Shown: positions 1 through 64,000 of the stretch, piece by piece
Layout: each line of letters begins with the position of its first letter
How positions within the stretch are numbered: the stretch's first letter is position 1
Assembly (NCBI RefSeq): GCF_003113895.1
Contig: NZ_BDUD01000001.1
Coordinates: forward strand, 4,030,448-4,094,447
Direction of reading: 5' to 3'
Length of the DNA: 64,000 bases
DNA from: Nostoc commune NIES-4072
GTDB lineage: Bacteria > Cyanobacteriota > Cyanobacteriia > Cyanobacteriales > Nostocaceae
Notes under the pieces: model-generated
The model's database searches: none
Seen by the model: the letters and a program-made list of their open reading frames with translations, nothing else
Told to the model about the DNA's origin: nothing
Position numbers and translations under genes: made by a program

Positions 1-370
1 CAGCAATGATCGAGAGAGAACCAGTCACTAGGGCAGCAGCCCCAATTCCTTGAAGGGTTCGTCCAGTAATCAAGATACTCAAATTGGGAGCTAGACCGCA
101 AATTAAAGAAGCGATCGTGAAGATGACTAGCCCTGTAAGGAAGACTCGCTTACGTCCATAAATGTCTCCTAATGTTCCGCTTGGCAGCATCATACCAGCA
201 GCAGACAAAGTGTAAGCGTTGAGAATCCACTGTAATCCCGACACGCCAGAGTTTAGACTTATCTGAATTTTGGGAAGCGCCACATTCATCACAGTGTCAT
301 CAATATTGGCCATGAAGAGGGCGAAACACATTGCCGCTAGGGTAACTGTTTTAATACGATCTCGATTCAT
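1..370 (-). CDS. DHA2-type MFS efflux transporter, N-terminal part (cut by window edge)
   Basis: Reading from the ATG at 370 down to the window edge gives about 123 residues of a drug:H+ antiporter of the EmrB/QacA type. Visible features are the TM1 sequence FALFMANIDDTVMNVALP, with the family's conserved acidic residues, and the motif A loop GDIYGRKRVF between TM2 and TM3. Such pumps export small amphipathic molecules through the inner membrane. The start lies 8 bp after the stop of the glycosyltransferase gene, so this looks like the last visible gene of the biosynthetic operon and probably exports its product. The rest of the gene is outside the window, so completeness cannot be judged. 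Confidence 0.85.
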   Translation of the reverse strand, partial: MNRDRIKTVTLAAMCFALFMANIDDTVMNVALPKIQISLNSGVSGLQWILNAYTLSAAGMMLPSGTLGDIYGRKRVFLTGLVIFTIASLICGLAPNLSILITGRTLQGIGAAALVTGSLSIIA

Positions 371-378
371 CGCTGTTA

Positions 379-1611
379 CTACCTCTGCTGGAGTGGTTCT
401 GCCACTGTTGTTTTAGTTGTTTTATAATTATTAGCAAGAATCTTCTGTAAGATATCGGGAATTTCAAACACGGCTCTATTGTTTACCGCAGCGACATTTG
501 CACGGTAGCGGGCGAAATTTTCCGGCTCAAGAAACTGCTCAACTGCTCGGTCAATATCTCGAAAACTGCGGATAACCAGACCTACTTGCTGGTGTTGAAT
601 CCAGTCAGTGTTGTATTGTTCCTGCGGCATTGTTGCAGCACTTCGTTCCACAATTACTGGTAGCTTCATGACTAACGCTTCACTAATACTACCAGGGCCT
701 GGTTTACCAATCATAAAATCACTAAGATGCATATAGTAAGGAATGTCTTTTGTAAAGGTGGTGACAAACCTTTTCTGGAGACTTTGGCTCTCACGTAAAG
801 CTAAAGCTAGTTCTTCATTGCGTCCGCAAATAAAGATGAGTTGTAGTTTTTGGTGAAAAGACTCTAGACGCTTGGCAATTTCTAGCATTGCTTTGGAGCC
901 ATTACCCCCGAATAATACAAGTCCAGTCAGACAGTCTGGATCTAAACCCAAGCGTTGCCTTTCTTGGGCGCGATCGCTGACAATTGGTTCATAAAAGCGA
1001 GGGTTAATCACCATTCCCGAAGTTTTGACGATCAGATCCTCATTTACTCCTAGAGAACGAGCTTGTTCCACTGCTTTTTGGGTGCCACAAACAACATAAC
1101 TTCCCGTTTCTGGTTCTATCCAATAGGCCGACGGAAAATCAGCAAAATCTATCAGAACTGTCACTAAAGGTGTGCCTGGTTTTACTTTCTGTAAACTTTC
1201 CCAGATCATTTTATTAAACAACGGCACTACAGAAACTACTAGGTCTGGCTGTTGTTCGCGCCACTGTTCCTCAAATATCCTCACACCAGCATCGTAATTT
1301 AGTTTGATCAGTAGTTTATTGAAGGGCATTGTCAGATGGTGAATCCATGTCCAACCGCTTTGCATAATCTGGTTGAGAACTTGATCTCCACTAGTTCCGA
1401 ATAACTTGTAGATATCCAGTGTCTTTTGTCCTTCAGCTAACCGCTTTGCTAATATGTCCACATCGGTAATACTAGTTTGACAGGGGAGTTGTTGCTCAAT
1501 TATTGAAGATATCGCATTAGAAGTAGCGATATGCCCTCCACCACTATTTCCGGTGACAACATTGATCAAAAACTTTTTTTTGGGATATGAGGATGATTGC
1601 ATTGTTTCCAT
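379..1611 (-). CDS. MGDG synthase-like glycosyltransferase (GT28 type), copy 1
   Basis: This 410-residue protein has the two halves of the MGDG synthase/processive diacylglycerol glycosyltransferase family. The N-terminal acceptor half has the glycine-rich loop GNSGGGHIATSNAI, matching the family's GGGHxA motif near residue 25. The C-terminal nucleotide-sugar half has LFGGNGSKAM and the donor-site signature GKPGPGSISEA. These enzymes transfer a sugar from a UDP-sugar to a lipid acceptor at the cytoplasmic membrane face. It is a clear paralogue of the gene at 3910-5085. It sits in the cluster beside UDP-galactopyranose mutase, so the natural guess is glycosylation of the lipid-polyketide. Sugar and acceptor cannot be read from sequence. 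Confidence 0.85.
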   Translation of the reverse strand: METMQSSSYPKKKFLINVVTGNSGGGHIATSNAISSIIEQQLPCQTSITDVDILAKRLAEGQKTLDIYKLFGTSGDQVLNQIMQSGWTWIHHLTMPFNKLLIKLNYDAGVRIFEEQWREQQPDLVVSVVPLFNKMIWESLQKVKPGTPLVTVLIDFADFPSAYWIEPETGSYVVCGTQKAVEQARSLGVNEDLIVKTSGMVINPRFYEPIVSDRAQERQRLGLDPDCLTGLVLFGGNGSKAMLEIAKRLESFHQKLQLIFICGRNEELALALRESQSLQKRFVTTFTKDIPYYMHLSDFMIGKPGPGSISEALVMKLPVIVERSAATMPQEQYNTDWIQHQQVGLVIRSFRDIDRAVEQFLEPENFARYRANVAAVNNRAVFEIPDILQKILANNYKTTKTTVAEPLQQR

Positions 1612-1672
1612 AAATACAAAATATCTCTTAAAAACTAAACTTTTTTTGTTATGCTATTGAGCAAATCTCTAT

Positions 1673-2644
1673 TCAACTAAGTTCTCCAGCGACTCCATAA
1701 GGAAGACGAGAATTGGAGTAAATGCTTTTGCGGAAGATGATGCTCATCCCAGAATAAAAATTGAGCCAATAGCCAAAAATTGCGTAAAATACGAAGAATA
1801 TAAATCTGCTCGATGTCAAAACTTTCCTTGAGTTGATCGGTTCGTGAAAGACATCTACCGGGCGGCCGAGGATGCGTTGGTACTCATTGGAAACACGAGC
1901 ATTTAGGGTAGGCCAGAGTGTATCATGATTAGGCCGTAATGAATCTATAAACTCCCACCCTTGACGACGCCCGAATAATTCGATGGATTCACGAGTATAA
2001 ATATGAAGGTGGTACGGGACATGTACCGCGTTACAAATATCGTTTATGTCAGGTCGATTTAAGTTAAGGTTAGACGCGTTTGGTGTGCTGATCAGAATAT
2101 AACCACCAGGAGCAAGCAAGTTGTTTAACTTATCTAACAAGGCATTAGGATCTTTAACATGTTCGATGACATCCTGAAGTAAAATGTAATCGAATGCTCC
2201 TTTTTGAAGCGTTGCCGGATCGCCGAAGCCGTCCTTGGTTCCGTAAGGATCATATCCGTGACAATTGGTAAAGCCTTGTTGCCGGAGGTATTGTACAAAT
2301 AGGCCGTTTGCACCACAGCCATAATCGAGTATTGAGTGAGTCTTGGAAAACCCATACTTGGTAAGTTGTTTGCGTAATTTTCTGTAGAAGACGCGAAAGG
2401 GCCATGTCAATGTTGCCTGAGCAATCGGATATTTTGCGTAGTAATGATCAAGATCCACAATATCTAGACAATGAATTGTCTTGCAATCAGGACATCTCCA
2501 AACCTTAAATGTTTCATGCATAAAGGCTCTGACGTTGCATGGAAATGTAGAAAATGCAGATTCATCATTCGGATCAACGCGATAATTGCAAATCAAACAT
2601 TCAAGGCGTTGCTTGGTTGTACTAACAAGTTGTTGTTGCACCAT
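1673..2644 (-). CDS. SAM-dependent methyltransferase with N-terminal Cys-rich segment
   Basis: Class I methyltransferase of the Methyltransf_23/UbiG-like kind. Motif I is ILDYGCGANG, followed by the acidic YDPYG at the end of strand 2. Motif II/III features DYILLQDVIEH and APGGYILISTPN are also present. Ahead of the fold two CxxC pairs (CLIC and CPDC) suggest a small zinc-binding region, a layout common in methyltransferases of sugar or polyketide clusters. A TTG nine codons upstream (to 2671) is in frame, but the ATG at 2644 has AGAAAG just before it and is preferred. It probably O-methylates the glycan or aglycone of the cluster product. The methylated position is unknown. Confidence 0.8.
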   Translation of the reverse strand: MVQQQLVSTTKQRLECLICNYRVDPNDESAFSTFPCNVRAFMHETFKVWRCPDCKTIHCLDIVDLDHYYAKYPIAQATLTWPFRVFYRKLRKQLTKYGFSKTHSILDYGCGANGLFVQYLRQQGFTNCHGYDPYGTKDGFGDPATLQKGAFDYILLQDVIEHVKDPNALLDKLNNLLAPGGYILISTPNASNLNLNRPDINDICNAVHVPYHLHIYTRESIELFGRRQGWEFIDSLRPNHDTLWPTLNARVSNEYQRILGRPVDVFHEPINSRKVLTSSRFIFFVFYAIFGYWLNFYSGMSIIFRKSIYSNSRLPYGVAGELS

Positions 2645-2747
2645 AATCTTTCTGTGAGAAAATATTAACAATTTTTTAGGGAGAATTTTAGGGAAATTCT
2701 ATGTTTTTTTATCCATCACAAGTGCGATCGCATCTTTTTCGCACTTT

Positions 2748-3875
2748 CTACATAGAATTGGCTATTTCTTTCTCAAACAAACCAAGCGCCCGAAGCACTG
2801 CATGATCCATGTCATAGTACTTATAATCTCCAAGTCGTCCGGCAAAGAGTACTGTACCGTTGAGTTTCTCTACTTCTTTGAGGTATAAGCTCAAGCGATC
2901 GCGGCTCTCTTCATTGAGAATAGGATAATAAGGATCATTTCTCCCTGGTACATAAGCCTGGGGATATTCCATCACCAAGGTAGTTTTAGGAGATGTTTGT
3001 CCTGATAAATACTTCTGTTCAGTGATGCGAGTGATATCGTAATCGTTGGGATAGTTAACTGTACCCACTTCTTGATAATGTTCTTGATCCAAAGTATCGA
3101 ATTGAAAGCGCAGACTACGATAAGGCAATTCACCATACATATAATCAAAAAAGGTGTCAATCGGCCCAGTGCAAAGTAACCGATGAAACTTAACATCTTT
3201 GATAATCTCGCGGTAATCTGCGTTTAGCAGTACCTTAATGTTGGGATGAGCAAGCATCCGCCGGAACATTTCTGTATAGCCTAGTTTAGGCATAGCCTGA
3301 TAAGGGTCTTGAAAATAACGGTCATCCCGACTGATATAAACTGGAACGCGTCCCGTTACCCCCCGATCGAGATCCTCTGGTTTCATTCCCCACTGTTTGA
3401 TTGTGTAATGGAGAAAAACATTTTCATAAATGTAATCAGCTAAAAAGGTGAGATCGCCACTAGCACTCTCTCGCAGTTTTAAAATAGGTACTTTCACTCC
3501 AAAACCGAAGTTTTCTAGAAGCAAATTCTCTAGCTTCTCTGCATATTTCTCAGGAAAAAGTGCATGGAGAGAATTGAGATTAAAAGGGATAGGAACTTTC
3601 TTACCCTCTAAAACTCCCAACACATGATGATAGTAATGCCTCCATTCTGTAAATTGAGAGAGATAATCCCATACTTTCTTAGACTTAGTATGAAAGATGT
3701 GAGGCCCATATTTATGAACGAGAATACCATGCTCGTTGTAGTAATCATAGGCATTACCCCCAATATGATCTCGCTGCTCTACAATTAGTACTCTCTGCCC
3801 AAGCTGAGTTGCTAGGCGTTCAGCCATTACACAGGCTGAATATCCAGCCCCTACAATCAGCCAATCAAATAGCAT
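2748..3875 (-). CDS. glf: UDP-galactopyranose mutase
   Basis: This 375-residue flavoprotein interconverts UDP-galactopyranose and UDP-galactofuranose. The N-terminal FAD Rossmann motif reads LIVGAGYSACVMAE, followed by the family hallmark RDHIGGNAYDYY. The substrate-site region HKYGPHIFHT is present and the C-terminus has the FAGRLGDYKYYDMD signature that closes the FAD site. Length matches bacterial Glf. It lies between two lipid-type glycosyltransferases in the same orientation and close spacing, so the cluster probably has its own UDP-Galf supply. No O-antigen genes are visible nearby, which favours a role in tailoring the lipid-polyketide. Confidence 0.95.
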   Translation of the reverse strand: MLFDWLIVGAGYSACVMAERLATQLGQRVLIVEQRDHIGGNAYDYYNEHGILVHKYGPHIFHTKSKKVWDYLSQFTEWRHYYHHVLGVLEGKKVPIPFNLNSLHALFPEKYAEKLENLLLENFGFGVKVPILKLRESASGDLTFLADYIYENVFLHYTIKQWGMKPEDLDRGVTGRVPVYISRDDRYFQDPYQAMPKLGYTEMFRRMLAHPNIKVLLNADYREIIKDVKFHRLLCTGPIDTFFDYMYGELPYRSLRFQFDTLDQEHYQEVGTVNYPNDYDITRITEQKYLSGQTSPKTTLVMEYPQAYVPGRNDPYYPILNEESRDRLSLYLKEVEKLNGTVLFAGRLGDYKYYDMDHAVLRALGLFEKEIANSM

Positions 3876-3909
3876 ATTATTTCACTCCGGTTATTTTTTT
3901 CGGAATTCA

Positions 3910-5085
3910 TCAAACTGTTGAGGATAACTGCTTATTTGTCTCAACCGTTGGAGAAGGCACAACTGAGAAGGAGTTTTCAAGTATTTGTTCCAAAATATCA
4001 ACAACTTCAAATACTCCTTGATTGTTGATCGCGGCGGCGTTGGCACGGTACTGAGCTAGAGTTTCCGGTTGGATTAGCTTTGCTACAGCTTGGTTAATAT
4101 CGCGGAAATCGCGGACTACAATTCCAATTTCATTTTCTGCAATCCACTCAGCCGAGGGTCGTTCTTGAAACATACTTAAGGCGTTGCAATCTGTAATTAC
4201 TGGTAAGCTCATTGCCACAGCTTCGCTAACACCTACAGAGCCGGATTTACCAATAAAGAAATCCGATAGATGCATGTAGTAAGGAATTTCACTAGTAAAA
4301 GTTTCAATGTACCTTGGTAAGCGACTCTGTTGACGGCGCAAAGTATTTGCTATTTCTTCATTACGTCCGCAGATAAAAATGAGTTGTAGATTCAATGACG
4401 ATTTCTCTAGAGAATCGGCAATTTCTAGCATTGCTTTTGAACCCTGACTACCAAAAGTTATTAAACCTGTTGGTAAATCTGGATTTAGACCTAAGCGTTC
4501 TCTTTCAATTTTGCGATCGCTATTTACGGGTTCAGAAAATCGAGGATGAATTACTACTCCTGAAGTGCTGAAAATTCGCTCTTGCGTATAACCCAAGTTT
4601 TTTGCTTGTTCAACTGCTCGTTGAGTAGGACATATTAAAAATTGTCCTTGTGGATCAATCCAGAAGTTGGGTGGACAATCGGCATGATCGGTCATTACCG
4701 TTGCAAAAGGCACACTAGGCGATACTGCCTGCAAGCTTTGATTAATCAGCCCGTTGATATAAGGCAGTAATGAAACCACCATATCAGGTTGATGCTGCTG
4801 CCAATATCTTTTAAAACGTCCTAGCCAAGCAAAACGAGAAAGGCGTATTTGTAATTTGAATGAGGGAACTAAGAAAGGGTCATTAATAATTTTTGCCCAG
4901 TTCTTTTTGAGTATTAGCTGATTGTAAACGTAGTGTGGAGCAGTCGTACCAATAATTTCTTTGAAAGCATCAACTATATGAATTTCCCAAGGTAATTGCC
5001 GCTTCTCGATCACTTTTTGCAAAGCATTGGCTGTGCTGCGATGACCTGCACCTAAATCATAAATCATCAAATATACTTTTTTCAT
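3910..5085 (-). CDS. MGDG synthase-like glycosyltransferase (GT28 type), copy 2
   Basis: This 391-residue paralogue of the protein at 379-1611 opens with the lipid-acceptor loop YDLGAGHRSTANAL. The donor half has TFGSQGSKAML and IPYYMHLSDFFIGKSG. The donor signature differs from copy 1: KPGPGSISEA has become KSGSVGVSEA, losing both prolines of the usual phosphate-binding loop. That could mean another donor sugar or weaker activity. It lies 34 bp upstream of glf in transcription order. Together with copy 1 it suggests two sequential sugar transfers. Role in lipid-polyketide tailoring is inferred from context. Confidence 0.83.
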   Translation of the reverse strand: MKKVYLMIYDLGAGHRSTANALQKVIEKRQLPWEIHIVDAFKEIIGTTAPHYVYNQLILKKNWAKIINDPFLVPSFKLQIRLSRFAWLGRFKRYWQQHQPDMVVSLLPYINGLINQSLQAVSPSVPFATVMTDHADCPPNFWIDPQGQFLICPTQRAVEQAKNLGYTQERIFSTSGVVIHPRFSEPVNSDRKIERERLGLNPDLPTGLITFGSQGSKAMLEIADSLEKSSLNLQLIFICGRNEEIANTLRRQQSRLPRYIETFTSEIPYYMHLSDFFIGKSGSVGVSEAVAMSLPVITDCNALSMFQERPSAEWIAENEIGIVVRDFRDINQAVAKLIQPETLAQYRANAAAINNQGVFEVVDILEQILENSFSVVPSPTVETNKQLSSTV

Positions 5086-5155
5086 GGTTTTACCATTTGG
5101 TTTGTATTTGGGTTCGGGACAATCTTGTTAAATTTGATATCTAAATTCAACAATG

Positions 5156-6052
5156 TTATCTTTCACTGGTTTTGTCTGATGTTGCTCCTACCATTGATTT
5201 ACTTCCACTAAATTTCAACGCAACGTGCTTTTGATTCTCGATGCGGAGTTGATTGAGCTTACCTACTCCCATCCACTGATAAACTGCGTCGCCAAATAGA
5301 GGAAAAATTTGCCACAGCCCCATCAGCAGTTTTGATATAGTTTCTGTTGTCGGATCTTGATTGACAATCACTTCTGCTTGATTCTGCTTAATAGCGCGGA
5401 TGACCGCTTTTGCGACATCATCTGGTGTAGATGCGCCTGCTAACTTTGGTATCGGTACGCCAGTATCGGCAATCATTCCCTCACCAGAAACATATCCCGG
5501 ACAGATTGCAGAAATCTCCACGCCAGTACTAGCTAGTTCTTGTCTAAGTGCATCAGTCCATATAAGAAAACCAGCTTTGCTAGCAGAGTAAACACTGTTG
5601 TAAGGGTTTCCCTTTTTACCAGCTAGAGAAGCAATATTAACAATGTGACCCCTGTTTTGGGCTAACATCGTTGGTAGTACCAAACGACTTAATTCCATCC
5701 CCGATAGCAAGTTAATTGTTAATATTGACTGTAACTCCGCAGTTGAATAATCTTGAAATTTTTTGTATATCTCTATACCTGCGTTGTTAATCAAAATGTC
5801 AATTGGCCCTGCAAGCTGATTGATTTGCTGAATGAGGTTTGGCAGCTCCTCAAGCTTGCTGAGGTCATATTTAATACCTAACCAGCGACCTCCTAAAGCT
5901 TTGACTTCGGCAGCTACTTGATCTAATGCCTGTTGCGATCGCGAAACACCAACTATAGTTGCTTTTTCTTTTGCCAAAGCACGAGCAATAAAGACTCCTA
6001 TCCCGCGTGAGGCTCCTGTCAAAAGTACTGTCTGACCTGCAATAATTGTCAT
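5156..6052 (-). CDS. Short-chain dehydrogenase/reductase
   Basis: Classical SDR of 298 residues with the NAD(P) motif TGASRGIG near residue 12, the structural NNAG motif, catalytic Ser in the NIASLAGK segment, and the YSASK active site. A C-terminal extension of about 50 residues ends with a low-complexity tail. It probably oxidises a hydroxyl or reduces a carbonyl on the cluster's intermediate. The gene follows the unknown docking-domain gene by 38 bp on the same strand, so it is likely co-transcribed. Such SDRs are common in both fatty-acid and polyketide tailoring and the substrate cannot be predicted. Confidence 0.85.
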   Translation of the reverse strand: MTIIAGQTVLLTGASRGIGVFIARALAKEKATIVGVSRSQQALDQVAAEVKALGGRWLGIKYDLSKLEELPNLIQQINQLAGPIDILINNAGIEIYKKFQDYSTAELQSILTINLLSGMELSRLVLPTMLAQNRGHIVNIASLAGKKGNPYNSVYSASKAGFLIWTDALRQELASTGVEISAICPGYVSGEGMIADTGVPIPKLAGASTPDDVAKAVIRAIKQNQAEVIVNQDPTTETISKLLMGLWQIFPLFGDAVYQWMGVGKLNQLRIENQKHVALKFSGSKSMVGATSDKTSER

Positions 6053-6090
6053 GTTTGCTTAACATCCTCTTTCATTCAGTACAACTTAGT

Positions 6091-7956
6091 TCAGGAAGTA
6101 GCAACGTTCTCTTTGAGAGAAGGGAAATGTTTCCCACCCAGTTCAATTTGCTCCTGTTCAACTCCGGTTTTGATTCTGGCGAGTAAATATTTCCAGTCAG
6201 AAGCAATAATATTTGTGCCATGATCTGGTTCTATCAAACTGGCTAAGGCAATATTGCTGCCATATTTATTCACTAAATTGTATATACCTAAGAAATTAAA
6301 AACTCCTGATTCATAAGTTCCACAAGGAACTGAGGGATTTTGAACTCCAGTACAGTATTCATGGGGTTGCAACCACTCTTTTGAAGGATATCCGTGGAAA
6401 TGAACCATTGGCATCCCATTTTCAATTAACTCTGGTGCGTATAAAGCAGCAGCCAGTGCGATCGCCACCATGACATAGATATCGTAAGATGGTTTGATCT
6501 CGCCTGCTCCAGAATCAAGTCCTTTTGGCAACTGGAGTAATAATCTGTCTTGTAATCCAATCCTAAATATGTCTGTTTCTAAATTCAGGTTTGTTTTATT
6601 TGAGCCTGAACGAGAACTAGCAAGCCAGATATCTGGTATTTGTTTAAATACGTATTTTTCGGCAATCTTGGTTTTGATATACCTTCTACCAATTTGATTC
6701 TGACGCAGTTCATCACGGCTGAATCCTGCGATCGTTGATAAGCTGTCCCACTCCCTCTCGGATATTTCTACAGCACCGATATATTGTGGCGGTTCGGCGT
6801 ATGCAACAAAACCGTAAGAAACTCCGGTTCTGCCATTTATCATCCAGTCTACAATATCTCGATGGGACTTTCTTTTCATCACATCGTTAATTTTAAAACC
6901 AGAAGGTAGTAAATCTGTTGATGCTAATTCTTTACCCAATTTGACTAATTGACCTGCATAGGCAGATGCTTTCGCGTCATATTCACCAATTTCAAATCGA
7001 CTTAAAGGTAATGGTTGAATTGGGACAAAGATTTTAGGAATTAAGGATTTAGAAACGAACTCATCAAGTAACTCTGTAGAAAATACTGAGTCTGAGAGGT
7101 TCATGTTTAAGATAGAGATATTGGTGTTGTCAACCCCAATCACAATTTCCGAAAAGTTCTTGATGAGGGTATTTACACCAATTGGAATTTTTTGCTGATA
7201 AGGTATTTTTGGATCGACTAGCTTTGGATTCAGTTTTGTTAAAACGATCGCTTGAGTATTTGTTGGGTCTTCAAGTGGTTGGACACTCTCTTCAGCCCAA
7301 CTGATAAATTGCATGATTTTAGCAGCAGATATCGGGTTTTTGTTGAAAACAAAACGAGAATATAATCGATAGAGCAATTCTGCTAAAACTATCTTTGCTT
7401 TGCCAAACAAAGAAGGATGTTTTTCAACATCTACGACAGCATTAACACCTGATTTAATCACCCTTGTGGTAATATTCCTTTTCCAATTAATTAAAGGAAT
7501 AGTAATTTCGTAGTTAAACTCTTTAGTTGCTTCTTCCCAAGATAATATCTGAACTCCGTTTTCTTGTAATTTATGTTCTAACTCTTTCCTAAACTGTAAA
7601 ACTGTTTCTTCTTTATAACCATTAGGCAAAGGTCTAAAGGTAACTTTTAGCTTATTTGCCATCACTTTTGGATCGATGACAGGAGGGATAAAGCCTGTAA
7701 TTTTACGACAATAACCACCAATCAAACGACCAATTGTTTGCAAACTCAGGTCTTGAGCTTTAGTTGTAGAACTATCAGTAACGACATCGTTACTATTTTG
7801 CAGAAAGGCGAGAATTTCTGTTTTGCGTTGAGCTAGTTCTGTACGGATTTCTGCTGTTAGTAATCCTTTCGGAGAATTAATCTTGAGTTTATCATTATCA
7901 GCCCACAACTGAACGCCTTGATGATTAAGATTTTCCAAAAGTTCTGATACGTTCAT
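6091..7956 (-). CDS. Unrecognised protein with N-terminal TubC-type docking domain
   Basis: Residues 1-55 (opening MNVSELLENLNHQGVQLW) match the TubC_N docking domain that normally starts NRPS or PKS subunits and grips the acidic C-terminal tail of the preceding subunit. The remaining 560 residues belong to no family I recognise: there is no condensation, adenylation, thioesterase or ketosynthase motif. The last 150 residues look most conserved and include a hydrophobic helix near 493-508, an HFHGYP motif at 519-524, HEYC at 532-535 and Cys545. The gene directly follows PKS module 2, whose C-terminus is acidic. Since neither PKS has a thioesterase, this protein may take the chain from the last ACP and release, transfer or modify it. 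That is inference. Confidence 0.75.
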   Translation of the reverse strand: MNVSELLENLNHQGVQLWADNDKLKINSPKGLLTAEIRTELAQRKTEILAFLQNSNDVVTDSSTTKAQDLSLQTIGRLIGGYCRKITGFIPPVIDPKVMANKLKVTFRPLPNGYKEETVLQFRKELEHKLQENGVQILSWEEATKEFNYEITIPLINWKRNITTRVIKSGVNAVVDVEKHPSLFGKAKIVLAELLYRLYSRFVFNKNPISAAKIMQFISWAEESVQPLEDPTNTQAIVLTKLNPKLVDPKIPYQQKIPIGVNTLIKNFSEIVIGVDNTNISILNMNLSDSVFSTELLDEFVSKSLIPKIFVPIQPLPLSRFEIGEYDAKASAYAGQLVKLGKELASTDLLPSGFKINDVMKRKSHRDIVDWMINGRTGVSYGFVAYAEPPQYIGAVEISEREWDSLSTIAGFSRDELRQNQIGRRYIKTKIAEKYVFKQIPDIWLASSRSGSNKTNLNLETDIFRIGLQDRLLLQLPKGLDSGAGEIKPSYDIYVMVAIALAAALYAPELIENGMPMVHFHGYPSKEWLQPHEYCTGVQNPSVPCGTYESGVFNFLGIYNLVNKYGSNIALASLIEPDHGTNIIASDWKYLLARIKTGVEQEQIELGGKHFPSLKENVATS

Positions 7957-8106
7957 AGATTCACCATTTTTGTTGTTATTTAAACAGAATTCAGGGGTCA
8001 GGAATCAGAATTCAGAATGAATTATGTGTCAATAGGGTTGGCTAAAAGTAAGTTTTTTGAACGTAGACGCAAAGACGCAAAGGACGCGAAGCAAGAAATG
8101 CTTAAC

Positions 8107-11082
8107 TTAAATTTCAAAGGTTTCTGATTCAGAAGCTTCTACTTCTTTGGCTAGATGCTGTGAAAGTGATTCTATAGTGGGATAATGCACTAAGAGAAGT
8201 GGAGACATATCAAGTCCGAGAAATTGTTTTCCAGTACTAGCAATCGCGATCGCTAGCACGGAATCTAAGCCGTAACTGTCAAAAGGTAGCCGGACATTAA
8301 TTTCATCTGGTTTGACTCCCAGTTCTTGGGCAATTTGGTTAACTAACCAAGCTTGAATATCTTCTGCTGTCAGAGATTTAAGACTGAGTTGCTGCAATGT
8401 TATGTTAGTTTCCTCCTGAGTTTCGGTCTGCTGATGTTGCTTCTCTAATAGCTCAAGCAGTCTCGGCAGCAAATTCAACTCTGCTTGTGAGAGTTCTGCG
8501 GTCATTTCTAACTGCTTGACTAATTGCTTAAAGTCTGCATTACCGAGAGATTTATTCGGCGAGACGCTCTCAACTTTCTCGTGCCCATTACGATTAGCTG
8601 TAAACCAGTGGCGCTTTCGCTGCCAGGGATAGGTTGGTAATTGTAGACGTTGACGCGAGTAATCTAGGTCAAAGGCTAACCAGTCTACTTTTGCTCCATG
8701 TACATATAAAGTTCCTAAACTTTCTAGTAGCTGTTGCCAATCTTCTTTTTCTGGATGCAAACTAGGAAGGAAAACTTTTTCATTCTTAGATAAGCGATCG
8801 CTACCTATTTCTACAAATATTTCGTACCCCTGTTGAGCTAAAATATCTACGCTGGCTGCATTTACGGGTTTTCGTACTTGCTCAAACCAATACTCAGGGG
8901 TAGCTATTTCACCAGTTAGATGAGAAACTACGGGAATTCGTGGTTGAGAGTAGGTTACTTCCTTAGCGATTTTTTCAAACTCGTCTACTTGGGATTTGAC
9001 AACTAACTTCAAGGCATCTTCCAAGCTGAAAACTCCAGCTACACAAGCAGCAACGTATTCCCCGACATCGTTACCCATAACTGTGGTGGGTTGTATACCC
9101 CAGGATTTCCATAACTGGAAAAGGGCATACTCTAGGGCGAAGAGGGCAGGGGGGGCAGGGGGAGCAGGGGAGGCAGGGGGGGATTGAGAGAAAATTGTCT
9201 CTAGTAATGGTTGCTCTAAGTAAGGACGCAGGATTTGATCGCAATGGTCGAGAGCAGCACGGAAGGTAGGTTGAGTTTCGTAGAGTTTACGCCCCATTCC
9301 TAGATGCTGGTAGCTCACGCCTGTGAAAATGAAGGCTATTTTAGGAGAACCTGCGACTTTTCCTTTAAATAAGCCTGCTACTTCTTGCCCAGCGCGGAAG
9401 GCGGCTAGCTTTTCATAAAGTTCGGTAGTTGAAGATGCTACCACACTTAACCGATGCTGAAAGTGCGATCGCCCGCTATTGGCACTAAAGCAGATATCTC
9501 CTAAAGCTAAGTCTGGGTTAGCAGCCAAGTGCTTCTCATACCGTTCGGCTAACTGAATTAGAGCTTCGTCTGTCTTCGCTGATAGTGCTAGTAAATGTAG
9601 GGGGCGCTCTATGGATTTTGGATTTTGGATTTTGGATTTTGGAACATTTTGACCAGTATCACCCAATCTAAAATCTAAAATCGGCAATCTAAAATCAGAT
9701 GGAGCCTCTTCTAAAATCACATGAGCGTTAGTGCCGCTAAAGCCAAAAGTATTAACTCCCGCCAGTCGGCTCTTTGCTCCTACAGTCCAGGGCATTCGCT
9801 CAGTCGGAACTTTTAGCCTGAATTCATCCCATTTAATGTTAGGATTAGGCTGCTGAAAATGCAGATGCGGTGGGATTTCTCCATGTTGCAAAGCCAGCAC
9901 CACCTTAATTAAACTGGCGATCCCAGAAGCGGGTTCTAAGTGACCAATGTTGGTTTTTACTGAACCAATAACTAAAGGTTGATCTTGAGGACGATTCTTA
10001 CCAAATATCGCCCCCAAAGCTGCCACCTCAATCGGTTCTCCAACTGATGTCCCTGTACCCTGAACTTCTACATAGTCAATCTCGGCTGAGTCTACGCCAC
10101 TATTTTCTAAAGCTTGGCGAATCGTAGCTTGCTGAGACATCCCATTAGGAGCAATCAAGCTACTACTACGCCCATTGTGATTCACCGCAGAACCCCGAAT
10201 CAAGGCTAAGATATTATCCCCGTCAGCTAAAGCATCTTTGAGGCGCTTGAGGACGACGACACCACACCCTTCTCCTTTGACAAAGCCATTGGCAGCAGCA
10301 TCAAAGGTTTGGCAGCGACCGTTAGGATTTAACATCCGTGACTTGGAGAGAGCAATGCTGGTGTCTGGGACGAGATTCAAGCCAACTCCGCCAGCTAAGG
10401 CTAGATTGCATTCACCCAGCCGCAAACTTTGACAAGCCAAATGTACTGAAACTAATGAAGAAGAACAAGAAGTATCGATCGCCATACTTGGGCCTTTTAG
10501 CCCTAAAATATACGACAAGCGCCCAGCCGCTACACTCAAGGAGTTACCGATCGCACTAAAAGCGTCGATTTGGGTGGAGTCTCCTACTGACGACATTACC
10601 TTGCTGTAATCATTGAGGTAAATGCCGATAAACACTCCTGTAGAACTGTTATACAAATGCTCTGGTGCAAGAGTTGCATTTTCTAAAGCCTCCCAACCAA
10701 CCTCTAGTAAGAGCCGTTGTTGGGGATCTATACTTGCTGCTTCTCTCGCTGAAATCCCAAAAAATTCAGGGTTAAACCCATCTACCTGAGTCAAAAAACC
10801 GCCTTTGCGGGTACACACCTTGCCAGGAGCATCAGGATCTGGATCATATAATTTTTCAATATCCCAGCGATCGGCAGGAACTTCAGTAATGGCATCAACT
10901 CCATTGCGTAACAGTTGCCAGAAAGCCTCTGGATTGTCAGCACCGGGAAATCGGCAACCCATGCCAATAATTGCAATTGGTTCTCGTTTGGCGTACTCTA
11001 GCTGGTTAACTTTGGCTTGCAGGTCTTCAATCGCCCGAAGCGCCCGCTTGATGGGTGATACATTATTTTCTTGTTCTGACAT
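8107..11082 (-). CDS. Type I PKS module 2: KS-AT-ACP with damaged KS and AT
   Basis: This 991-residue subunit has an N-terminal docking helix (1-33), KS (35-460), AT remnant (580-760), post-AT linker and ACP (905-980). The KS keeps Cys206 (TSCSSSL) and His381 (NIGH), but the HGTGT histidine is Gln341 (QGTGTSVG; codon CAG at 10060-10062). The AT motif GHSxGE reads GNDVGE (671-675), so the catalytic Ser is Asp672. About 90 residues, including the RLMQ and HAFHS regions seen in module 1, are missing after residue 695. A Pro/Ala-rich segment encoded by a G-rich repeat (about 9145-9183) lies inside the AT. The ACP retains GLDS with Ser941. Best reading: a non-extending relay module. The C-terminal tail EVEASESETFEI is acidic, as expected for a partner of a TubC docking domain. 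Confidence 0.9.
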   Translation of the reverse strand: MSEQENNVSPIKRALRAIEDLQAKVNQLEYAKREPIAIIGMGCRFPGADNPEAFWQLLRNGVDAITEVPADRWDIEKLYDPDPDAPGKVCTRKGGFLTQVDGFNPEFFGISAREAASIDPQQRLLLEVGWEALENATLAPEHLYNSSTGVFIGIYLNDYSKVMSSVGDSTQIDAFSAIGNSLSVAAGRLSYILGLKGPSMAIDTSCSSSLVSVHLACQSLRLGECNLALAGGVGLNLVPDTSIALSKSRMLNPNGRCQTFDAAANGFVKGEGCGVVVLKRLKDALADGDNILALIRGSAVNHNGRSSSLIAPNGMSQQATIRQALENSGVDSAEIDYVEVQGTGTSVGEPIEVAALGAIFGKNRPQDQPLVIGSVKTNIGHLEPASGIASLIKVVLALQHGEIPPHLHFQQPNPNIKWDEFRLKVPTERMPWTVGAKSRLAGVNTFGFSGTNAHVILEEAPSDFRLPILDFRLGDTGQNVPKSKIQNPKSIERPLHLLALSAKTDEALIQLAERYEKHLAANPDLALGDICFSANSGRSHFQHRLSVVASSTTELYEKLAAFRAGQEVAGLFKGKVAGSPKIAFIFTGVSYQHLGMGRKLYETQPTFRAALDHCDQILRPYLEQPLLETIFSQSPPASPAPPAPPALFALEYALFQLWKSWGIQPTTVMGNDVGEYVAACVAGVFSLEDALKLVVKSQVDEFEKIAKEVTYSQPRIPVVSHLTGEIATPEYWFEQVRKPVNAASVDILAQQGYEIFVEIGSDRLSKNEKVFLPSLHPEKEDWQQLLESLGTLYVHGAKVDWLAFDLDYSRQRLQLPTYPWQRKRHWFTANRNGHEKVESVSPNKSLGNADFKQLVKQLEMTAELSQAELNLLPRLLELLEKQHQQTETQEETNITLQQLSLKSLTAEDIQAWLVNQIAQELGVKPDEINVRLPFDSYGLDSVLAIAIASTGKQFLGLDMSPLLLVHYPTIESLSQHLAKEVEASESETFEI
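9613..9690. repeat. Heptamer tandem repeats inside the PKS2 KS-AT linker
   Basis: Four exact copies of GGATTTT in a row (9613-9640) are followed by AATCTAAAATC-type copies up to about 9690. They encode a low-complexity linker segment (roughly residues 463-492) absent from module 1, which has only a short related stretch near 14551. Such heptamer arrays are typical of intergenic Nostoc DNA; here one lies inside a reading frame without breaking it. Confidence 0.85.
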
Positions 11083-11086
11083 CTCT

Positions 11087-14000
11087 TCAGTACCTCATGC
11101 TATTTAATTTACCAAGCAGCAGTGCTTCGGCTTCGCTGTCTGATAAATCGTCTAAATATGACTCAGTTACAACTTGCTCCTTATGGTTGGTTTCTTGTGA
11201 TTCGACAGCAGATTCATCAGAAATTAAAGATGCAATCGCATCTTTTAGTAGATAATCAACAAGCGCCTCAATTGTGGGATAGTCAAAAACTAAAGTTGAA
11301 GGTAGAGAACAACTTAGAGTGCTTTCCAAACGGTTCTTTAACTCCACTGCCATCAGAGAATCCATGCCGAGATCAAGAAAACCTTGTTGCGGCTCTAATT
11401 CCGATGCATCAATCCCTAAAAGTTTAACAAGTTCAGTTTGGATGTGAGCAATTAAAAGAGGTTGCCGCTCGTTTACAGGGGTTGCTTCTAACTGTTGTAA
11501 AAATTTTGTTCGTTGCAACGATGGTTTTTTATCTATGGCAATGAAAGATTCCAAAAATGGTGAAACCACACCTTCAGGAAATTGTTCGCAGAACTTAGAC
11601 CAGTTGACTGGCAATACTCCTACCTGGCTTCTATCCTGTCCTAGCAAATTTCCTAATATCTGCAATCCCTGTTCTAATGGTATAGACTCCATTCCTTGAG
11701 CTGCTAATCTCGCTTGATCGCGGTTTCCCAGACTTGTAGCCATGCCAGCATCTTTCCAAAGTCCCCAGTTGATGCTTAATCCTGGTAGTCCTGATGCTCG
11801 GCGATAATCGGTTAACGCATCCATGAAAGCATTGGCGGCTGCATAATTTCCTTGACCTGGCGAACCTAATAACGCCGCAGCCGAGGAAAATGTAACAAAG
11901 AAATCCAGTTGTAACTGCTGGCTCAATGTGTGCAGAATCCAAGTTCCTCTAACCTTTGCTGCCATAACTTGCTCGAAGGACTTCCACTCCTGCTGTCGAA
12001 GGATGCCATCGTGGAGCATACCAGCAGCGTGGATAATTCCTCCCAGAGGTGGCATCGAGGTTTTAATTTCCTCGAATACTCTGACCATATCGCTCCAGTG
12101 GGCGACATCAGCAGTGGCGATCGCTACCTTTGCTCCCAGATTTTCCATCTGAACGATCGCTTGGAGTACTTCAGCTGATGCCTGTTTGCGCCCAGTCAGC
12201 ATTAAATGCCGCGCCCCTTGCTCTACCATCCACTGTGCTACTTTTAGACCTAATGCTCCCAACCCTCCAGTAACCAAATATGTGCTATCTGATTGCAGAG
12301 ATATTGAACGAGCCTCTGATACTTCGCTGCGGATGAGACGAGCCACATAACGCCGTCCTTCTCGGAAGGCGATTTGGTCTTCCCCTTGAGAATCCCGAAT
12401 CTCTGCTAACAGATTTACTGCTTCATCTGTGGGAGCATCGGCAGCCAAATCTAGTAGTCCTCCCCACAACTTGGGATGCTCTAAAGCAATAACTTTACCC
12501 AATCCCCACAAAGAAGCCTGGGCTGGTGCTTGCAATGAGGATACTGCTGGTACTGCTCCTCTAGTTACTAACCACAAACGGGGCGAAGCGAGGCGTGAGG
12601 CAAGAGCTTGCACTAGATGCAAGGTACTGGCACAACCAAGAACCTGAATCTTTTCTATTAAAGGGACGGTTAATTCTGAAGTCAATCCTGCTTCTAAACT
12701 CCACAGGTGAACAACTCCTTTTAACGGTAAGTTGTTAGTTCCCACTACCTCTTGCACAAGCTGCTCAAAATCGGCTGGGTTCGATGGGTTAACACTCCAA
12801 GTTCCAGGCTGTTTAACTTCATAGCTGTCCCCAGGATAGACCAGAAAACAATTTTCACCCTGCTTTTGTAAAAGATGGGCTAGAGCTTGTCCAACACCCG
12901 ATCTGTCAGCTAAAATCAGCCAACTACCAGGTTCTTGAGCGCTGATTTGTGTCAACTGACGTGGCTTAGGCTGCCAACTAACTTCGTAGAGCCAATCTTT
13001 GTAGGATGCTGCTGTTAGTTGTTGTTGATGTTGCTTGGCTAATATGTCTAGCAGCTTAGGGAGTACTTTGATTTCTTCTTCTGAGAATTGTGTTGCAGTT
13101 TGTAAGTATTTGGCTAGTTCTTGAGTCTCCCCTTGATGTAAAAGATTGAAGATTTGAGTCTGAATCCGATCTGGGGATAAAGACTCTGTTTTTGAATCCC
13201 CATTCTTAACTTGTTCAAACCAATAGCGCTGGCGTTGAAATGGGTAATTTGGTAAAACAACTCGACGACGGGCATAGTCTCGATCAAAGCCATTCCAATC
13301 TACGATCGCACCCTTAATGTACAATGTCGCCAAACTGTCAAGGATTTGTTGCCAATCTTCACGCCCAGTCCGCAGGCTAGGCAGCCAAGTTCCCTCTCCC
13401 TCCGGCAAACAATAACGACCCATTCCCATGAGTATAGGCTTGGGGCCAATCTCGACAAATATCTTGTAGCCCCTCTGATACAGCGACTCCATACTGTCTG
13501 CAAATCTTACTGGCTGCCGCACATGATTGCACCAATACTCAGGGGTAGCCATTTCATCTGTAATTGGTTGACCAGTGAGATTGGAAATTAGACTAATTTT
13601 AGGTGAAGAGTAGGTAATATTTTTAGCTACTTGCTCAAACTCACCTAGCATTGGTTCCATTAAGGGAGAGTGGAAAGCATGAGAAACTTGTAACTTTTTC
13701 GTCGTGATTCCTTGTGTCCGCAGAATGTTGGTGACTATTTCTATAACGTCGCGATCGCCAGAAATTACTATATTCTTAGGGCCATTAATCGCAGCGATGG
13801 CTACTTGGGCATAAGGTTGAATAATTGAGGTTACTAAAGCTTCCGACGCAATTACCGCCACCATCTCACCATCTTGGGGCAATGCCTGCATGAGACGAGC
13901 GCGTTCGGCAATTAACTTTAGACCATCTTCTAAACTAAATATCCCGGCAATACAAGCAGCTGCATATTCACCTACACTATGCCCCATCACTGCATCTGGT

Positions 14001-15844
14001 TTGATCCCCCAGGATTCCCATAACTGAAATAGAGCATATTCCAGAGCAAACAAGGCTGGTTGAGTATAAGCAGTTTCATCTAAAGGCGAAGATTTGCCAG
14101 CTTCGGGATAAAGAATCTCTACTAAAGGCTGCTTAAGATATGGATGCAGAATTTGGGCGCATTTGTCAATAGCTTCCCTAAAAATCGGTTGGGTATCGTA
14201 GAGTTGACGGCCCATACCGACATACTGCGATCCCTGACCGGTGAATAAAAATGCTAGCTTCGGCAACTTCTTTTTCTTTAATTGCCCACTCCTAAGACCG
14301 GAAGTATCTTCTCCAGCGCCAAAAGCACTCAATTGCTGACACATTTGGACAGCAGATTCACCAACAACAGCCAAGCGATGCTCAAAATGCGATCGCCCCG
14401 TATTTCCACTAAAGCAGACATCCGCCAACGATACTTCTGGATGAGACGCAAAGAAATCTTGATACTCTTGTGCTAGTTCCACTAGAGCTGGAGCAGTTTT
14501 CGCCGATAGGGTCAGAATATGCTGGGGTCGTTCTATAGAACCAGTATTCCCCAATCTAAAATTAGATGGTGATTCTTCTAAAATTATGTGACAATTGGTG
14601 CCACCGAAACTAAAAGCACTGACTCCTGCCAAGCGACTTTCAGAGGAAGACCAAGGCTGACGCTCAACTGGAATGGCAAAGGGTGTGCCTTCCAGAGAAA
14701 TATAAGGATTAAGCTGCTTAAGATGCAGATGAGGCGCAATTTCCCGTTGCTGCATTTGTAAGACCACCTTGATCAGGCCAGCCATACCAGCAGCACCTTC
14801 TAAATGACCAATGTTGGTCTTGACTGAGCCAATCCAACAGGGTTGATCTGGGGAACGACCTTCCATCAATACAGCTTTGAGGGATTTGACTTCAATGGGA
14901 TCTCCTAAAGAAGTGCCAGTCCCGTGAGCTTCTACATAGCTAATCTGCGCTGGGGCGACTCCAGCCTGTTCTAAGGCTTGGCGAATAACTGCTTGCTGGG
15001 AAGGCCCATTGGGAGCTGTCAGTCCATTACTTGTACCATCTTGGTTAATTGCCGAGCCTCTAATTAGCGCCAAAATGTTGTCTCCATCACGCACGGCATC
15101 TTCTAGACGCTTAAGTACGACAACGCCGCAACCTTCTCCTCTGCTATAACCATCAGCACTAGCGTCAAAGGTCTTACAGCGACCGTCAGGAGCCATCATC
15201 TGAGCTTGGGAGCAAGAAATTGCAGGCTCTGGAGCTAACATTAAGTTAACTCCTCCAGCTAGGCAGAGATTGGACTCTCCGTTTCGTAAACTCTGGCAAG
15301 CTAAATGAATTGCTACTAATGATGAAGAACAAGCTGTATCTATAGCTATACTGGGGCCACGCAGATTTAGCAAGTAGGATAGACGATTGGCGGCAATGCA
15401 AGGAGTAGTCCCCGTAGCACTATATGCACCGATTTGGGAAGAGTCTTTGTAGATCAGTTTGTGGTAGTCAGCGTTGGTAACACCGATGAACACACCTGTT
15501 TGGCTACCAGCTAGAGTTTTTGGTACAAGTCCAGTATTTTCTAAAGCTTCCCAAGCTACTTCCAAGACTAATCTTTGCTGGGGGTCTAGATGTTCTGCCT
15601 CGCGGGCAGAAATTCCAAAAAAGTTGGGATCAAACAAATCTACTTGATCTAAAAAACCGCCCGAACGGGAGTTCATTTTTCCTGGTGTCGCTGGCTTAGA
15701 TTCATAAAAGGCGTTTATATCCCATCGTTCTGGTGGTACTTGTGCGATCGCATCTACTCCATCACGCAAGAGATGCCAAAACAACTCAGGATTTTTAGCT
15801 TTGGGAAAACGGCAACCAATGCCAACAATTGCTATGGCTTCCAT
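11087..15844 (-). CDS. Type I PKS module 1: KS-AT-KR-ACP
   Basis: A complete cis-AT module of about 1585 residues; positions are counted from a TTG one codon upstream. The KS has Cys173 (TACSSSL), His308 (HGTGTSLG) and His348 (NIGH). The AT has GHSVGE with Ser624 and HAFHS at 723-727, which indicates malonyl-CoA. The KR (about 1185-1370) has TGGLGALG, Ser1321/1322 and Tyr1335. The ACP has GMDS with Ser1497. No DH, ER or TE is seen, so one round of extension should give a beta-hydroxyacyl chain. The C-terminal segment [14 protein letters not shown] is a typical PKS docking tail. Module 2 begins 4 bp after this stop. The ATG at 15844 follows AAGAGG by about 12 bp. Confidence 0.95.
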
Positions 15845-16036
15845 CAAAATATTATGCCTCTTTTTAACTAATTACTAATTCGTAGTTAATAATTTAATTA
15901 CGAATTGTGAATTAGGGATTTCCAAGAAATAAATTACCCAAATAAACCTAGACGCCGAGAACACAGAGAACACACAGGAATAAAGAAGAGAGAGTTTTTT
16001 GGATATTTTTTATTTGGAAGTCCCTTACGGATTGCT

Positions 16037-17434
16037 TTAAGTGTCTTGAGCTATAACCGATTTTTTGAACTCTTTAAAGACCGGAATATTGTTTTGAATT
16101 GCTTTGTCAATTGAGGCTCCAGCAGCCATAATCCCCATGTTACGGTTGACAGACCACTGATAGTCTAGGCGATTAAATAATCTCCGCATCAATTCCAAAA
16201 GACTTTGATGATATTTAAGCCCGGTTTGGAAACCTTCATGTTCTTGGCAGAAGCATTTTTCCATCCAATCAAGTGCTTCTTTTGTTTCCATATCAAATAA
16301 AGGAGACTTTAAGAGCTTGTAGTAAAAGAGCATCAACATCTGGTCATCATAAACACAACGACCTGGTAATACTCCAGAAAGTCCGCTCAAAAGGTTGCGT
16401 TGGATTTGATAGACTATCGAACCAGAGATAAATTTCTCGTAAGCAGTTGGCTTGGGGAAATCCTTATACATATCTCTGGCAATGGTTTGAGAGATTGTTG
16501 TATGGAAAGCCTCGTCCAATAAGTGGTAATAAGAAACAGCTGTTGGAGCCGGAATATACTCGCCTTTTTGCTCTAACTCTCGGTAATACCTGACATAAGG
16601 ATATTCCTGATTCTTGAGAATCGCATTAGCCGTATAGCGCAAGGAATAGTATTGACACGCCATAAACGGCGACATACCCCAGTGAACAGTAAAAAACCGT
16701 AACCAGTGGCGGGGTGCGATTCGTCCTGCTAGTCCATCTGCTGGTGCAGGAATCGGCTCACCTTTTTCTTCTAAATTTCTCAAATACTGAGAGTAATACT
16801 GTTTTTTATCGCTCAACATTGTCTTAGCGATCGCGCTTAAGGTATTATCTCGCTGTATTGAAAAGGGAGAACTTCCTTGATTAGAGGTGAAATACTCTCG
16901 CACAGGTTGAGGAATCAAAAGATTAAGCCAACTACTGTTGTCTTTTGCTGTTTTGCCATAAAGGGAATTACCCAATATGGTTTTACCAACAATCGCCATT
17001 TTCGATTTGTAGCCGATCTTTTGAAAGGTACGAATGTGGTAGCTTTCCTGCTCGGTTTCAAAGTCCAGTTCATCACAAAGCGTTTCATAACCACCAACGG
17101 CACGAAAAACACCAGACGTGACCATGTTGTAAATACTTGTACTGGCTTCGCTAACAGCAGTATGGTTATAATTTCCAACCCAATAAAGATGGTTAAGGGC
17201 TAGTTTTTGGGTTTCAGAAGCAGCATCATAAAGAGGAGTCCCATACAGAAGCGAAAGGTCAGGTTTACTCCAATAATAATTGCTGTTTTTGGCGTAATTA
17301 AATTCGTTACCCAGTTCTTTGAGTTTCTCAGTATAATCTGAGTCTTTATTATTTTGGTAAGTTTTTTCAATCCGATGGAAGTGCGTTGGTTCCTGCGCTT
17401 CTAACGGTTCGAGAGTCTTATTTAGAGTTACCAT
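16037..17434 (-). CDS. CylC-like dimetal-carboxylate enzyme (putative aliphatic halogenase)
   Basis: This 465-residue protein is placed by context and motifs with the CylC family from cylindrocyclophane-type clusters, ferritin-like dimetal enzymes that chlorinate ACP-bound fatty acyl chains at unactivated carbons. Two ExxH metal-binding motifs are visible: E130-SY-H133 and E308-AF-H311. Further acidic candidates are E96 and D306/D307. The gene lies immediately after FAAL and a free ACP and before the PKS, the same order as cylA-cylB-cylC. Homologous folds include AurF-type N-oxygenases and fatty-acid desaturases, so oxidation or desaturation remains possible. I cannot tell halogenase from oxygenase by eye. 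Confidence 0.7.
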   Translation of the reverse strand: MVTLNKTLEPLEAQEPTHFHRIEKTYQNNKDSDYTEKLKELGNEFNYAKNSNYYWSKPDLSLLYGTPLYDAASETQKLALNHLYWVGNYNHTAVSEASTSIYNMVTSGVFRAVGGYETLCDELDFETEQESYHIRTFQKIGYKSKMAIVGKTILGNSLYGKTAKDNSSWLNLLIPQPVREYFTSNQGSSPFSIQRDNTLSAIAKTMLSDKKQYYSQYLRNLEEKGEPIPAPADGLAGRIAPRHWLRFFTVHWGMSPFMACQYYSLRYTANAILKNQEYPYVRYYRELEQKGEYIPAPTAVSYYHLLDEAFHTTISQTIARDMYKDFPKPTAYEKFISGSIVYQIQRNLLSGLSGVLPGRCVYDDQMLMLFYYKLLKSPLFDMETKEALDWMEKCFCQEHEGFQTGLKYHQSLLELMRRLFNRLDYQWSVNRNMGIMAAGASIDKAIQNNIPVFKEFKKSVIAQDT

Positions 17435-17474
17435 GATTTTCTCCTGAATGCACTAAATATGAAGAGAATTGAGA

Positions 17475-17780
17475 TTATTTTTCAACTTTTAACTCTGAGA
17501 CTAAATGCTTAACTAGAGCCTCAACAGTTGGGTAATCATATAGTAGGGTTGGATCGAGTTCACATCCCAACCAGTCTTCTAAGTCACCTGTCAAACCGAC
17601 TGCTGCTGAAGAGTCTAATCCATAGCGGTCAAAAGGTATTGTGACTTCGATTTCGTCTGAATCAACTTCCAGCAAGTCAGCTAGATATAAAACTATCCAC
17701 GCTTGAATTTCTGCTGCTGTTGGGATCTGCTTCAGTGCAATTGTAGATGTGGTATTCAATTCCAGATTTTGCATTGTCAT
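17475..17780 (-). CDS. Free-standing acyl carrier protein
   Basis: A 101-residue carrier protein with the phosphopantetheine site YGLDSS (Ser57) and the helix pattern of a PKS-type ACP. It is similar in sequence to the terminal ACP of PKS2: both share PFDxYGLDS and a DYPT or HYPT turn. It lies between FAAL and the CylC-like gene, and so should accept the adenylated fatty acid and present it to the CylC-like enzyme and then to PKS1. The spacing to the CylC-like gene is 40 bp, consistent with one transcript. Confidence 0.93.
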   Translation of the reverse strand: MTMQNLELNTTSTIALKQIPTAAEIQAWIVLYLADLLEVDSDEIEVTIPFDRYGLDSSAAVGLTGDLEDWLGCELDPTLLYDYPTVEALVKHLVSELKVEK

Positions 17781-18130
17781 GGTTTAACTCCTTGTGTCTG
17801 TAAATGTTTTAACAATCAAATGAAATGTGTTCAGTTTTTTACTGCAACCATAGCTGTTTTGGAGATATTTATATTCCAAACCAAGCTAAAAAACTCTAGA
17901 AAATAAATGATCCCGGTATCTGGAGCTATCTGCTACTACTGCGACTCAACTATTGGAAATGTATGATAGTTTTTAATCTAACTACCTATAGATAAACCTC
18001 TAGAGAGTTTGCAGGTATTTATTTGGGATCGCTTTCTTCTGCTTCTGAAGGGATTTAACAAAACTCATCTTGTATGTCTGCTATTGAGTTGGGTTGGTAT
18101 GAATTTTTTCCTGGATAATTTGATTGCTGT
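17781..18130. other. Intergenic stretch between ACP and FAAL genes
   Basis: About 350 bp with no supported gene. It is the largest gap inside the cluster, so a second promoter for the ACP-CylC-PKS part could lie here. I see no clear operator or terminator. Confidence 0.5.
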
Positions 18131-19987
18131 TTATAGCTGGTTAGTAGGTGTTAACTGCCTTAAAACAGAATCAACCTCTGCTTCTAGATCCTTAAACTTA
18201 GCTTTGTTCTGAGGATTCTCACTCCAATCCTCCATGACATCCAAGGTGCCAGCAAGAAATGCAGTTCTACAAGCTTGACGGCGAATTTTGCCACTAGAGG
18301 TTTTGGGAATACTTCCAGTCTTGATGAGTACCGTAGCGAATATATCTAGTCCATGCTGTGCAATCACTGCTTGTCTTACATTTCCCAGAATTTCTTGAAC
18401 GTTTAACTTACGTAAGTAACTACGCTCTACCTCCTGAACAATAACTAGTCGCTCAGAACCCTTGAAATCAACGGAAAATGCGGCTCCTGAAGCAGGTTTC
18501 AGGGCTGGATGGCTCTTTTCAACAGTCAGTTCAATATCTTGGGGATAATGATTTTGCCCTCTGATGATAATTACATCTTTGAGTCTCCCTGTGATAAACA
18601 ACTCCCCATCTTGCAAAAATCCTAAATCTCCAGTGCGAAAAAACGGGATTGAGGTTTCAGCATCGCTTATATCTGTATCTGCTAAGTAGGCACGGAAAGC
18701 CTTTTCTGTCTCTTCAGGTTGATTCCAATAACCTTGAGCAACACTTGGGCCTGCTACCCAGATTTCCCCTACTTGCTCAGGTGCACATATCGTTAAAGAT
18801 TGGGGATCAACAATGATCACCTTCTGATCAGAAGGACTTTGCCCACAACCTACTATTGTCTGGATATCTCCCTGACTCTTATGCTGCTTAACAATTCGGT
18901 TTTGCTCTAATGCCGCTTTATCTACATTGCAAGTGATTGGTAAAGCTGTTTTCTCACCTCCGCTTACTATCAGAGTGGTTTCTGCCATACCGTAGCAGGG
19001 ATAAAATGCTTCTTTGCGAAAGCCACAAGGTGCAAAAGTTGAAGCAAACTGTTCTAAAGTCTCAGCACGGACAGGTTCAGCACCGGTAAAAGCAACCTCC
19101 CAACTGCTGAGATCGAGAGTTGCTAACTGTTCGGGTGTCACCTTGCGAATGCAAAGATCATAAGCAAAATTTGGCCCGCCACTAGTTGTAGCTTTGTAGT
19201 GAGATATTGCTTGTAACCAACGAATTGGTTTTTGAAGAAACTCTACTGGAGACATCAGAATGCAAGGAACTCCTAAATACAGGGGTTGCAAGACATTTCC
19301 AATGAGTCCCATATCATGGAAGACAGGTAACCAACCAACAACGATAGTTTTGTTTGTATGTCCGAAAGCTTTCTCGATCATCCGCTCGTTATGCAGCAGA
19401 TTCCCATGACTGATCATCACCCCCTTTGGCGTCCCTGTAGAGCCAGATGTGTATTGGAGGAAAGCTAAGGTATCACCGGTCAATTCCTGCGGTTGCCATG
19501 CTTGCGCTAGATCGTTACTCAACTCATCGGTAGCTAGCCAATGCAATCCCGAAATTTCTAAATCCTCTTGATTAGAACTAGTTTGGAGGTTATCTAAAAT
19601 AGATTTAGAAGTCAGTACAATTTTGGCTTGGGCATCTGCGGCTATTGCCTGCAACCTAGACAATTTTTGATTTCGTCTGGGTGGATATGCAGGAACAGCA
19701 ATAACGCCGGCATATAAACATCCAAAGAAAGCAGCGATAAAATCTAGACCCGGTTGATATAGCAGCAAAGCACGTTCACCGCCAAGATTTAGAGCCTGGA
19801 GACTAGCTGCGATCGCTTGTGCTTGCACATGTAACTCTTTATAAGTCAACGATGCTGCTTCTGTCTCTATACTTTGTAAAAAAGTATAAGCTTTTTGTTC
19901 AGACTGGTTTTTTGCTCTATAAATCAGCAATTCAACTAACGTTGAAAACTGATGCGGACTTATCACGCTGTTGGAATAAACACTCAT
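18131..19987 (-). CDS. Fatty acyl-AMP ligase (FAAL)
   Basis: This 618-residue member of the adenylate-forming superfamily activates a free fatty acid with ATP and passes the acyl group to an ACP. The P-loop YTSGSTGTPKG is at 179-189; the TGDLGFL motif and the C-terminal TSSGKIRRQACR, with the late lysine, are present. The N-terminal half (LTYKELHVQAQAIA, YPPRR) is the FAAL type found at the start of cyanobacterial lipopeptide and polyketide clusters, not the CoA-ligase type. It is the first gene of the operon and is preceded by a long non-coding region. Chain length cannot be predicted. Confidence 0.95.
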   Translation of the reverse strand: MSVYSNSVISPHQFSTLVELLIYRAKNQSEQKAYTFLQSIETEAASLTYKELHVQAQAIAASLQALNLGGERALLLYQPGLDFIAAFFGCLYAGVIAVPAYPPRRNQKLSRLQAIAADAQAKIVLTSKSILDNLQTSSNQEDLEISGLHWLATDELSNDLAQAWQPQELTGDTLAFLQYTSGSTGTPKGVMISHGNLLHNERMIEKAFGHTNKTIVVGWLPVFHDMGLIGNVLQPLYLGVPCILMSPVEFLQKPIRWLQAISHYKATTSGGPNFAYDLCIRKVTPEQLATLDLSSWEVAFTGAEPVRAETLEQFASTFAPCGFRKEAFYPCYGMAETTLIVSGGEKTALPITCNVDKAALEQNRIVKQHKSQGDIQTIVGCGQSPSDQKVIIVDPQSLTICAPEQVGEIWVAGPSVAQGYWNQPEETEKAFRAYLADTDISDAETSIPFFRTGDLGFLQDGELFITGRLKDVIIIRGQNHYPQDIELTVEKSHPALKPASGAAFSVDFKGSERLVIVQEVERSYLRKLNVQEILGNVRQAVIAQHGLDIFATVLIKTGSIPKTSSGKIRRQACRTAFLAGTLDVMEDWSENPQNKAKFKDLEAEVDSVLRQLTPTNQL

Positions 19988-20426
19988 TCAATGTGCCTCT
20001 ATATATTCAATTACAGTTATTTTTCAGACGGATATCATCTTGAATCTGCGTCAGAAATTTAGGGCGATCGCATGATGTCAATCATGATGTCAATAAGACT
20101 ATCTTATTTTTTAAATATTCTAAGTTAATCTCGCTAAAACCTGTTCATTAACAAATATTTAAATGATAGGTTTAAAGCTTAGAAAATAAATCAAATTACA
20201 ACAAATAGTGATTTATTCATTGCTGATTAATATTTCTTATCATCTAAATTAATTTAGATGGGTTTCACCGATTTCAAAAATCAGAGATTACTTTTGTTTT
20301 TGTTTGATGCATTTAGAATATAGGTATTTCTTCTATAAGTCAACACACCATTTAAAATTTTCTAACAAATCCCTCTATTGATATAGATTTATCTCTCTTA
20401 ACAATGTATTTAGCAATACTCTCTTT

Positions 20427-20460
20427 ATTTACTTTTTTGCTAGTAGGCAAAAAAGTAAAT
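20427..20460. promoter_or_regulatory. Perfect 14-bp inverted repeat (cruciform or terminator-like)
   Basis: ATTTACTTTTTTGC (20427-20440), a 6-nt TAGTAG loop, then the exact reverse complement (20447-20460). It lies about 440 bp upstream of the FAAL start. The T- and A-rich arms could work as a weak terminator in either direction or as a protein-binding site. Confidence 0.6.
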
Positions 20461-20518
20461 CACATTGAAACAAACATAATAACTAACTGAAGTTATTATG
20501 CTTATTTAAATGTGATTT
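20457..20518. promoter_or_regulatory. Nested inverted repeat adjoining the first cruciform
   Basis: Outer arms AAATCACATT (20457-20466) and AATGTGATTT (20509-20518) enclose inner arms CATAATAACT (20475-20484) and AGTTATTATG (20491-20500). Both pairs are exact. The outer arm resembles a TGTGA-type half site for CRP/NtcA-like regulators, but spacing does not fit a simple site. Function is unknown. Confidence 0.55.
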
Positions 20519-22309
20519 AAGAAACTTATAGTGAATTTTGAGTTAGTAAATTTTAGGCAATCAAAGCCTCAACGCAATGATACAAGCCTGTTCAGCTTCT
20601 AAGCTTGGCATCGATACTCTCTAAAAGTTTTCCAGGTTTTTGCTCTGATCTTATTCTAAAAACACTTGCTCATCTTTTTTTAATTTATTTTTAAATGATG
20701 ACTTAACAATGATTTAACTGTCTATAACATATATTTTTAATCACTCCGATATTTATTTTATATGAAAATTTTATTTCTCCAGTCGAAGATAGGAAAACTA
20801 GCATTTATATATTTGTAATTGAATTACTAATATTTACAAATGCTGACTTATTGTATGTAGTACTTGCAATCAACTAAGTTAGATTTGCAAGTAAATAATA
20901 AGAGTGGATGTTACATTGAACTTTGTGAACAATTTCCATTATGTCCAATGTTGCACTATTGCCTATCTGATTTAGAAAGCATAAGCAAACCACGTTTTTA
21001 AGCGAGAGATTCGACGCCAAATGATCCCAGTCCGCTCAAGTCGGGATACTTACTCACGCGGCGGGTTGATCCACTTGGGTAGAACCACAGACTCTACTTG
21101 CTCTTTTGTATCTTGTGCTACACATCTCGTAGAAATTTTGCTATATTAGTGCATCTCTGTACTTACAACTAAGGTTTACATTAATATTTCTTTCCTTCCA
21201 CGTTTTGCCCTCTGCCTTTCTTGTAAAATTATGTAAATTGAAAATGAGTAAACATCATTTGCGGATCACCTCGCTCAACTGAAGATGATGAGTGCAGAAT
21301 GCTTGGTAGATTTAGTTGGCGACGGATTGCCACAATAAGCCAGCAATAAATCCCCAAGTTCACGGTAAAATAGGCAATTCCAAATATATTGGTACATGGA
21401 AAAGGAAAATACAAATAGCACTTACTCACCTCCTCAAACGCGCTACAAAAATTAAAATTTTGATCTCTGCTTTCTATGCACCTATGTTGGTTTGAATATA
21501 ACTATCAGCTTTGACTTCAAACAAAGGCGTTGCCGAACAAGCAATATCCACATCTGTTTAAGTGCATAGGTGATTGATTATTGATATAATTCTCAGATTA
21601 GCTCACCAAGCTTACTAGTTACTGAATTTCGCCTTATTAGCAAAATTATTTTGCTATAGAGAAATTTAACTTGGCTGATTTTGTGTTTTAAAATCCCAAA
21701 TTTGTCCATTTATAGAATTTTAAAGATTTTATTCTGGCAATTTGGGCGCTAATTAAGAATTAACTAGAAAACAGACAAAAGAATTTATATTTTTTAGCCG
21801 AAATTGCGGTTTATAATGGGAATTTTGGCTGTAGCAGTAAATTGGTCAAAGAAACCACTTTTGCAAGCGTTAAAACTTACAAAAAAATGCTTGATAACAG
21901 CTTGATTTTGATGAAGAGTTTGTGTCATAATTTTAATTGGTTGTCATTCATGGTAAAGGCGGCTGCACAAAAGTGCCGCAGCTAGTTCTGAATTTCTCTT
22001 GCCCGAGATTTTGCAGAAAATGTATATCAAGTTAGCCCGCAAAGGTTAACTTTTTAACAACCTGATAGACAGCTAAACCTGGGATAATCCCTCTGGTATT
22101 TTAGGAGACTAGGGGGGTTAACTCCCGGTTTAAGTCACGGTTTAGTTTTACCTGTTAACATCGGGATGTTGAACAGGAAAATTCAGATTTGCCACAGTTT
22201 TTAGTTGATTTTTGAAGCAACTCTTGTATTTCAAGTAAACATTACAGCCTTCCTATCTTAAGAACAATATCTGTAAATTAATTCAAATTAGCGAAGCCAA
22301 GTCTTTTAA

Positions 22310-22441
22310 AGTCTACAGGGACTATGGCTAGACGAGAATGCCGAACCCATAGAACTTATTCAAGAAATGCAATCACTGCCAAATCTTGCAATGCCCATTA
22401 AGTACTTATTTCAAACGCAAACCTTAGAAGGTGTACATTAA
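22310..22441 (+). pseudogene. Short C-terminal remnant of an unrecognised protein
   Basis: An open stretch of about 43 codons ends at a TAA at 22439-22441 and has ordinary protein-like composition, including the stretch ENAEPIELIQEMQSLPNLAM. No start codon or ribosome site is evident and an in-frame stop lies just upstream. It looks like the tail of a decayed gene, but the family is not recognised. Confidence 0.3.
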
Positions 22442-23292
22442 TACTGTTCATAAATTAAGCAAAGCAATTTTTTCATTTTTCCCATTTTTTTGTGTAATGC
22501 TTAGTGGTATTTGTAAAAACCACTTTAAACAATACAGTTATTTGATAGTTTATGCAACAGCTCTTCGGTTAGATTATTGATTTTAAAACTTAACTCTCTA
22601 ATTTACCTCTAAAGGTAGAGGACAAAAGGGATTTATTCCTTTTGTAAAATGCTCAAACCAAAGAGTTACAAGTGAACGTAGCCAAGTATCTTAGTCACTC
22701 AGTAAAATTTCTGATTTTGTGACTATCACTCAGTGTAGGTCAGAAACCTACACACTTGTTGCATTCTTCACTTAGCATACTGCATTTTACCTTTTTTAGA
22801 ATAAAACATATATTTACACTAAAACATATATTTTTTCTTTTTTTAACTTTTCGATATTTAAAAAGTATGGCGTGGCATAAATGCGTGATGACTCAGTAAA
22901 AACACTAGTATTTATATATACTTCTGCTTAAAAATAATAAGCAAATTGAGTATTTAAGTATATCTACTGACTTAAAATAGCACAAGATTTTGCAATGTAA
23001 GCGTGCTAAGTAAGCTAATCGTCATTTATTTTTCCAGGTTGATACGCTTGAGCTTGTTTGTATGCAACTTAAATGCTCATTAGCTTAATGACGTAAACGG
23101 GTATTTTCTTTTTCGACTTTGGTTCAATAAAGCTGGAGTAAACCTTCCATCCATCTGTGACGTAAAAATAGCACTGCCAACAGCAAACTTTCCTGCCACA
23201 ATGATTTAAATATTTCTGCACCATGATCTTCCAACACCGAAGCCAAAATTTCTTACCGAATTAGATGCGATCGCTCTGGAGCAAGAGCTTGG

Positions 23293-23354
23293 TTTCATTA
23301 ATGTGTGTGTGGTTATCACCCACACAAGAACATGTGGTGATAAGATTAATGAAA
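23293..23354. promoter_or_regulatory. Nested palindrome upstream of the mobilisation-like genes
   Basis: Exact outer arms TTTCATTAAT (23293-23302) and ATTAATGAAA (23345-23354) enclose an inner stem TTATCACCCACA (23313-23324) and TGTGGTGATAA (23333-23343) with one bulged base. It ends 24 bp before the start of the first gene. It may be the operator or centromere-like site of that gene's product, or a relic of an origin of transfer. Both readings are inferred. Confidence 0.55.
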
Positions 23355-23378
23355 TTTTCAGTTCAGTCATCATCAAAA

Positions 23379-23918
23379 ATGGTACGCACAACTCCAGGGC
23401 AGAAGATTCCAATTGATAAACTCCAAACTACGTTGGGAGAATTAGAGAAGCTAGAAGAGAAGGCTAAAGAGGAATTATCTCTGCGAGAGAGTATTTACTT
23501 TCTGCGTGAACAACTTCAATCGGCACTGAAGAAAGGCTATAGTTATCAAGACCTATCGCAGCTACTAGAGAAGCAAGAAATAAAAATTTCCGCAGCGACA
23601 CTTAAGCAATATTTAACTGAAATTGAAAAAGAAAAGCGTTCTCGTCAGCGAAGGGTTAAACCAAAACAAGTTTTATCTTTTGAAGATTCGACTCAGACTT
23701 CAACAGAATCATCGGTAACACCAACAGTTATAGGAGTAACAGAGGACTCTCAAAATGCTCTGAAAGATGTAGGTCAATTAACAGAGGAGTTACAAGAGAA
23801 GCAATCATTGTTAAAAGGGGGTAAGGGTTCTCAGAAAACTGCTAAAACTACTAGGCGACAAACGCCAAAAACTTCTAAGCCTAGTTCAGATATATTGAGT
23901 GAGTTTAATCAGTATTAA
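23379..23918 (+). CDS. Small coiled-coil basic protein, plasmid mobilisation/StbA-like
   Basis: From the ATG at 23379 the product is 179 residues, starting MVRTTPGQKIP. A longer frame opens at 23265 but runs through the nested palindrome and has unlikely codon content. Residues about 12-60 form a Glu/Lys-rich helix, followed by a KKGYSYQDLSQLLEKQEIKI segment that resembles the helix-turn-helix region of MobC/TraK/StbA-type relaxosome accessory proteins. The tail is basic and low in complexity (KTAKTTRRQTPKTSK). The next gene starts 11 bp downstream. I infer a DNA-binding partner of the ATPase, probably acting on the nested palindrome. Family assignment is tentative. Confidence 0.6.
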   Translation: MVRTTPGQKIPIDKLQTTLGELEKLEEKAKEELSLRESIYFLREQLQSALKKGYSYQDLSQLLEKQEIKISAATLKQYLTEIEKEKRSRQRRVKPKQVLSFEDSTQTSTESSVTPTVIGVTEDSQNALKDVGQLTEELQEKQSLLKGGKGSQKTAKTTRRQTPKTSKPSSDILSEFNQY

Positions 23919-23929
23919 AGGTGGGTGTT

Positions 23930-24634
23930 ATGCCGACGATTCATTTGATAGATGGTGAGAAGGGTGGAGTAGGGAAGTCTTTAGTAACTAGGACAATGAT
24001 TCAGTACTTTCTGGATAAGAAAATCCCGTTTGTACCAGTAGAAACAGATAGATCAAATCCAGATGTGGCAGGAGTCTATAAAGGAATATGTCAGTATGCA
24101 GTGTTTAGCGAGAATGAGCGGCAGGCTGATAAGGCAGATAGAATATTTGAGATGGCGACAAATAAGCCAGTAGTTGTGAATTTGGCAGCACAATCACATA
24201 GAGCAGTCTTTGACTGGATAGAAAGAAATCAGTTAATTGAACTAGGGAATTCTGAGGGAGTAACTTTTTGCAAATGGTTTGTCTCTACAGGAGGATATGA
24301 TAGTCTTAACCTGTTTGGACAGTCAGTGAATAGCTACGGGGAAAAAATACCTCATATTCTGGTACGCAATTTAGGGCTGTGTGATGATTGGGAACATGTA
24401 GATTCAGATGTGAATATACAGAAACTAATCAAAAAATATAAAATTATTGTTATAGATTTTCCGAAACTAGCATATAAAGAAAGAAACATAATAGACCAAA
24501 ACAGAATGACCTTTGCTGAAGCCAGAGAGAATAAAGAATTTGGAATTATAGGAAGACAGAGAGTAGTAAACTTTTTGAAGCTTGCTTATGCAGAATTTGA
24601 GAAGGTAGGTATCTGGAATGAAGAAGTTAAATAA
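23930..24634 (+). CDS. ParA/MobD/StbB-like P-loop ATPase
   Basis: This 234-residue ATPase has the deviant Walker A motif GEKGGVGKS near residue 9, the A-prime segment VETDRSNPD and a Walker B-like IIVIDFPK. It resembles the MobD/TraL/StbB group carried by mobilisable plasmids more than chromosomal ParA, because of the conserved middle part LAAQSHRAVFDW. Start choice: the ATG at 23930 follows AAAGGTGGG, while the in-frame GTG at 23921 lies inside that ribosome site. Such ATPases position plasmid DNA or help conjugative transfer. No relaxase or replication gene is present, so here it is probably a plasmid-derived orphan or a maintenance module. Confidence 0.75.
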   Translation: MPTIHLIDGEKGGVGKSLVTRTMIQYFLDKKIPFVPVETDRSNPDVAGVYKGICQYAVFSENERQADKADRIFEMATNKPVVVNLAAQSHRAVFDWIERNQLIELGNSEGVTFCKWFVSTGGYDSLNLFGQSVNSYGEKIPHILVRNLGLCDDWEHVDSDVNIQKLIKKYKIIVIDFPKLAYKERNIIDQNRMTFAEARENKEFGIIGRQRVVNFLKLAYAEFEKVGIWNEEVK

Positions 24635-24830
24635 TAAATTTTTGGAAGGTACTAGATAGCTATAGCTATATCATTCTATAGAGGGAATTATTCTGGAAAA
24701 ATGAATGACGATTAGCTTAATCTACTTCTCAATAATGAGAGGTAGATAGCTAGACATTTTAATAGATACCCATTGCACAGTTGATTAAAAGTTTTTACTA
24801 TCCTTAATTCTTTATTGATCAACTATTAGT

Positions 24831-25538
24831 TTAACTAGGGCAAACGCATTTAAAGTATAATAATCCTTTAATTAGTATTGTATAATCCAAGGTAGTTCTT
24901 CCATAACATTTTTGACCTCTTAGAAAACTTAATCCCAATTGTACAAAAGTAAGTTTTTGTATTAAATCATCTACTTGTACTTGCCAACGTTGACCCAATT
25001 GCCAATTATTTGATAGGTTTAAGATAACCAGAGCCATTGTTTTTATATATTGCTCTACTTTATTAGTAGATAAAAACTGCTCAATTATCTTGCGATATCG
25101 GCGATGCTCCTCACCATCCAATTCGGCTATTAGACTTACGCCTAATTCCTTTGCAATATCAGTGTAAATTATACGAGTACTAAAGCAATTTATCCCCTTT
25201 CGAGAAACAAATATATTTGCTTCTGGCCCTCCTAACACTGTTAATACTCTTCCCGGAACATAAACTTTGTAAATTGAATCTAGCTGCTGATAAGCTTTCA
25301 CAAAAAACTGATAAAGATTGTTTATTAAATGAATATAGGATTACTATTTGATTTTTGAACGGAATTAGGTATTGTAGAGTGTGTTAGAACGGAGTTCGTA
25401 ACGCACTATTATCAAGGGTTTGATGCGTTACGCTGTCGCTAACACATCCTACAGATATTTTCAGAAATCAAACCGGATTCCTATAATACTTCCAATGATT
25501 AGTAATCCTCTAGCTACTGGTAGCTTATTAGTATTCAT
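24831..25538 (-). pseudogene. Cytochrome P450 pseudogene, split by a MITE and truncated
   Basis: A P450 N-terminus starts at the ATG at 25538 (MNTNKLPVARGLLIIGSI) and is interrupted by a MITE at 25334-25485. Beyond the MITE the frame resumes as NNLYQFFVKAYQQLDSIYKV and continues to a stop at 24831. The helix C region LDGEEHRRYRKI is recognisable. Joining the two parts without the MITE leaves a one-base frame difference, so there is a further indel. Everything after about residue 155 of the second part, including the I-helix, ExxR and haem Cys, is absent. The right end of the inverted-repeat unit lies 111 bp beyond the stop. Confidence 0.75.
25334..25485. mobile_element. MITE family A, copy 1 (inside the P450 gene)
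   Basis: About 150 bp starting TATAGGATTACTATTTGATTT and ending with the imperfect inverse AAATCAAACCGGATTCCTATA. The interior can fold into a long hairpin (CGTAACGCA with TGCGTTACG). Flanking TA dinucleotides suggest a TA target duplication, as for elements mobilised by IS630/Tc1-type transposases. Related copies lie at 28265-28418 (opposite orientation) and 49545-49706. Confidence 0.85.
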
Positions 25539-25679
25539 ACATTTTATCCAATAATAAATATTGAGTTTTCATCACTTTTATTGATTCTTATCCCAAACCC
25601 TTGCGTTTCTCTCAATAACTTGTCTCATTAAGTACTTATCTTAGTTGATATTGACTTTGTAATAATCACTAAATTACAG

Positions 25680-25953
25680 CTTATCAGCAGCATAATCAAG
25701 GGTTGCTTCAAAAGATCCTACTAAACCCACTTTTCCTACTTTACTAAACCAGTAATATTGTAAGTAAATATATCTGATAATGCTGGAATCGCTGTAATTT
25801 CATTGGATGCTGTACTCTGGAATCTTTGACGTCAGCCAAATACTCAATTAGACTCTGTTAAATACGCCCAATTTGTGCTATTTCTGTTAGCTGGCGATGA
25901 TTACGAGAATTTTTACTAGGATCAACAGATTTAGTTGCAAAGCCTTCTGACAT
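25680..25953 (-). pseudogene. Decayed short gene, family unknown
   Basis: From an ATG at 25953 a 31-codon frame runs to 25858 and looks protein-like (HRQLTEIAQIGRI). Protein-like sequence continues in other frames to about 25740 with stops. The rest of the gap between the P450 remnant and the peptidase gene (25539-26101) shows nothing else I can name. Confidence 0.25.
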
Positions 25954-26101
25954 CAACTTAACTCCTGGCAATTTTCAACGGTAGCATTGAATTCACCTCA
26001 TTGATCTTGCTCAGTCGTCAAGCCCATTTTTTACACGGTCGTTTATGCTTATCCTTTTTAATTTGTCAACTCTTTATACCAAATTAGATGAGGTTACTCT
26101 G

Positions 26102-26917
26102 CTAGTTTAACTGTAAAAGGCTCCTAGTTTCTTCGCCTACTACACCATCGGGGGACAACCCTTTTGACTGTTGAAAAGCTTTTACAGCCTGTTCTGTAGC
26201 TTGGTCAAATACCTGGTTGGCTTGTTGTAATTCAATATTAGCTTTTCTAAGAGCTAATTGCATTTCGCCTACATCTTTTCCTTGTTGTAATGGGCTTGTC
26301 AGCTTTAAAACTCTAGGATATTCAACGTTTGAGAATCCTTCAGCAGGAGAATTATAAATACAATTTAAGGTTTTTTCCCCTAAATCTCCATCTTCAGCAA
26401 TCTGTTTATTTGGATTTGCCTTGTTCCATAGTTTTTGGAAAGCTTTGATTGAATTGGGACGGATATCTTTAATTTCATTAGATGTGCAATCAAAGTGCAT
26501 TGGATCTTTGTCGCCATAAGTCCATCTCCATCCATGACTGGTCATTAGAGATTTCACTTTTGCCCACTCTTCTATGTCTAAAGACCCACCCTTTTGATGG
26601 TCTGATTTTCCTGGATATCCTACCAAATTATCAATTAATCCCCTCTGCTTTTGGCTATAAAGCATTGCTTGGGCAATGACAGAACGATAGGCACTATTAA
26701 TAGTCAAAGGTTTTGCGTAAGCTCTCAATGCTGCTTCTAAGGCATTCCGTGCAGGAAGCTGGCAGTAAGGGAAAAGTCCTTCACCTTTGTTAATATTTAA
26801 GTCGGAAATACTGACTAATGAATTAGGAACTAATTGATTTAATTGCCAAAACAACTGCAAATCTAATCCACGAACTGCGATTGTACTACCTGCTGTTATC
26901 TCTTTAACTAATACCAT
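26102..26917 (-). CDS. M15-type D,D-carboxypeptidase with peptidoglycan-binding domain
   Basis: This 271-residue protein has an M15/VanY-like peptidase domain (about 40-150). Its zinc site is visible as SDHQKGGSLD (the SxHxxGxxxD motif) and as the later DPMHFD histidine. A linker leads to a C-terminal PG_binding_1 domain (about 205-271) with the typical FDQATEQAVKAFQQSKGLSPDGVVG repeat pattern split across two helices. It should cleave D-Ala peptide bonds in cell-wall muropeptides. I see no signal peptide, so export would need another route or the annotated start is late. It is monocistronic and flanked by pseudogenes. Confidence 0.82.
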   Translation of the reverse strand: MVLVKEITAGSTIAVRGLDLQLFWQLNQLVPNSLVSISDLNINKGEGLFPYCQLPARNALEAALRAYAKPLTINSAYRSVIAQAMLYSQKQRGLIDNLVGYPGKSDHQKGGSLDIEEWAKVKSLMTSHGWRWTYGDKDPMHFDCTSNEIKDIRPNSIKAFQKLWNKANPNKQIAEDGDLGEKTLNCIYNSPAEGFSNVEYPRVLKLTSPLQQGKDVGEMQLALRKANIELQQANQVFDQATEQAVKAFQQSKGLSPDGVVGEETRSLLQLN

Positions 26918-27237
26918 AATTCTATTTTCGCTCCCTCTTGAGCTTTTTTAGCTTCAAGTAATATCTGAAGTTTTCTACATCTGGCATCATGTCTTTTCCA
27001 GAAATCCAGCTAAAATTACAAAAAGATGGGGTATAGGGGTATAGCTAATCAGACTTACCAAGATGCCAAAAGATACTAGCAATAGGCTATACATCTAAGC
27101 CTATGTAAGACAAAATTAATTACATAATTTTGACCTGAAATCCTTATCTAGTCAAGAACTCATGTGTAAATTTTTCTGTACAATTACTTACTAAACCCGA
27201 CATACTTTGACACCATCACTTGGCATTAGTGCCGTCG

Positions 27238-27420
27238 GTTCAGATTTTCAAGTGATCACCGAAAGACGACTTGGAAGCCCGTTCCTTCAGGGTACGGGAG
27301 GAATTGTCGCCAAGTCGTCTTAGTCATTAGTATTATTAAACACGAAAAATCGTGTATAACTACTAATGACTAATGACTTCGATTTCCCTCACCGCGTAAA
27401 GCCGGGGGATGAGTTAAGCG
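27238..27420. mobile_element. IS200/IS605-type end remnant (tnpB 3'/omega-RNA-like hairpins)
   Basis: A 12-bp exact inverted repeat, AAGACGACTTGG (27263-27274) with CCAAGTCGTCTT (27310-27321), encloses a second hairpin CCCGTTCC...TACGGG. This layout resembles the 3' end of cyanobacterial IS605-family elements, where the omega RNA of TnpB terminates. A CACGAAAAATCGTG hairpin, TAATGAC repeats and a CCGCGTAAAGCCGGGGG stretch follow. No tnpA or tnpB frame is left. Assignment is from memory of such ends, not from alignment. Confidence 0.4.
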
Positions 27421-27941
27421 TATCGACGGGTATTTTCAATGGGTTAGCCCAAGCTTTGAACGAGTGTTTGGCTGGACGTTGGACGAAATGACATCCTATC
27501 CCTGGACTGATTATGTTCATGCAGGCAATATTAGCGAATCAGTCTTAGAAGCCGACAGTCTTTTTTTCGGTAACAAAACCATTAAGTTTGACGCTATCGC
27601 TTTCTGGTGACAACAACTTCATCAATGGTCTGGATTGCCAACAGTGCAGGTGATATTATAAAAAATGTCCCTTGGTGGGAGAAATTTACCGAGTAGACCC
27701 CCGAAGATTATAAAGGGTACGGTTGGCTGGATGCTATTCATCTTAATGAGCGACAATCGACCACAGAAATTTGGACGCGATCGCTACTAACGAAAACACC
27801 AGTTGTTGAGTACCGATGGTACGACGGACAGTATCGCTACGTGAGCGATGCCTACGCACTCCTAGAAATTGCCTTAGAAGTCAAGCATATCTGGATTGCA
27901 GATGATAACCAAAATCTTGAAGCTGAAATTATTGGTATCTA
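27421..27941 (+). pseudogene. PAS-domain sensor kinase pseudogene
   Basis: A PAS domain is readable from about 27424 (DGYFQWVSPSFERVFGW, then WTDYVHAGNISESV). After about 27600 the frame shifts, and a second PAS stretch reads WWEKFTE, an in-frame TAG, then TPEDYKGYGWLDAIH and EYRWYDGQYRYVS. The end (to 27941) diverges. No kinase domain remains. Two PAS units in a row are typical of cyanobacterial hybrid kinases. The fragment abuts the IS605-like remnant, which may have caused its loss. Confidence 0.7.
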
Positions 27942-27947
27942 AACAGC

Positions 27948-28199
27948 ATGACAGATAAAACAGATTTATCAAAAATAATTGCCAGCCAAGGCGACAATCC
28001 ACTAATTCTGTCACCCGAAAATTTGCAATCACAAGAAGATGTAGAACTTGAGCGTAAGCTGCGAGAACTCAAGTTTAAACAAGAACTAAGAAAAGATTGG
28101 ATTTTATTTATTGTCAGGGATGTAGTAATTTTTCCTGCCGCTATCCTTTTTATTTTTGCTGTCAGTGGTTATTCCCTATTTCTTCATATTCATGGGTAA
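27948..28199 (+). CDS. Small membrane protein, hypothetical
   Basis: 83 residues: a charged N-terminal half containing a Glu/Lys-rich helix (ELERKLRELKFKQELRK) and one or two hydrophobic segments at about 52-78 (WILFIVRDVVIFPAAILFIF). It looks like a single-pass or hairpin membrane protein with a cytoplasmic coiled-coil stub. Family not recognised. It begins 6 bp after the PAS pseudogene's end, and could be an intact gene or part of the decayed locus. Confidence 0.55.
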   Translation: MTDKTDLSKIIASQGDNPLILSPENLQSQEDVELERKLRELKFKQELRKDWILFIVRDVVIFPAAILFIFAVSGYSLFLHIHG

Positions 28200-28264
28200 C
28201 TTACTCGGACTACAATTTTTAATCAACCACAGAGACGCAAAGTACACAGAGAAAAAAGAGATGA

Positions 28265-28418
28265 TATAGGAATCCGGTTTGATTTGGAGAAAATATACGT
28301 AGGATGTGTTAGCACAGAGAGTACGGCATAAAACTCGTGTTCATAGTGCGTTACGAACTCCGTTCTAACACACTCTACAATACTTAATTTCGTTCAAAAA
28401 TCAAATAGTAATCCTATA
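28265..28418. mobile_element. MITE family A, copy 2
   Basis: Same element as at 25334-25485 but inverted: it starts TATAGGAATCCGGTTTGATTT and ends TCAAATAGTAATCCTATA. It lies in the 425-bp gap before lemA, which holds nothing else I can name. Confidence 0.85.
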
Positions 28419-28623
28419 TTCACAAACAATTTGGAATTGTTGGAAATTGTTTCTCTCTGCGTTCTCTGCTGCTTTGCGGCTATTTAAAAAATATTACACC
28501 AGTAAATTTGCGTAACTAATTTTACAGACGACGAAGCCAACTTGCTACAAGTAAACTCATCTTTATATCCACACAAATTTTGCTGGATATAAAGTAAGTA
28601 TCTGATGGAAATCATCTAAAAAT

Positions 28624-29211
28624 ATGGGGCTTTTAATATTTTCTGTTGCTTTAGTCGCCATTGTTGCTGTAATTATCATTAATAGCTACAACGATTTAGT
28701 CAAGTATCGCAATCGTTACAAAAATGCTTATTCTCAAATCGATGTTCAATTACAGCGTCGCTATGATTTAATTCCCAACTTGGTGGAAACTGCTAAAGGG
28801 TATATGAAACATGAACGGGAAACTCTAGAGGCAGTTATTGCAGCTCGAAATTCTGCAATTAATGCTAGCAGTCGTGCAGCGAAAAATCCCGGCGATCCAC
28901 AAGCGATGCAACAGTTGGGCAATGCTGAAGGGGCGCTAACGGGTGCTTTAAGTCGGTTGATGGTACTTTCAGAATCTTATCCCGAATTGAAAGCCGATCG
29001 CGCCATGACTCAGGTTATGGAAGAATTATCTTCCACTGAAAACCGGATTGCTTTTGCACGTCAGGCTTTTAATGACGCGGTGACACTTTACAACACTAAG
29101 AGTGAGTCTTTCCCCAGCAACCTTGTGGCTAATACTTTTAACTTTACCGTTGCAGAATTGCTCCCCGAAGCTACTCCAGAAATGAGAAATGCTCCACGCG
29201 TGTCTTTTTAG
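28624..29211 (+). CDS. lemA: LemA family protein
   Basis: 195 residues with one N-terminal membrane helix (LLIFSVALVAIVAVIIIN) and the LemA helical bundle: the family segments NRYKNAYSQIDVQLQRRYDL, LVETAKGYMKHE and TENRIAFARQAFNDAV are all present. LemA proteins are membrane-anchored helical bundles of uncertain function, often paired with peptidases. The next gene, an M48 metalloprotease, begins within a few bases of this stop, so the two are co-transcribed and probably work together in envelope quality control. Confidence 0.92.
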   Translation: MGLLIFSVALVAIVAVIIINSYNDLVKYRNRYKNAYSQIDVQLQRRYDLIPNLVETAKGYMKHERETLEAVIAARNSAINASSRAAKNPGDPQAMQQLGNAEGALTGALSRLMVLSESYPELKADRAMTQVMEELSSTENRIAFARQAFNDAVTLYNTKSESFPSNLVANTFNFTVAELLPEATPEMRNAPRVSF

Positions 29212-29217
29212 GTGTCT

Positions 29218-31149
29218 ATGAATTTCTTTGAACATCAGGATCGGGCACGCCAAAATACGCAACAATTAATCGGGTTATTTTCCCTGTCGATCGCAGTCAT
29301 GATTATGGCGATTTATATTGCCACTTTATTTCTGTTGGGCATGGCTCCCCGTATTTGGTGGCATCCAGGGATATTTCTCTACGTGGCTGGGATTACAATA
29401 GTTGCGATCGCAATCGGAAGCTTATATAAAATTGCCTATCTCCGTGAGGGCGGAAGCGTAATTGCCCAAGAGTTAGGGGGAAGACTCCTGATACGAGATA
29501 TGGCAGATGAACCAGGGCGACAACTATTAAATATTGTCGAGGAAATGGCGATCGCTTCTGGTATTTCCGTCCCCGAAGTTTATCTCCTGGAAAGAGAAAC
29601 CAGCATTAATGCCTTTGCTGCCGGATTTACCCCCAATGATGCTGTAATTGGAGTTACCCGTGGAACTTTGCAACACCTGAACCGGGATGAGTTACAAGGA
29701 GTTATCGGCCACGAATTCAGTCATATTCTCAATGGAGATATGCGGCTGAATTTGCGTTTGGTGGGACTACTCCACGGTATTTTGTTCATTTACTTAACCG
29801 GGGAATTGCTCTGGCGCATTCGTGATAGCTTCCGTTTAGGAAAGGAAGACAAGGGTTTACCTATCTGGGCTTTTGGTTTGGCATTGATGGCAATTGGCGG
29901 TATCGGATTATTCTGCGGACGCTTAATTAAAGCCGCCGTCTCTCGCCAACGGGAATTTCTCGCCGATGCTTCGGCTGTACAGTTCACTCGTAACCCCAAC
30001 GGACTTACCGGAGTCTTCCAAAAACTCCAAAAGATGGATTCACGTTTGATTGCGCCCGGAGCAGAAGCCGCTAGCCACATGTTTTTTGGCAACGCCCTTA
30101 ACCCCTCTTTCTGGGAAAATATGTTTTCTACCCACCCACCCTTAGCAGAACGTATCCGCCGCGTTGGGGGTTTGAACGTCAGCAATTTACCAGCAATGCC
30201 ATCTCGTAATCAAGCGCGTTCCCCCTCTCAGGAATCCCTAACAATGGGCTTTGCTGGTGGTTCTGGCCCCACACCAGAACAGATTGTAAACCAAGTGGGA
30301 AGCGTCACACCAGAGCATTTTGCCCATGCCCAAGCGTTGTTATCGCAGTTACCAGAATCCTTGCGCTTGGGTGTGCGGGAACAGGAAAGTGCAATGGCGA
30401 TCGCTTTTGCGCTAGCGTTAGATACTGAAAATATCGAGATCCAACAACGTCAAATTGCTTGGTTACGCGAGGTGCAACCTGCTGAGTTGGTAGACAAAAC
30501 CCTGGAATTGAGCAGCGAAATTAGCCAGTTAGATCCCAGAATTCGCTTGCCACTTGTGGATTTGGCAGTACCCGTATTGCGTCAAAATTCTGCCAAAGAA
30601 TGCCAAAGGTTGTGCAAATGTGTCCACGGTTTAGTTGTAGCTACCGGAAGTTTATCAGTGTGGCATTTTGTGTTGCAGTTAATCCTGTGGCATCGCCTGC
30701 AACCTAGTATAAATCCCACATCTGCGACAACAGTCGAATTTACCTCTATAGAAGAAATTTGGCCAGATAGTTTATTAGTATTGTCCGTCATTGCCCGCAT
30801 CGGATACTCCCAACCCGATGCCTCCACCGAAGACATCGCCTATGCTTTTCGTTCTGGAGTTTTTCGACTTCCTAAAGCCGGAGAGCAAGAGAAACCAGAC
30901 ATGCCATTTACCTGTAATTTCACTGAACTTAAGAAGAGTATCGATCGCCTCCGCCTTGCCAGTCCCAAACTCAAGCAAGCTATTGTTGATGCCTGCGCCC
31001 ACACGGTACTTTTGGATAATAAAGTAACACAGTCAGAAGCAGATTTACTAAGAGCGATCGCAATGACGCTAGATTGTCCCATTCCCCCATTTTTAAACCC
31101 TCAGCGTAGCGTTTCAAAACAGAAACAATCTTCTTCAAAGCGAAGTTAA
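29218..31149 (+). CDS. M48 family (HtpX-like) membrane metalloprotease
   Basis: About 643 residues. Two membrane helices at the N-terminus (SIAVMIMAIYIATLFLLG and a second near 50-70) lead into the catalytic zinc motif HEFSH near residue 164. The downstream AGRQREFLADASAVQ-type segment (here SRQREFLADASAVQFTR) provides the third ligand. A further hydrophobic stretch (GLALMAIGGIGLFCG) sits between. The last 300 residues are a helical extension not found in short HtpX. It probably degrades damaged or misfolded membrane proteins. GTG at 29212 is also in frame, but ATG at 29218 is preferred. Its partner is the LemA gene upstream. Confidence 0.9.
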   Translation: MNFFEHQDRARQNTQQLIGLFSLSIAVMIMAIYIATLFLLGMAPRIWWHPGIFLYVAGITIVAIAIGSLYKIAYLREGGSVIAQELGGRLLIRDMADEPGRQLLNIVEEMAIASGISVPEVYLLERETSINAFAAGFTPNDAVIGVTRGTLQHLNRDELQGVIGHEFSHILNGDMRLNLRLVGLLHGILFIYLTGELLWRIRDSFRLGKEDKGLPIWAFGLALMAIGGIGLFCGRLIKAAVSRQREFLADASAVQFTRNPNGLTGVFQKLQKMDSRLIAPGAEAASHMFFGNALNPSFWENMFSTHPPLAERIRRVGGLNVSNLPAMPSRNQARSPSQESLTMGFAGGSGPTPEQIVNQVGSVTPEHFAHAQALLSQLPESLRLGVREQESAMAIAFALALDTENIEIQQRQIAWLREVQPAELVDKTLELSSEISQLDPRIRLPLVDLAVPVLRQNSAKECQRLCKCVHGLVVATGSLSVWHFVLQLILWHRLQPSINPTSATTVEFTSIEEIWPDSLLVLSVIARIGYSQPDASTEDIAYAFRSGVFRLPKAGEQEKPDMPFTCNFTELKKSIDRLRLASPKLKQAIVDACAHTVLLDNKVTQSEADLLRAIAMTLDCPIPPFLNPQRSVSKQKQSSSKRS

Positions 31150-31335
31150 TATAGCACTTCTCGAATGGAAGCAATACGCTTTGACCTTTCTCCTTTTAGG
31201 AGAGAGGCTTTGATTTTTATAACTAAACAAATAAAACTAGCCCCGAAACCTTATCCGAATCATAGCGATGAAAGCGATCGCACATCCAAGAAGAGACAAC
31301 GAGAAATAACCAATTCACCATGCCCCATGCCCAAC

Positions 31336-34300
31336 TTATCTAGTTCGTAACAACTGCACAAAAGTATTACTCACCGTATTGTCTTTAGTATCCGCCGCAT
31401 ATTGAATCAAATCTTCCCGCAGTTCTTTGGCTGCATCTAAAGGAAGCAACGTTGCTAGCAAGAAATAAACACCACGAAAACGCGGATCGCCCATTCTATC
31501 AACTAATAGTGATTCGGCGGTATCAGTTTCGCCAAGAAAGTTTTGCACCAAAAAGAAATCCATGATTTTATCGTGGCGGAAGTACCATTCTTTCTTGGCT
31601 CCGCCTTTTTCATCTTGCCACTGACGGCTGACTACCATTTTGTATTTCTCGTCTTCTAAAGACATGACAACTTGGTGAAATTCATCACCAGGTAGAGCTT
31701 GTTTGTCATCGAGTCGCATTTGATAGACGGCGGCGGAAAATCTTTTGAGTGGAAATTCTTGTTTCCATTCTTGCTGGTATTCTGCCGCCATCAGCTTGTA
31801 TTGTTGTTCTTGCAGGCGAAACAAGTTTGGCTGTTTACCTTGTGATAACATCAGCGCTACCACAGTTAGATCCATTGGATTGGAGAGAATTCGGCGGACA
31901 GCATCTAACTCTTCTTGGGCTTGCTGATCTTTGAGGACTTCTTTTAAATAATTAATACAGGCTTTTTCGTAATCAGCACCTTGAATTTTGGCATCTTTAG
32001 GGAGTCGCAGTTGACGGGAGATCAAAAACTCTTGAATTTGTTGTTGTTCAAGGGGCTGCAAGTAGTAGGTTTTGGCTGTTGAGGGGGGTGTCCACTCTAG
32101 GGGCTGGGTAGTCATGATAATGTTGCCCCGGAAATAGCTTTCGACAAACTGGCAGATTTTTGCCCGTGTGTCGGCGGTGACTTCGTTGAGTCCGTCGATG
32201 CAGATATCTATCGCGCCACTGTAAATCAGGTTTTTGAGGAAGTCAGCATCTTGGGCTTGGCCGTGGAGTTTGTCTTGAATAGCTTCGATTACGCCTTTAT
32301 GACATTTTTGGGCGGGGAGGTAAACGACAATGCGCTGGGAGTTTGTCAGCAAATGGCGGAGAAACATCGATTTGCCTAAGCCGGAGTCACCTTCTAAGAT
32401 GATTTGTCCTTTGATGCTGGGGAGGGCGGCGGTAACAGGGAGGATGTCGCCTGAACCGGGAACTTTAACTTGAGACTGGGGGAAATATGATTGGTCATGA
32501 AAGTTATCTAACCCAGCATCGGCGAGAAGGGAGGGTTTGAAGGGTTCAAAAAGTTTGCGGCGGAAGAAGGGAACCCAGGTGAGGAGAAAGCCGACGTAGC
32601 CCACGCCTAAGATGCGGCGTACCCAAGGGTTCCAGAAGAAGATGGCTTGAATTTGGGGGAATTTGGGGTAGACGAAAATGAGGGCAAGCCAAAAGGCGGC
32701 GTGAGAGATGAGAGTGATTTTGGCGTTGAAAAACCACCGCCAATATTCCACATTATTAATGACCGTCTGTAGCGCATTTGCCTGAGTGGATTTAGCTGCT
32801 TGGAGTTTGCTAAAAAGTTCGTTGAGTAATTTAATATCCTCGAATTTCCAAGTAATTTGTTTGTTGGCAGCAACTTCAGCAATTTGTCTTGCTAAATCTT
32901 CTCGTACTTGTGGAAATTCTTTGCTAGGTTCCCAAGCATCGCGGAAGACTTCTAGTGTTTTGACACCTTCATCGTGTTTTGGGTTATCAGGAGTTGTTTT
33001 CGGTCTGCCTAGCCATTTCAGCAGGGTTTTTACTTTTTCATCGCCGCCACTCAGGAAATAGGTGAAAAACCGCCACTGTTCAAATTCTGATTGACCTGCG
33101 TAATAAACGCTATCTAGAATTACAACAATATTATTTAGGTTGAGTTGTTCTATCTTCCCCAATGCCGATGCTGCACGGGAACGAACATTACTGTTAACGG
33201 ATTGATCCTTGAGGTAGTCGAGGATATCTTTGACGTAGGGTTTGGCAGCATCGCCGAGATTTCCCAATGCATATGCTGCACGGGAACGAACATCTTTGTC
33301 AACGGATTGATCCTTGAGGAAGTCGAGGATATCTTTGACGTAGGGTTTAGCAGCATCGCCCAGATTTCCCAATGCCTCTGCTGCACGGGAACGAACATAA
33401 ATGTCAACGGATTTATCTTTAAAGATGTTGGCGATCTCTTTGACGTAGAATTTGGCAACTTCGCGCAGATTTCCTAATGCCTCTGCTGCACCGGAACGAA
33501 CAATACTGTCAACAGATTTATCCTTGAAGATGTTGGCGATGTCTTTGACGTAGAGTTTGGCAACTTCGCCCAGATTTCCCAATGCCACTGCTGCATTGGA
33601 ACGAACAGCAGAGTCAACGGATTTATCCTTGAGGAAGTCGAGGATATCTTTGACGTAGGGTTTGGTAGCATCGCCGAGATTTCCCAATGCCTCTGCTGCA
33701 CTGGAACGAATAACAGAATCAACGGATTTATCTTTGAGGAAGTCGAGGATATCTTTGACGTAGGGTTTGGCAGCATCGCCCAGATTTTCCAATGCCACTG
33801 CTGCATAGTAACGAACATTACTGTCAACGGATTTATCTTTGAGGATGTCAGCAATGTCTTGGACGTAGGGTTTAGCAGCATCGCCATCGCCCAGATTTCC
33901 CAAGGCATATGCTGCACGGGAACGAGCATAACTGCCAACGGATTTATCTTTGAGGAAGTCGAGGATGTCTTGGACGTGGGGTTTGGCAGCATCGCCGAGA
34001 TTTCCCAAGGCATATGCTGCACGGGAACGAGCATCACTGTCAACGGATTTATCCTTGAGGATGTCAACGATGTCTTGGACGTAGGGTTTGGCAGCATCGC
34101 CCAGATTTCCCAATGCATATGCTGCACTGGAACGAACAAAACTGTCAACGGATTTATCCTTGAGGATGTCAACGATGTTTTGGACGTAGGGTTTGGCAGC
34201 ATCGCCCAGATTTCCCAATGCATATGCTGCACTGTAACGAACATATTTGTCAACGGATTTATCCTTGAGGATGTCGGCAGCTTTGCGTGCAATGTTTTCT

Positions 34301-34560
34301 GGTTTCTGAAATACCGCTTTTAAATTTTTTAGCTCATATTCATTTAATTTATTAAAAGCCAGTTTCTTAACCCCATCATGTCCATCATCAAGGGCGGCTA
34401 CTATACCGTTAATCTGCCAATCTTGGGGTTTGGGTTTAGGAGTCTCTTTAGCACTTACCCAAGGTAGGGAGAGGAAGAGAGTTAGGAGTAGAGTGAAACA
34501 GAAAAGGAAAAAGAGCGATCTGCTGGTGTGGCGGGGTATGGTGAGCATAATTTGGGGCAA
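31336..34560 (-). CDS. HEAT-repeat membrane protein with NACHT-like NTPase domain
   Basis: 1074 residues. The N-terminus (1-37) is a signal-peptide-like helix ending VSA. Residues about 90-477 are eleven HEAT repeats of 35 residues (LKDKSVDSxVRSxAAxALGNLG), nearly identical in DNA and so recently expanded. Two hydrophobic segments follow (about 615-635 and 648-665). A P-loop NTPase has Walker A GDSGLGKSMF near 728 and Walker B IDICIDGLNEV near 787, like NACHT/STAND proteins. A helical C-terminus ends the protein. Likely a sensor-type STAND ATPase; target unknown. Topology is puzzling: two helices would put HEAT and NTPase on the same side although the N-terminus looks like an export signal. 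Confidence 0.8.
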   Translation of the reverse strand: MPQIMLTIPRHTSRSLFFLFCFTLLLTLFLSLPWVSAKETPKPKPQDWQINGIVAALDDGHDGVKKLAFNKLNEYELKNLKAVFQKPENIARKAADILKDKSVDKYVRYSAAYALGNLGDAAKPYVQNIVDILKDKSVDSFVRSSAAYALGNLGDAAKPYVQDIVDILKDKSVDSDARSRAAYALGNLGDAAKPHVQDILDFLKDKSVGSYARSRAAYALGNLGDGDAAKPYVQDIADILKDKSVDSNVRYYAAVALENLGDAAKPYVKDILDFLKDKSVDSVIRSSAAEALGNLGDATKPYVKDILDFLKDKSVDSAVRSNAAVALGNLGEVAKLYVKDIANIFKDKSVDSIVRSGAAEALGNLREVAKFYVKEIANIFKDKSVDIYVRSRAAEALGNLGDAAKPYVKDILDFLKDQSVDKDVRSRAAYALGNLGDAAKPYVKDILDYLKDQSVNSNVRSRAASALGKIEQLNLNNIVVILDSVYYAGQSEFEQWRFFTYFLSGGDEKVKTLLKWLGRPKTTPDNPKHDEGVKTLEVFRDAWEPSKEFPQVREDLARQIAEVAANKQITWKFEDIKLLNELFSKLQAAKSTQANALQTVINNVEYWRWFFNAKITLISHAAFWLALIFVYPKFPQIQAIFFWNPWVRRILGVGYVGFLLTWVPFFRRKLFEPFKPSLLADAGLDNFHDQSYFPQSQVKVPGSGDILPVTAALPSIKGQIILEGDSGLGKSMFLRHLLTNSQRIVVYLPAQKCHKGVIEAIQDKLHGQAQDADFLKNLIYSGAIDICIDGLNEVTADTRAKICQFVESYFRGNIIMTTQPLEWTPPSTAKTYYLQPLEQQQIQEFLISRQLRLPKDAKIQGADYEKACINYLKEVLKDQQAQEELDAVRRILSNPMDLTVVALMLSQGKQPNLFRLQEQQYKLMAAEYQQEWKQEFPLKRFSAAVYQMRLDDKQALPGDEFHQVVMSLEDEKYKMVVSRQWQDEKGGAKKEWYFRHDKIMDFFLVQNFLGETDTAESLLVDRMGDPRFRGVYFLLATLLPLDAAKELREDLIQYAADTKDNTVSNTFVQLLRTR

Positions 34561-34776
34561 GGTGGCAGATTACACGCGGCTAAAAGTATAATAACAACCT
34601 TGCAATTCCTAATTCCTGATTTAGAAAGTCAGATTTTATTTGGGTTTTTAGGTTTGTATTTGTGGGAGCATCCGAAATTTTAAAATTTACTATTATGGTG
34701 CGTTCAGATAGGAATAAGAAAATCAAGAAACGAACCGCCAAGAACGCCAAGGACGCAAAGTAAGAGAACAGACTTG

Positions 34777-35034
34777 ATGTTGATCTTTGCTCACGAGTAT
34801 GAAAGACTCGTTCACGAGTATGAAAGACTCGTTCACGAGTATCAAAGACTCATCCACGAGTATCAAAGACTCGTTCACGAGTATCAAAGACTCATCCACG
34901 AGTATCAAAGACTCGTTCACGAGTATGAAAGACTCATCCACGAGTATCAAAGACTCGCCGACGAGTATGAAAGACTCGTTCACGAGTATCAAAGACTCGC
35001 CGACGAGTATGAAAGACTCTCCGGCGAGTATTAA
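34777..35034 (+). CDS. Possible heptad-repeat protein over the 21-bp array
   Basis: From an ATG at 34777 an 85-residue frame reads MLIFA and then twelve HEY(E/Q)RL(V/I/A) heptads, ending at a TAA. A period of seven with Tyr and Leu three apart is what a coiled coil needs, and the substitutions between units (Val/Ile/Ala, Glu/Gln) are conservative. However, the frame T-S-(M/I)-K-D-S-x and a minus-strand frame are also open across the array, which any 21-bp repeat can allow. There is no good ribosome site. Translation is uncertain. Confidence 0.35.
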   Translation: MLIFAHEYERLVHEYERLVHEYQRLIHEYQRLVHEYQRLIHEYQRLVHEYERLIHEYQRLADEYERLVHEYQRLADEYERLSGEY

Positions 35035-35043
35035 AGACTCATT
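34792..35043. repeat. Array of twelve 21-bp tandem repeats, each a small hairpin
   Basis: Twelve consecutive 21-bp units of the form CACGAGTATSAAAGACTCRTY. Each contains GAGT and ACTC arms around a 7-nt loop; in seven units the stem extends to CGAGT/ACTCG. Units 1 and 2 are identical; later units vary at the G/C in the loop and in the last three bases. A degenerate thirteenth unit starts at 35044. The 21-bp spacing is two helical turns. The array lies between the HEAT-NTPase gene and a convergent terminator. Confidence 0.95.
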
Positions 35044-35060
35044 CACCAGTTAAAAAAACA

Positions 35061-35110
35061 AAAAGGGGAAAAGAAAAGGATGTACATCTACCTTTAACTT
35101 TTCCCCTTTT
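35061..35110. terminator. Bidirectional terminator-like hairpin
   Basis: AAAAGGGGAAAAG (35061-35073) and its exact inverse CTTTTCCCCTTTT (35098-35110), with A- and T-runs outside. It would terminate the minus-strand gene that ends at 35143 and any plus-strand transcript across the 21-bp array. Confidence 0.65.
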
Positions 35111-35142
35111 ACTCTTCTTTTATCTCTGGCAATGTTTACAGC

Positions 35143-35619
35143 TTATGAACCAGAAGCAGTTTTAGCAGGTTTACTTTTAATAGCTTTAAACCGTTCCCCT
35201 AACTGTTCGGCAATAGTTTTTAACCCTGGAGTTTTCTTAGCAGCAGTCTTCACATAATCATAAACAGTCAAACTGCTACCCATTGCTTCGCTACCGACTG
35301 CCATTAGGGTATCATCTACCTGTTCTGTTAGTTGTTGCAGTTTAATCAACAGTTCGGTGAGCGTTGCTGCTAGTTGATAATCGCGCACAAACTCATCTAC
35401 ATCAAAGCTAGCTGGTAAAATGTCTCGGTTAGACTGGGCAGCAGTCAGGCTAGTGTTGACAAAGGCTAGGCTTTTATCGCCCATCTTAAATAACTTGCGC
35501 CGTTCTTCCACACTCAGGGTAACGAGAAAAGGCATCTTTGCTTGGATAGTCGCAAAGGCTGCTTTAATTTCTTGGATATCTGCTGGAGAAAGGGAAGCGG
35601 TGATATTTTGGTAAGCCAT
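35143..35619 (-). CDS. Conserved hypothetical protein, helical
   Basis: 158 residues from the ATG at 35619 (MAYQNITASLSPADIQEI). An upstream extension to 35736 is open but of low protein likelihood. The sequence is mostly helical and soluble, with a Lys/Ala-rich tail. The middle part (FDVDEFVRDYQLAATLTELL) resembles uncharacterised cyanobacterial proteins, but I cannot name a family. It is flanked by a terminator at its 3' end, so it is probably a single-gene unit. Confidence 0.6.
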   Translation of the reverse strand: MAYQNITASLSPADIQEIKAAFATIQAKMPFLVTLSVEERRKLFKMGDKSLAFVNTSLTAAQSNRDILPASFDVDEFVRDYQLAATLTELLIKLQQLTEQVDDTLMAVGSEAMGSSLTVYDYVKTAAKKTPGLKTIAEQLGERFKAIKSKPAKTASGS

Positions 35620-35805
35620 TGGATATTTACTCAGGTGAATCTGTTTGTTATGATTCCCATTGGTAAATGCGATCGCACATCCCACATCCCATAGCCTAAA
35701 GTGCTTAGGCGTAGCCCGTCGTAGACATCGCCGCATTTCAGAGCAATCGAAAAATTAGCCCAATCTGACTACAATTTGATTAAATACAGGTAAGTCTGAC
35801 TTTCT

Positions 35806-36201
35806 ATGACTCCAGCAACCGATATTCGTAAAAGAGCGATCGAACTGATTGAGCAGTTGTCTCCAGAAAAGTTATCTGCCGTAGTGCAGTTATTAGAGTT
35901 TCTGTCTGAACCCTCCCAGCCAGCTACATCCAACGATCAAGAAGTAGTCCTGCTGGAAGTAATCCAACGTCACCTTGCGTTTGACGAGCAGAAAAGATTA
36001 CAGGATTTACGCGATCGCTGTGAATGGGGCGAACTCACTGCGATCGAACACGAAGAATTGATCCAGTATGAAGATCGGCTAGAACAGTGGAGAGTCGAAC
36101 GTCTGCAAGCTCTCATTGAGTTAGCAAAGCTCAAGAAGATCGACTTGCTTACCTTGAATCGCCAATTTTTATCTGACTCTCAGTTATTCCATGCCATCTG
36201 A
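35806..36201 (+). CDS. Small helical protein upstream of and overlapping an HNH nuclease
   Basis: 131 residues, Glu/Leu-rich and helical. The N-terminal part (IRKRAIELIEQLSPEKLSAVVQLLEFLSE) resembles the short antitoxin-like DUF2281 helix region common in cyanobacteria. The final codons overlap the start of the next gene by 11 bp, so the two are translationally coupled. It may be an accessory or antidote to the nuclease. No DNA-binding motif is obvious. Confidence 0.65.
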   Translation: MTPATDIRKRAIELIEQLSPEKLSAVVQLLEFLSEPSQPATSNDQEVVLLEVIQRHLAFDEQKRLQDLRDRCEWGELTAIEHEELIQYEDRLEQWRVERLQALIELAKLKKIDLLTLNRQFLSDSQLFHAI

Positions 36202-36646
36202 GTTCGTTCGCAAAGCGTCTCCAGAGGAGAAACGAGTACCTGCTGCACTGAGACGAACGGTAGCTAGCAGAGCTAAAAATCTTTGTGAATATTGCCGATG
36301 CCCAGAAGAATTTTCTCCTGACAGCTTCACTGTAGAACACATCAAACCCCGTCAGGCAGGTGGAGAAACGATCTCAGAAAATTTAGCTTGGTCGTGTTTT
36401 GGCTGCAATGCTCGAAAGCATACCAAAATCAGCCATCCCGATCCAGAAACCAAACAAGAGATTGCGCTGTTTCATCCTCGTCAGCAGCTTTGGTCAGAGA
36501 ATTTTACCTGGAACGATGATTTTACCAAGATTATCGGGAAAAATCCCTGTGGTCGAGCCACGGTGGAAGCTCTGCAATTAAATCGGGTTGGAGTTGTTAA
36601 CTTGCGTCGTCTTCTGACTTCAGCCGGACTGCATCCACCGCAGTAA
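36191..36646 (+). CDS. HNH endonuclease
   Basis: 151 residues. The HNH fold is visible as two zinc-binding pairs, CEYC near residue 36 and CFGCNARKH near 77-85, flanking the catalytic FTVEHIKPR region, with Asn63 and the final His of the ARKH segment. The length and Cys layout match short cyanobacterial HNH proteins. The coupling with the helical protein upstream could indicate a toxin-antidote or a nuclease-regulator pair, but no methylase or mobile-intron context is visible. Confidence 0.85.
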   Translation: MPSEFVRKASPEEKRVPAALRRTVASRAKNLCEYCRCPEEFSPDSFTVEHIKPRQAGGETISENLAWSCFGCNARKHTKISHPDPETKQEIALFHPRQQLWSENFTWNDDFTKIIGKNPCGRATVEALQLNRVGVVNLRRLLTSAGLHPPQ

Positions 36647-36665
36647 AAATGGTAAAAGTCTGTAG

Positions 36666-37904
36666 TTATGAACGCGATGGTTTTTTACCAAAGCCATAGC
36701 GCAATCTATCCTTAATCCAATTCTGGAAGTTGTCAATGTAGCTAAATATCACTGGCACTACTACCAGTGTCAACAGGGTAGAAGTTGTAAAACCGCCCAT
36801 AATCGCAATTCCCATTGGTTGGCGAACTTCAGAACCCGCGCCAATTCCTAATGCTAAAGGCAAAGTCCCGGCGATCGTTGCCAAAGAAGTCATTAAAATC
36901 GGACGCAAACGTGATACACCCGATTCTACTTGCACCCGAATGGGGATTTGCCGATCGCTTAAATTAAATTTCGCCAAGTTGGCCTCATTATCGCCGATGG
37001 TAGCAAGAGAAGCAGTCCGAGCGATCGCTTGCACTGTCACGCCCAAATCTGCTGCCCGTTGTGGGTTAGGAATTACCAAAATCTCTGGTTTAACTAAACT
37101 CGCAGTAGAAGATACTTCCACCAATCCGGGTAGCGATCGCATCTGCTTTTCTAGGGCATCAGCCGCTTTATTCAACGCTTCGGGATTTTCACTTCTGAGG
37201 ACAATTGATAAGCCTTTGCGATCGCCACCTGGTGACTGACTTTGGAAACTAATTCTAGCTCCTGGTATTTGCTCAAAGTCAGGGCGTACTTGTTCTTCAA
37301 ACTGTTTTTGGGAAATATTTCGTTCTTCTCTAGGTTTGAGATTAATCGCAAGGGTTGCAGAATTGATTTCTTCCGTTGCTAATACACGTTCAACTACTGG
37401 GTTTTGCCGGATGAGGTTAGTGGCTTGTGTGACTACCTTGTTAACATCTTCTAATGTCGAACCAGGAGGTAATTCTATAGATACGTTGGAAATTCCAAAA
37501 TCGCCATCATCCACAAAACCCTTGGGAATCATCGGAACCAGCGTCAGACTCGCAATAAAGAAAGCTAAAGCGATCGCCATTGTTGTCAATCTATGGCGTA
37601 ACGCCCACTCAAGGAGCGATCTATAAGGTTGAAACCCGCGACGCTTCTCAGTTCTGACTTTTCTGTTTCCCTGATTTCTACCTGGAAGTGTAAATTTAAA
37701 ATTAAACAATTTTATTACTCCCCCTCCCCTACTCCCCACTCCCCACTCTCCACTCCCCTTTTCCTTCAAAAGATACGCCCCCATCATTGGCGTAACCATC
37801 CGCGCTACAAGAGTGGAAAAAATTGTGGAAACGGCAACGGTAACACGCATTTCATAGTAAATGTCTTTTATATACCAACGTATATAATAAAACAAGCTCA
37901 CCAA
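36666..37904 (-). pseudogene. RND efflux permease pseudogene (C-terminal half, internally deleted)
   Basis: The frame holds parts of an AcrB/HAE1-type RND transporter. Starting at about 37856 it reads TIFSTLVARMVTPMMGAYLL (TM5-6 region), the second large periplasmic loop (DDGDFGISNVSIELPPG, QIPGARISFQSQSPGGD), then jumps from QIPIRVQVES directly to GVSRLRPILMTSLATIAG near the last helices. The N-terminal half of the protein and an internal block of one to two hundred residues are missing. No intact start is present upstream. It cannot form a working pump. Confidence 0.8.
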
Positions 37905-38447
37905 GAGTAATTACTACCAAAAAAAGCTTAAAACAAGTTATGTCAGTTGTGATACAAAAATTGTCCTATATCATCTAGTTACTCAACGTCACACACTATA
38001 TGTATTTAGATCACTGTCAACCAATGGTTAGATATGAAAAACTAGTGAAGCAAATCTAGATTTATCTAATTTCAAATCCAGCCTTTTATGTATAAAGTTA
38101 TATCAAATAAATATTTTTGTTTGGCATAGATAATTCCTCTGAAGCCCTTGTGTTACTAGGAAACCATTCTCTACCATGCAATTTAGGCATAGGACAAGCT
38201 AGCGTCCACAGCTACACATGAGTTACAAATGAGCAAAATATATTGTCTTAAATTCATGTGAGTTCCACGAACCTCTCCTACCTAGTCTCCCTCCCAAGGG
38301 GGAGCGATGAAATAATCAGGTTTTTAAGCCTCTCTCCTAGAAGGAAAAATGAATAAAACTGAGGTTAAATTCCAGCAAGGGTAAGCCTGATTATGGAATT
38401 TTGAAATCAAATCAATAAATAATTGGTATTTACCAGAGTAACCAGAT
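37905..38447. other. Non-coding gap between RND remnant and HD protein
   Basis: About 540 bp. I see no gene. A patch at 38270-38345 (CTCCCAAGGGGGAG and CTCTCTCCTAGAAGGA) is the kind of dispersed repeat found between Nostoc genes. Confidence 0.5.
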
Positions 38448-39329
38448 ATGTTCAATGCCACTGAAATTTTAATTGATGCCTTTGTAAATGAAATTCGAGA
38501 AGGCTACCGTCGCACTTATGGCTGCTTCAAAAATGATTATCAGGATATCATCGCCTGGGCTGGTAACATGGCTTTAGAAAACATTGCCAATAGCGACGCT
38601 CTTTATCATAATGTTGAACACACAGTACTTGTAACCCTGGTAGGGCAAGAAATCTTACGTGGTAAACACATTAGAGAAGGTGGTGTTTCTAGTGAAGACT
38701 GGCTGCATTGTATCATTTCCTTGGTGTCTCATGATATTGGCTACGTTAAGGGAGTTTGCCGACAAGATCGAGAGACAGCAAACTTATATTCCACAGGTAA
38801 AAATGGCAAAATGATTTCTGTAGCTCCTGGCGCTTCTGATGCTAGTCTGACGCCATATCATGTTGATAGAGCCAAGCTTTTTATTGATGAGCGTTTTGGA
38901 GGTCACAAGTTAATAGATGCTGAGGCAATTAAGAGCAATATTGAATTAACTCGATTTCCTGTGCCTGCGGCAGAAGATCATCAAGATACAAGGTGTTTTG
39001 CCGGATTAGTCCGTGCTGCTGATTTGATTGGTCAACTAAGCGACCCGCGTTACCTGAAGAAAATTACTTCTTTATTTTACGAGTTTGAAGAAACTGGAGT
39101 AAATAAAGTTTTAGGCTATAAAACCCCTGCTGATTTACGTAATAACTACGCTAAGTTTTACTGGAATGGCGTCTATCCCTATATCCAAGAGGGGCTACAT
39201 TATCTATCACTGACACAACAGGGAAAACAAATTCTAGCTAATCTCTACTCAAACGTGTTTGTTGTGGAACATGAAAAACAACAGGAAGAACAGCAGCGCT
39301 ATTTAGAGAAATTAGGAGTTGGGAATTAA
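38448..39329 (+). CDS. HD-domain metal-dependent phosphohydrolase
   Basis: 293 residues. The HD metal site is visible: His in YHNVEHTV (about residue 54-61), the HD pair in SLVSHDIGYVKG (about 104), and a later Asp in RAADLIGQL (about 193). The long C-terminal helix (EKQQEEQQRYLEKL) is charged. This is a widespread cyanobacterial form of unknown substrate. It stands alone, with hairpins directly after the stop. Confidence 0.82.
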   Translation: MFNATEILIDAFVNEIREGYRRTYGCFKNDYQDIIAWAGNMALENIANSDALYHNVEHTVLVTLVGQEILRGKHIREGGVSSEDWLHCIISLVSHDIGYVKGVCRQDRETANLYSTGKNGKMISVAPGASDASLTPYHVDRAKLFIDERFGGHKLIDAEAIKSNIELTRFPVPAAEDHQDTRCFAGLVRAADLIGQLSDPRYLKKITSLFYEFEETGVNKVLGYKTPADLRNNYAKFYWNGVYPYIQEGLHYLSLTQQGKQILANLYSNVFVVEHEKQQEEQQRYLEKLGVGN

Positions 39330-39460
39330 AGAGACGCGATTAATCGCGTCTGTATAGGAGTTGGGAATTAGAGACGCGATTAATTGCGTCTGTATAGGAG
39401 TTATGAATTAAGATAAAAGTCTAATAACTCATAACTCATAACTTATAACTCCTAACTACT
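39330..39460 (+). terminator. Duplicated palindrome and short repeats after the HD gene
   Basis: A palindromic GACGCGATTAATCGCGTC core appears at about 39332-39349 and again with one change (ATTAATTGCGTC) at about 39373-39390, each in a repeated GGAGTTGGGAATTA context. Then come ATAACTC heptamers up to the next start. The hairpins may terminate the HD transcript. Confidence 0.55.
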
Positions 39461-40576
39461 ATGGATTGGTGGCGACGACTGAAGAAAAATCCTTTGGCAC
39501 GATTTGGGGCAATTTTGCTGTTAATTTTCTACATAGCAGTAATTGCAGCAGATTTCGTGGCTCCTTATGACCCCTATGCTTCACAGCCTAATGGTTCACT
39601 GCTGCCACCAACTAAGATACATTGGGTTTCTAAGTCAGGCCAGTTTGTTGGGCCGTATATTTACCCGACGACTCAGGGAGATACGAATTTAGAAACAGGC
39701 GATCGCGAACTCATTGTAGACTTAAAAAAGCCATCACCCCTGCGTCTATTTGTCTCCGGGCCAGAATACCGATTGTTGCAGATGAGTTTGCCACTACCCC
39801 CAAAGTGGGATGAAGTCACAATCTTTCCTGGTATTCCCTTAAATTGGCATTTATTTGGTACAACAACTGGGGCAAAATTCAACATCTTGGGCACTGATGA
39901 CCAAAGCCGCGACCAATTCAGTCGCCTGCTGCATGGTGGTCGCATCAGTATGTTTATCGGGATTTTTGGCATTATCATTACTTACCCCCTCGGTTTAATC
40001 ATCGGGGGAATTTCTGGCTATTTCGGCGGTGTGACTGATAGCGTCATTATGCGCTTGGCAGAAGTGTTAATGACTTTCCCTAGTATTTATCTTTTGGTGA
40101 CTTTAGGGGCAGTTTTACCACCTGGTTTAAGTAGTACCCAGCGCTTTTTGTTGATTGTAGTGATTACTTCGGTTATTAGCTGGGCTGGTTTAGCACGGGT
40201 TATTCGAGGACAGGTACTATCAATCAAAGAGCGAGAATTTGTCCAAGCCTCGCGTGCAATGGGTGGAAACCCGATTTATATTATCCTCCGCCACGTTTTG
40301 CCGCAAACAGCTAGTTATGTAGTTATCTCTGCTACTCTTGCAATTCCTAGCTTTATTGGTGCAGAAGCAATACTGAGTCTCATCGGTTTAGGAATACAAC
40401 AACCAGACCCTTCTTGGGGAAATATGCTTTCTCTAGCTAGCAATGCTTCAATTTTGGTGCTGCAACCTTGGTTAATCTGGCCGCCGGCTGTGCTGATTAT
40501 CCTCACAGTGTTAGCATTCAACTTACTCGGTGATGGGCTAAGAGATGCACTTGATCCTCGTAGTTTGAGAAGATAA
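39461..40576 (+). CDS. Dipeptide/nickel-type ABC transporter permease (DppC/OppC family)
   Basis: 371 residues with an N-terminal helix (FGAILLLIFYIAVIAADFVAP), a large non-membrane insertion (about 45-150) and five further helices. The EAA-type loop that contacts the ATPase is around RAMGGNPIYIILRHVLPQ. It would form the channel with a DppB-type partner, and one such partner is encoded at 42102-43133 on the other strand. The separation of partners on opposite strands is unusual. Confidence 0.88.
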   Translation: MDWWRRLKKNPLARFGAILLLIFYIAVIAADFVAPYDPYASQPNGSLLPPTKIHWVSKSGQFVGPYIYPTTQGDTNLETGDRELIVDLKKPSPLRLFVSGPEYRLLQMSLPLPPKWDEVTIFPGIPLNWHLFGTTTGAKFNILGTDDQSRDQFSRLLHGGRISMFIGIFGIIITYPLGLIIGGISGYFGGVTDSVIMRLAEVLMTFPSIYLLVTLGAVLPPGLSSTQRFLLIVVITSVISWAGLARVIRGQVLSIKEREFVQASRAMGGNPIYIILRHVLPQTASYVVISATLAIPSFIGAEAILSLIGLGIQQPDPSWGNMLSLASNASILVLQPWLIWPPAVLIILTVLAFNLLGDGLRDALDPRSLRR

Positions 40577-40598
40577 ACGTTTAGAATAGCAAATACTG

Positions 40599-40660
40599 TC
40601 GCCGAAATAACAAATGCGCTCGCCGAAATAACAAATGCGTACGCCAAAGTAACAACGAAT
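40599..40660. repeat. Short direct repeats after the permease gene
   Basis: Two good copies and one degenerate copy of CGCCGAAATAACAAATGCG in tandem, in the gap before the convergent WG-repeat gene. Origin unknown; they may be part of a dispersed family. Confidence 0.5.
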
Positions 40661-40753
40661 AAGCACATGCAGGGTATAAAATTCCTTGTAAGTCTTATAT
40701 CCACTGCCATGAAATGCGATGTTTCACTTTGGGAGTAGTCAGAGCGATCGCTC

Positions 40754-41866
40754 TCATTTAAAAGTTACAGGTTGCCAGACAAACTGACCAGAATGATTAA
40801 TAAAACCTTCACTGGCTGCATTAACTTTTACATAAGCTAGTCCATTTGTAAAAGGTGACACCTCCTGAAATTTTGGTTCGATAACTATCGAACCACTTTT
40901 ATTGATGTAGCCCCATCTCCCTTTGATTTCTACAGATGCTAAACCTTCAGAAAAGTATTCTGCTATTCGGATATTAAAATCGGGGGGAATAGCAACCTTT
41001 CCTTGCATATCAATATAACCACATCCTGTCGTTTGATTAGGTAACTTTAAACGTACCGGTAATAATCCTTCTACAAATCCCTTGGCAGTACTTTTTGTTT
41101 GAAAATCAACACTACAAGTCAAATCTAGTTGATTTTTTAGCACCTTTCCGGTTTTGTCAATTAACATATATTCATCATCCCTATAGTTTACTTTGCTAAC
41201 TATAGCTCTGTTCATGGCAAAGTCAGTTCCAGCCTTATATTCAAATTCAAAAGGAATTGACAATTTTCCTGAGTAATCGATATACCCTATCAATGCTTCT
41301 TGATATGCTCCAACTTGGACAAATGCCAAGCCATCGTAAAAACCTCTAACACGATCAAACTTTGGCTCAATAGCTATCTCTCCTTTAGTATTAATAAAGC
41401 CGAATTTATCTTTAACTACTACAGCAGCCAATCCACCCTTAAAGCCCCAAACAAAGTTCCAATTTTGCTTAGGCTTAATTACCACGTTCCCCCGCTGATC
41501 AATAAAGACAGGTGTTGTCTCTCCTTCTAAAGAAACTAATGCTAGTTTTTCTGAAAACGGTTGAGCGCCAATATATTGTGGCTGAATTACAAACTCACCT
41601 TTATGATTAATAAAACCCCAACGTTCTTTAACTCTTACGGCTGCCAAGCCATCAGAAAAAGGCTGTGCATCTAGAAATTGTTGTTTAATAACTACTTGCC
41701 CAGTTTCATTGATAAAGCTGACACCATCATTGGTTTTAATAATAGAAAACTTTACAGGCTCAGAAGATATTTCTGGAGGAATATATCCACTTCTACCGCA
41801 CCCAGAGATGAAGACGAGATGACTGATGAGAAACAAAGTTCCAATTTTGCCTTTTTTGACGCTCAT
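40754..41866 (-). CDS. WG-repeat lipoprotein
   Basis: 370 residues. The N-terminus has a lipoprotein signal with lipobox FISGC (Cys around residue 23). The rest is a chain of WG/KWG repeats: WGFINHKGEFVIQP, FGFINTKGEIAIEP, WGYINKSGSIVIEP and others, spaced about 45-50 residues, which form beta-rich binding surfaces. It is probably anchored to a membrane and exposed to the periplasm. The gene lies between parts of a dipeptide-type transporter but need not belong to it. Confidence 0.85.
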   Translation of the reverse strand: MSVKKGKIGTLFLISHLVFISGCGRSGYIPPEISSEPVKFSIIKTNDGVSFINETGQVVIKQQFLDAQPFSDGLAAVRVKERWGFINHKGEFVIQPQYIGAQPFSEKLALVSLEGETTPVFIDQRGNVVIKPKQNWNFVWGFKGGLAAVVVKDKFGFINTKGEIAIEPKFDRVRGFYDGLAFVQVGAYQEALIGYIDYSGKLSIPFEFEYKAGTDFAMNRAIVSKVNYRDDEYMLIDKTGKVLKNQLDLTCSVDFQTKSTAKGFVEGLLPVRLKLPNQTTGCGYIDMQGKVAIPPDFNIRIAEYFSEGLASVEIKGRWGYINKSGSIVIEPKFQEVSPFTNGLAYVKVNAASEGFINHSGQFVWQPVTFK

Positions 41867-42101
41867 TTCTCTGTTTTCAAATTTATGCGTGTATTATATA
41901 GCAGATTACTATATTGATAAATTTGGACTTTTACTTTGTTAGCTTGATTTTCAGTCGTAGTCCATTTAACTTTTTGGTTAACTTGATGGCTGGTAATCGT
42001 GCTTATACTTATTTACCTAAAAAATCTTCGATTGATATTTACCCAAAAGATTTACCTGCACTACCTCCTGCCGTTTTCTAGTTCCGTCGAACTCACGTTA
42101 C

Positions 42102-43133
42102 TTAATACCGAATTCGCGGATCTACATAAGCATTTAAAATATCAATCAAAATACTGGCACTCACAACGATCGCACCAAAAAATACGAGTATTCCCTGGAC
42201 TGTGGGATAATCGCGATCGGCGATCGCTTGATAAAGTCGATTAGCTAACCCAGGCCAAGAAAATGTTACCTCTGTCAAAATCGCTCCACCTAACAGAGAT
42301 GCAAAGGTTAATCCCAAGACTGTAATTACTGGAATTAAGGCATTTTTTAAGGCATGGGAGGCTAAAATCTTATTTTCACCAATACCTCTGGCTCTGGCGG
42401 CTTCTACATAATCTGCTTGCAAGGTTTGCTTTAAATTCACTCGCACAATTCGCTCAAAAATCCCACTGAGCAAAATTCCCAAAGTGAGACTCGGTAGGGC
42501 AAGATGGTGCAAAGATGTGAAAAACTGAGTAAAATTTCCACCGAGTAAGCTATCAATTGTGTACAGTCCAGTCACAGTAGCGGGAGCTAAAAGATTGGGC
42601 GGAAAGCGGTTGGAATTGGGAAACCAACCCAGTTGGACTGAGAAAATCAACTGTAAAAGCATTCCCGCCCAAAACATGGGGAGTGCGTAAGTGATGATAC
42701 CAAATAAGCGCCCACCGACATCAAAATATGTCCCTGGACGAGAAGCTGAGAGAGTCCCAACCGCAATTCCAACGATGAGTGCAACCGCCATACTACATAC
42801 TGCTAACTCCACCGTCGCCGGGAAATGTTGTCCAATTATGTGCCAAACATTATCTCCGCTACTCAACAAAGAAGTTCCCAAATCAAAGCGCAACAAATTT
42901 CCCAAATAATTGAGATATTGTAGCCACAGAGGAAGGTTTAAACCTAGTTGTTTTCGCAAGTCTTCTTTAGTAGCTTCTGGCGCACGTCCGCCGAGAATTG
43001 CATCTGCTGGATCTCCTGGTGTTGCTCTTAGTAAGAGAAATACAATGGTGATAATCGTTAATAGCTGAAGTGGCGCGAGAAGCAACCGAGAAACAATGTA
43101 ATATTGTAAAGCTTTAGAACGAGACATAAGCAA
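42102..43133 (-). CDS. Dipeptide/nickel-type ABC transporter permease (DppB/OppB family)
   Basis: 343 residues with six predicted helices. The family N-terminus is present (IVSRLLLAPLQLLTIITIVFLLLRATPGDPA), as is the EAA loop ARARGIGENKILASHALKNALIP. It is located 137 bp downstream of a substrate-binding protein gene on the same strand, so the two are probably one operon. No ATPase gene is present in the window, so the ATP-binding subunits must be encoded elsewhere. Confidence 0.9.
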   Translation of the reverse strand: MLMSRSKALQYYIVSRLLLAPLQLLTIITIVFLLLRATPGDPADAILGGRAPEATKEDLRKQLGLNLPLWLQYLNYLGNLLRFDLGTSLLSSGDNVWHIIGQHFPATVELAVCSMAVALIVGIAVGTLSASRPGTYFDVGGRLFGIITYALPMFWAGMLLQLIFSVQLGWFPNSNRFPPNLLAPATVTGLYTIDSLLGGNFTQFFTSLHHLALPSLTLGILLSGIFERIVRVNLKQTLQADYVEAARARGIGENKILASHALKNALIPVITVLGLTFASLLGGAILTEVTFSWPGLANRLYQAIADRDYPTVQGILVFFGAIVVSASILIDILNAYVDPRIRY

Positions 43134-43234
43134 TTCAAAATTATAAATGCAGCTTTTGGAACTATCTTAGCTATTAACTAGATATATATTGAACATGAAA
43201 CATTTTACTTAAGAGTCAAAAGTCAATAGTCAAC

Positions 43235-43270
43235 AGTTATTACTAATGACTAATGACTAATGACTAATGA
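43235..43270. repeat. TAATGAC heptamer tandem repeat
   Basis: Four to five copies of the heptamer TAATGAC/ACTAATG just after the substrate-binding protein gene, a typical Nostoc short tandem repeat. Shorter runs of the same heptamer occur near 27360 and 48160-48190. Confidence 0.85.
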
Positions 43271-44923
43271 CTACTTTTTAATTGTCTGGTAAACCAGAAT
43301 TTGGGTAGGGTTAAGTTGTACGCTGTTCACACCATTTCGGGCGAATACATAGTCTTTGCTTTGCCATAAAGGAACATAAGGTACATCAGTAGCTACTTGC
43401 GTTTGAATTTCTGCAAAAATTTTCTGACGCGCTTCAGGATTTAGTTCTTTGCGTTGCTGATCAATCAGTTTATTCATGGCTTCGCTATAGTAAAACGAAC
43501 CCTGAGTTTGACTGGCTCCATCTTCGCATCCTTTAGCAACTGAACCTTTATCACAAGTCAAAAACGGTTGGACATAATTATCTGGGTCTAAAAAGTCTGG
43601 ATACCAATCAAGTAAAGCTCCTGGATATAATCCTTTGGAAATGTCTTTAAAGAAGGCTGGCCCTTCCGCCTGGGTGACTTCAATTTGAAGTATTCCATCC
43701 ATTTTGGCATCAACAAGGGATTTGAGCGTCTGTGCTGCCAAACTACGAGTAGGTGAACTAGAAGGATACCAAATTTGTACTTTTGCAGGATTTTCTTTAG
43801 AAAAACCAGCAGTAGTTAACAATTTTTTAGCTTGATCAAAGTTAGCATCACCATATTTTTCTTTAAATAATGGCACAGAAACTTTCAACGTTGTCGGAAT
43901 CATGCTATAGAGCGGATCTGCTTGACCAAGTAACGCCCGCTCATTTAACAGTGGACGGTCAATTATTGATGCGATCGCTTGTCTAACTTCTAATTTATCT
44001 AAAGGCTGCTGATTCCGGTTTAATACCAGATAACTTACTACACTACCCTCAGCTGCGATCGCTTGCCAATCCCCTTTTTTACCACCTTCTGACAAACTAC
44101 GATTTTGATCTGGCTGTAGTGACAGATAAGCTACATCGATTGCGCCTGTACGGAAAGCATTAAACAAATTAACCGGACTAGTTTGAATTTGCAGGTTAAC
44201 ACCCTTGTTAACTGGTTTTTCTCCCCAATACTTATCAAACACATCAAATCGGATTGAATCAGTACCATACTGTCCTAATTTGTAAGGGCCAGTCCCCACA
44301 AAAATATTCGGCTTAAATTTACCAGCACCAAGTTCGTAAGCTTTTGGCGAAACTGCACATACCCCAGGAAACGCCAGCAATGAAGAAAACGCTGCAAAGG
44401 GCTTTTTCAGCTTGATGGTTAACTCATACTCGCCTGTAGTTTTTACATAATCTACTACATCACCTAGTAAGAATGAGGGTTTTCCTTTATTTTGAATAAA
44501 GCGGTTGATGGTAAATGCCATTGCTTGGGCATTGAAGGGAGTCCCATCGTGAAAAATTACTCCCTGACGTAAGGGGATGGTATAAGTTAAGGCATCTTGG
44601 CTAACTTTTGGTAATGCTGTAGCTAGCTGCGGCTTAATTTCAGTGCTTCCTGGTTCGTAGGTGTAGAGGCGATCGCTCATATTAAACACCAAACCTAAGG
44701 ATGCTAACTCATAAGCATCAGCCGGATCAAGGGTTCTCGGCTTCGCTGTTGTACCTATAGTAATACGACCATCACCTGTAGGACTATTTACAGAACCCGA
44801 TGGTGGCGTAGTTACCTGTGGACGAGGAGCGCAACTAACAACTAAAAATAAACATAGACAGAACAAAGATAGGAATTGTGTAATCCGACCCAACCGTTTC
44901 ACGGACAAGGAAAACCAGGTCAT
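43271..44923 (-). CDS. ABC transporter substrate-binding lipoprotein (SBP_bac_5)
   Basis: About 550 residues from the ATG at 44923; an in-frame TTG at 44956 is less likely. A lipobox LVVSC lies within the first 35 residues. The body is the DppA/OppA/NikA family: TTAKPRTLDPADAYELAS, GVIFHDGTPFNAQ and the FVGTGPYKL segment are conserved landmarks. It binds peptides or other oligomeric or metal-chelate ligands in the periplasm and delivers them to the DppB-type permease encoded next. The ligand cannot be predicted. Confidence 0.92.
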   Translation of the reverse strand: MTWFSLSVKRLGRITQFLSLFCLCLFLVVSCAPRPQVTTPPSGSVNSPTGDGRITIGTTAKPRTLDPADAYELASLGLVFNMSDRLYTYEPGSTEIKPQLATALPKVSQDALTYTIPLRQGVIFHDGTPFNAQAMAFTINRFIQNKGKPSFLLGDVVDYVKTTGEYELTIKLKKPFAAFSSLLAFPGVCAVSPKAYELGAGKFKPNIFVGTGPYKLGQYGTDSIRFDVFDKYWGEKPVNKGVNLQIQTSPVNLFNAFRTGAIDVAYLSLQPDQNRSLSEGGKKGDWQAIAAEGSVVSYLVLNRNQQPLDKLEVRQAIASIIDRPLLNERALLGQADPLYSMIPTTLKVSVPLFKEKYGDANFDQAKKLLTTAGFSKENPAKVQIWYPSSSPTRSLAAQTLKSLVDAKMDGILQIEVTQAEGPAFFKDISKGLYPGALLDWYPDFLDPDNYVQPFLTCDKGSVAKGCEDGASQTQGSFYYSEAMNKLIDQQRKELNPEARQKIFAEIQTQVATDVPYVPLWQSKDYVFARNGVNSVQLNPTQILVYQTIKK

Positions 44924-45338
44924 AGCAATAAAATATTTTATCTTAGCGGTCAGCAATCTTACTATATTTGTGGCTATTGTGCTTGATTTTTACAATTAGT
45001 TACAGCAATAGCTGTTGCTAAGTATGCGAATATATAGCAGTCCTAAATCATTTCTGAAAGCTTCTCTTTCATTTCTTGGCGCTCTTAGCGGCGGTTAGTT
45101 AATTTTCACAACTCAGCCACGATTGCTATAGTTAAGTTTATTACTGTGCGATGTCTACCACGGGCTACGCCTACGCACTATTTGTTACAAAAAATTATTA
45201 ACAAAAAAATAAACTTTTAGGATTAGTTAAATAATGAAAGATTTTTATTTAATTAAGATTTTAAACATTTCCTAAATTTGTCGTAAATTCATAATTACTA
45301 GTGAATAGATTTGTTAAGCTTTGGTCGTAAGTCAAGTA

Positions 45339-45497
45339 GTGTACATTAAAACTTTGCCTGTTGCTACTTGGGTACAGACAGATGTGGAGTCGTTTTTCAT
45401 AGAAAACGGCTACATGGTTTTACTTAGCAAACAAGAGTGTTTATACATCAGCGAAGAAAGCGATCGCGATATCGTAAACAGCAGATTGAAAGTCTAA
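45339..45497 (+). CDS. Small conserved-looking protein of 52 residues
   Basis: A frame starting at GTG 45339 (or TTG 45321) and ending at TAA 45497 encodes a protein-like sequence: VYIKTLPVATWVQTDVESFF, then ENGYMVLL and EESDRDIVNSRLKV. Its 3' end lies 16 bp before the next gene, in the same orientation, so they look like one unit. Family unknown. The rest of the 44957-45338 gap contains a degraded repeat (GCGATGTCTACCACGGGCTACGCC near 45149) and no other gene. Confidence 0.5.
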   Translation: MYIKTLPVATWVQTDVESFFIENGYMVLLSKQECLYISEESDRDIVNSRLKV

Positions 45498-45513
45498 TAG
45501 TGAGACTAAAAAC

Positions 45514-45840
45514 GTGAAGTATTTCTTTCTATCTGAGGGATGGGCAGTTGCCAGAGTCTGGGCATCTGATGGACTCTGGCAAATAACTGCATGGCGACGC
45601 CAACCAGATATTCAGCGAATGAATATTTGTTTAGTAGAACAAAATGAATTGCTATGGCTTTATCGAGTTGAAGAAGCCGTTTTAACCGTCGAAGTGAAGC
45701 CAACGACAGCAGTAATTGCCAGTCAGACCATAGGTCAAGTAGTACTCAAACGTCTGATGAGCGCTGAACAGGTAATTGAACGCCTGGGTACGGCTGAGAC
45801 AAAATGTCAACTGCAAAACATCCACTTGGTGGTTCAGTAG
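45514..45840 (+). CDS. Hypothetical protein (108 residues)
   Basis: The product starts at GTG 45514 and contains WAVARVWASDGLWQITAWRR, then a mix of strands and helices. It has no membrane segment or signal. It follows the 52-residue gene by 16 bp. It looks like a small soluble conserved cyanobacterial protein; I cannot assign a function. A repeat patch rich in GGGAGTAGGG follows to about 45960, in the gap before psbB. Confidence 0.55.
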   Translation: MKYFFLSEGWAVARVWASDGLWQITAWRRQPDIQRMNICLVEQNELLWLYRVEEAVLTVEVKPTTAVIASQTIGQVVLKRLMSAEQVIERLGTAETKCQLQNIHLVVQ

Positions 45841-46311
45841 ATACTACGCAGTAGGGAATAGGGAGTGGGCAGTAGGGAGTAGGGAAAAGCCAAGTAACAT
45901 AACAACATAATTATTCTTGTCACCTCCTCTTGTTCCCCCACTCCCCACTCCCCTCATAAAGAAAAGATAAGAAAATTTAATCCCCGACAGCGATTGGTAG
46001 CGAAAAAACTTGGACATGCTACGCGATCGCATCAATTTACACGCTTGCAAACAATTCCATCAATAGTTACACTTTTTAAAACATTCTCATTTTTGCTTGC
46101 GGTGGCTACCCTACAAGGTAAACCTCCCGAAGCGAGTAAGCATTGCCAAAGCAACCGCGCTGTCTAACTTATAAGACTAAGCTGTGGTAAGGCTCTGGCT
46201 CTGGCAATAACAAAAAACAAGAGAGAGTTTTCTGAGTGGCGAGTTTCGTTCCTTAGAATCTCAGTAAGAAAATTGCTTTGTAAACTAACTCATCGAGGAG
46301 GAGCGTAGTCG

Positions 46312-47841
46312 ATGGGACTACCCTGGTACCGAGTACATACAGTCGTTCTGAATGATCCAGGACGGCTGATTTCTGTACACTTAATGCACACAGCCTTAGT
46401 AGCAGGCTGGGCTGGTTCGATGGCACTCTACGAGCTAGCTGTTTTTGACCCTAGCGATCCGGTTCTCAATCCCATGTGGCGTCAAGGGATGTTCGTTCTA
46501 CCCTTCATGTCACGTTTGGGCGTTACCCAATCTTGGGGTGGTTGGAACGTTACTGGTGGCCCAGCAACTGATCCTGGTTTCTGGTCATTTGAAGGCGTTG
46601 CTGCGGCTCACATCGTTCTTTCCGGTCTTTTGTTCCTAGCTGCCGTTTGGCACTGGGTTTACTGGGATTTGGAACTCTTTAGAGATCCCCGTACTGGTGA
46701 ACCTGCCCTAGACTTGCCAAAAATGTTTGGCATTCACCTGTTCTTATCTGGTCTACTTTGCTTTGGATTTGGTGCTTTTCACCTCACCGGACTATTTGGC
46801 CCAGGCATGTGGGTTACTGACCCCTACGGTATAACTGGAGCCGCGCAAGCAGTAGCACCAGAATGGGGCCCAGATGGTTTTAACCCATATAACCCTGGTG
46901 GGATTGTGGCTCACCACATTGCTGCTGGAGTTGTTGGTATTATTGCAGGCTTATTCCACCTCACAGTTAGACCCCCCGAACGGCTCTACAAAGCCCTACG
47001 GATGGGGAACATTGAAACAGTACTTTCTAGCAGTATTGCAGCAGTTTTCTTTGCTGCTTTCGTTGTTGCAGGTACTATGTGGTACGGTAACGCCGCCACC
47101 CCCATCGAATTGTTTGGCCCAACCCGCTATCAATGGGATCAAGGCTACTTCCGTCAAGAAATTCAGCAGCGCGTCCAAACAAGTGTTGCCCAAGGTGCAA
47201 CCCTTGAGCAAGCTTGGTCGCAGATTCCCGAAAAGCTGGCTTTCTATGATTACGTTGGTAATAGCCCCGCTAAAGGCGGTCTATTCCGTACAGGGCCTAT
47301 GGTCAAGGGTGATGGCATTGCTCAGTCTTGGCAAGGTCACGCCGTATTCAAAGATTCTGAAGGACGGGAATTGACCGTGCGTCGTCTCCCCAACTTCTTT
47401 GAAACCTTCCCAGTGATTTTGACCGATGCAGATGGAATTGTCCGCGCTGACATCCCCTTCCGTCGGGCAGAATCTAAGTATAGCTTCGAGCAATCTGGCG
47501 TCACCGTCAGCTTCTATGGTGGCAATCTGAATGGTCAAACCTTTACAGAACCAGCTGATGTGAAGAAGTATGCCCGGAAAGCTCAAGGCGGTGAAATCTT
47601 TGAATTTGACCGCGAAACCTTGAACTCTGATGGTGTATTCCGCACCAGTCCTAGAGGTTGGTTTACCTTTGGACATGCAGTATTTGCTCTATTGTTTTTC
47701 TTTGGTCACCTCTGGCATGGCGCTCGGACAATCTACCGAGACGTATTTGCTGGTGTTGATGCCGATCTAGAAGAGCAAGTTGAGTGGGGTCTATTCCAGA
47801 AAGTGGGTGACAAATCAACCCGCCGAAAAGAAGCCCTTTAA
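46312..47841 (+). CDS. psbB: Photosystem II CP47 chlorophyll apoprotein
   Basis: 509 residues, the usual CP47 length. The N-terminus [19 protein letters not shown] is diagnostic. Six membrane helices carry the chlorophyll-binding histidines (for example [13 protein letters not shown] and [13 protein letters not shown]). The large lumenal loop between helices 5 and 6 is present ([15 protein letters not shown]). A strong ribosome site AGGAGGAG lies 9 bp before the ATG. CP47 is the inner antenna of photosystem II in the thylakoid. psbT follows 109 bp downstream. Confidence 0.99.
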
Positions 47842-47950
47842 AGAACAGAAAACTGGGGACTGGAGACTGGGAAAAGTTTTCCCAGCCCCTAGTACCCAGT
47901 ACCCAATCCCTAATCCCTCATTACTAGCTGGATAGGCAGGAAATCGTAAT

Positions 47951-48058
47951 ATGGAAAGCGTTGCGTACATCTTGATTTTTACTCTGTGTATAGGTACTCT
48001 CTTCTTTGCGATCGCATTTCGTGAACCCCCTCGCTTTGAGAAACCAAAAGATAAGTAG
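47951..48058 (+). CDS. psbT: Photosystem II protein PsbT
   Basis: 35 residues: one membrane helix (MESVAYILIFTLCIGTLFFA) and the family tail PPRFEKPK. It is the small PSII subunit near the dimer interface, co-transcribed with psbB as in other cyanobacteria. It is too short for ordinary gene callers, but order, length and sequence make it certain. A strong hairpin follows. Confidence 0.97.
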   Translation: MESVAYILIFTLCIGTLFFAIAFREPPRFEKPKDK

Positions 48059-48096
48059 ATCCTATATAACAGACCTTTAAGCGGATTGAATCTTAG

Positions 48097-48130
48097 TATC
48101 CGTTGCTACTATGTATAGTGGCAACGGATA
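48097..48130 (+). terminator. Hairpin terminator after psbB-psbT
   Basis: TATCCGTTGC (48097-48106) pairs exactly with GCAACGGATA (48121-48130), with an inner ACTAT/ATAGT extension and a T-rich stretch after. It probably ends the psbBT transcript. Confidence 0.7.
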
Positions 48131-48359
48131 TTATTGTATTTGTCTTTTATGTTGTTTCTCACTAATGACCAATGACTAATGATTAATGACTAATTGTTGT
48201 GATATAATTTCCAATCTTGGGAGTAGATATGTGTTAATACTAGCTTTTCTGCGCTAGGATGAAAATGGATGTTAATGTAAGCTGCCATAAAAGTGTTTGC
48301 ATAACACATCGCGCTTGTCGCACAACCTTTACGGAGACTAGAACCAGGAACAAATCAGC

Positions 48360-49451
48360 ATGGTCAATCAGAATTTAACCGCTACAGAAATTGGATTCAC
48401 TCACGAAGATTTCGCTGCTCTACTTGACAAATACGATTATCATTTTAGCCCTGGTGATGTTGTCCCAGGAACAGTTTTCAGTATAGAGCCGCGCGGCGCT
48501 CTGATTGACATTGGTGCTAAAACTGCAGCATATATTCCTATACAAGAAATGTCTATTAACCGGGTAGACAGCCCGGAAGAAGTCTTACAGTCAAACGAAA
48601 CACGGGAATTTTTCATCCTCACCGATGAAAACGAAGATGGTCAATTAACCCTTTCCATTCGCCGTATTGAATATATGCGGGCTTGGGAGCGCGTGCGCCA
48701 GCTGCAAGCAGAAGATGCTACTGTTCGTTCTGGCGTATTTGCAACCAATCGCGGTGGAGCATTGGTACGGATTGAGGGATTACGCGGCTTTATCCCCGGC
48801 TCCCATATCAGTACCCGCAAACCTAAAGAAGAATTGGTAGGCGAAGATTTGCCATTGAAATTTCTAGAGGTGGACGAAGAACGTAACCGTTTAGTTCTAT
48901 CTCACCGTCGGGCGCTGGTTGAACGTAAGATGAACCGCCTAGAAGTCGGCGAAGTAGTAATTGGTACAGTTCGTGGGATCAAACCCTACGGTGCTTTCAT
49001 CGACATTGGCGGCGTGAGTGGTCTACTGCACATTTCTGAAATTTCCCACGAACATATTGATACACCTCATAGCGTGTTCAATGTCAATGATGAAGTAAAA
49101 GTTATGATCATTGACTTGGATGCAGAAAGGGGTCGCATTTCCCTATCTACCAAGCAGCTAGAACCCGAACCCGGCGACATGATTAAAAACCGGGATTTGG
49201 TCTACGATAAAGCAGAAGAAATGGCTGCTAAGTATCGTGAACAACTGTTAGCCAAGCAACAAGGTGCTACTGCGTCTCCTGCTGCTGAAGTTGTAGCAGA
49301 AGAAGATATTCCACCAGCAGCAGAACTTGACGAAGATATTCCACCAGCAGCGGAACTTGAAGAAGATATTCCACCAGCAACGGAAACTGAAGAAGATATT
49401 CCTACAGCAGTGGAAACTGAAGAGGGAATTCCAGCAGCTATTGAAGAATAA
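48360..49451 (+). CDS. rps1: 30S ribosomal protein S1 (cyanobacterial type)
   Basis: 363 residues with three S1 domains: about 31-100 (GDVVPGTVFSIEPRGALIDIG), about 118-183 (GALVRIEGLRGFIPGSH) and about 195-265 (GEVVIGTVRGIKPYGAFIDIG, GLLHISEIS). Cyanobacterial S1 is shorter than the six-domain enterobacterial form. The C-terminus (from about 310) is a run of acidic EEDIPPA-type repeats, five copies, which looks like recent expansion. It binds mRNA at the small ribosomal subunit. A rho-independent terminator follows. Confidence 0.95.
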   Translation: MVNQNLTATEIGFTHEDFAALLDKYDYHFSPGDVVPGTVFSIEPRGALIDIGAKTAAYIPIQEMSINRVDSPEEVLQSNETREFFILTDENEDGQLTLSIRRIEYMRAWERVRQLQAEDATVRSGVFATNRGGALVRIEGLRGFIPGSHISTRKPKEELVGEDLPLKFLEVDEERNRLVLSHRRALVERKMNRLEVGEVVIGTVRGIKPYGAFIDIGGVSGLLHISEISHEHIDTPHSVFNVNDEVKVMIIDLDAERGRISLSTKQLEPEPGDMIKNRDLVYDKAEEMAAKYREQLLAKQQGATASPAAEVVAEEDIPPAAELDEDIPPAAELEEDIPPATETEEDIPTAVETEEGIPAAIEE

Positions 49452-49497
49452 TACATTTATAGTTTTACTTATTTATAAGTAAGAGGATTAAATCTTT

Positions 49498-49527
49498 GTA
49501 AAAAGAGGGGAAAACCCTCTTTTTTTA
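49498..49527 (+). terminator. Rho-independent terminator after rps1
   Basis: AAAGAGGG, a GAAAA loop, CCCTCTTT and a run of T: a textbook intrinsic terminator 47 bp after the rps1 stop. Confidence 0.9.
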
Positions 49528-49544
49528 TGTAGAGAATCGGGAGC

Positions 49545-49706
49545 TATAGGATTACTATTTGATTTTTGAACGAAATTAGGTGTTGTAGAGTGTTGTAGAG
49601 TGTGTTAGAACGGAGTTCGTAACGCACTATTATCAAGGGTTTGATGCGTTACGCTGTCGCTAACACATCCTACGGATATTTTCAGAAATCAAACCGGATT
49701 CCTATA
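49545..49706. mobile_element. MITE family A, copy 3
   Basis: Same ends as the copy at 25334-25485 and same orientation, with near-identical interior. It has an extra 12-bp GTGTTGTAGAGT duplication. It lies in the gap between the rps1 terminator and the HAD gene. Confidence 0.88.
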
Positions 49707-49777
49707 TTAGGAGTTAAGCATAAAAATTCATAACTCCTCACTTTTAACTAAATTTTAATTAAATAAAATGAAATATT

Positions 49778-50512
49778 ATGGTAGCTATTAAATGTAGAGA
49801 TATCACTTTTGATAATATCCAGGCAATTTTGTTTGACAAAAACGGTACTCTAGAAGATTCAGAAACGTATTTGCGATCGCTCGCACAAAGAGCAGCTAGG
49901 TTGATAGACGCTCAAGTTCCCGGTATTGGGGAACCGCTATTAATGGCATTTGGTATCTATGGGAATATTCTAGACCCGGCGGGTTTGATATCGGTAGCGA
50001 GTCGCCGTGAAACAGAAGTTGCGGCTGCGGCATATATTGCCGAAACAGGTAGAGGGTGGTTTGAATCTTTAAAAATAGCCCGTCAAGCTTTGGATGAAGC
50101 AGAAAAATACATTGAAAAAACTCCTTCACCCCTGTTTGTAGGTAGCTTAGATTTATTGAAATACCTACGAAATGGGGGTTTGAAACTCGGTATCCTCTCC
50201 GCAGCAACAAGTGATGAAGTACATAACTTTGTAGAAAATCACCAATTAAATGATTATATCGAGTTGGGAATGGGAGTAGATGAAGGGCCGAGTAAACCAG
50301 ATCCAGTCCTATTTTTGCAAGCTTGCCAAGCTTTGGGAGTCCAACCAGGCGTTACATTGATGGTAGGTGATTCCGTTGGTGATATGCAGATGGCGCGTGA
50401 TGCTAAAGCCGCAGGTTGTATTGGTATCACTTGGGTGGGTAAGTCGGATAACGTCCGAGGAGCAGATGTGGTGATTAATCAGCTTGATGAAATCCAGATT
50501 TTAAAAGATTAG
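49778..50512 (+). CDS. HAD-superfamily hydrolase-like protein
   Basis: 244 residues with a phosphoglycolate-phosphatase-like HAD fold. Motif I is FDKNGTLED, motif II is LGILSAATS, and motifs III/IV are in SKPDPVLF and MVGDSVGDMQMARDA. The second Asp of motif I (the usual DxDGT general acid/base) is Asn here (codon AAC at 49841-49843), which should weaken phosphatase activity. It may be a binding protein or a special phosphotransferase. The gene is monocistronic. Confidence 0.85.
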   Translation: MVAIKCRDITFDNIQAILFDKNGTLEDSETYLRSLAQRAARLIDAQVPGIGEPLLMAFGIYGNILDPAGLISVASRRETEVAAAAYIAETGRGWFESLKIARQALDEAEKYIEKTPSPLFVGSLDLLKYLRNGGLKLGILSAATSDEVHNFVENHQLNDYIELGMGVDEGPSKPDPVLFLQACQALGVQPGVTLMVGDSVGDMQMARDAKAAGCIGITWVGKSDNVRGADVVINQLDEIQILKD

Positions 50513-50569
50513 CTTACCTTTAACGACGCCAAATAGCTGCTGAAAGGATCTTAGCTAATAGCGATGTCT

Positions 50570-50800
50570 GACGACAAGCACTGATGCTCGTAAGCCTTGC
50601 GTTATTTACGTAAGGGCGTCTGGCTCTCTACCGAGTTCCCAGTCGCCTGACGCCACTTAAGAGCAGTTGCTACAGACAACTCCTAGAACCCATTACCTCC
50701 TCTACTTGGGGCCTCTCTAAGTAGAGCAAATAGCTAACGAGAGAAACCCTACCAAAAGCGCATGTCTCACTGCTACATACCTAAGTACTTTCCCGTAATA
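50570..50800. ncRNA. Cluster of hairpins, possible structured RNA
   Basis: Within about 230 bp several stems lie in series: GGCGTC/GACGCC (about 50606-50656), AGTTG/CAACT around a 7-nt loop (about 50667-50682) and TCTACTT/AAGTAGA (about 50701-50725). GC content is higher than in the flanks. No open frame explains it. I do not recognise a known RNA family, and a group of mobile palindromes is equally possible. Confidence 0.3.
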
Positions 50801-50908
50801 ATTTGTTAAAATTTACTTGATCTATTCCTTTAGATAGATATAAAATGTTTCTCAGATGACTTACTATTTTTTTTGAGGATTGTTGCAAGAGCAATTCTCA
50901 ACAAAAAA

Positions 50909-51123
50909 ATTCAGAAGTCAGAATTCAGGAGTCAAAATCAATTAGTGGGAGATTAAGACCCGCCTATTTGTAGTTGACTACTAAATCTTCTCCTTTGGAG
51001 ACGCTACGCGAGCAATTTAGTCGCCGCCTTAAACCATTTGTTCATCCGCTCGTAGGGTAGCTACCCCAGTTTTACAGAATTAAATTCTAGATTGCCAATT
51101 TTAACTCCTGAATTCTTGTCTGA
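50909..51123. repeat. Dispersed element E, copy 1
   Basis: About 215 bp bounded by TTCAGAAGTCAGAATTCAGG and an imperfect inverse (AACTCCTGAATTCTTGTCTGA). The interior can fold. Related copies lie at 53339-53565, 54527-54706 and 54887-55120, all in the DUF4360 array. Confidence 0.7.
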
Positions 51124-51126
51124 TAA

Positions 51127-51348
51127 GTGAAATACGCTGATAAATAATTAATTTCCAAGCTAGAAATTGATTTTTTTATCATGCTTCTGTCTGGCTTAAC
51201 AGAGCGTATTGCACAGATTTAATAACTGCTAAAAGTCCTCAAACCCTAAACAGGCTGCTGGGTAAAATTCCTTTGCGTAGAAGTATCTTAGGAATTTTCA
51301 ATTGCAGCTCATGTCCAGAAGTTAAACGTTTTTGCGGAGTCGAAAAAT
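51127..51348 (+). promoter_or_regulatory. Conserved leader of DUF4360 paralogue 1
   Basis: About 220 bp very similar to the regions before paralogues 2-4. It starts GTGAAATACGCTGATAAA; AATACGCT (51131-51138) pairs with AGCGTATT (51203-51210) around an AT-rich core containing a second self-complementary part (TTGATTTTTTTATCA). A GCGGAGT ribosome site lies near the gene. Probably promoter plus structured 5' untranslated region. Confidence 0.55.
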
Positions 51349-51987
51349 ATGAAAATTTTAACTGGTCTGATTTCCAGCTTGACGCTACTGAGTTTAAATG
51401 TTGTTGGTTTATCTCAGGTACAGGCTCAACAAACACCACAAGGATTTACTTTTCAAAAAGTTCCAGTAACTCTTTTCGGAAATGGTTGCCCAAGGGGAAC
51501 AGCAGAGGGAATTTTGAATGGAGATACTCTTTCAGTAACATTTTCTCAGTTTGAAGCTAAAGCTTTGTTTCCTAGAGTTGTATCAGCAGCCTGCAATCTA
51601 CGGATCGGTCTTAATGTACCTTCTGGATTGAATGTTCAGCCGGTTAACGTCCAGTATCTTGGCTTTGCAGATGTGCCTAAAGGAGGCAGTGCTGACCTGA
51701 ACGTTAGAATACTATTTCAAGGTCAAATAGTACCAACTAACAATGATCCAAACCGAAGGTTTAACAGTCCCTTCTCAGATGTTTGGGACAAAAATGTAGG
51801 TATTACATTAGGTACAATAAATGCATGTAAGAATCCAGTGAGTTCGGTTTTTGGTATCAATACAAATCTGACGGCAAGAGCTACAACTGTAGCTCAAAAT
51901 CAAGAAACCCAAATCCGAATTGATACAATTGACACAACAATTGGCCCTGTATTGTTCCAAATCAAGTTTGCTTTTAATCCTTGCTAG
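51349..51987 (+). CDS. Secreted DUF4360-like protein, paralogue 1
   Basis: 212 residues. A signal peptide (MKILTGLISSLTLLSLNVVG, cut after AQA) is followed by a secreted domain with the DUF4360 landmarks FGNGCP, a VTFSQFEA strand, CNLRIGLNVPSG and NAC. Four conserved Cys (GNGCP, the ACNLRI Cys, NAC and the C-terminal PC) suggest two disulfides. DUF4360 proteins occur in bacteria and fungi and have no established function. This is the first of five tandem copies. Confidence 0.8.
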   Translation: MKILTGLISSLTLLSLNVVGLSQVQAQQTPQGFTFQKVPVTLFGNGCPRGTAEGILNGDTLSVTFSQFEAKALFPRVVSAACNLRIGLNVPSGLNVQPVNVQYLGFADVPKGGSADLNVRILFQGQIVPTNNDPNRRFNSPFSDVWDKNVGITLGTINACKNPVSSVFGINTNLTARATTVAQNQETQIRIDTIDTTIGPVLFQIKFAFNPC

Positions 51988-51993
51988 GTTTTT

Positions 51994-52012
51994 AAATGCA
52001 TAATCTGCATTT
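51994..52012 (+). terminator. Hairpin after DUF4360 paralogue 1
   Basis: AAATGCA/TGCATTT with a 5-nt loop followed by AATTTTTC, just after the stop. The same hairpin with a longer loop follows paralogues 2, 3 and 4. Confidence 0.5.
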
Positions 52013-52039
52013 AATTTTTCACAAAAGCTGATGCCTCTA

Positions 52040-52186
52040 AGAGGATGTTTTAAAAGTCCCAGAAGGTATATTTTTACCATTCTGGCTCAGGTCAAGTGCG
52101 ACGAAAAAAATGCGATTTCAGCCATATACTGAGATGCTTCGCCGTGCTTTATCCTTAGAGGAAAATACCGTTTTAAAACATCCTCT
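52040..52186. mobile_element. MITE family B
   Basis: Exact 16-bp terminal inverted repeats AGAGGATGTTTTAAAA (52040-52055) and TTTTAAAACATCCTCT (52171-52186). The flanking sequence matches the corresponding gap after the other paralogues, which lack it, so this is a clean insertion. Confidence 0.8.
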
Positions 52187-52298
52187 AAAGTTGTTTTACC
52201 AAACTTGTCCAAAGATTTCTTACAATCGCTCTGAAGAAATCTTTGGCTATCCGTTTTGAAAAATAGTATTGGCAAGCAAATGGCAATTCTTAAATAAT

Positions 52299-52524
52299 GA
52301 AATACGCTGATAAATAATTTCAAATCCCGAAATTGATTGTTTTATCGTATTTCTGTCTGCTTTAACCCGGACGTATTGCAAACAATTAAGAATTGCTATA
52401 AGTCCTCAAACACCAAAGAGGCTGGTGGTTAAAATTCTTTTGTGTAGAAGGAAGAGTCTTAGGGAATTTTAAGTTGCAGCTAAGTTTGTACAGGAAATTA
52501 AACGTTTTCGCGGAGTCTAACAAT
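52299..52524 (+). promoter_or_regulatory. Conserved leader of DUF4360 paralogue 2
   Basis: Same leader as at 51127, with AATACGCT at 52301-52308. The right arm here is GGACGTATT, so the outer stem is weaker. GGAG lies 10 bp before the ATG at 52525. Confidence 0.5.
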
Positions 52525-53157
52525 ATGAAAATTTTAACTGGCATTATTTCCAGCTTGACCCTACTGAGTTTAAATGTTCTGGGTTTATCTCAGGTACAGG
52601 CTCAAACACAAGGATTTGAGTTTCAAAATGTTCCAGTAAGTTTTACAGGAAATGGTTGCCCACCGGGACAAATACAGGGAGTTTTAAATGGAGATACTCT
52701 TTCAATAACATTTTCTGCGTTTGAAGCTAAAGCTTCACGTCCTAATGTTGTATCAGCATCCTGCAATCTGCGGATCGGTCTGAATGTACCTTCTGGATTT
52801 AACGTTCAGCCGATTAACGTCCTATATAATGGCTTTGCAGATGTGCCTACACGAGGCAGTGCTGACCTGAACGTGAAAATACTCTTTCAAGGTAGAGAAG
52901 TTCCAACTACCGATAATCCAAACCGAACCTTTCCGGCTGGCTTCTCAGATGTTTGGAGCAAAGATGTAGGTATTGTATTAAACACAATAAATGCATGTAG
53001 TAGACCAGTTAGTTCGGTTTTTGGTATCAATTCAACTCTGACGTCAAGAGGTACAACTATACCTAGAGGTCAAGAAACCCAACTCCGAATTGATACAATC
53101 GACACAACAATCGGTCCTGTATTGTTCCAAGTCAAGTTTGATTTTAATCCTTGTTAG
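52525..53157 (+). CDS. Secreted DUF4360-like protein, paralogue 2
   Basis: 210 residues from the ATG at 52525, chosen by homology with the paralogues and by the GGAG site; an upstream ATG at 52474 adds 17 unrelated residues. Signal peptide MKILTGIISSLTLLSLNVLG, then FTGNGCPPG, ITFSAFEAKA and CNLRIGLNVPSG. It differs from paralogue 1 mainly in the middle. Function unknown, probably extracellular. Confidence 0.8.
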   Translation: MKILTGIISSLTLLSLNVLGLSQVQAQTQGFEFQNVPVSFTGNGCPPGQIQGVLNGDTLSITFSAFEAKASRPNVVSASCNLRIGLNVPSGFNVQPINVLYNGFADVPTRGSADLNVKILFQGREVPTTDNPNRTFPAGFSDVWSKDVGIVLNTINACSRPVSSVFGINSTLTSRGTTIPRGQETQLRIDTIDTTIGPVLFQVKFDFNPC

Positions 53158-53338
53158 GTTTTAAATGCATAGTTAGTTTTGCATTTAATTTTTCCCAAAA
53201 GCTTAACTCTCAAAAGTGGCTTTACCAACTTATTGAAAGATTTTTTCTAATCGCTTTGAAGAAATCTTAGACTCTATCTCTTGATAAGTAATTAGGTTAA
53301 GTCAAACTAGCTGATAAATCATTCTGAATTGGAGAATA

Positions 53339-53565
53339 ATTCAGAAGTAAGAATTCAGGAGTCAGAATCAATTTAGTGGGGGGTCAAACCTACCATTGTT
53401 GAACAGTAAATCGAACGCGAGTGCGTCTCCAATAAAAAAGATTTCGTGAGGATATTAAATCCATTTATTCATTCTGCTGGTCAACTACCTACTGCTGCGC
53501 TATCCGCCAGTTATACAGAATTTAATTCTGAATTCTAAGTCCTGACTCCTGAATTATTTTCTGAG
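53339..53565. repeat. Dispersed element E, copy 2
   Basis: Bounded by TTCAGAAGTAAGAATTCAGG and CCTGACTCCTGAATTATTTT. It shares long blocks with copy 4, including AGTAAATCGAACGCGAGTGC. It sits directly before the leader of paralogue 3. Confidence 0.75.
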
Positions 53566-53569
53566 AAGT

Positions 53570-53789
53570 GAAATACGCTGATAAATAATTTCCGAGTCAG
53601 AAATTGGTTGTTTTATCCTGTTCTGTATCTTTTAAGCAAAGCGTGTTGTAAATAATTAAGAACTGCTAGAGAATCCTCCAATCTGGAAAATGCTACTGGG
53701 TAAAATTTGTTTTTGTAGAAGTATATTTAGGAGTTTGACATTGCAGCTAATACGCCCAGGAGATTACATAATTTTCGTGGAGTTATTAT
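53570..53789 (+). promoter_or_regulatory. Conserved leader of DUF4360 paralogue 3
   Basis: Same leader as before paralogue 1. The outer arms are AATACGCT (53572-53579) and AGCGTGTT, which can still pair with a G-U. A GTGGAGT ribosome site precedes the ATG. Confidence 0.5.
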
Positions 53790-54425
53790 ATGAAAGTTTT
53801 AACTGGTCTATTTTCCAGTTTGACGCTACTGAGTTTAAATGTTGTGGGTTTATCTCAGGTACAGGCTCAAACAGCGACAGGATTTAGGTTTCAACAAGTT
53901 GGTGGAACTTTTTTCGGAAATGGTTGCCCAAACGGAACAGCACAGCTAGTTTTGAATGGAGATACTGCTTCAGTAACATTTTCTCAGTTTGAAGCTAGAG
54001 CTTCATCTTCTAAAGTTGTATCAGCATCCTGTAATCTGCGGTTCGGTCTTGATATACCTTCTGGATCTAACGTTCAGCCGATTAGCGTCAGGTATCTTGG
54101 CTTTGCAGATGTGCCTACAGGAGGCAGTGCTGATTTGAACGTTGACATATCATTTCAAGGTGCAAGTGTTACAACTATTAATAATCCAAACCAAACGTTT
54201 CCGGCTGGCTTTTCAAATACTTGGAACAAAAATATAGATATTGTAGCAAACACAATAAATGCATGTAGTAGACCAGTCAGTTCGATTTTCGGTATCAATT
54301 CAACTCTGACTGCAAGAGCTAGAGGTATACCTGCAAATCAAGAAACCCAAATCCGAATTAATACAATTGATACAACAATCAAGAATGTATTGTTCCAAAT
54401 AAAGTTTGCTTTTAAGCCTTGTTAG
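53790..54425 (+). CDS. Secreted DUF4360-like protein, paralogue 3
   Basis: 211 residues: signal peptide MKVLTGLFSSLTLLSLNVVG, mature part with FFGNGCPNG, VTFSQFEARA and CNLRFGLDIPSG, and C-terminal PC. It is the most diverged of copies 1-4 in the last third (IDIVANTINAC, NVLFQIKFAFKPC). Same predicted fold and two disulfides. Confidence 0.8.
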   Translation: MKVLTGLFSSLTLLSLNVVGLSQVQAQTATGFRFQQVGGTFFGNGCPNGTAQLVLNGDTASVTFSQFEARASSSKVVSASCNLRFGLDIPSGSNVQPISVRYLGFADVPTGGSADLNVDISFQGASVTTINNPNQTFPAGFSNTWNKNIDIVANTINACSRPVSSIFGINSTLTARARGIPANQETQIRINTIDTTIKNVLFQIKFAFKPC

Positions 54426-54526
54426 GTTTTTAAATGTATAGTCATTTTGCATTTAATTTTTCCCAAAAACTGCTCCTTGTAAAGCTGTACTAACTTATCG
54501 AAAGATTTATTCAATCGCTCTGATTG

Positions 54527-54706
54527 AAGAAGGAGTCAGAAGTCAGAATCCAGGAGTCAGAATCAATGTTCGTTGGGGATTCAGACCCCAACCAATTGTA
54601 GACACCGTGCAGACGATGGGGTTTTAAACCCGTTTATTCATCCACTAAATCGATTCAGAATTCAATTCTGAATTCTGGCGACTGACGCATGTATTCTGTT
54701 TGATAA
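54527..54706. repeat. Dispersed element E, copy 3 (diverged)
   Basis: A shorter relative with GAGTCAGAAGTCAGAATCCA at the left and TTCTGAATTCTGGCGACTGA at the right. It carries GGGGATTCAGACCCC, a local palindrome also found in weaker form in other copies. Confidence 0.55.
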
Positions 54707-54886
54707 ATCTTTGACTCTCTGTCTTGATAAATAGTTAGGTCAAGCCAAAGTCGCTGATAAATCTAACGAAATGACAATTTGCAAAAAATATGTCTTTGGA
54801 TAGGTAAAATATATTTTTCTTTGATAGGTTGATGGTATAATGTTTGTAAAACTTATGTTTGTGAGGGCAATTCTTAATTCAAGAAG

Positions 54887-55120
54887 AATTCAGAAGTAAG
54901 AATTCAGGAGTCAGAATCAATTAGTGGAGAGTTCAGTTCCGCCATTTTCTTGTTGAACAGTAAATCGAACGCGAGTGCGTCTCCAAAGAAGAAGATTTAG
55001 TTAGGGTCTTAAACTAACTTATTCATTCGGTGGTAGACTCGCTACCTCTGCGTTATCTGCTTTCTCGTGCAGAATTCAATTCTGAATTTTAAGTCCTGAC
55101 TCCTGAATTATTTTCTGATA
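54887..55120. repeat. Dispersed element E, copy 4
   Basis: Nearly identical to copy 2 over most of its length, so one of them moved or was copied recently. It lies directly before the leader of paralogue 4. The stretch 54707-54886 has no gene. Confidence 0.75.
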
Positions 55121-55121
55121 A

Positions 55122-55341
55122 GTGAAATACGCTGGTAAACAATTTCCAAGTCAGAAATTGATTGTATTATCATATTTCTGTCTTTATTAACCAGAGCGTA
55201 TTCCATACATTTAATGATTGCTAGAAATGCCCAAAACTCAAAGAGTTTGCCACGTGAAGTTTTTGTGTGTAGAAGTATATTAGGAGATTGACATTCCATG
55301 TAATATTCATAGGAGATTACAGATTTTCGCGGAGTTATTAG
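55122..55341 (+). promoter_or_regulatory. Conserved leader of DUF4360 paralogue 4
   Basis: Outer arms AATACGCT (55126-55133) and AGCGTATT (55195-55202) pair exactly, with a second TGATTGTATTATCA stem between. A GCGGAGT ribosome site lies 8 bp before the ATG. Confidence 0.55.
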
Positions 55342-55974
55342 ATGAAAGTTTTAACTGGTATGATTTCCAGTTTGACTCTACTGAGTTTAAATCTTGTGGG
55401 TTTATCTCAGGTACAGGCTCAAACAGCAGGATTTGAGCTTCAAGAAGTTCCAGTAACTCTTTTCGGAAATGGCTGCCCAAACGGAACAGCAAAGGGAATT
55501 TTGGATGCAGATACTCTTTCTATAACAATTTCTGAGTTTGAAGCTAAAGCTTCACCTCCTAAGGTTGTATCAGCATCCTGTAATCTGCGGATCGGTCTGA
55601 ATGTACCTTCTGGATTTAACGTTCAGCCAATTCAAGTCAAGTATCTTGGCTTTGCAGATGTGCCTACAGGAGGCAGTGCTAACCTGAACGTGAAAATACT
55701 TCTTCAAGGTCAAGAAGTTCAAACTATCGATGATCCAAATGCAACTTTTGCGCCTGGTTTCTCAGCTACTTGGAGTAAAGATGTAAATATTGTATTAGGC
55801 ACAATAAATGCATGTCAAAACCCAGTAAATTCGATTTTTGGTATCAATACAAATCTGACGGCAAGAGCTAGAGATATACCTACAAATCAAGAAACCAAAA
55901 TCCGAATTGATAAAATAGATACAGCAATCGGCCCTGTATTGTTCCAAATCAAGTTTGCTTTTAATCCTTGTTAG
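55342..55974 (+). CDS. Secreted DUF4360-like protein, paralogue 4
   Basis: 210 residues with signal peptide MKVLTGMISSLTLLSLNLVG and the domain marks LFGNGCPNG, ITISEFEAKA, CNLRIGLNVPSG, INACQNP and a final PC. Closest to paralogues 1 and 2. Paralogue 5 follows 179 bp downstream without its own leader, so it may be read from this promoter. Confidence 0.8.
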   Translation: MKVLTGMISSLTLLSLNLVGLSQVQAQTAGFELQEVPVTLFGNGCPNGTAKGILDADTLSITISEFEAKASPPKVVSASCNLRIGLNVPSGFNVQPIQVKYLGFADVPTGGSANLNVKILLQGQEVQTIDDPNATFAPGFSATWSKDVNIVLGTINACQNPVNSIFGINTNLTARARDIPTNQETKIRIDKIDTAIGPVLFQIKFAFNPC

Positions 55975-56153
55975 GTTTTTTAATGCATAGTTAGTTTTGC
56001 ATTTAATTTTTCCCAAAACCTGATCTTTGTAAAGCTGTACCAACTTATCGAAAGATTTCTTTCAATCGCTGTGAAGAAATTTTTGACTCTGTGTCTTGAG
56101 ACATAGTTATTGACAACAAACCTGAGAAGCTCTCCTTATTTGAGATGAAAGAT

Positions 56154-56762
56154 ATGAAAGTTTTAACTGCTCTTATTTCCAGTTTGACGCTACTGAGTTT
56201 AAATGTTGTGGGTTTATCGGAGGCACAGGCTCAAACACCAGCATTTCAGTTTGAAAGTGTTCCAGTAACTGTTTTCGGAAATGGCTGCCCGTCGGGAGAT
56301 GCCGTTGTAAGTTTGGTAGGAAATACTCTGTCTGTAACTTTCCCTCGATTTCAGGCTACAGCTGTATCTCCTAGAGTTGTATCACAATCTTGCAATCTCA
56401 GAATTGGGCTTAATATACCTAGAGGCTACAAAATTCAGCCCATTAACCTGAGGTATTCTGGTTCTGCAAATGTGCCTCAGGGAGGTACTGCTGCCCTAAG
56501 GGTTAGACCAGTGTTTCAAGGGCAAGTAATTCCATCTACGAATGATCTAAACGCAAACTTTCCGTCTGGCTCTTCAGGTGGATGGTTAAAAGATGTAGCT
56601 ATTACAGGAGATACAGTAGACGCGTGTGCTAACCGAGTGAGTTCGGTTTTTGGCATCAACACAACTTTGATAGCGCGTGCTACAAATGTGGCTGCGGGGC
56701 AGCGAACTCAAATTGGATTCAATGGAATTTATAGAATTAGGTTTAATTTGACTCCTTGCTAG
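56154..56762 (+). CDS. Secreted DUF4360-like protein, paralogue 5 (diverged)
   Basis: 202 residues from the ATG at 56154, chosen by alignment of the signal peptide with the paralogues; an ATG at 56145 adds three residues. The mature part keeps FGNGCPSG, VTFPRFQATA and CNLRIGLNIPRG but is distinct elsewhere (KIQPINLRYSGSANV, INTTLIARAT). It lacks the shared leader. A terminator follows, so the array probably ends here. Confidence 0.78.
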   Translation: MKVLTALISSLTLLSLNVVGLSEAQAQTPAFQFESVPVTVFGNGCPSGDAVVSLVGNTLSVTFPRFQATAVSPRVVSQSCNLRIGLNIPRGYKIQPINLRYSGSANVPQGGTAALRVRPVFQGQVIPSTNDLNANFPSGSSGGWLKDVAITGDTVDACANRVSSVFGINTTLIARATNVAAGQRTQIGFNGIYRIRFNLTPC

Positions 56763-56848
56763 TAGGAGCAGATATAGCGCTGCCATGTAGAAAGTCGAAT
56801 GTTAGAGGATTAAATTAGCCCTCACAAAAAATCAATGAAAAGCCAGCG

Positions 56849-56883
56849 CACCAGCCTCAGTATGATACTAAGCTGGTGTTTTT
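56849..56883 (+). terminator. Rho-independent terminator closing the DUF4360 array
   Basis: CACCAGC (56849-56855) and GCTGGTG (56872-56878) with further pairing inside (CAGTAT with ATACTA), then a run of T. Confidence 0.8.
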
Positions 56884-57009
56884 GTATATCTTTATCTTTG
56901 TGCAATCTGTCTCTGATTACACTGGTTACTGGTGGATTTGGCAAATATTCTGGCAACGTTTTTCTGCTGCGCCCTAAAGCAACAAGCATAAATACTTCAA
57001 CATTGCCAA

Positions 57010-58026
57010 CTAAATTGAATAAGACAGAGGGAAGGACTTGGCATCCTTTGGCTTCACATAGACTCGCTGTTTCGGTTCTAATTCTAATTGGTTAAAGCGA
57101 TCGCGTGTTAAATGCGCCATCACCACTTGCCCATCATCGAAAGTTAATTCTACCTGAATTTCCCAACCCAAATGTATCAAACGGCTTACTGTCGCAGCCG
57201 TAGTAGAACCGTTAGCAACTTTTTCCAAAATCACATCTTGCGGACGCAAAAACACTTGTGGGTGTGGCGCATCAAATCCGCTACTTTGAAAAATCTTGGA
57301 GTTGCTGGGTAACACATTTACCGGCCCAATGAAGCTCATCACAAATGCAGTGGCAGGATTATCATAAATTTCTGCTGGTGTCCCCACTTGTTCGACACGC
57401 CCTCTATTCATCACCACAACTTCATCAGAGACTTCCATTGCTTCTTCTTGATCGTGGGTGACAAAAACCGTGGTAACATGAACCTCATCATGGAGATTGC
57501 GTAACCATGCCCGTAAGTCTTTACGGACTTTAGCATCAAGTGCGCCAAAGGGTTCATCTAGCAGTAATACTTCAGGTTCTACTGCCAGTGCCCTTGCTAA
57601 TGCTACCCGTTGTCTTTGACCACCAGAAAGTTGTGATGGATAGCGATCGCCTAATCCACTCAATTGCACCAATTCTAGTAACTGTTCTACCCGCCCCTTA
57701 ATTTTCTTTGGCTGTGCCTTGCGAATTTCTAAGCCAAAGGCAATATTCTGTTTAACAGTTAGATGTTTAAATAGGGCATAGTGCTGAAACACAAAGCCAA
57801 TATTGCGCTGTTGCACGCTTTGGTATGTAGCGTCCTTACCGGTAAGCAGGATTTTGCCGCTATCTGGCATTTCTAAACCTGAAATTAACCGTAGTAGCGT
57901 AGATTTACCTGATCCCGATGGGCCGAGCAAGGCAACTAGCGAACCACTCTTAATTTCCAGGCTGACCTGATCAACTGCCTTGAAACTCCCAAATTGTTTG
58001 GAGACATTCTCAACTACTATACCCAC
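57010..58026 (-). CDS. cysA: Sulfate/thiosulfate-type ABC transporter ATP-binding protein
   Basis: 338 residues, GTG start. ABC motifs: Walker [10 protein letters not shown] near residue 36, Q-loop VFQHYALF, signature [15 protein letters not shown], Walker [12 protein letters not shown] and switch [10 protein letters not shown]. The C-terminal 100 residues are a TOBE-like regulatory domain ([12 protein letters not shown]). The whole pattern is that of CysA of the sulfate permease. No cysT, cysW or sbpA gene is nearby, so it is an orphan that would pair with components elsewhere. A molybdate or phosphonate role is less likely. Confidence 0.85.
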
Positions 58027-58191
58027 TGCGGCTATACCTCTGCAACTAATCTACAGTTCCCTGCTAGGATTACTGTGTCTTACATATACCATATATCGTT
58101 AGTTAGAGATAAACAATATTTAGCCAAGATTTAGCTACTACAACTGCCGCAATCGAGGAAGCTGGGGAGTGAGGGAGTGCGGGAGTGGGGG

Positions 58192-58316
58192 CAATACGGT
58201 TCGGTTAAAGGGCAAAGGGAAAAGGGGAAAGGTTTTCAATACATCCTTTACCCTTTACCCCTTACCCTTTCCCCAGACCACAAGGAAAGTGAAAAATGCT
58301 TATCCGAACCGTATTG
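58192..58316. mobile_element. MITE family C
   Basis: Exact 13-bp ends CAATACGGTTCGG (58192-58204) and CCGAACCGTATTG (58304-58316). The interior is AAGGG/CCCTT-rich and self-complementary, giving a long hairpin. It lies in the cysA-chlP gap within a GGGAGTGGGGG-rich patch. Confidence 0.8.
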
Positions 58317-58492
58317 GGAGTGGGGGGATGAGGGAGATGAGGGGATAAAGAAAGTGTTTTCCCAATGCCCAATTCGTATCGAAACATTAAGGAATATTGC
58401 ATTTGTGCAGGAACCTGAAGGAAAAGCGCCAAATCACTAGAAAGACCGTGGTAGTATGCTCTCGGTAAATGTGAAGATTGGGAGAAAGACCT

Positions 58493-59713
58493 TTGACACT
58501 ACGGGTTGCTGTTATTGGGTCAGGCCCTGCTGGTTCATCTGCCGCAGAAACACTGGCAGCCTCTGGGATTGAAACCTACCTGTTTGAGCGGAAGCTAGAC
58601 AATGCAAAGCCTTGTGGGGGTGCAATTCCTTTATGTATGGTGAGTGAATTTGACTTACCACCAGAGATTATTGATCGCCGGGTACGGAAGATGAAAATGA
58701 TTTCGCCTTCCAATCGTGAGGTAGATATAAATCTGGTAAATGAAGAAGAATATATAGGAATGTGCCGCCGGGAAGTACTAGATGGCTTTTTGCGCGATCG
58801 CGCGGCAAAACTCGGCGCAAATCTAATTAATGCAACTGTTCATAAACTTGATATACCAGGAAACAATACCGATCCCTATACCATCCATTACGTTGACCAT
58901 ACAGATGGGATATCACAGGGTATTGCCAAAACTCTGAAGGTGGATCTAATTATTGGGGCGGATGGGGCTAATTCTCGCGTTGCCAAAGAAATGGACGCTG
59001 GGGATTACAATTATGCGATCGCTTTCCAAGAGCGGATTCGCTTACCCGAAGACAAAATGGCCTACTATAACGACCTCGCCGAAATGTATGTCGGTGATGA
59101 CGTTTCTACCGATTTCTACGCTTGGGTTTTCCCCAAATATGACCACGTAGCGGTTGGTACTGGCACAATGCATGTCAATAAAGCCAGCATCAAACAGTTA
59201 CAAGCTGGCATCCGCGCCCGTGCTTCGGAGAAATTGGCAGGCGGTAAAATCATCAAAGTAGAAGCGCACCCCATTCCTGAACATCCCCGTCCCCGTCGTG
59301 TTGTCGGTCGCATCGCTTTAGTGGGAGATGCTGCTGGTTACGTTACCAAGTCTTCTGGTGAAGGTATTTATTTTGCGGCTAAATCTGGGCGGATGTGTGC
59401 CGAAACTATTGTAGAAGCATCTAATAGTGGTAGCCGTATTCCTACAGAAGGCGACCTTAAGGTTTACCTGAAGCGTTGGGATAAAAGATACGGACTCACT
59501 TACAAGGTGCTGGACATTCTGCAAACCGTGTTCTATCGTTCCAACGCCACCCGCGAAGCGTTTGTGGAAATGTGCGATGACCTCGATGTACAACGGCTAA
59601 CATTCGATAGCTATTTGTATAAGACGGTTGTCCCAGCTAATCCCATCACCCAACTGAAAATTACTGCCAAAACCATTGGTAGTCTAATTCGGGGTAATGC
59701 CCTTGCACCTTAA
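58493..59713 (+). CDS. chlP: Geranylgeranyl reductase
   Basis: 406 residues from a TTG at 58493. The protein then starts MTLRVAVIGSGPAGSSAAET, the usual ChlP start, and GGGAGA lies just upstream; the earlier TTG at 58478 would include that site. The FAD Rossmann motif GSGPAGSSAA, the substrate motif PCGGAIPLCM and the second FAD motif VGDAAGYVTKSSGEGIYFA are all present. It reduces the geranylgeranyl chain to phytyl for chlorophyll and tocopherol, probably associated with the thylakoid. The rare start codon may limit translation. Confidence 0.96.
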   Translation: MTLRVAVIGSGPAGSSAAETLAASGIETYLFERKLDNAKPCGGAIPLCMVSEFDLPPEIIDRRVRKMKMISPSNREVDINLVNEEEYIGMCRREVLDGFLRDRAAKLGANLINATVHKLDIPGNNTDPYTIHYVDHTDGISQGIAKTLKVDLIIGADGANSRVAKEMDAGDYNYAIAFQERIRLPEDKMAYYNDLAEMYVGDDVSTDFYAWVFPKYDHVAVGTGTMHVNKASIKQLQAGIRARASEKLAGGKIIKVEAHPIPEHPRPRRVVGRIALVGDAAGYVTKSSGEGIYFAAKSGRMCAETIVEASNSGSRIPTEGDLKVYLKRWDKRYGLTYKVLDILQTVFYRSNATREAFVEMCDDLDVQRLTFDSYLYKTVVPANPITQLKITAKTIGSLIRGNALAP

Positions 59714-59794
59714 TTGAGTGCGGAATACTGGAAGTTGCAACAAATAAATTACCCAATACGGTTACAGTAGACCTGTTGCAAAAGTCCCTAACAC

Positions 59795-59860
59795 CCCACC
59801 CCCAACCCCTCCCCGCTTGCGGGGAGGGGAGACAAAGCATAGCTTTGGCGGGGTGGGGTT
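59795..59860. repeat. GC-rich dispersed hairpin repeat
   Basis: CCCCACCC...CCTCCCCGCTTGCGGGGAGG...GGGTGGGG: a strong hairpin of the kind often found in the 3' regions of Nostoc genes. It may help end the chlP transcript. The rest of the 59714-60177 gap shows no supported gene. Confidence 0.6.
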
Positions 59861-60177
59861 CTTATTTTTGATTTATCCAAGAGGTCTAGTGTAGGTTCAC
59901 TAGCACTGTTTTCTAGCAGTTCCCTCAAATTATCTTCAGCATTTTTCTTTGCGATAATGAGTGCTACTAATAAATTAAGTTTTGTATAAATTAATGCTCT
60001 TGTAATTTTCACTTTGATATTGTAAGTTTTGTACAACTAAACTCAGTATTCTCACAGTAGTAGCCGTTGGTTATGTTGCTGCCTTTTAGAGTAAACCTAA
60101 ACTCCTGAAAAGAAGGTGATTGCTACAGCTTGTGGTTGAGTTTGGTTGATAAAAACTTTACAAAACACCACAACATT

Positions 60178-60753
60178 ATGATGAACAAAAAAGTGAAAAC
60201 AAAAATTCAAAACTTTTGTAAACTCGTTTCAGTTTTTATAAGTATCTTTGTGGTTTCGCCTGCCTATGCAAGTGATTGGCTTCTATGTGGAAATCTCAGC
60301 CAGATCGATGTAAACAACGGTTGTCAGATTCCAAACTATCCAAGTGGTAGGTACGAATATGCAATTTCTTATAACACAAATGAGCCATTGCCAGTTGTTT
60401 GCAGTAGCTGGAATGTAGGATTGAGGATCTATAACAAACAACCGTATATGGTTTTATCTGATAATCCATCGGCGGGCATGAGTTATGGAGGCTTTATTTT
60501 TTATAGAGGAACACAAGCCTCTGATGATGCCACAGCTACATGTTCTTCTGGAGAGTGGCGTCATAGATACTGGCGATTAACTCAGAATAATGCAATTCAA
60601 ACGGATTTCTACGGTAGTAACGGGTGCTATGGAGCTGAACTTCCAGTCTACTGTCGCGCACGCAAAGAAGCATCCACCAATAACATTTTGAACTTTGAAC
60701 AAAAGAGATTAGCTCTGCTTGCTGACAGTAGTCTGCTAAAAAGTAATAGATAA
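60178..60753 (+). CDS. Secreted hypothetical protein
   Basis: 191 residues from the ATG at 60178. A signal peptide (KLVSVFISIFVVSPAYA, cut before SDW) is followed by a small Cys-rich domain with seven Cys (DWLLCG, NNGCQ, VVCSSW, TCSSG, NGCYG, YCRA among them). It has Trp- and Tyr-rich stretches (WRHRYWRL). It could be a binding or cell-surface protein; family not recognised. The TAA stop overlaps the end of a MITE by 2 bp. Confidence 0.65.
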   Translation: MMNKKVKTKIQNFCKLVSVFISIFVVSPAYASDWLLCGNLSQIDVNNGCQIPNYPSGRYEYAISYNTNEPLPVVCSSWNVGLRIYNKQPYMVLSDNPSAGMSYGGFIFYRGTQASDDATATCSSGEWRHRYWRLTQNNAIQTDFYGSNGCYGAELPVYCRARKEASTNNILNFEQKRLALLADSSLLKSNR

Positions 60754-60889
60754 CGCGATGTGCGACTTTCTCTCAAATCTAACCCCCAACCCCTTATTTA
60801 CCAGGTAAGCAAAGCAAAAATCAAAGCCTTTTGGACTGTGGGGGAGAAGAATGGAAGCGGGGTTCCAAGAAAAAGTCGCACATCGCGTT
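60752..60889. mobile_element. MITE family D
   Basis: 138 bp with exact 18-bp ends AACGCGATGTGCGACTTT (60752-60769) and its inverse (60872-60889). The left end overlaps the stop codon of the secreted protein gene. The rest of the gap to 61092 contains common dispersed repeats (AACCCCTTATTTACC, CTCTCTCTTAAAAGGAGAGAGG) and no gene. Confidence 0.85.
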
Positions 60890-61092
60890 CATCAAAATTC
60901 TTAATTGTGGTAACTTGCTGGCACAAGCTATAGCGCTTCTGGGTTGAGTCGAATACAGACCTAACCTCCAGCCCCTTCCCTACAAGAAAAGGGGAGTAAG
61001 ATTCAAAGCCTCTCTCTTAAAAGGAGAGAGGTAAAGTTCTGCATAGCAGAAACTCGCCTATGATCAAAGATAGTTGTAGCAGGAGCAACTAG

Positions 61093-61410
61093 ATGCCAGT
61101 CGTAGTAGCCAAATTGTATGTAGAATATCGAAATGATGCTTATTGGGTTATAGATACCCGAATTTCCCTTGACTCTGTTGTATATGCCTTCCAAAGTGGG
61201 CAGTCACCTGAAACCATTGTTCAGTCTTTCCCCCTACTGACACTTGAACAAGTTTATGGAGCGATCGCCTTTTATCTAGCCAATCGTGCTGATATTGACG
61301 CTTACCTAGCAGCTGAAGAAATAGCTTTTGATGCGATGCCTCAACCGCTACAGGTTACTGATCCCGCTTTATATAACAAGTTGATGGCAGCTAAGGTAGC
61401 AAGAAAGTGA
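61093..61410 (+). CDS. DUF433 family antitoxin-like protein
   Basis: 105 residues. The N-terminal segment (YWVIDTRISLDSVVYAFQSG) and the helical SFPLLTLEQVYGAIAFYLANR region are typical of the DUF433 winged-helix proteins that partner PIN-like DUF5615 proteins in cyanobacteria. The last four bases overlap the start of the next gene (GTGA), a sign of coupled translation. It probably neutralises that protein and represses the operon. Confidence 0.85.
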   Translation: MPVVVAKLYVEYRNDAYWVIDTRISLDSVVYAFQSGQSPETIVQSFPLLTLEQVYGAIAFYLANRADIDAYLAAEEIAFDAMPQPLQVTDPALYNKLMAAKVARK

Positions 61411-61757
61411 ACATTTGTTACCAAGCCGATGCTGATTTGAATCAGGCGATCGTGACAGGAGTTTTGCGACGAGAATCTGCAATTGACTTCCAAACTGCCT
61501 TTACTGCGGGATTGAAAGGTGTAAAAGATCCAGAAGTATTGGCGATCGCCGCAAAGCAAGGGCGTATTCTTGTTAGCCATGACCGAAAAACAATGCCATC
61601 AGAATTTGCGGAGTTCATCGCAAACAATCAAAGTTCAGGAGTTATCATCGTATCTAGAAAGTTAGCGATTGAAGTCGTTATCGAAGAATTGCTGATAATT
61701 TGGTCAGCATCAAGTGCCGAAGAATGGGTTGATCGCATTGCAAAGCTACCTCTGTGA
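61407..61757 (+). CDS. DUF5615 PIN-like toxin
   Basis: 116 residues starting at GTG 61407. The PIN-like features are the early ICYQADADLNQAIVTGV acidic stretch, GVKDPEVLAIAAKQGRILVSHD and the later IIVSRKL. The LVSHD aspartate fits the family's active-site pattern. The family is treated as an RNase-type toxin of type II systems, by structure more than by experiment. It is coupled to the DUF433 gene. Confidence 0.82.
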   Translation: MNICYQADADLNQAIVTGVLRRESAIDFQTAFTAGLKGVKDPEVLAIAAKQGRILVSHDRKTMPSEFAEFIANNQSSGVIIVSRKLAIEVVIEELLIIWSASSAEEWVDRIAKLPL

Positions 61758-61881
61758 CGCAAGCTAACAAATCGTTGGAGCAGATAGCGTTTCTCAGTCG
61801 TATGGAATAGAGGTTTTTGGTTTAGTGCAATTTCTGAGAAAACAGATGCTGAACTAAGTCTGCTGGGGCAAAATAGAAAAC

Positions 61882-63234
61882 ATGACAATTGAATCCGATT
61901 CCTCTAATCTACCAACCCCAGAACCAGTTCCAGAAAACGACTTGCAACCAGATGACTTTGACGGGAGTGCAAGTGAGAAAAACCTAAGCTCAGAAGCACT
62001 AGCGACACAACAAGCCCTAGCAGCGATCGCATCTTTGAAATCTCCGCAATATACAACTGCTATCCAACAAGCTCGTTCTGACTCTCAGCAACCTACTACC
62101 AAGCAATTCGTAGTTAAGCCGAGGGCATTGCTAATTACCTTAATAGCGATCGCCATCACCTTCATTGGAGTTATCCTCAATAACTGGATCGTCGGCATTA
62201 TCGGAACGCTGATAACTTTGTTTTTATCCCTAGCGATATTATTGCCTTGGTTGCAAAAAGCATTATACGAGTGGTTTTCACCCCAAGAACGCACCCTGTT
62301 TGTTGCCATTTTGGGATTAATAGTAGCGATCATCGGCTTGATTAAGTTTACAGGTGTGGGCGATCGCTTACTTGTTTGGGGACGCCAGATTAACTGGGAC
62401 ATTGCTGGAACCCTAGCAGATTGGTTTGGTGCTTTGGGGCAAATTCTGATCGCCGTCATCGCCGTTTACGTGGCGTGGCGACAATATGTTATTTCCAAAG
62501 ACTTGACAATTCAGCAAAACCTGCTAACAGTTCAGCAAAACATTATCACCCAGCAGCAGACAATTGATTCTTATTTCCAAGGCGTTTCAGATTTAGTATT
62601 AGATCAAGAAGGATTATTAGAAGATTGGCCCCAAGAAAGAGCGATCGCTGAAGGACGCACTGCGGCAATTTTAAGTAGTGTAGATGGCAGTGGTAAAGCG
62701 AAAATTCTCCGCTTTCTCTCACGTTCCAAGTTGCTGTCACCCTTACAACGCGATCGGCTATTAGGTCGAGCCATTCTCGACGGCAGTGGCGGATATGTAG
62801 AAGACCGCCTGGAAGGTGTCCGTGTCATCGATTTAGGCGTAACGCTAGCCGCAGCAGACCTTTCTGATACTGATTTACGCTGGACTGACCTGAGCGAAGC
62901 TAATCTTGTCCGCGCTAACCTGAGCGGTTGTGATTTAGTAAAAGCCAACCTCTCCCGCACTATTCTATATAGTGCTAATCTCAGTGGTGCCGACATCAAC
63001 GGGATTCGCCTATTCTACGGTGTAGTGGATAAAGCATCACCCCGTAGTCGCACTGAACGACCAAATTATCAAACCGGCGAACACACTGGCGCTGTGGTGG
63101 AAAATGCCGATTTCACCAATGTACAGCGCATGTCTGAGTCTGCACGTAACTACTGTTGTACTTGGGGTGGTGAAAAAACTAGAGGTACGATTCCTGGTGG
63201 TTGTGAAGGTATTCCCAATAAGTTGGGAAGATAA
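61882..63234 (+). CDS. Membrane pentapeptide-repeat protein
   Basis: 450 residues. An acidic, low-complexity N-terminal part (1-85) is followed by two hydrophobic blocks (about 85-115 and 120-160), a further segment near 190, a Gln-rich coiled-coil-like stretch (about 205-235), and a pentapeptide repeat domain (about 315-380; ADLSDTDLRWTDLSEANLVR, then ANLSGADI). Such domains form right-handed beta helices. The C-terminal tail contains a CCTWGG pair of Cys. Role unknown, likely a structural or signalling protein. Confidence 0.8.
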   Translation: MTIESDSSNLPTPEPVPENDLQPDDFDGSASEKNLSSEALATQQALAAIASLKSPQYTTAIQQARSDSQQPTTKQFVVKPRALLITLIAIAITFIGVILNNWIVGIIGTLITLFLSLAILLPWLQKALYEWFSPQERTLFVAILGLIVAIIGLIKFTGVGDRLLVWGRQINWDIAGTLADWFGALGQILIAVIAVYVAWRQYVISKDLTIQQNLLTVQQNIITQQQTIDSYFQGVSDLVLDQEGLLEDWPQERAIAEGRTAAILSSVDGSGKAKILRFLSRSKLLSPLQRDRLLGRAILDGSGGYVEDRLEGVRVIDLGVTLAAADLSDTDLRWTDLSEANLVRANLSGCDLVKANLSRTILYSANLSGADINGIRLFYGVVDKASPRSRTERPNYQTGEHTGAVVENADFTNVQRMSESARNYCCTWGGEKTRGTIPGGCEGIPNKLGR

Positions 63235-63253
63235 TTATAAGACTAGATAAAAA

Positions 63254-63868
63254 TTAGTTAGCTGCATTAAAAATCTGCTGTGCAGTTAAATTTAATTGGG
63301 GAAAGGTAGGTGATGAAATCGCGGTGTTACCTTGAAACGCTGTCATTTGATATTCACCATCAACTAATTCGCACACAAAAATAGTAGGTTGTTTGGGATT
63401 CCCAATGAACTTTCTTGCACCCAATGCAGCATAATCAGCAATCCAATATTCGGGAATTCCCATTTCTTCATAATCCCTAAGTTTATTGTAGTAATCATCT
63501 CGCCAGTTGGTTGAAACAACTTCGATGACTATTGGAACCGATGCTGCTTGGCTTACTGTTGACTGTTTTTGAAAAAGCGGTTCATTGTCGAGATTATCAA
63601 GATTTAGCAGCAACACATCAGGCGAATAAGCCGATTCGGCAGAAGGAGTTTGGATCAATGCAGTTTTGGGTATAGTGTAGGGAAGATTTAGGCGATCAAA
63701 CTCGACAGTTAGCTTACGGGCTATAAATCCTACAACTTTTTCATGCGAACCGGTTGGAGGCGGCATTTCAATAATTACTCCTTTGTGCAATTCATAGCGT
63801 TTTCCATCGTTGGGATACCATTCGATAAATTCATTAAAGGTTAGTAATTTGGGCAACGCTTGGGTCAT
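63254..63868 (-). CDS. Uma2/DUF820 family protein (PD-(D/E)XK fold)
   Basis: 204 residues. Family landmarks: FNEFIEWYPNDGKRYELHKGV, YSPDVLLLN with the catalytic Asp, VPIVIEVVSTNW with the Glu, and YNKLRDYEEMGIPEYWIADY. This family is very expanded in cyanobacteria and has a restriction-endonuclease-like fold; its real function is not established. It is convergent with the pentapeptide-repeat gene. Confidence 0.92.
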   Translation of the reverse strand: MTQALPKLLTFNEFIEWYPNDGKRYELHKGVIIEMPPPTGSHEKVVGFIARKLTVEFDRLNLPYTIPKTALIQTPSAESAYSPDVLLLNLDNLDNEPLFQKQSTVSQAASVPIVIEVVSTNWRDDYYNKLRDYEEMGIPEYWIADYAALGARKFIGNPKQPTIFVCELVDGEYQMTAFQGNTAISSPTFPQLNLTAQQIFNAAN

Positions 63869-64000
63869 AATCTTACCTCCATATATGTTTTACTTTATCA
63901 TCCAATAAATGTTGATTAGGATTACAAATATATTAAATGGCTTTATGTCAATTCTTGGGGGTTGCCTAAATTCAATCAACGACTGTCCGAATTCAATAAA
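63869..64000. other. Right edge, no gene seen
   Basis: About 130 AT-rich bases upstream of the Uma2 gene with nothing I can name. It should contain that gene's promoter. Confidence 0.5.

Follow-up and report, generated by a model that had tools for sequence, protein, structure and literature searches.

Nostoc commune NIES-4072 carries a series of minus-strand genes that brings together a fatty acyl-AMP ligase, a candidate halogenase, PKS proteins and lipid glycosyltransferases, which raises the question of what class of product is made here and how the chain is released from its last carrier protein. The series lies at the left end of the window, the 64,000-nucleotide stretch of contig NZ_BDUD01000001.1 that was analyzed. 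Open reading frames together with Pfam and NCBIfam searches confirmed it from the FAAL to the MFS exporter: both the core order (FAAL, ACP, CylC-like enzyme, PKS) and the downstream genes (docking-domain protein, SDR, two glycosyltransferases, UGM, methyltransferase, exporter) are present on the minus strand, about where an earlier note on this DNA had placed them:

18131..19987, minus strand: FAAL, fatty acyl-AMP ligase (Pfam PF00501, E 2.5e-71); predicted starter-acid loading
17475..17780, minus strand: stand-alone ACP (PF00550, E 3.5e-17); presumed starter carrier for the halogenase
16037..17434, minus strand: CylC-like dimetal halogenase candidate (QESYH and HLLDEAFH motifs)
11087..15847, minus strand: PKS1, KS-AT-KR-ACP, elongating module (HGTGT and GHSVG both intact)
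8107..11082, minus strand: PKS2, KS*-AT*-ACP, terminal module, probably non-elongating (QGTGT, GNDVG)
6091..7956, minus strand: TubC_N docking protein, 621 aa (TubC_N, Rossmann-like middle, predicted class II aldolase-like C-terminal domain)
5156..6052, minus strand: SDR, short-chain dehydrogenase (PF00106, E 7.6e-56); proposed post-release ketone reductase
3910..5085, minus strand: GT1, GT28/MGDG-synthase-like lipid glycosyltransferase (PF06925/PF04101)
2748..3875, minus strand: UDP-galactopyranose mutase, UGM (equivalog TIGR00031, 437.5 bits against a cut-off of 303.75)
1673..2671, minus strand: SAM methyltransferase, candidate sugar O-methyltransferase (PF13489, E 6e-24)
379..1611, minus strand: GT2, second GT28/MGDG-synthase-like glycosyltransferase (Pfam and NCBIfam matches)
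2..370, minus strand: MFS exporter, first 123 aa in the window (full length 516 aa, L005:14268-15818)
G000:C1:4026303-4028819 and 4022966-4025197, beyond the exporter and outside the window: two CylK homologues (homology to CylK)

The FAAL protein matched the NCBIfam FAAL models below their cut-offs, and the best NCBIfam match of GT1, diglucosyl diacylglycerol synthase, is likewise below cut-off. The left edge of the window cuts the cluster: the exporter continues outside and is followed by the two CylK homologues (gaps of 447 and 1105 bp). The gene order was found again, with small differences, in other genomes (Nostoc relatives), and thus the series is not a chance assembly. The CylK genes fell outside the window of the earlier note, which also left the docking protein without an explanation.

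Comparison with known halogenated-lipid clusters

The earlier note held that this cluster matches none that is known, a view that its own make-up contradicts: FAAL, CylC, a PKS with KR, an inactivated KS, a glycosyltransferase, a CylK homologue and the logic of an O-methylhexosyl lipid are all common to the ngl, or nostochloroside, cluster (pks3) of Nostoc punctiforme ATCC 29133, published in 2024 (PMC10849952, available part). The synteny check proposed with that note accordingly revealed a gene order that is kept in other genomes, but also a relative of known product, albeit a variant. The expectation of a likely chlorinated glycolipid gains support, the ngl product being a chlorinated O-methylhexosyl lipid (PMC10849952, available part). 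The cluster differs from ngl in that neither PKS1 (KS-AT-KR-ACP) nor PKS2 (KS-partial AT-ACP) contains a DH or ER domain, whereas ngl has both, and because of this domain set we treat it as an ngl variant rather than as ngl. Further differences are the two GT28-type transferases with UGM, the MFS exporter, and the two CylK homologues, of which CylK1, the one scanned with Pfam, matches SBBP and LbR_Ice_bind only and has no RTX match, whereas the ngl CylK homologue has a C-terminal RTX domain. No NglK-like sugar epimerase was identified among the annotated genes here, judged by annotation rather than by comparison with the NglK sequence. The cluster very probably belongs to the nostochloroside-type class.

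Other relatives vary around the same backbone. The ngl-like cluster of G112 (L126/L127) shares this backbone including the docking protein, as well as the SDR and methyltransferases (relatives of the methyltransferase are in L127), and has a CylK with RTX repeats; it differs by an additional module similar to fully reducing ones, a GT4-type transferase and a DevB-type exporter. By analogy with this cluster, we infer that the docking protein is also encoded in ngl. The plasmid cluster of Gloeothece verrucosa PCC 7822 (L074) has in common the order ACP-CylC-PKS-KS*-docking protein-reductase-like gene, with the FAAL adjoining on the opposite strand, and differs by a fully reducing module and a sulfotransferase, with no glycosyltransferase seen in its stretch. 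The cylindrocyclophane (cyl) and bartoloside (brt) systems share the CylC/CylK-type logic of halogenation and alkylation; their pathways include resorcinol-forming enzymes (PMC8406957, PMC10849952, available parts), none of which was found among the annotated genes of the present cluster. A literature search on FAAL, glycosyltransferase and UGM in cyanobacteria returned, by title, no cluster paper besides PMC10849952.

The proposed starter logic, with FAAL and ACP feeding a CylC-type enzyme, is supported by the motifs of the latter. Two motifs, QESYH (residue 129) and HLLDEAFH (residue 304), conform to the dimetal-carboxylate halogenase signature QExxH and HxxDExxH, and together account for 7 of the 9 residues that the available part of PMC12101540 names. 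Both motifs are present in 119 of the 120 homologues listed (a list that contains the window's own protein; the second motif was accepted with either Asp or Glu), out of 826 detected at E <= 0.001. The AurF model of Pfam matched only below its cut-off, and no match was found among PDB sequences at E <= 1. Both CylK homologues possess the NglO-type catalytic residues (the Arg/Glu/Tyr set, checked in CylK-like ORFs of at least 550 aa).

The genome encodes two GLF genes, one of which is the cluster UGM, and a supply of UDP-Galf is supported as a possibility. Galactofuranose as a firm prediction was rejected: UGM is found in some related clusters (no copy turned up in the available stretches of L012, L013/L121, L016/L123, L018/L132/L133, L126/L127, L128/L129, L130/L131 and L074; the L014 stretch ends before the place of UGM), and the sugar of the nostochlorosides is gulose (PMC10849952, available part).

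Terminal module and docking protein

The "PKS" of the earlier note is present and includes one functional extension, in PKS1; the reading as a single enzyme was dropped, since there are two proteins and the altered terminal PKS2 had been overlooked. The His of HGTGT in the KS and the Ser of GHSVG in the AT are active-site residues, and non-elongating KSs are known by such changes. PKS2 has QGTGT instead of HGTGT, and its AT is shortened (profile positions 2-114 of 319 matched), with GNDVG in place of GHSVG. Among clusters with a separate terminal module, the KS His is replaced in 17/17 terminal KSs and the AT Ser is gone in 12 of the 13 terminal proteins in which the motif was found (14 examined), the exception being L074 (GQSVG). 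In 7 clusters the KS retains the His (HAVGT). The KS tally covers L007-L023, L056, L063, L072-L074 and L120-L133 with alignments of >300 columns and leaves out Pfa-type loci. Given the loss of both residues, extender loading and decarboxylation look unlikely, and PKS2 is probably, as judged from its motifs, a terminal KS*-AT*-ACP module that does not elongate.

The ACP of PKS2 ends in ...ASESETFEI, an acidic tail that is conserved before the docking protein and is lacking in the stand-alone ACP. The tail motif was derived from the same ACPs on which it was counted and was loosened, the stricter form having missed 11 of 70; L120-L123, from the same genomes as L056, L013, L015 and L016, were left out of the count. 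The N-terminus of the docking protein matches Pfam TubC_N (E 1e-21) and, among PDB sequences, the AerJ docking domain (E 9e-8).

Residues 327-621 of this protein are predicted to adopt a class II aldolase-like fold (that of FucA, RhaD, AraD and MtnB). D492, H519, H521, C545 and H579 are invariant across the alignment, and the HxH...H set with an acidic residue is spaced like that of class II aldolases, a likeness of sequence rather than of site geometry for which we take the metal ligands of FucA and their spacing as the basis. Structural neighbors of the domain include the decarboxylase 2z7b and the oxygenase NovR. In contrast to this similarity in fold, residues and spacing, no profile relation to the aldolases was detectable: an hhalign comparison with the Aldolase_II alignment gave a probability of 0.2%, none of 35 docking-protein members matched Aldolase_II (PF00596) at E <= 5, and a profile search with the domain found no aldolase among PDB sequences at E <= 5. 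Moreover, the domain is fused to docking and Rossmann-like domains, unlike class II aldolases. Given the lack of a profile relation to PF00596, we do not file the protein as a class II aldolase and say only that it may work like one. Literature searches for a class II aldolase with a polyketide synthase in cyanobacteria yielded, by title, only a siderophore review, and "TubC N-terminal docking" was absent among the matches listed.

A full-length match to the docking protein is present in 110 of the 217 genomes of the family. Related clusters keep KS*, ACP, docking protein and a reductase-like gene, with elongation modules varying from 0 to 2, and the protein is also encoded behind PfaD-type lipid synthases. 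In 17 of 18 nostochloroside-type loci, the gene immediately after that for the docking protein is of SDR or epimerase type (the 18th lacks downstream sequence); of all 65 loci whose downstream sequence is available, 31 have a reductase-like gene directly next and 36 have one within three genes. In 17 genomes of the genus the docking protein is encoded without CylK, so its function need not involve chlorinated lipids.

Proposed pathway and alternatives

Starting from the observed gene content, motifs and synteny and from the predicted fold, we infer every chemical step of the following scheme. The FAAL would load the ACP with a fatty acid, by analogy palmitate, and the CylC-like enzyme would chlorinate it in mid-chain. 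PKS1 would then add one malonyl unit with the KR leaving a beta-hydroxyl, and KS* of PKS2 would pass the chain to the last ACP without extension. The TubC_N domain of the docking protein would receive the acidic C-terminal tail of this ACP, and the aldolase-like domain of the same protein, probably metal-dependent, would release the chain with a hydroxymethyl group as the net gain of one carbon, by attack of an enediolate-type synthon on the thioester and cleavage of the remainder. The SDR would then reduce the hydroxyketone to a 1,2-diol, to be glycosylated by one or both GT28 enzymes (possibly with galactofuranose via UGM), O-methylated on the sugar and exported by the MFS protein; the two CylK homologues would join molecules with displacement of chloride, as NglO does. 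A palmitate starter and one O-methylhexose would give C26H51ClO8, which is nostochloroside A less C2H4, with [M+H]+ at about 527.33. Such a route would yield 1,2-diols with an odd number of chain carbons, the still unexplained C21 tail of the nostochlorosides being an example. The release with a one-carbon gain is put forward tentatively, as a possibility; the explanation as a whole, an ngl-variant cluster making a chlorinated glycolipid with this release and CylK joining, appears reasonably likely.

An ordinary even-carbon chlorinated beta-hydroxy fatty acid might instead be released and glycosylated on its hydroxyl, with the docking protein serving as a scaffold or as an acyltransferase or hydrolase of aldolase-like shape. 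The missing profile link to aldolases would fit. In the cluster proteins that were scanned, Pfam also revealed no thioesterase domain, a gap that a hydrolytic docking protein would close. However, in the known relative the C21 tail is odd-numbered and carries two vicinal hydroxyls, with no free carboxyl group (PMC10849952, available part). The invariant His/Asp set with Cys545 and the adjacent reductase-like gene, found in all 17 nostochloroside-type loci with downstream sequence, also make this release rather unlikely. The structural neighbors of the domain, a decarboxylase (2z7b) and an oxygenase (NovR), would suit a condensing KS* whose longer PKS product is shortened to an odd chain, with the aldolase-like domain acting as a retro-aldolase or decarboxylase. 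The nostochloroside authors favor cleavage of a larger PKS product (PMC10849952, available part), and the His retained in 7 clusters and the AT Ser retained in L074 are compatible with it, but the replaced His in all 17 separate terminal modules and the general loss of the AT Ser render an active KS* unlikely.

Two adjoining operons, one for a chlorolipid PKS and the other, unrelated, for a cell-surface glycolipid or polysaccharide (glycosyltransferases, UGM, methyltransferase, exporter), would accommodate the use of UGM and glycosyltransferase genes for envelope sugars and the second UGM in the genome. Such a split appears improbable: many related clusters, and a plasmid, carry these genes after the docking protein as well, the intergenic gaps measure 4-189 bp from the ACP through the exporter, and a scan performing at chance level found no terminator-like sites between the minus-strand genes in window positions 1-20000. 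That the CylC-like enzyme is a desaturase or oxygenase, and the product not halogen-derived, is highly improbable; the halogenase role is assigned from motifs and neighbors rather than from a tree with a CylC reference, but both signature motifs are present and CylK homologues are encoded nearby, alkyl halides being the substrates of the known CylK enzymes (PMC10849952, available part).

Under the preferred reading, one-carbon release by the docking protein in an ngl-variant cluster, an orphan cluster is assigned to a product class already known, with a precise expected mass, and the docking protein becomes a candidate enzyme, with a testable mechanism, for the origin of the C21 tail that the nostochloroside authors left open. 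More speculatively, it might represent a widespread cyanobacterial type of release enzyme, TubC_N-docked and aldolase-like, that reads the acidic tail of the last ACP and converts the thioester to the precursor of a one-carbon-longer 1,2-diol, yielding odd-chain lipids both behind PfaD-type lipid synthases and behind FAAL/PKS lines whose elongation modules number 0, 1 or 2. Because the protein is encoded in many uncharacterized cyanobacterial lipid clusters, assaying a single enzyme would shed light on a large family.

Extent of the cluster and its published relative

Leftwards from position 19987 on the minus strand of the window (G000:C1:4030448-4094447, genome size 8.2 Mb) lie the genes for FAAL, ACP, a CylC-like enzyme, the elongating module PKS1, the terminal module PKS2, a TubC_N domain-containing docking protein (6091-7956) and an SDR, followed by the glycosyltransferase GT1, a UDP-galactopyranose mutase (UGM), a methyltransferase, the glycosyltransferase GT2 and an MFS exporter, which is cut by the window edge. 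The FAAL-ACP gap is 350 bp, and those from the ACP to the exporter are 4-189 bp. Beyond the exporter, two further genes follow on the same strand, preceded by gaps of 447 bp and 1105 bp, respectively; both match the solved CylK (E ~1e-96 and ~1e-99), and the cluster therefore extends over ~27.5 kb (G000:C1:4022966 to 4050434). The gene order described in the earlier note is thus borne out and lengthened by two CylK homologues outside the window, but its interpretation is right only in part: the statement that no known cluster matches fails because the nostochloroside cluster (ngl) of Nostoc punctiforme has the same backbone (PMC10849952). Farther left, L005:6-3575 (plus strand) holds the end of an NRPS-like adenylation/condensation protein and an MFS-like transporter, perhaps another small adjoining cluster.

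According to the published description, ngl encodes FAAL, CylC, the PKS domains KS, KR, AT, DH, ER and ACP and a KS* whose active site is mutated, together with a glycosyltransferase and a sugar epimerase. It also encodes NglO, which is homologous to CylK and links the chlorinated glycolipids by etherification (PMC10849952). The window cluster has this backbone in common with ngl, but is devoid of DH and ER and carries GT28-type transferases, UGM and a pair of CylKs. It belongs to the nostochloroside kind as a variant and is not ngl itself. Besides GT4 and two methyltransferases, the L126/L127 locus (genome G112) also carries a CylK with RTX repeats, and therefore looks like ngl. FAAL through exporter are also found on plasmid pn1 (1.04 Mb, L073) of Nostoc sp. 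UHCC 0926, where each protein is 88-98% identical; the retrieved sequence also takes in the start of a CylK homologue, within which it ends. Given this plasmid copy, the cluster may be mobile.

Other features of the window are:
24831-25301, minus strand: short ORF similar to the N-terminal part of cytochrome P450, possibly a remnant; a nearby ParA-like reading (23921-24634) gave no match to Pfam at E 0.001
31336-34560, minus strand: 1074-aa protein apparently made up of HEAT-type repeats, which produce long overlapping ORFs in other frames, and an NTPase part
36666-37904, minus strand: RND-efflux-like ORF with an apparently truncated and rearranged start, possibly a decayed gene
51349-56762, plus strand: tandem row of five similar secreted-looking proteins (~205-227 aa) with the shared start MK.LTG..SSLTLLSLN..GLS.VQAQ

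Halogenation, CylK and sugar genes

The CylC-like protein contains the motifs QESYH and HLLDEAFH, that is, the QExxH/HxxDExxH signature given for dimetal halogenases in PMC12101540. In place of Arg105, Asp440 and Tyr473 of CylK, both homologues show Arg32, Glu411 and Tyr445, the Glu being shared with NglO. In the C-terminal part of CylK1 (L005:11304-13820), an ice-binding-like beta-roll match covers STDVLTG-type repeats, whereas NglO has RTX repeats at that place. CylK homologues (E <= 1e-50) are present in 11 of the 53 genomes of the genus, exactly those 11 whose docking protein shares 68% identity or more with that of the window; in 11/11 CylK is on the same contig within ~20 kb, and G110 has a second copy on another contig. 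No CylK homologue was detected in 17 further genomes of the genus with a full-length docking protein (58-61%).

The genome has two GLF genes, of which UGM is one and, as judged by its model match, a genuine mutase; GT1 and GT2 account for two of the four GT28-type matches genome-wide. UGM is present in many, not all, clusters with GT1, and none was seen in the GT4-type cluster L126/L127. Galactofuranose may plausibly be part of the product.

PKS modules and the docking protein

Among the loci listed, with every cluster entered a single time, the terminal KS that precedes the docking protein reads QGTGT, QGTST or NGTGT in 17/17 clusters with a separate terminal module and the elongating KSs read HGTGT in 21/21, a split that the window KSs fit. 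Of 14 terminal-module proteins examined, 13 showed the AT motif, and in 12 of these the active-site Ser is missing; the exception is L074, which retains it. Seven clusters without a separate elongating module (L017-L021, L023, L131) have HAVGT in their sole KS, in which the KS His is kept and its context altered. Elongation modules vary between clusters, from none in these seven to one in the window, its close relatives and L074 and two in L120, L122 and L123 (both PKS1-like) and in L126 and L128 (one PKS1-like, one fully-reducing-type, whose domain content is deduced from 54% identity to the domain-scanned L074 PKS), while the end cassette is constant.

The docking-protein family comprises at least 678-680 proteins among the best ~8,000 candidates scored, with a full-length match in 110 of the 217 genomes from the bacterial family, including the window's own, and in-frame stops at 4 of the listed places. 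Where an upstream gene is present (65 loci), a simple test placed an ACP directly before the docking protein in 59. An acidic C-terminal tail (e.g., ESETFEI) ends 65/67 of these preceding ACPs, 2/47 other ACP-ended ORFs of the same loci and 87/1448 ORFs of at least 100 aa in all loci compared; it is absent from the stand-alone ACP and PKS1 of the window. The stricter first pattern, loosened once its misses were seen, gave 59/70 against 0/59 in a slightly larger locus set; since the motif was derived from these same ACPs, the count is descriptive and is no test of the motif. Most simply, this tail would serve as the docking partner of TubC_N.

Among distant docking-protein loci, scanned representatives have PfaD-type lipid synthase genes (L028, L039, L044) or PapA-like acyltransferases (L026, L039, L054) nearby. 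Four (L022, L039, L041, L061), which include CylC- and CylK-like genes, may represent a further orphan class of halogenated lipids; L039 additionally has PfaD, FabH-like and tryptophan-halogenase-like genes. L072, from a contig titled Candidatus Gracilibacteria and probably a misbinned cyanobacterial one, combines a docking protein with a reductase-like gene and pieces of CylK.

A possible release route

Nostochloroside A (C28H55O8Cl) is described as 6-O-methylgulose on a C21 tail that is hydroxylated at C6 and chlorinated at C12, with a vicinal diol at its sugar end; palmitate plus five carbons has, according to its authors, little precedence as a pathway, and cleavage of a larger product was suggested (PMC10849952). 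In the reported deuterium feeding, palmitate C7 became tail C12 (PMC10849952), so that palmitate C1 corresponds to C6. In our own assignment, C6 bears the OH expected of a KR module, C4 and C3, free of oxygen in the structure as described (PMC10849952), would be the outcome of a DH-ER-KR module, C2 would be the last thioester carbon, and C1 one extra carbon with oxygen. We propose that the docked enzyme forms a metal-bound enediolate, which would attack the acyl thioester; once CO2 or a small acid is lost, this would yield R-CO-CH2OH, to be converted by the adjoining SDR to the 1,2-diol. In 17/18 nostochloroside-type loci, the gene immediately after that of the docking protein is of the SDR/epimerase type; the 18th (L014) ends there. 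Across all 65 loci with downstream sequence, a reductase-like gene is the immediate neighbour in only 31, rising to 36 when a distance of up to three genes is allowed; hence, in other contexts the follow-up step must differ or be encoded elsewhere, and the reductase argument is weakened outside the nostochloroside-type clusters. Our estimate of the route, resting on the latter clusters, is unchanged by this recount. With its one extension, the window cluster would produce a C19 1,2,4-triol-type tail which, with one O-methylhexose, would give C26H51ClO8. The new variant supplies a clearly defined candidate for an enzymatic step that had lacked an explanation.
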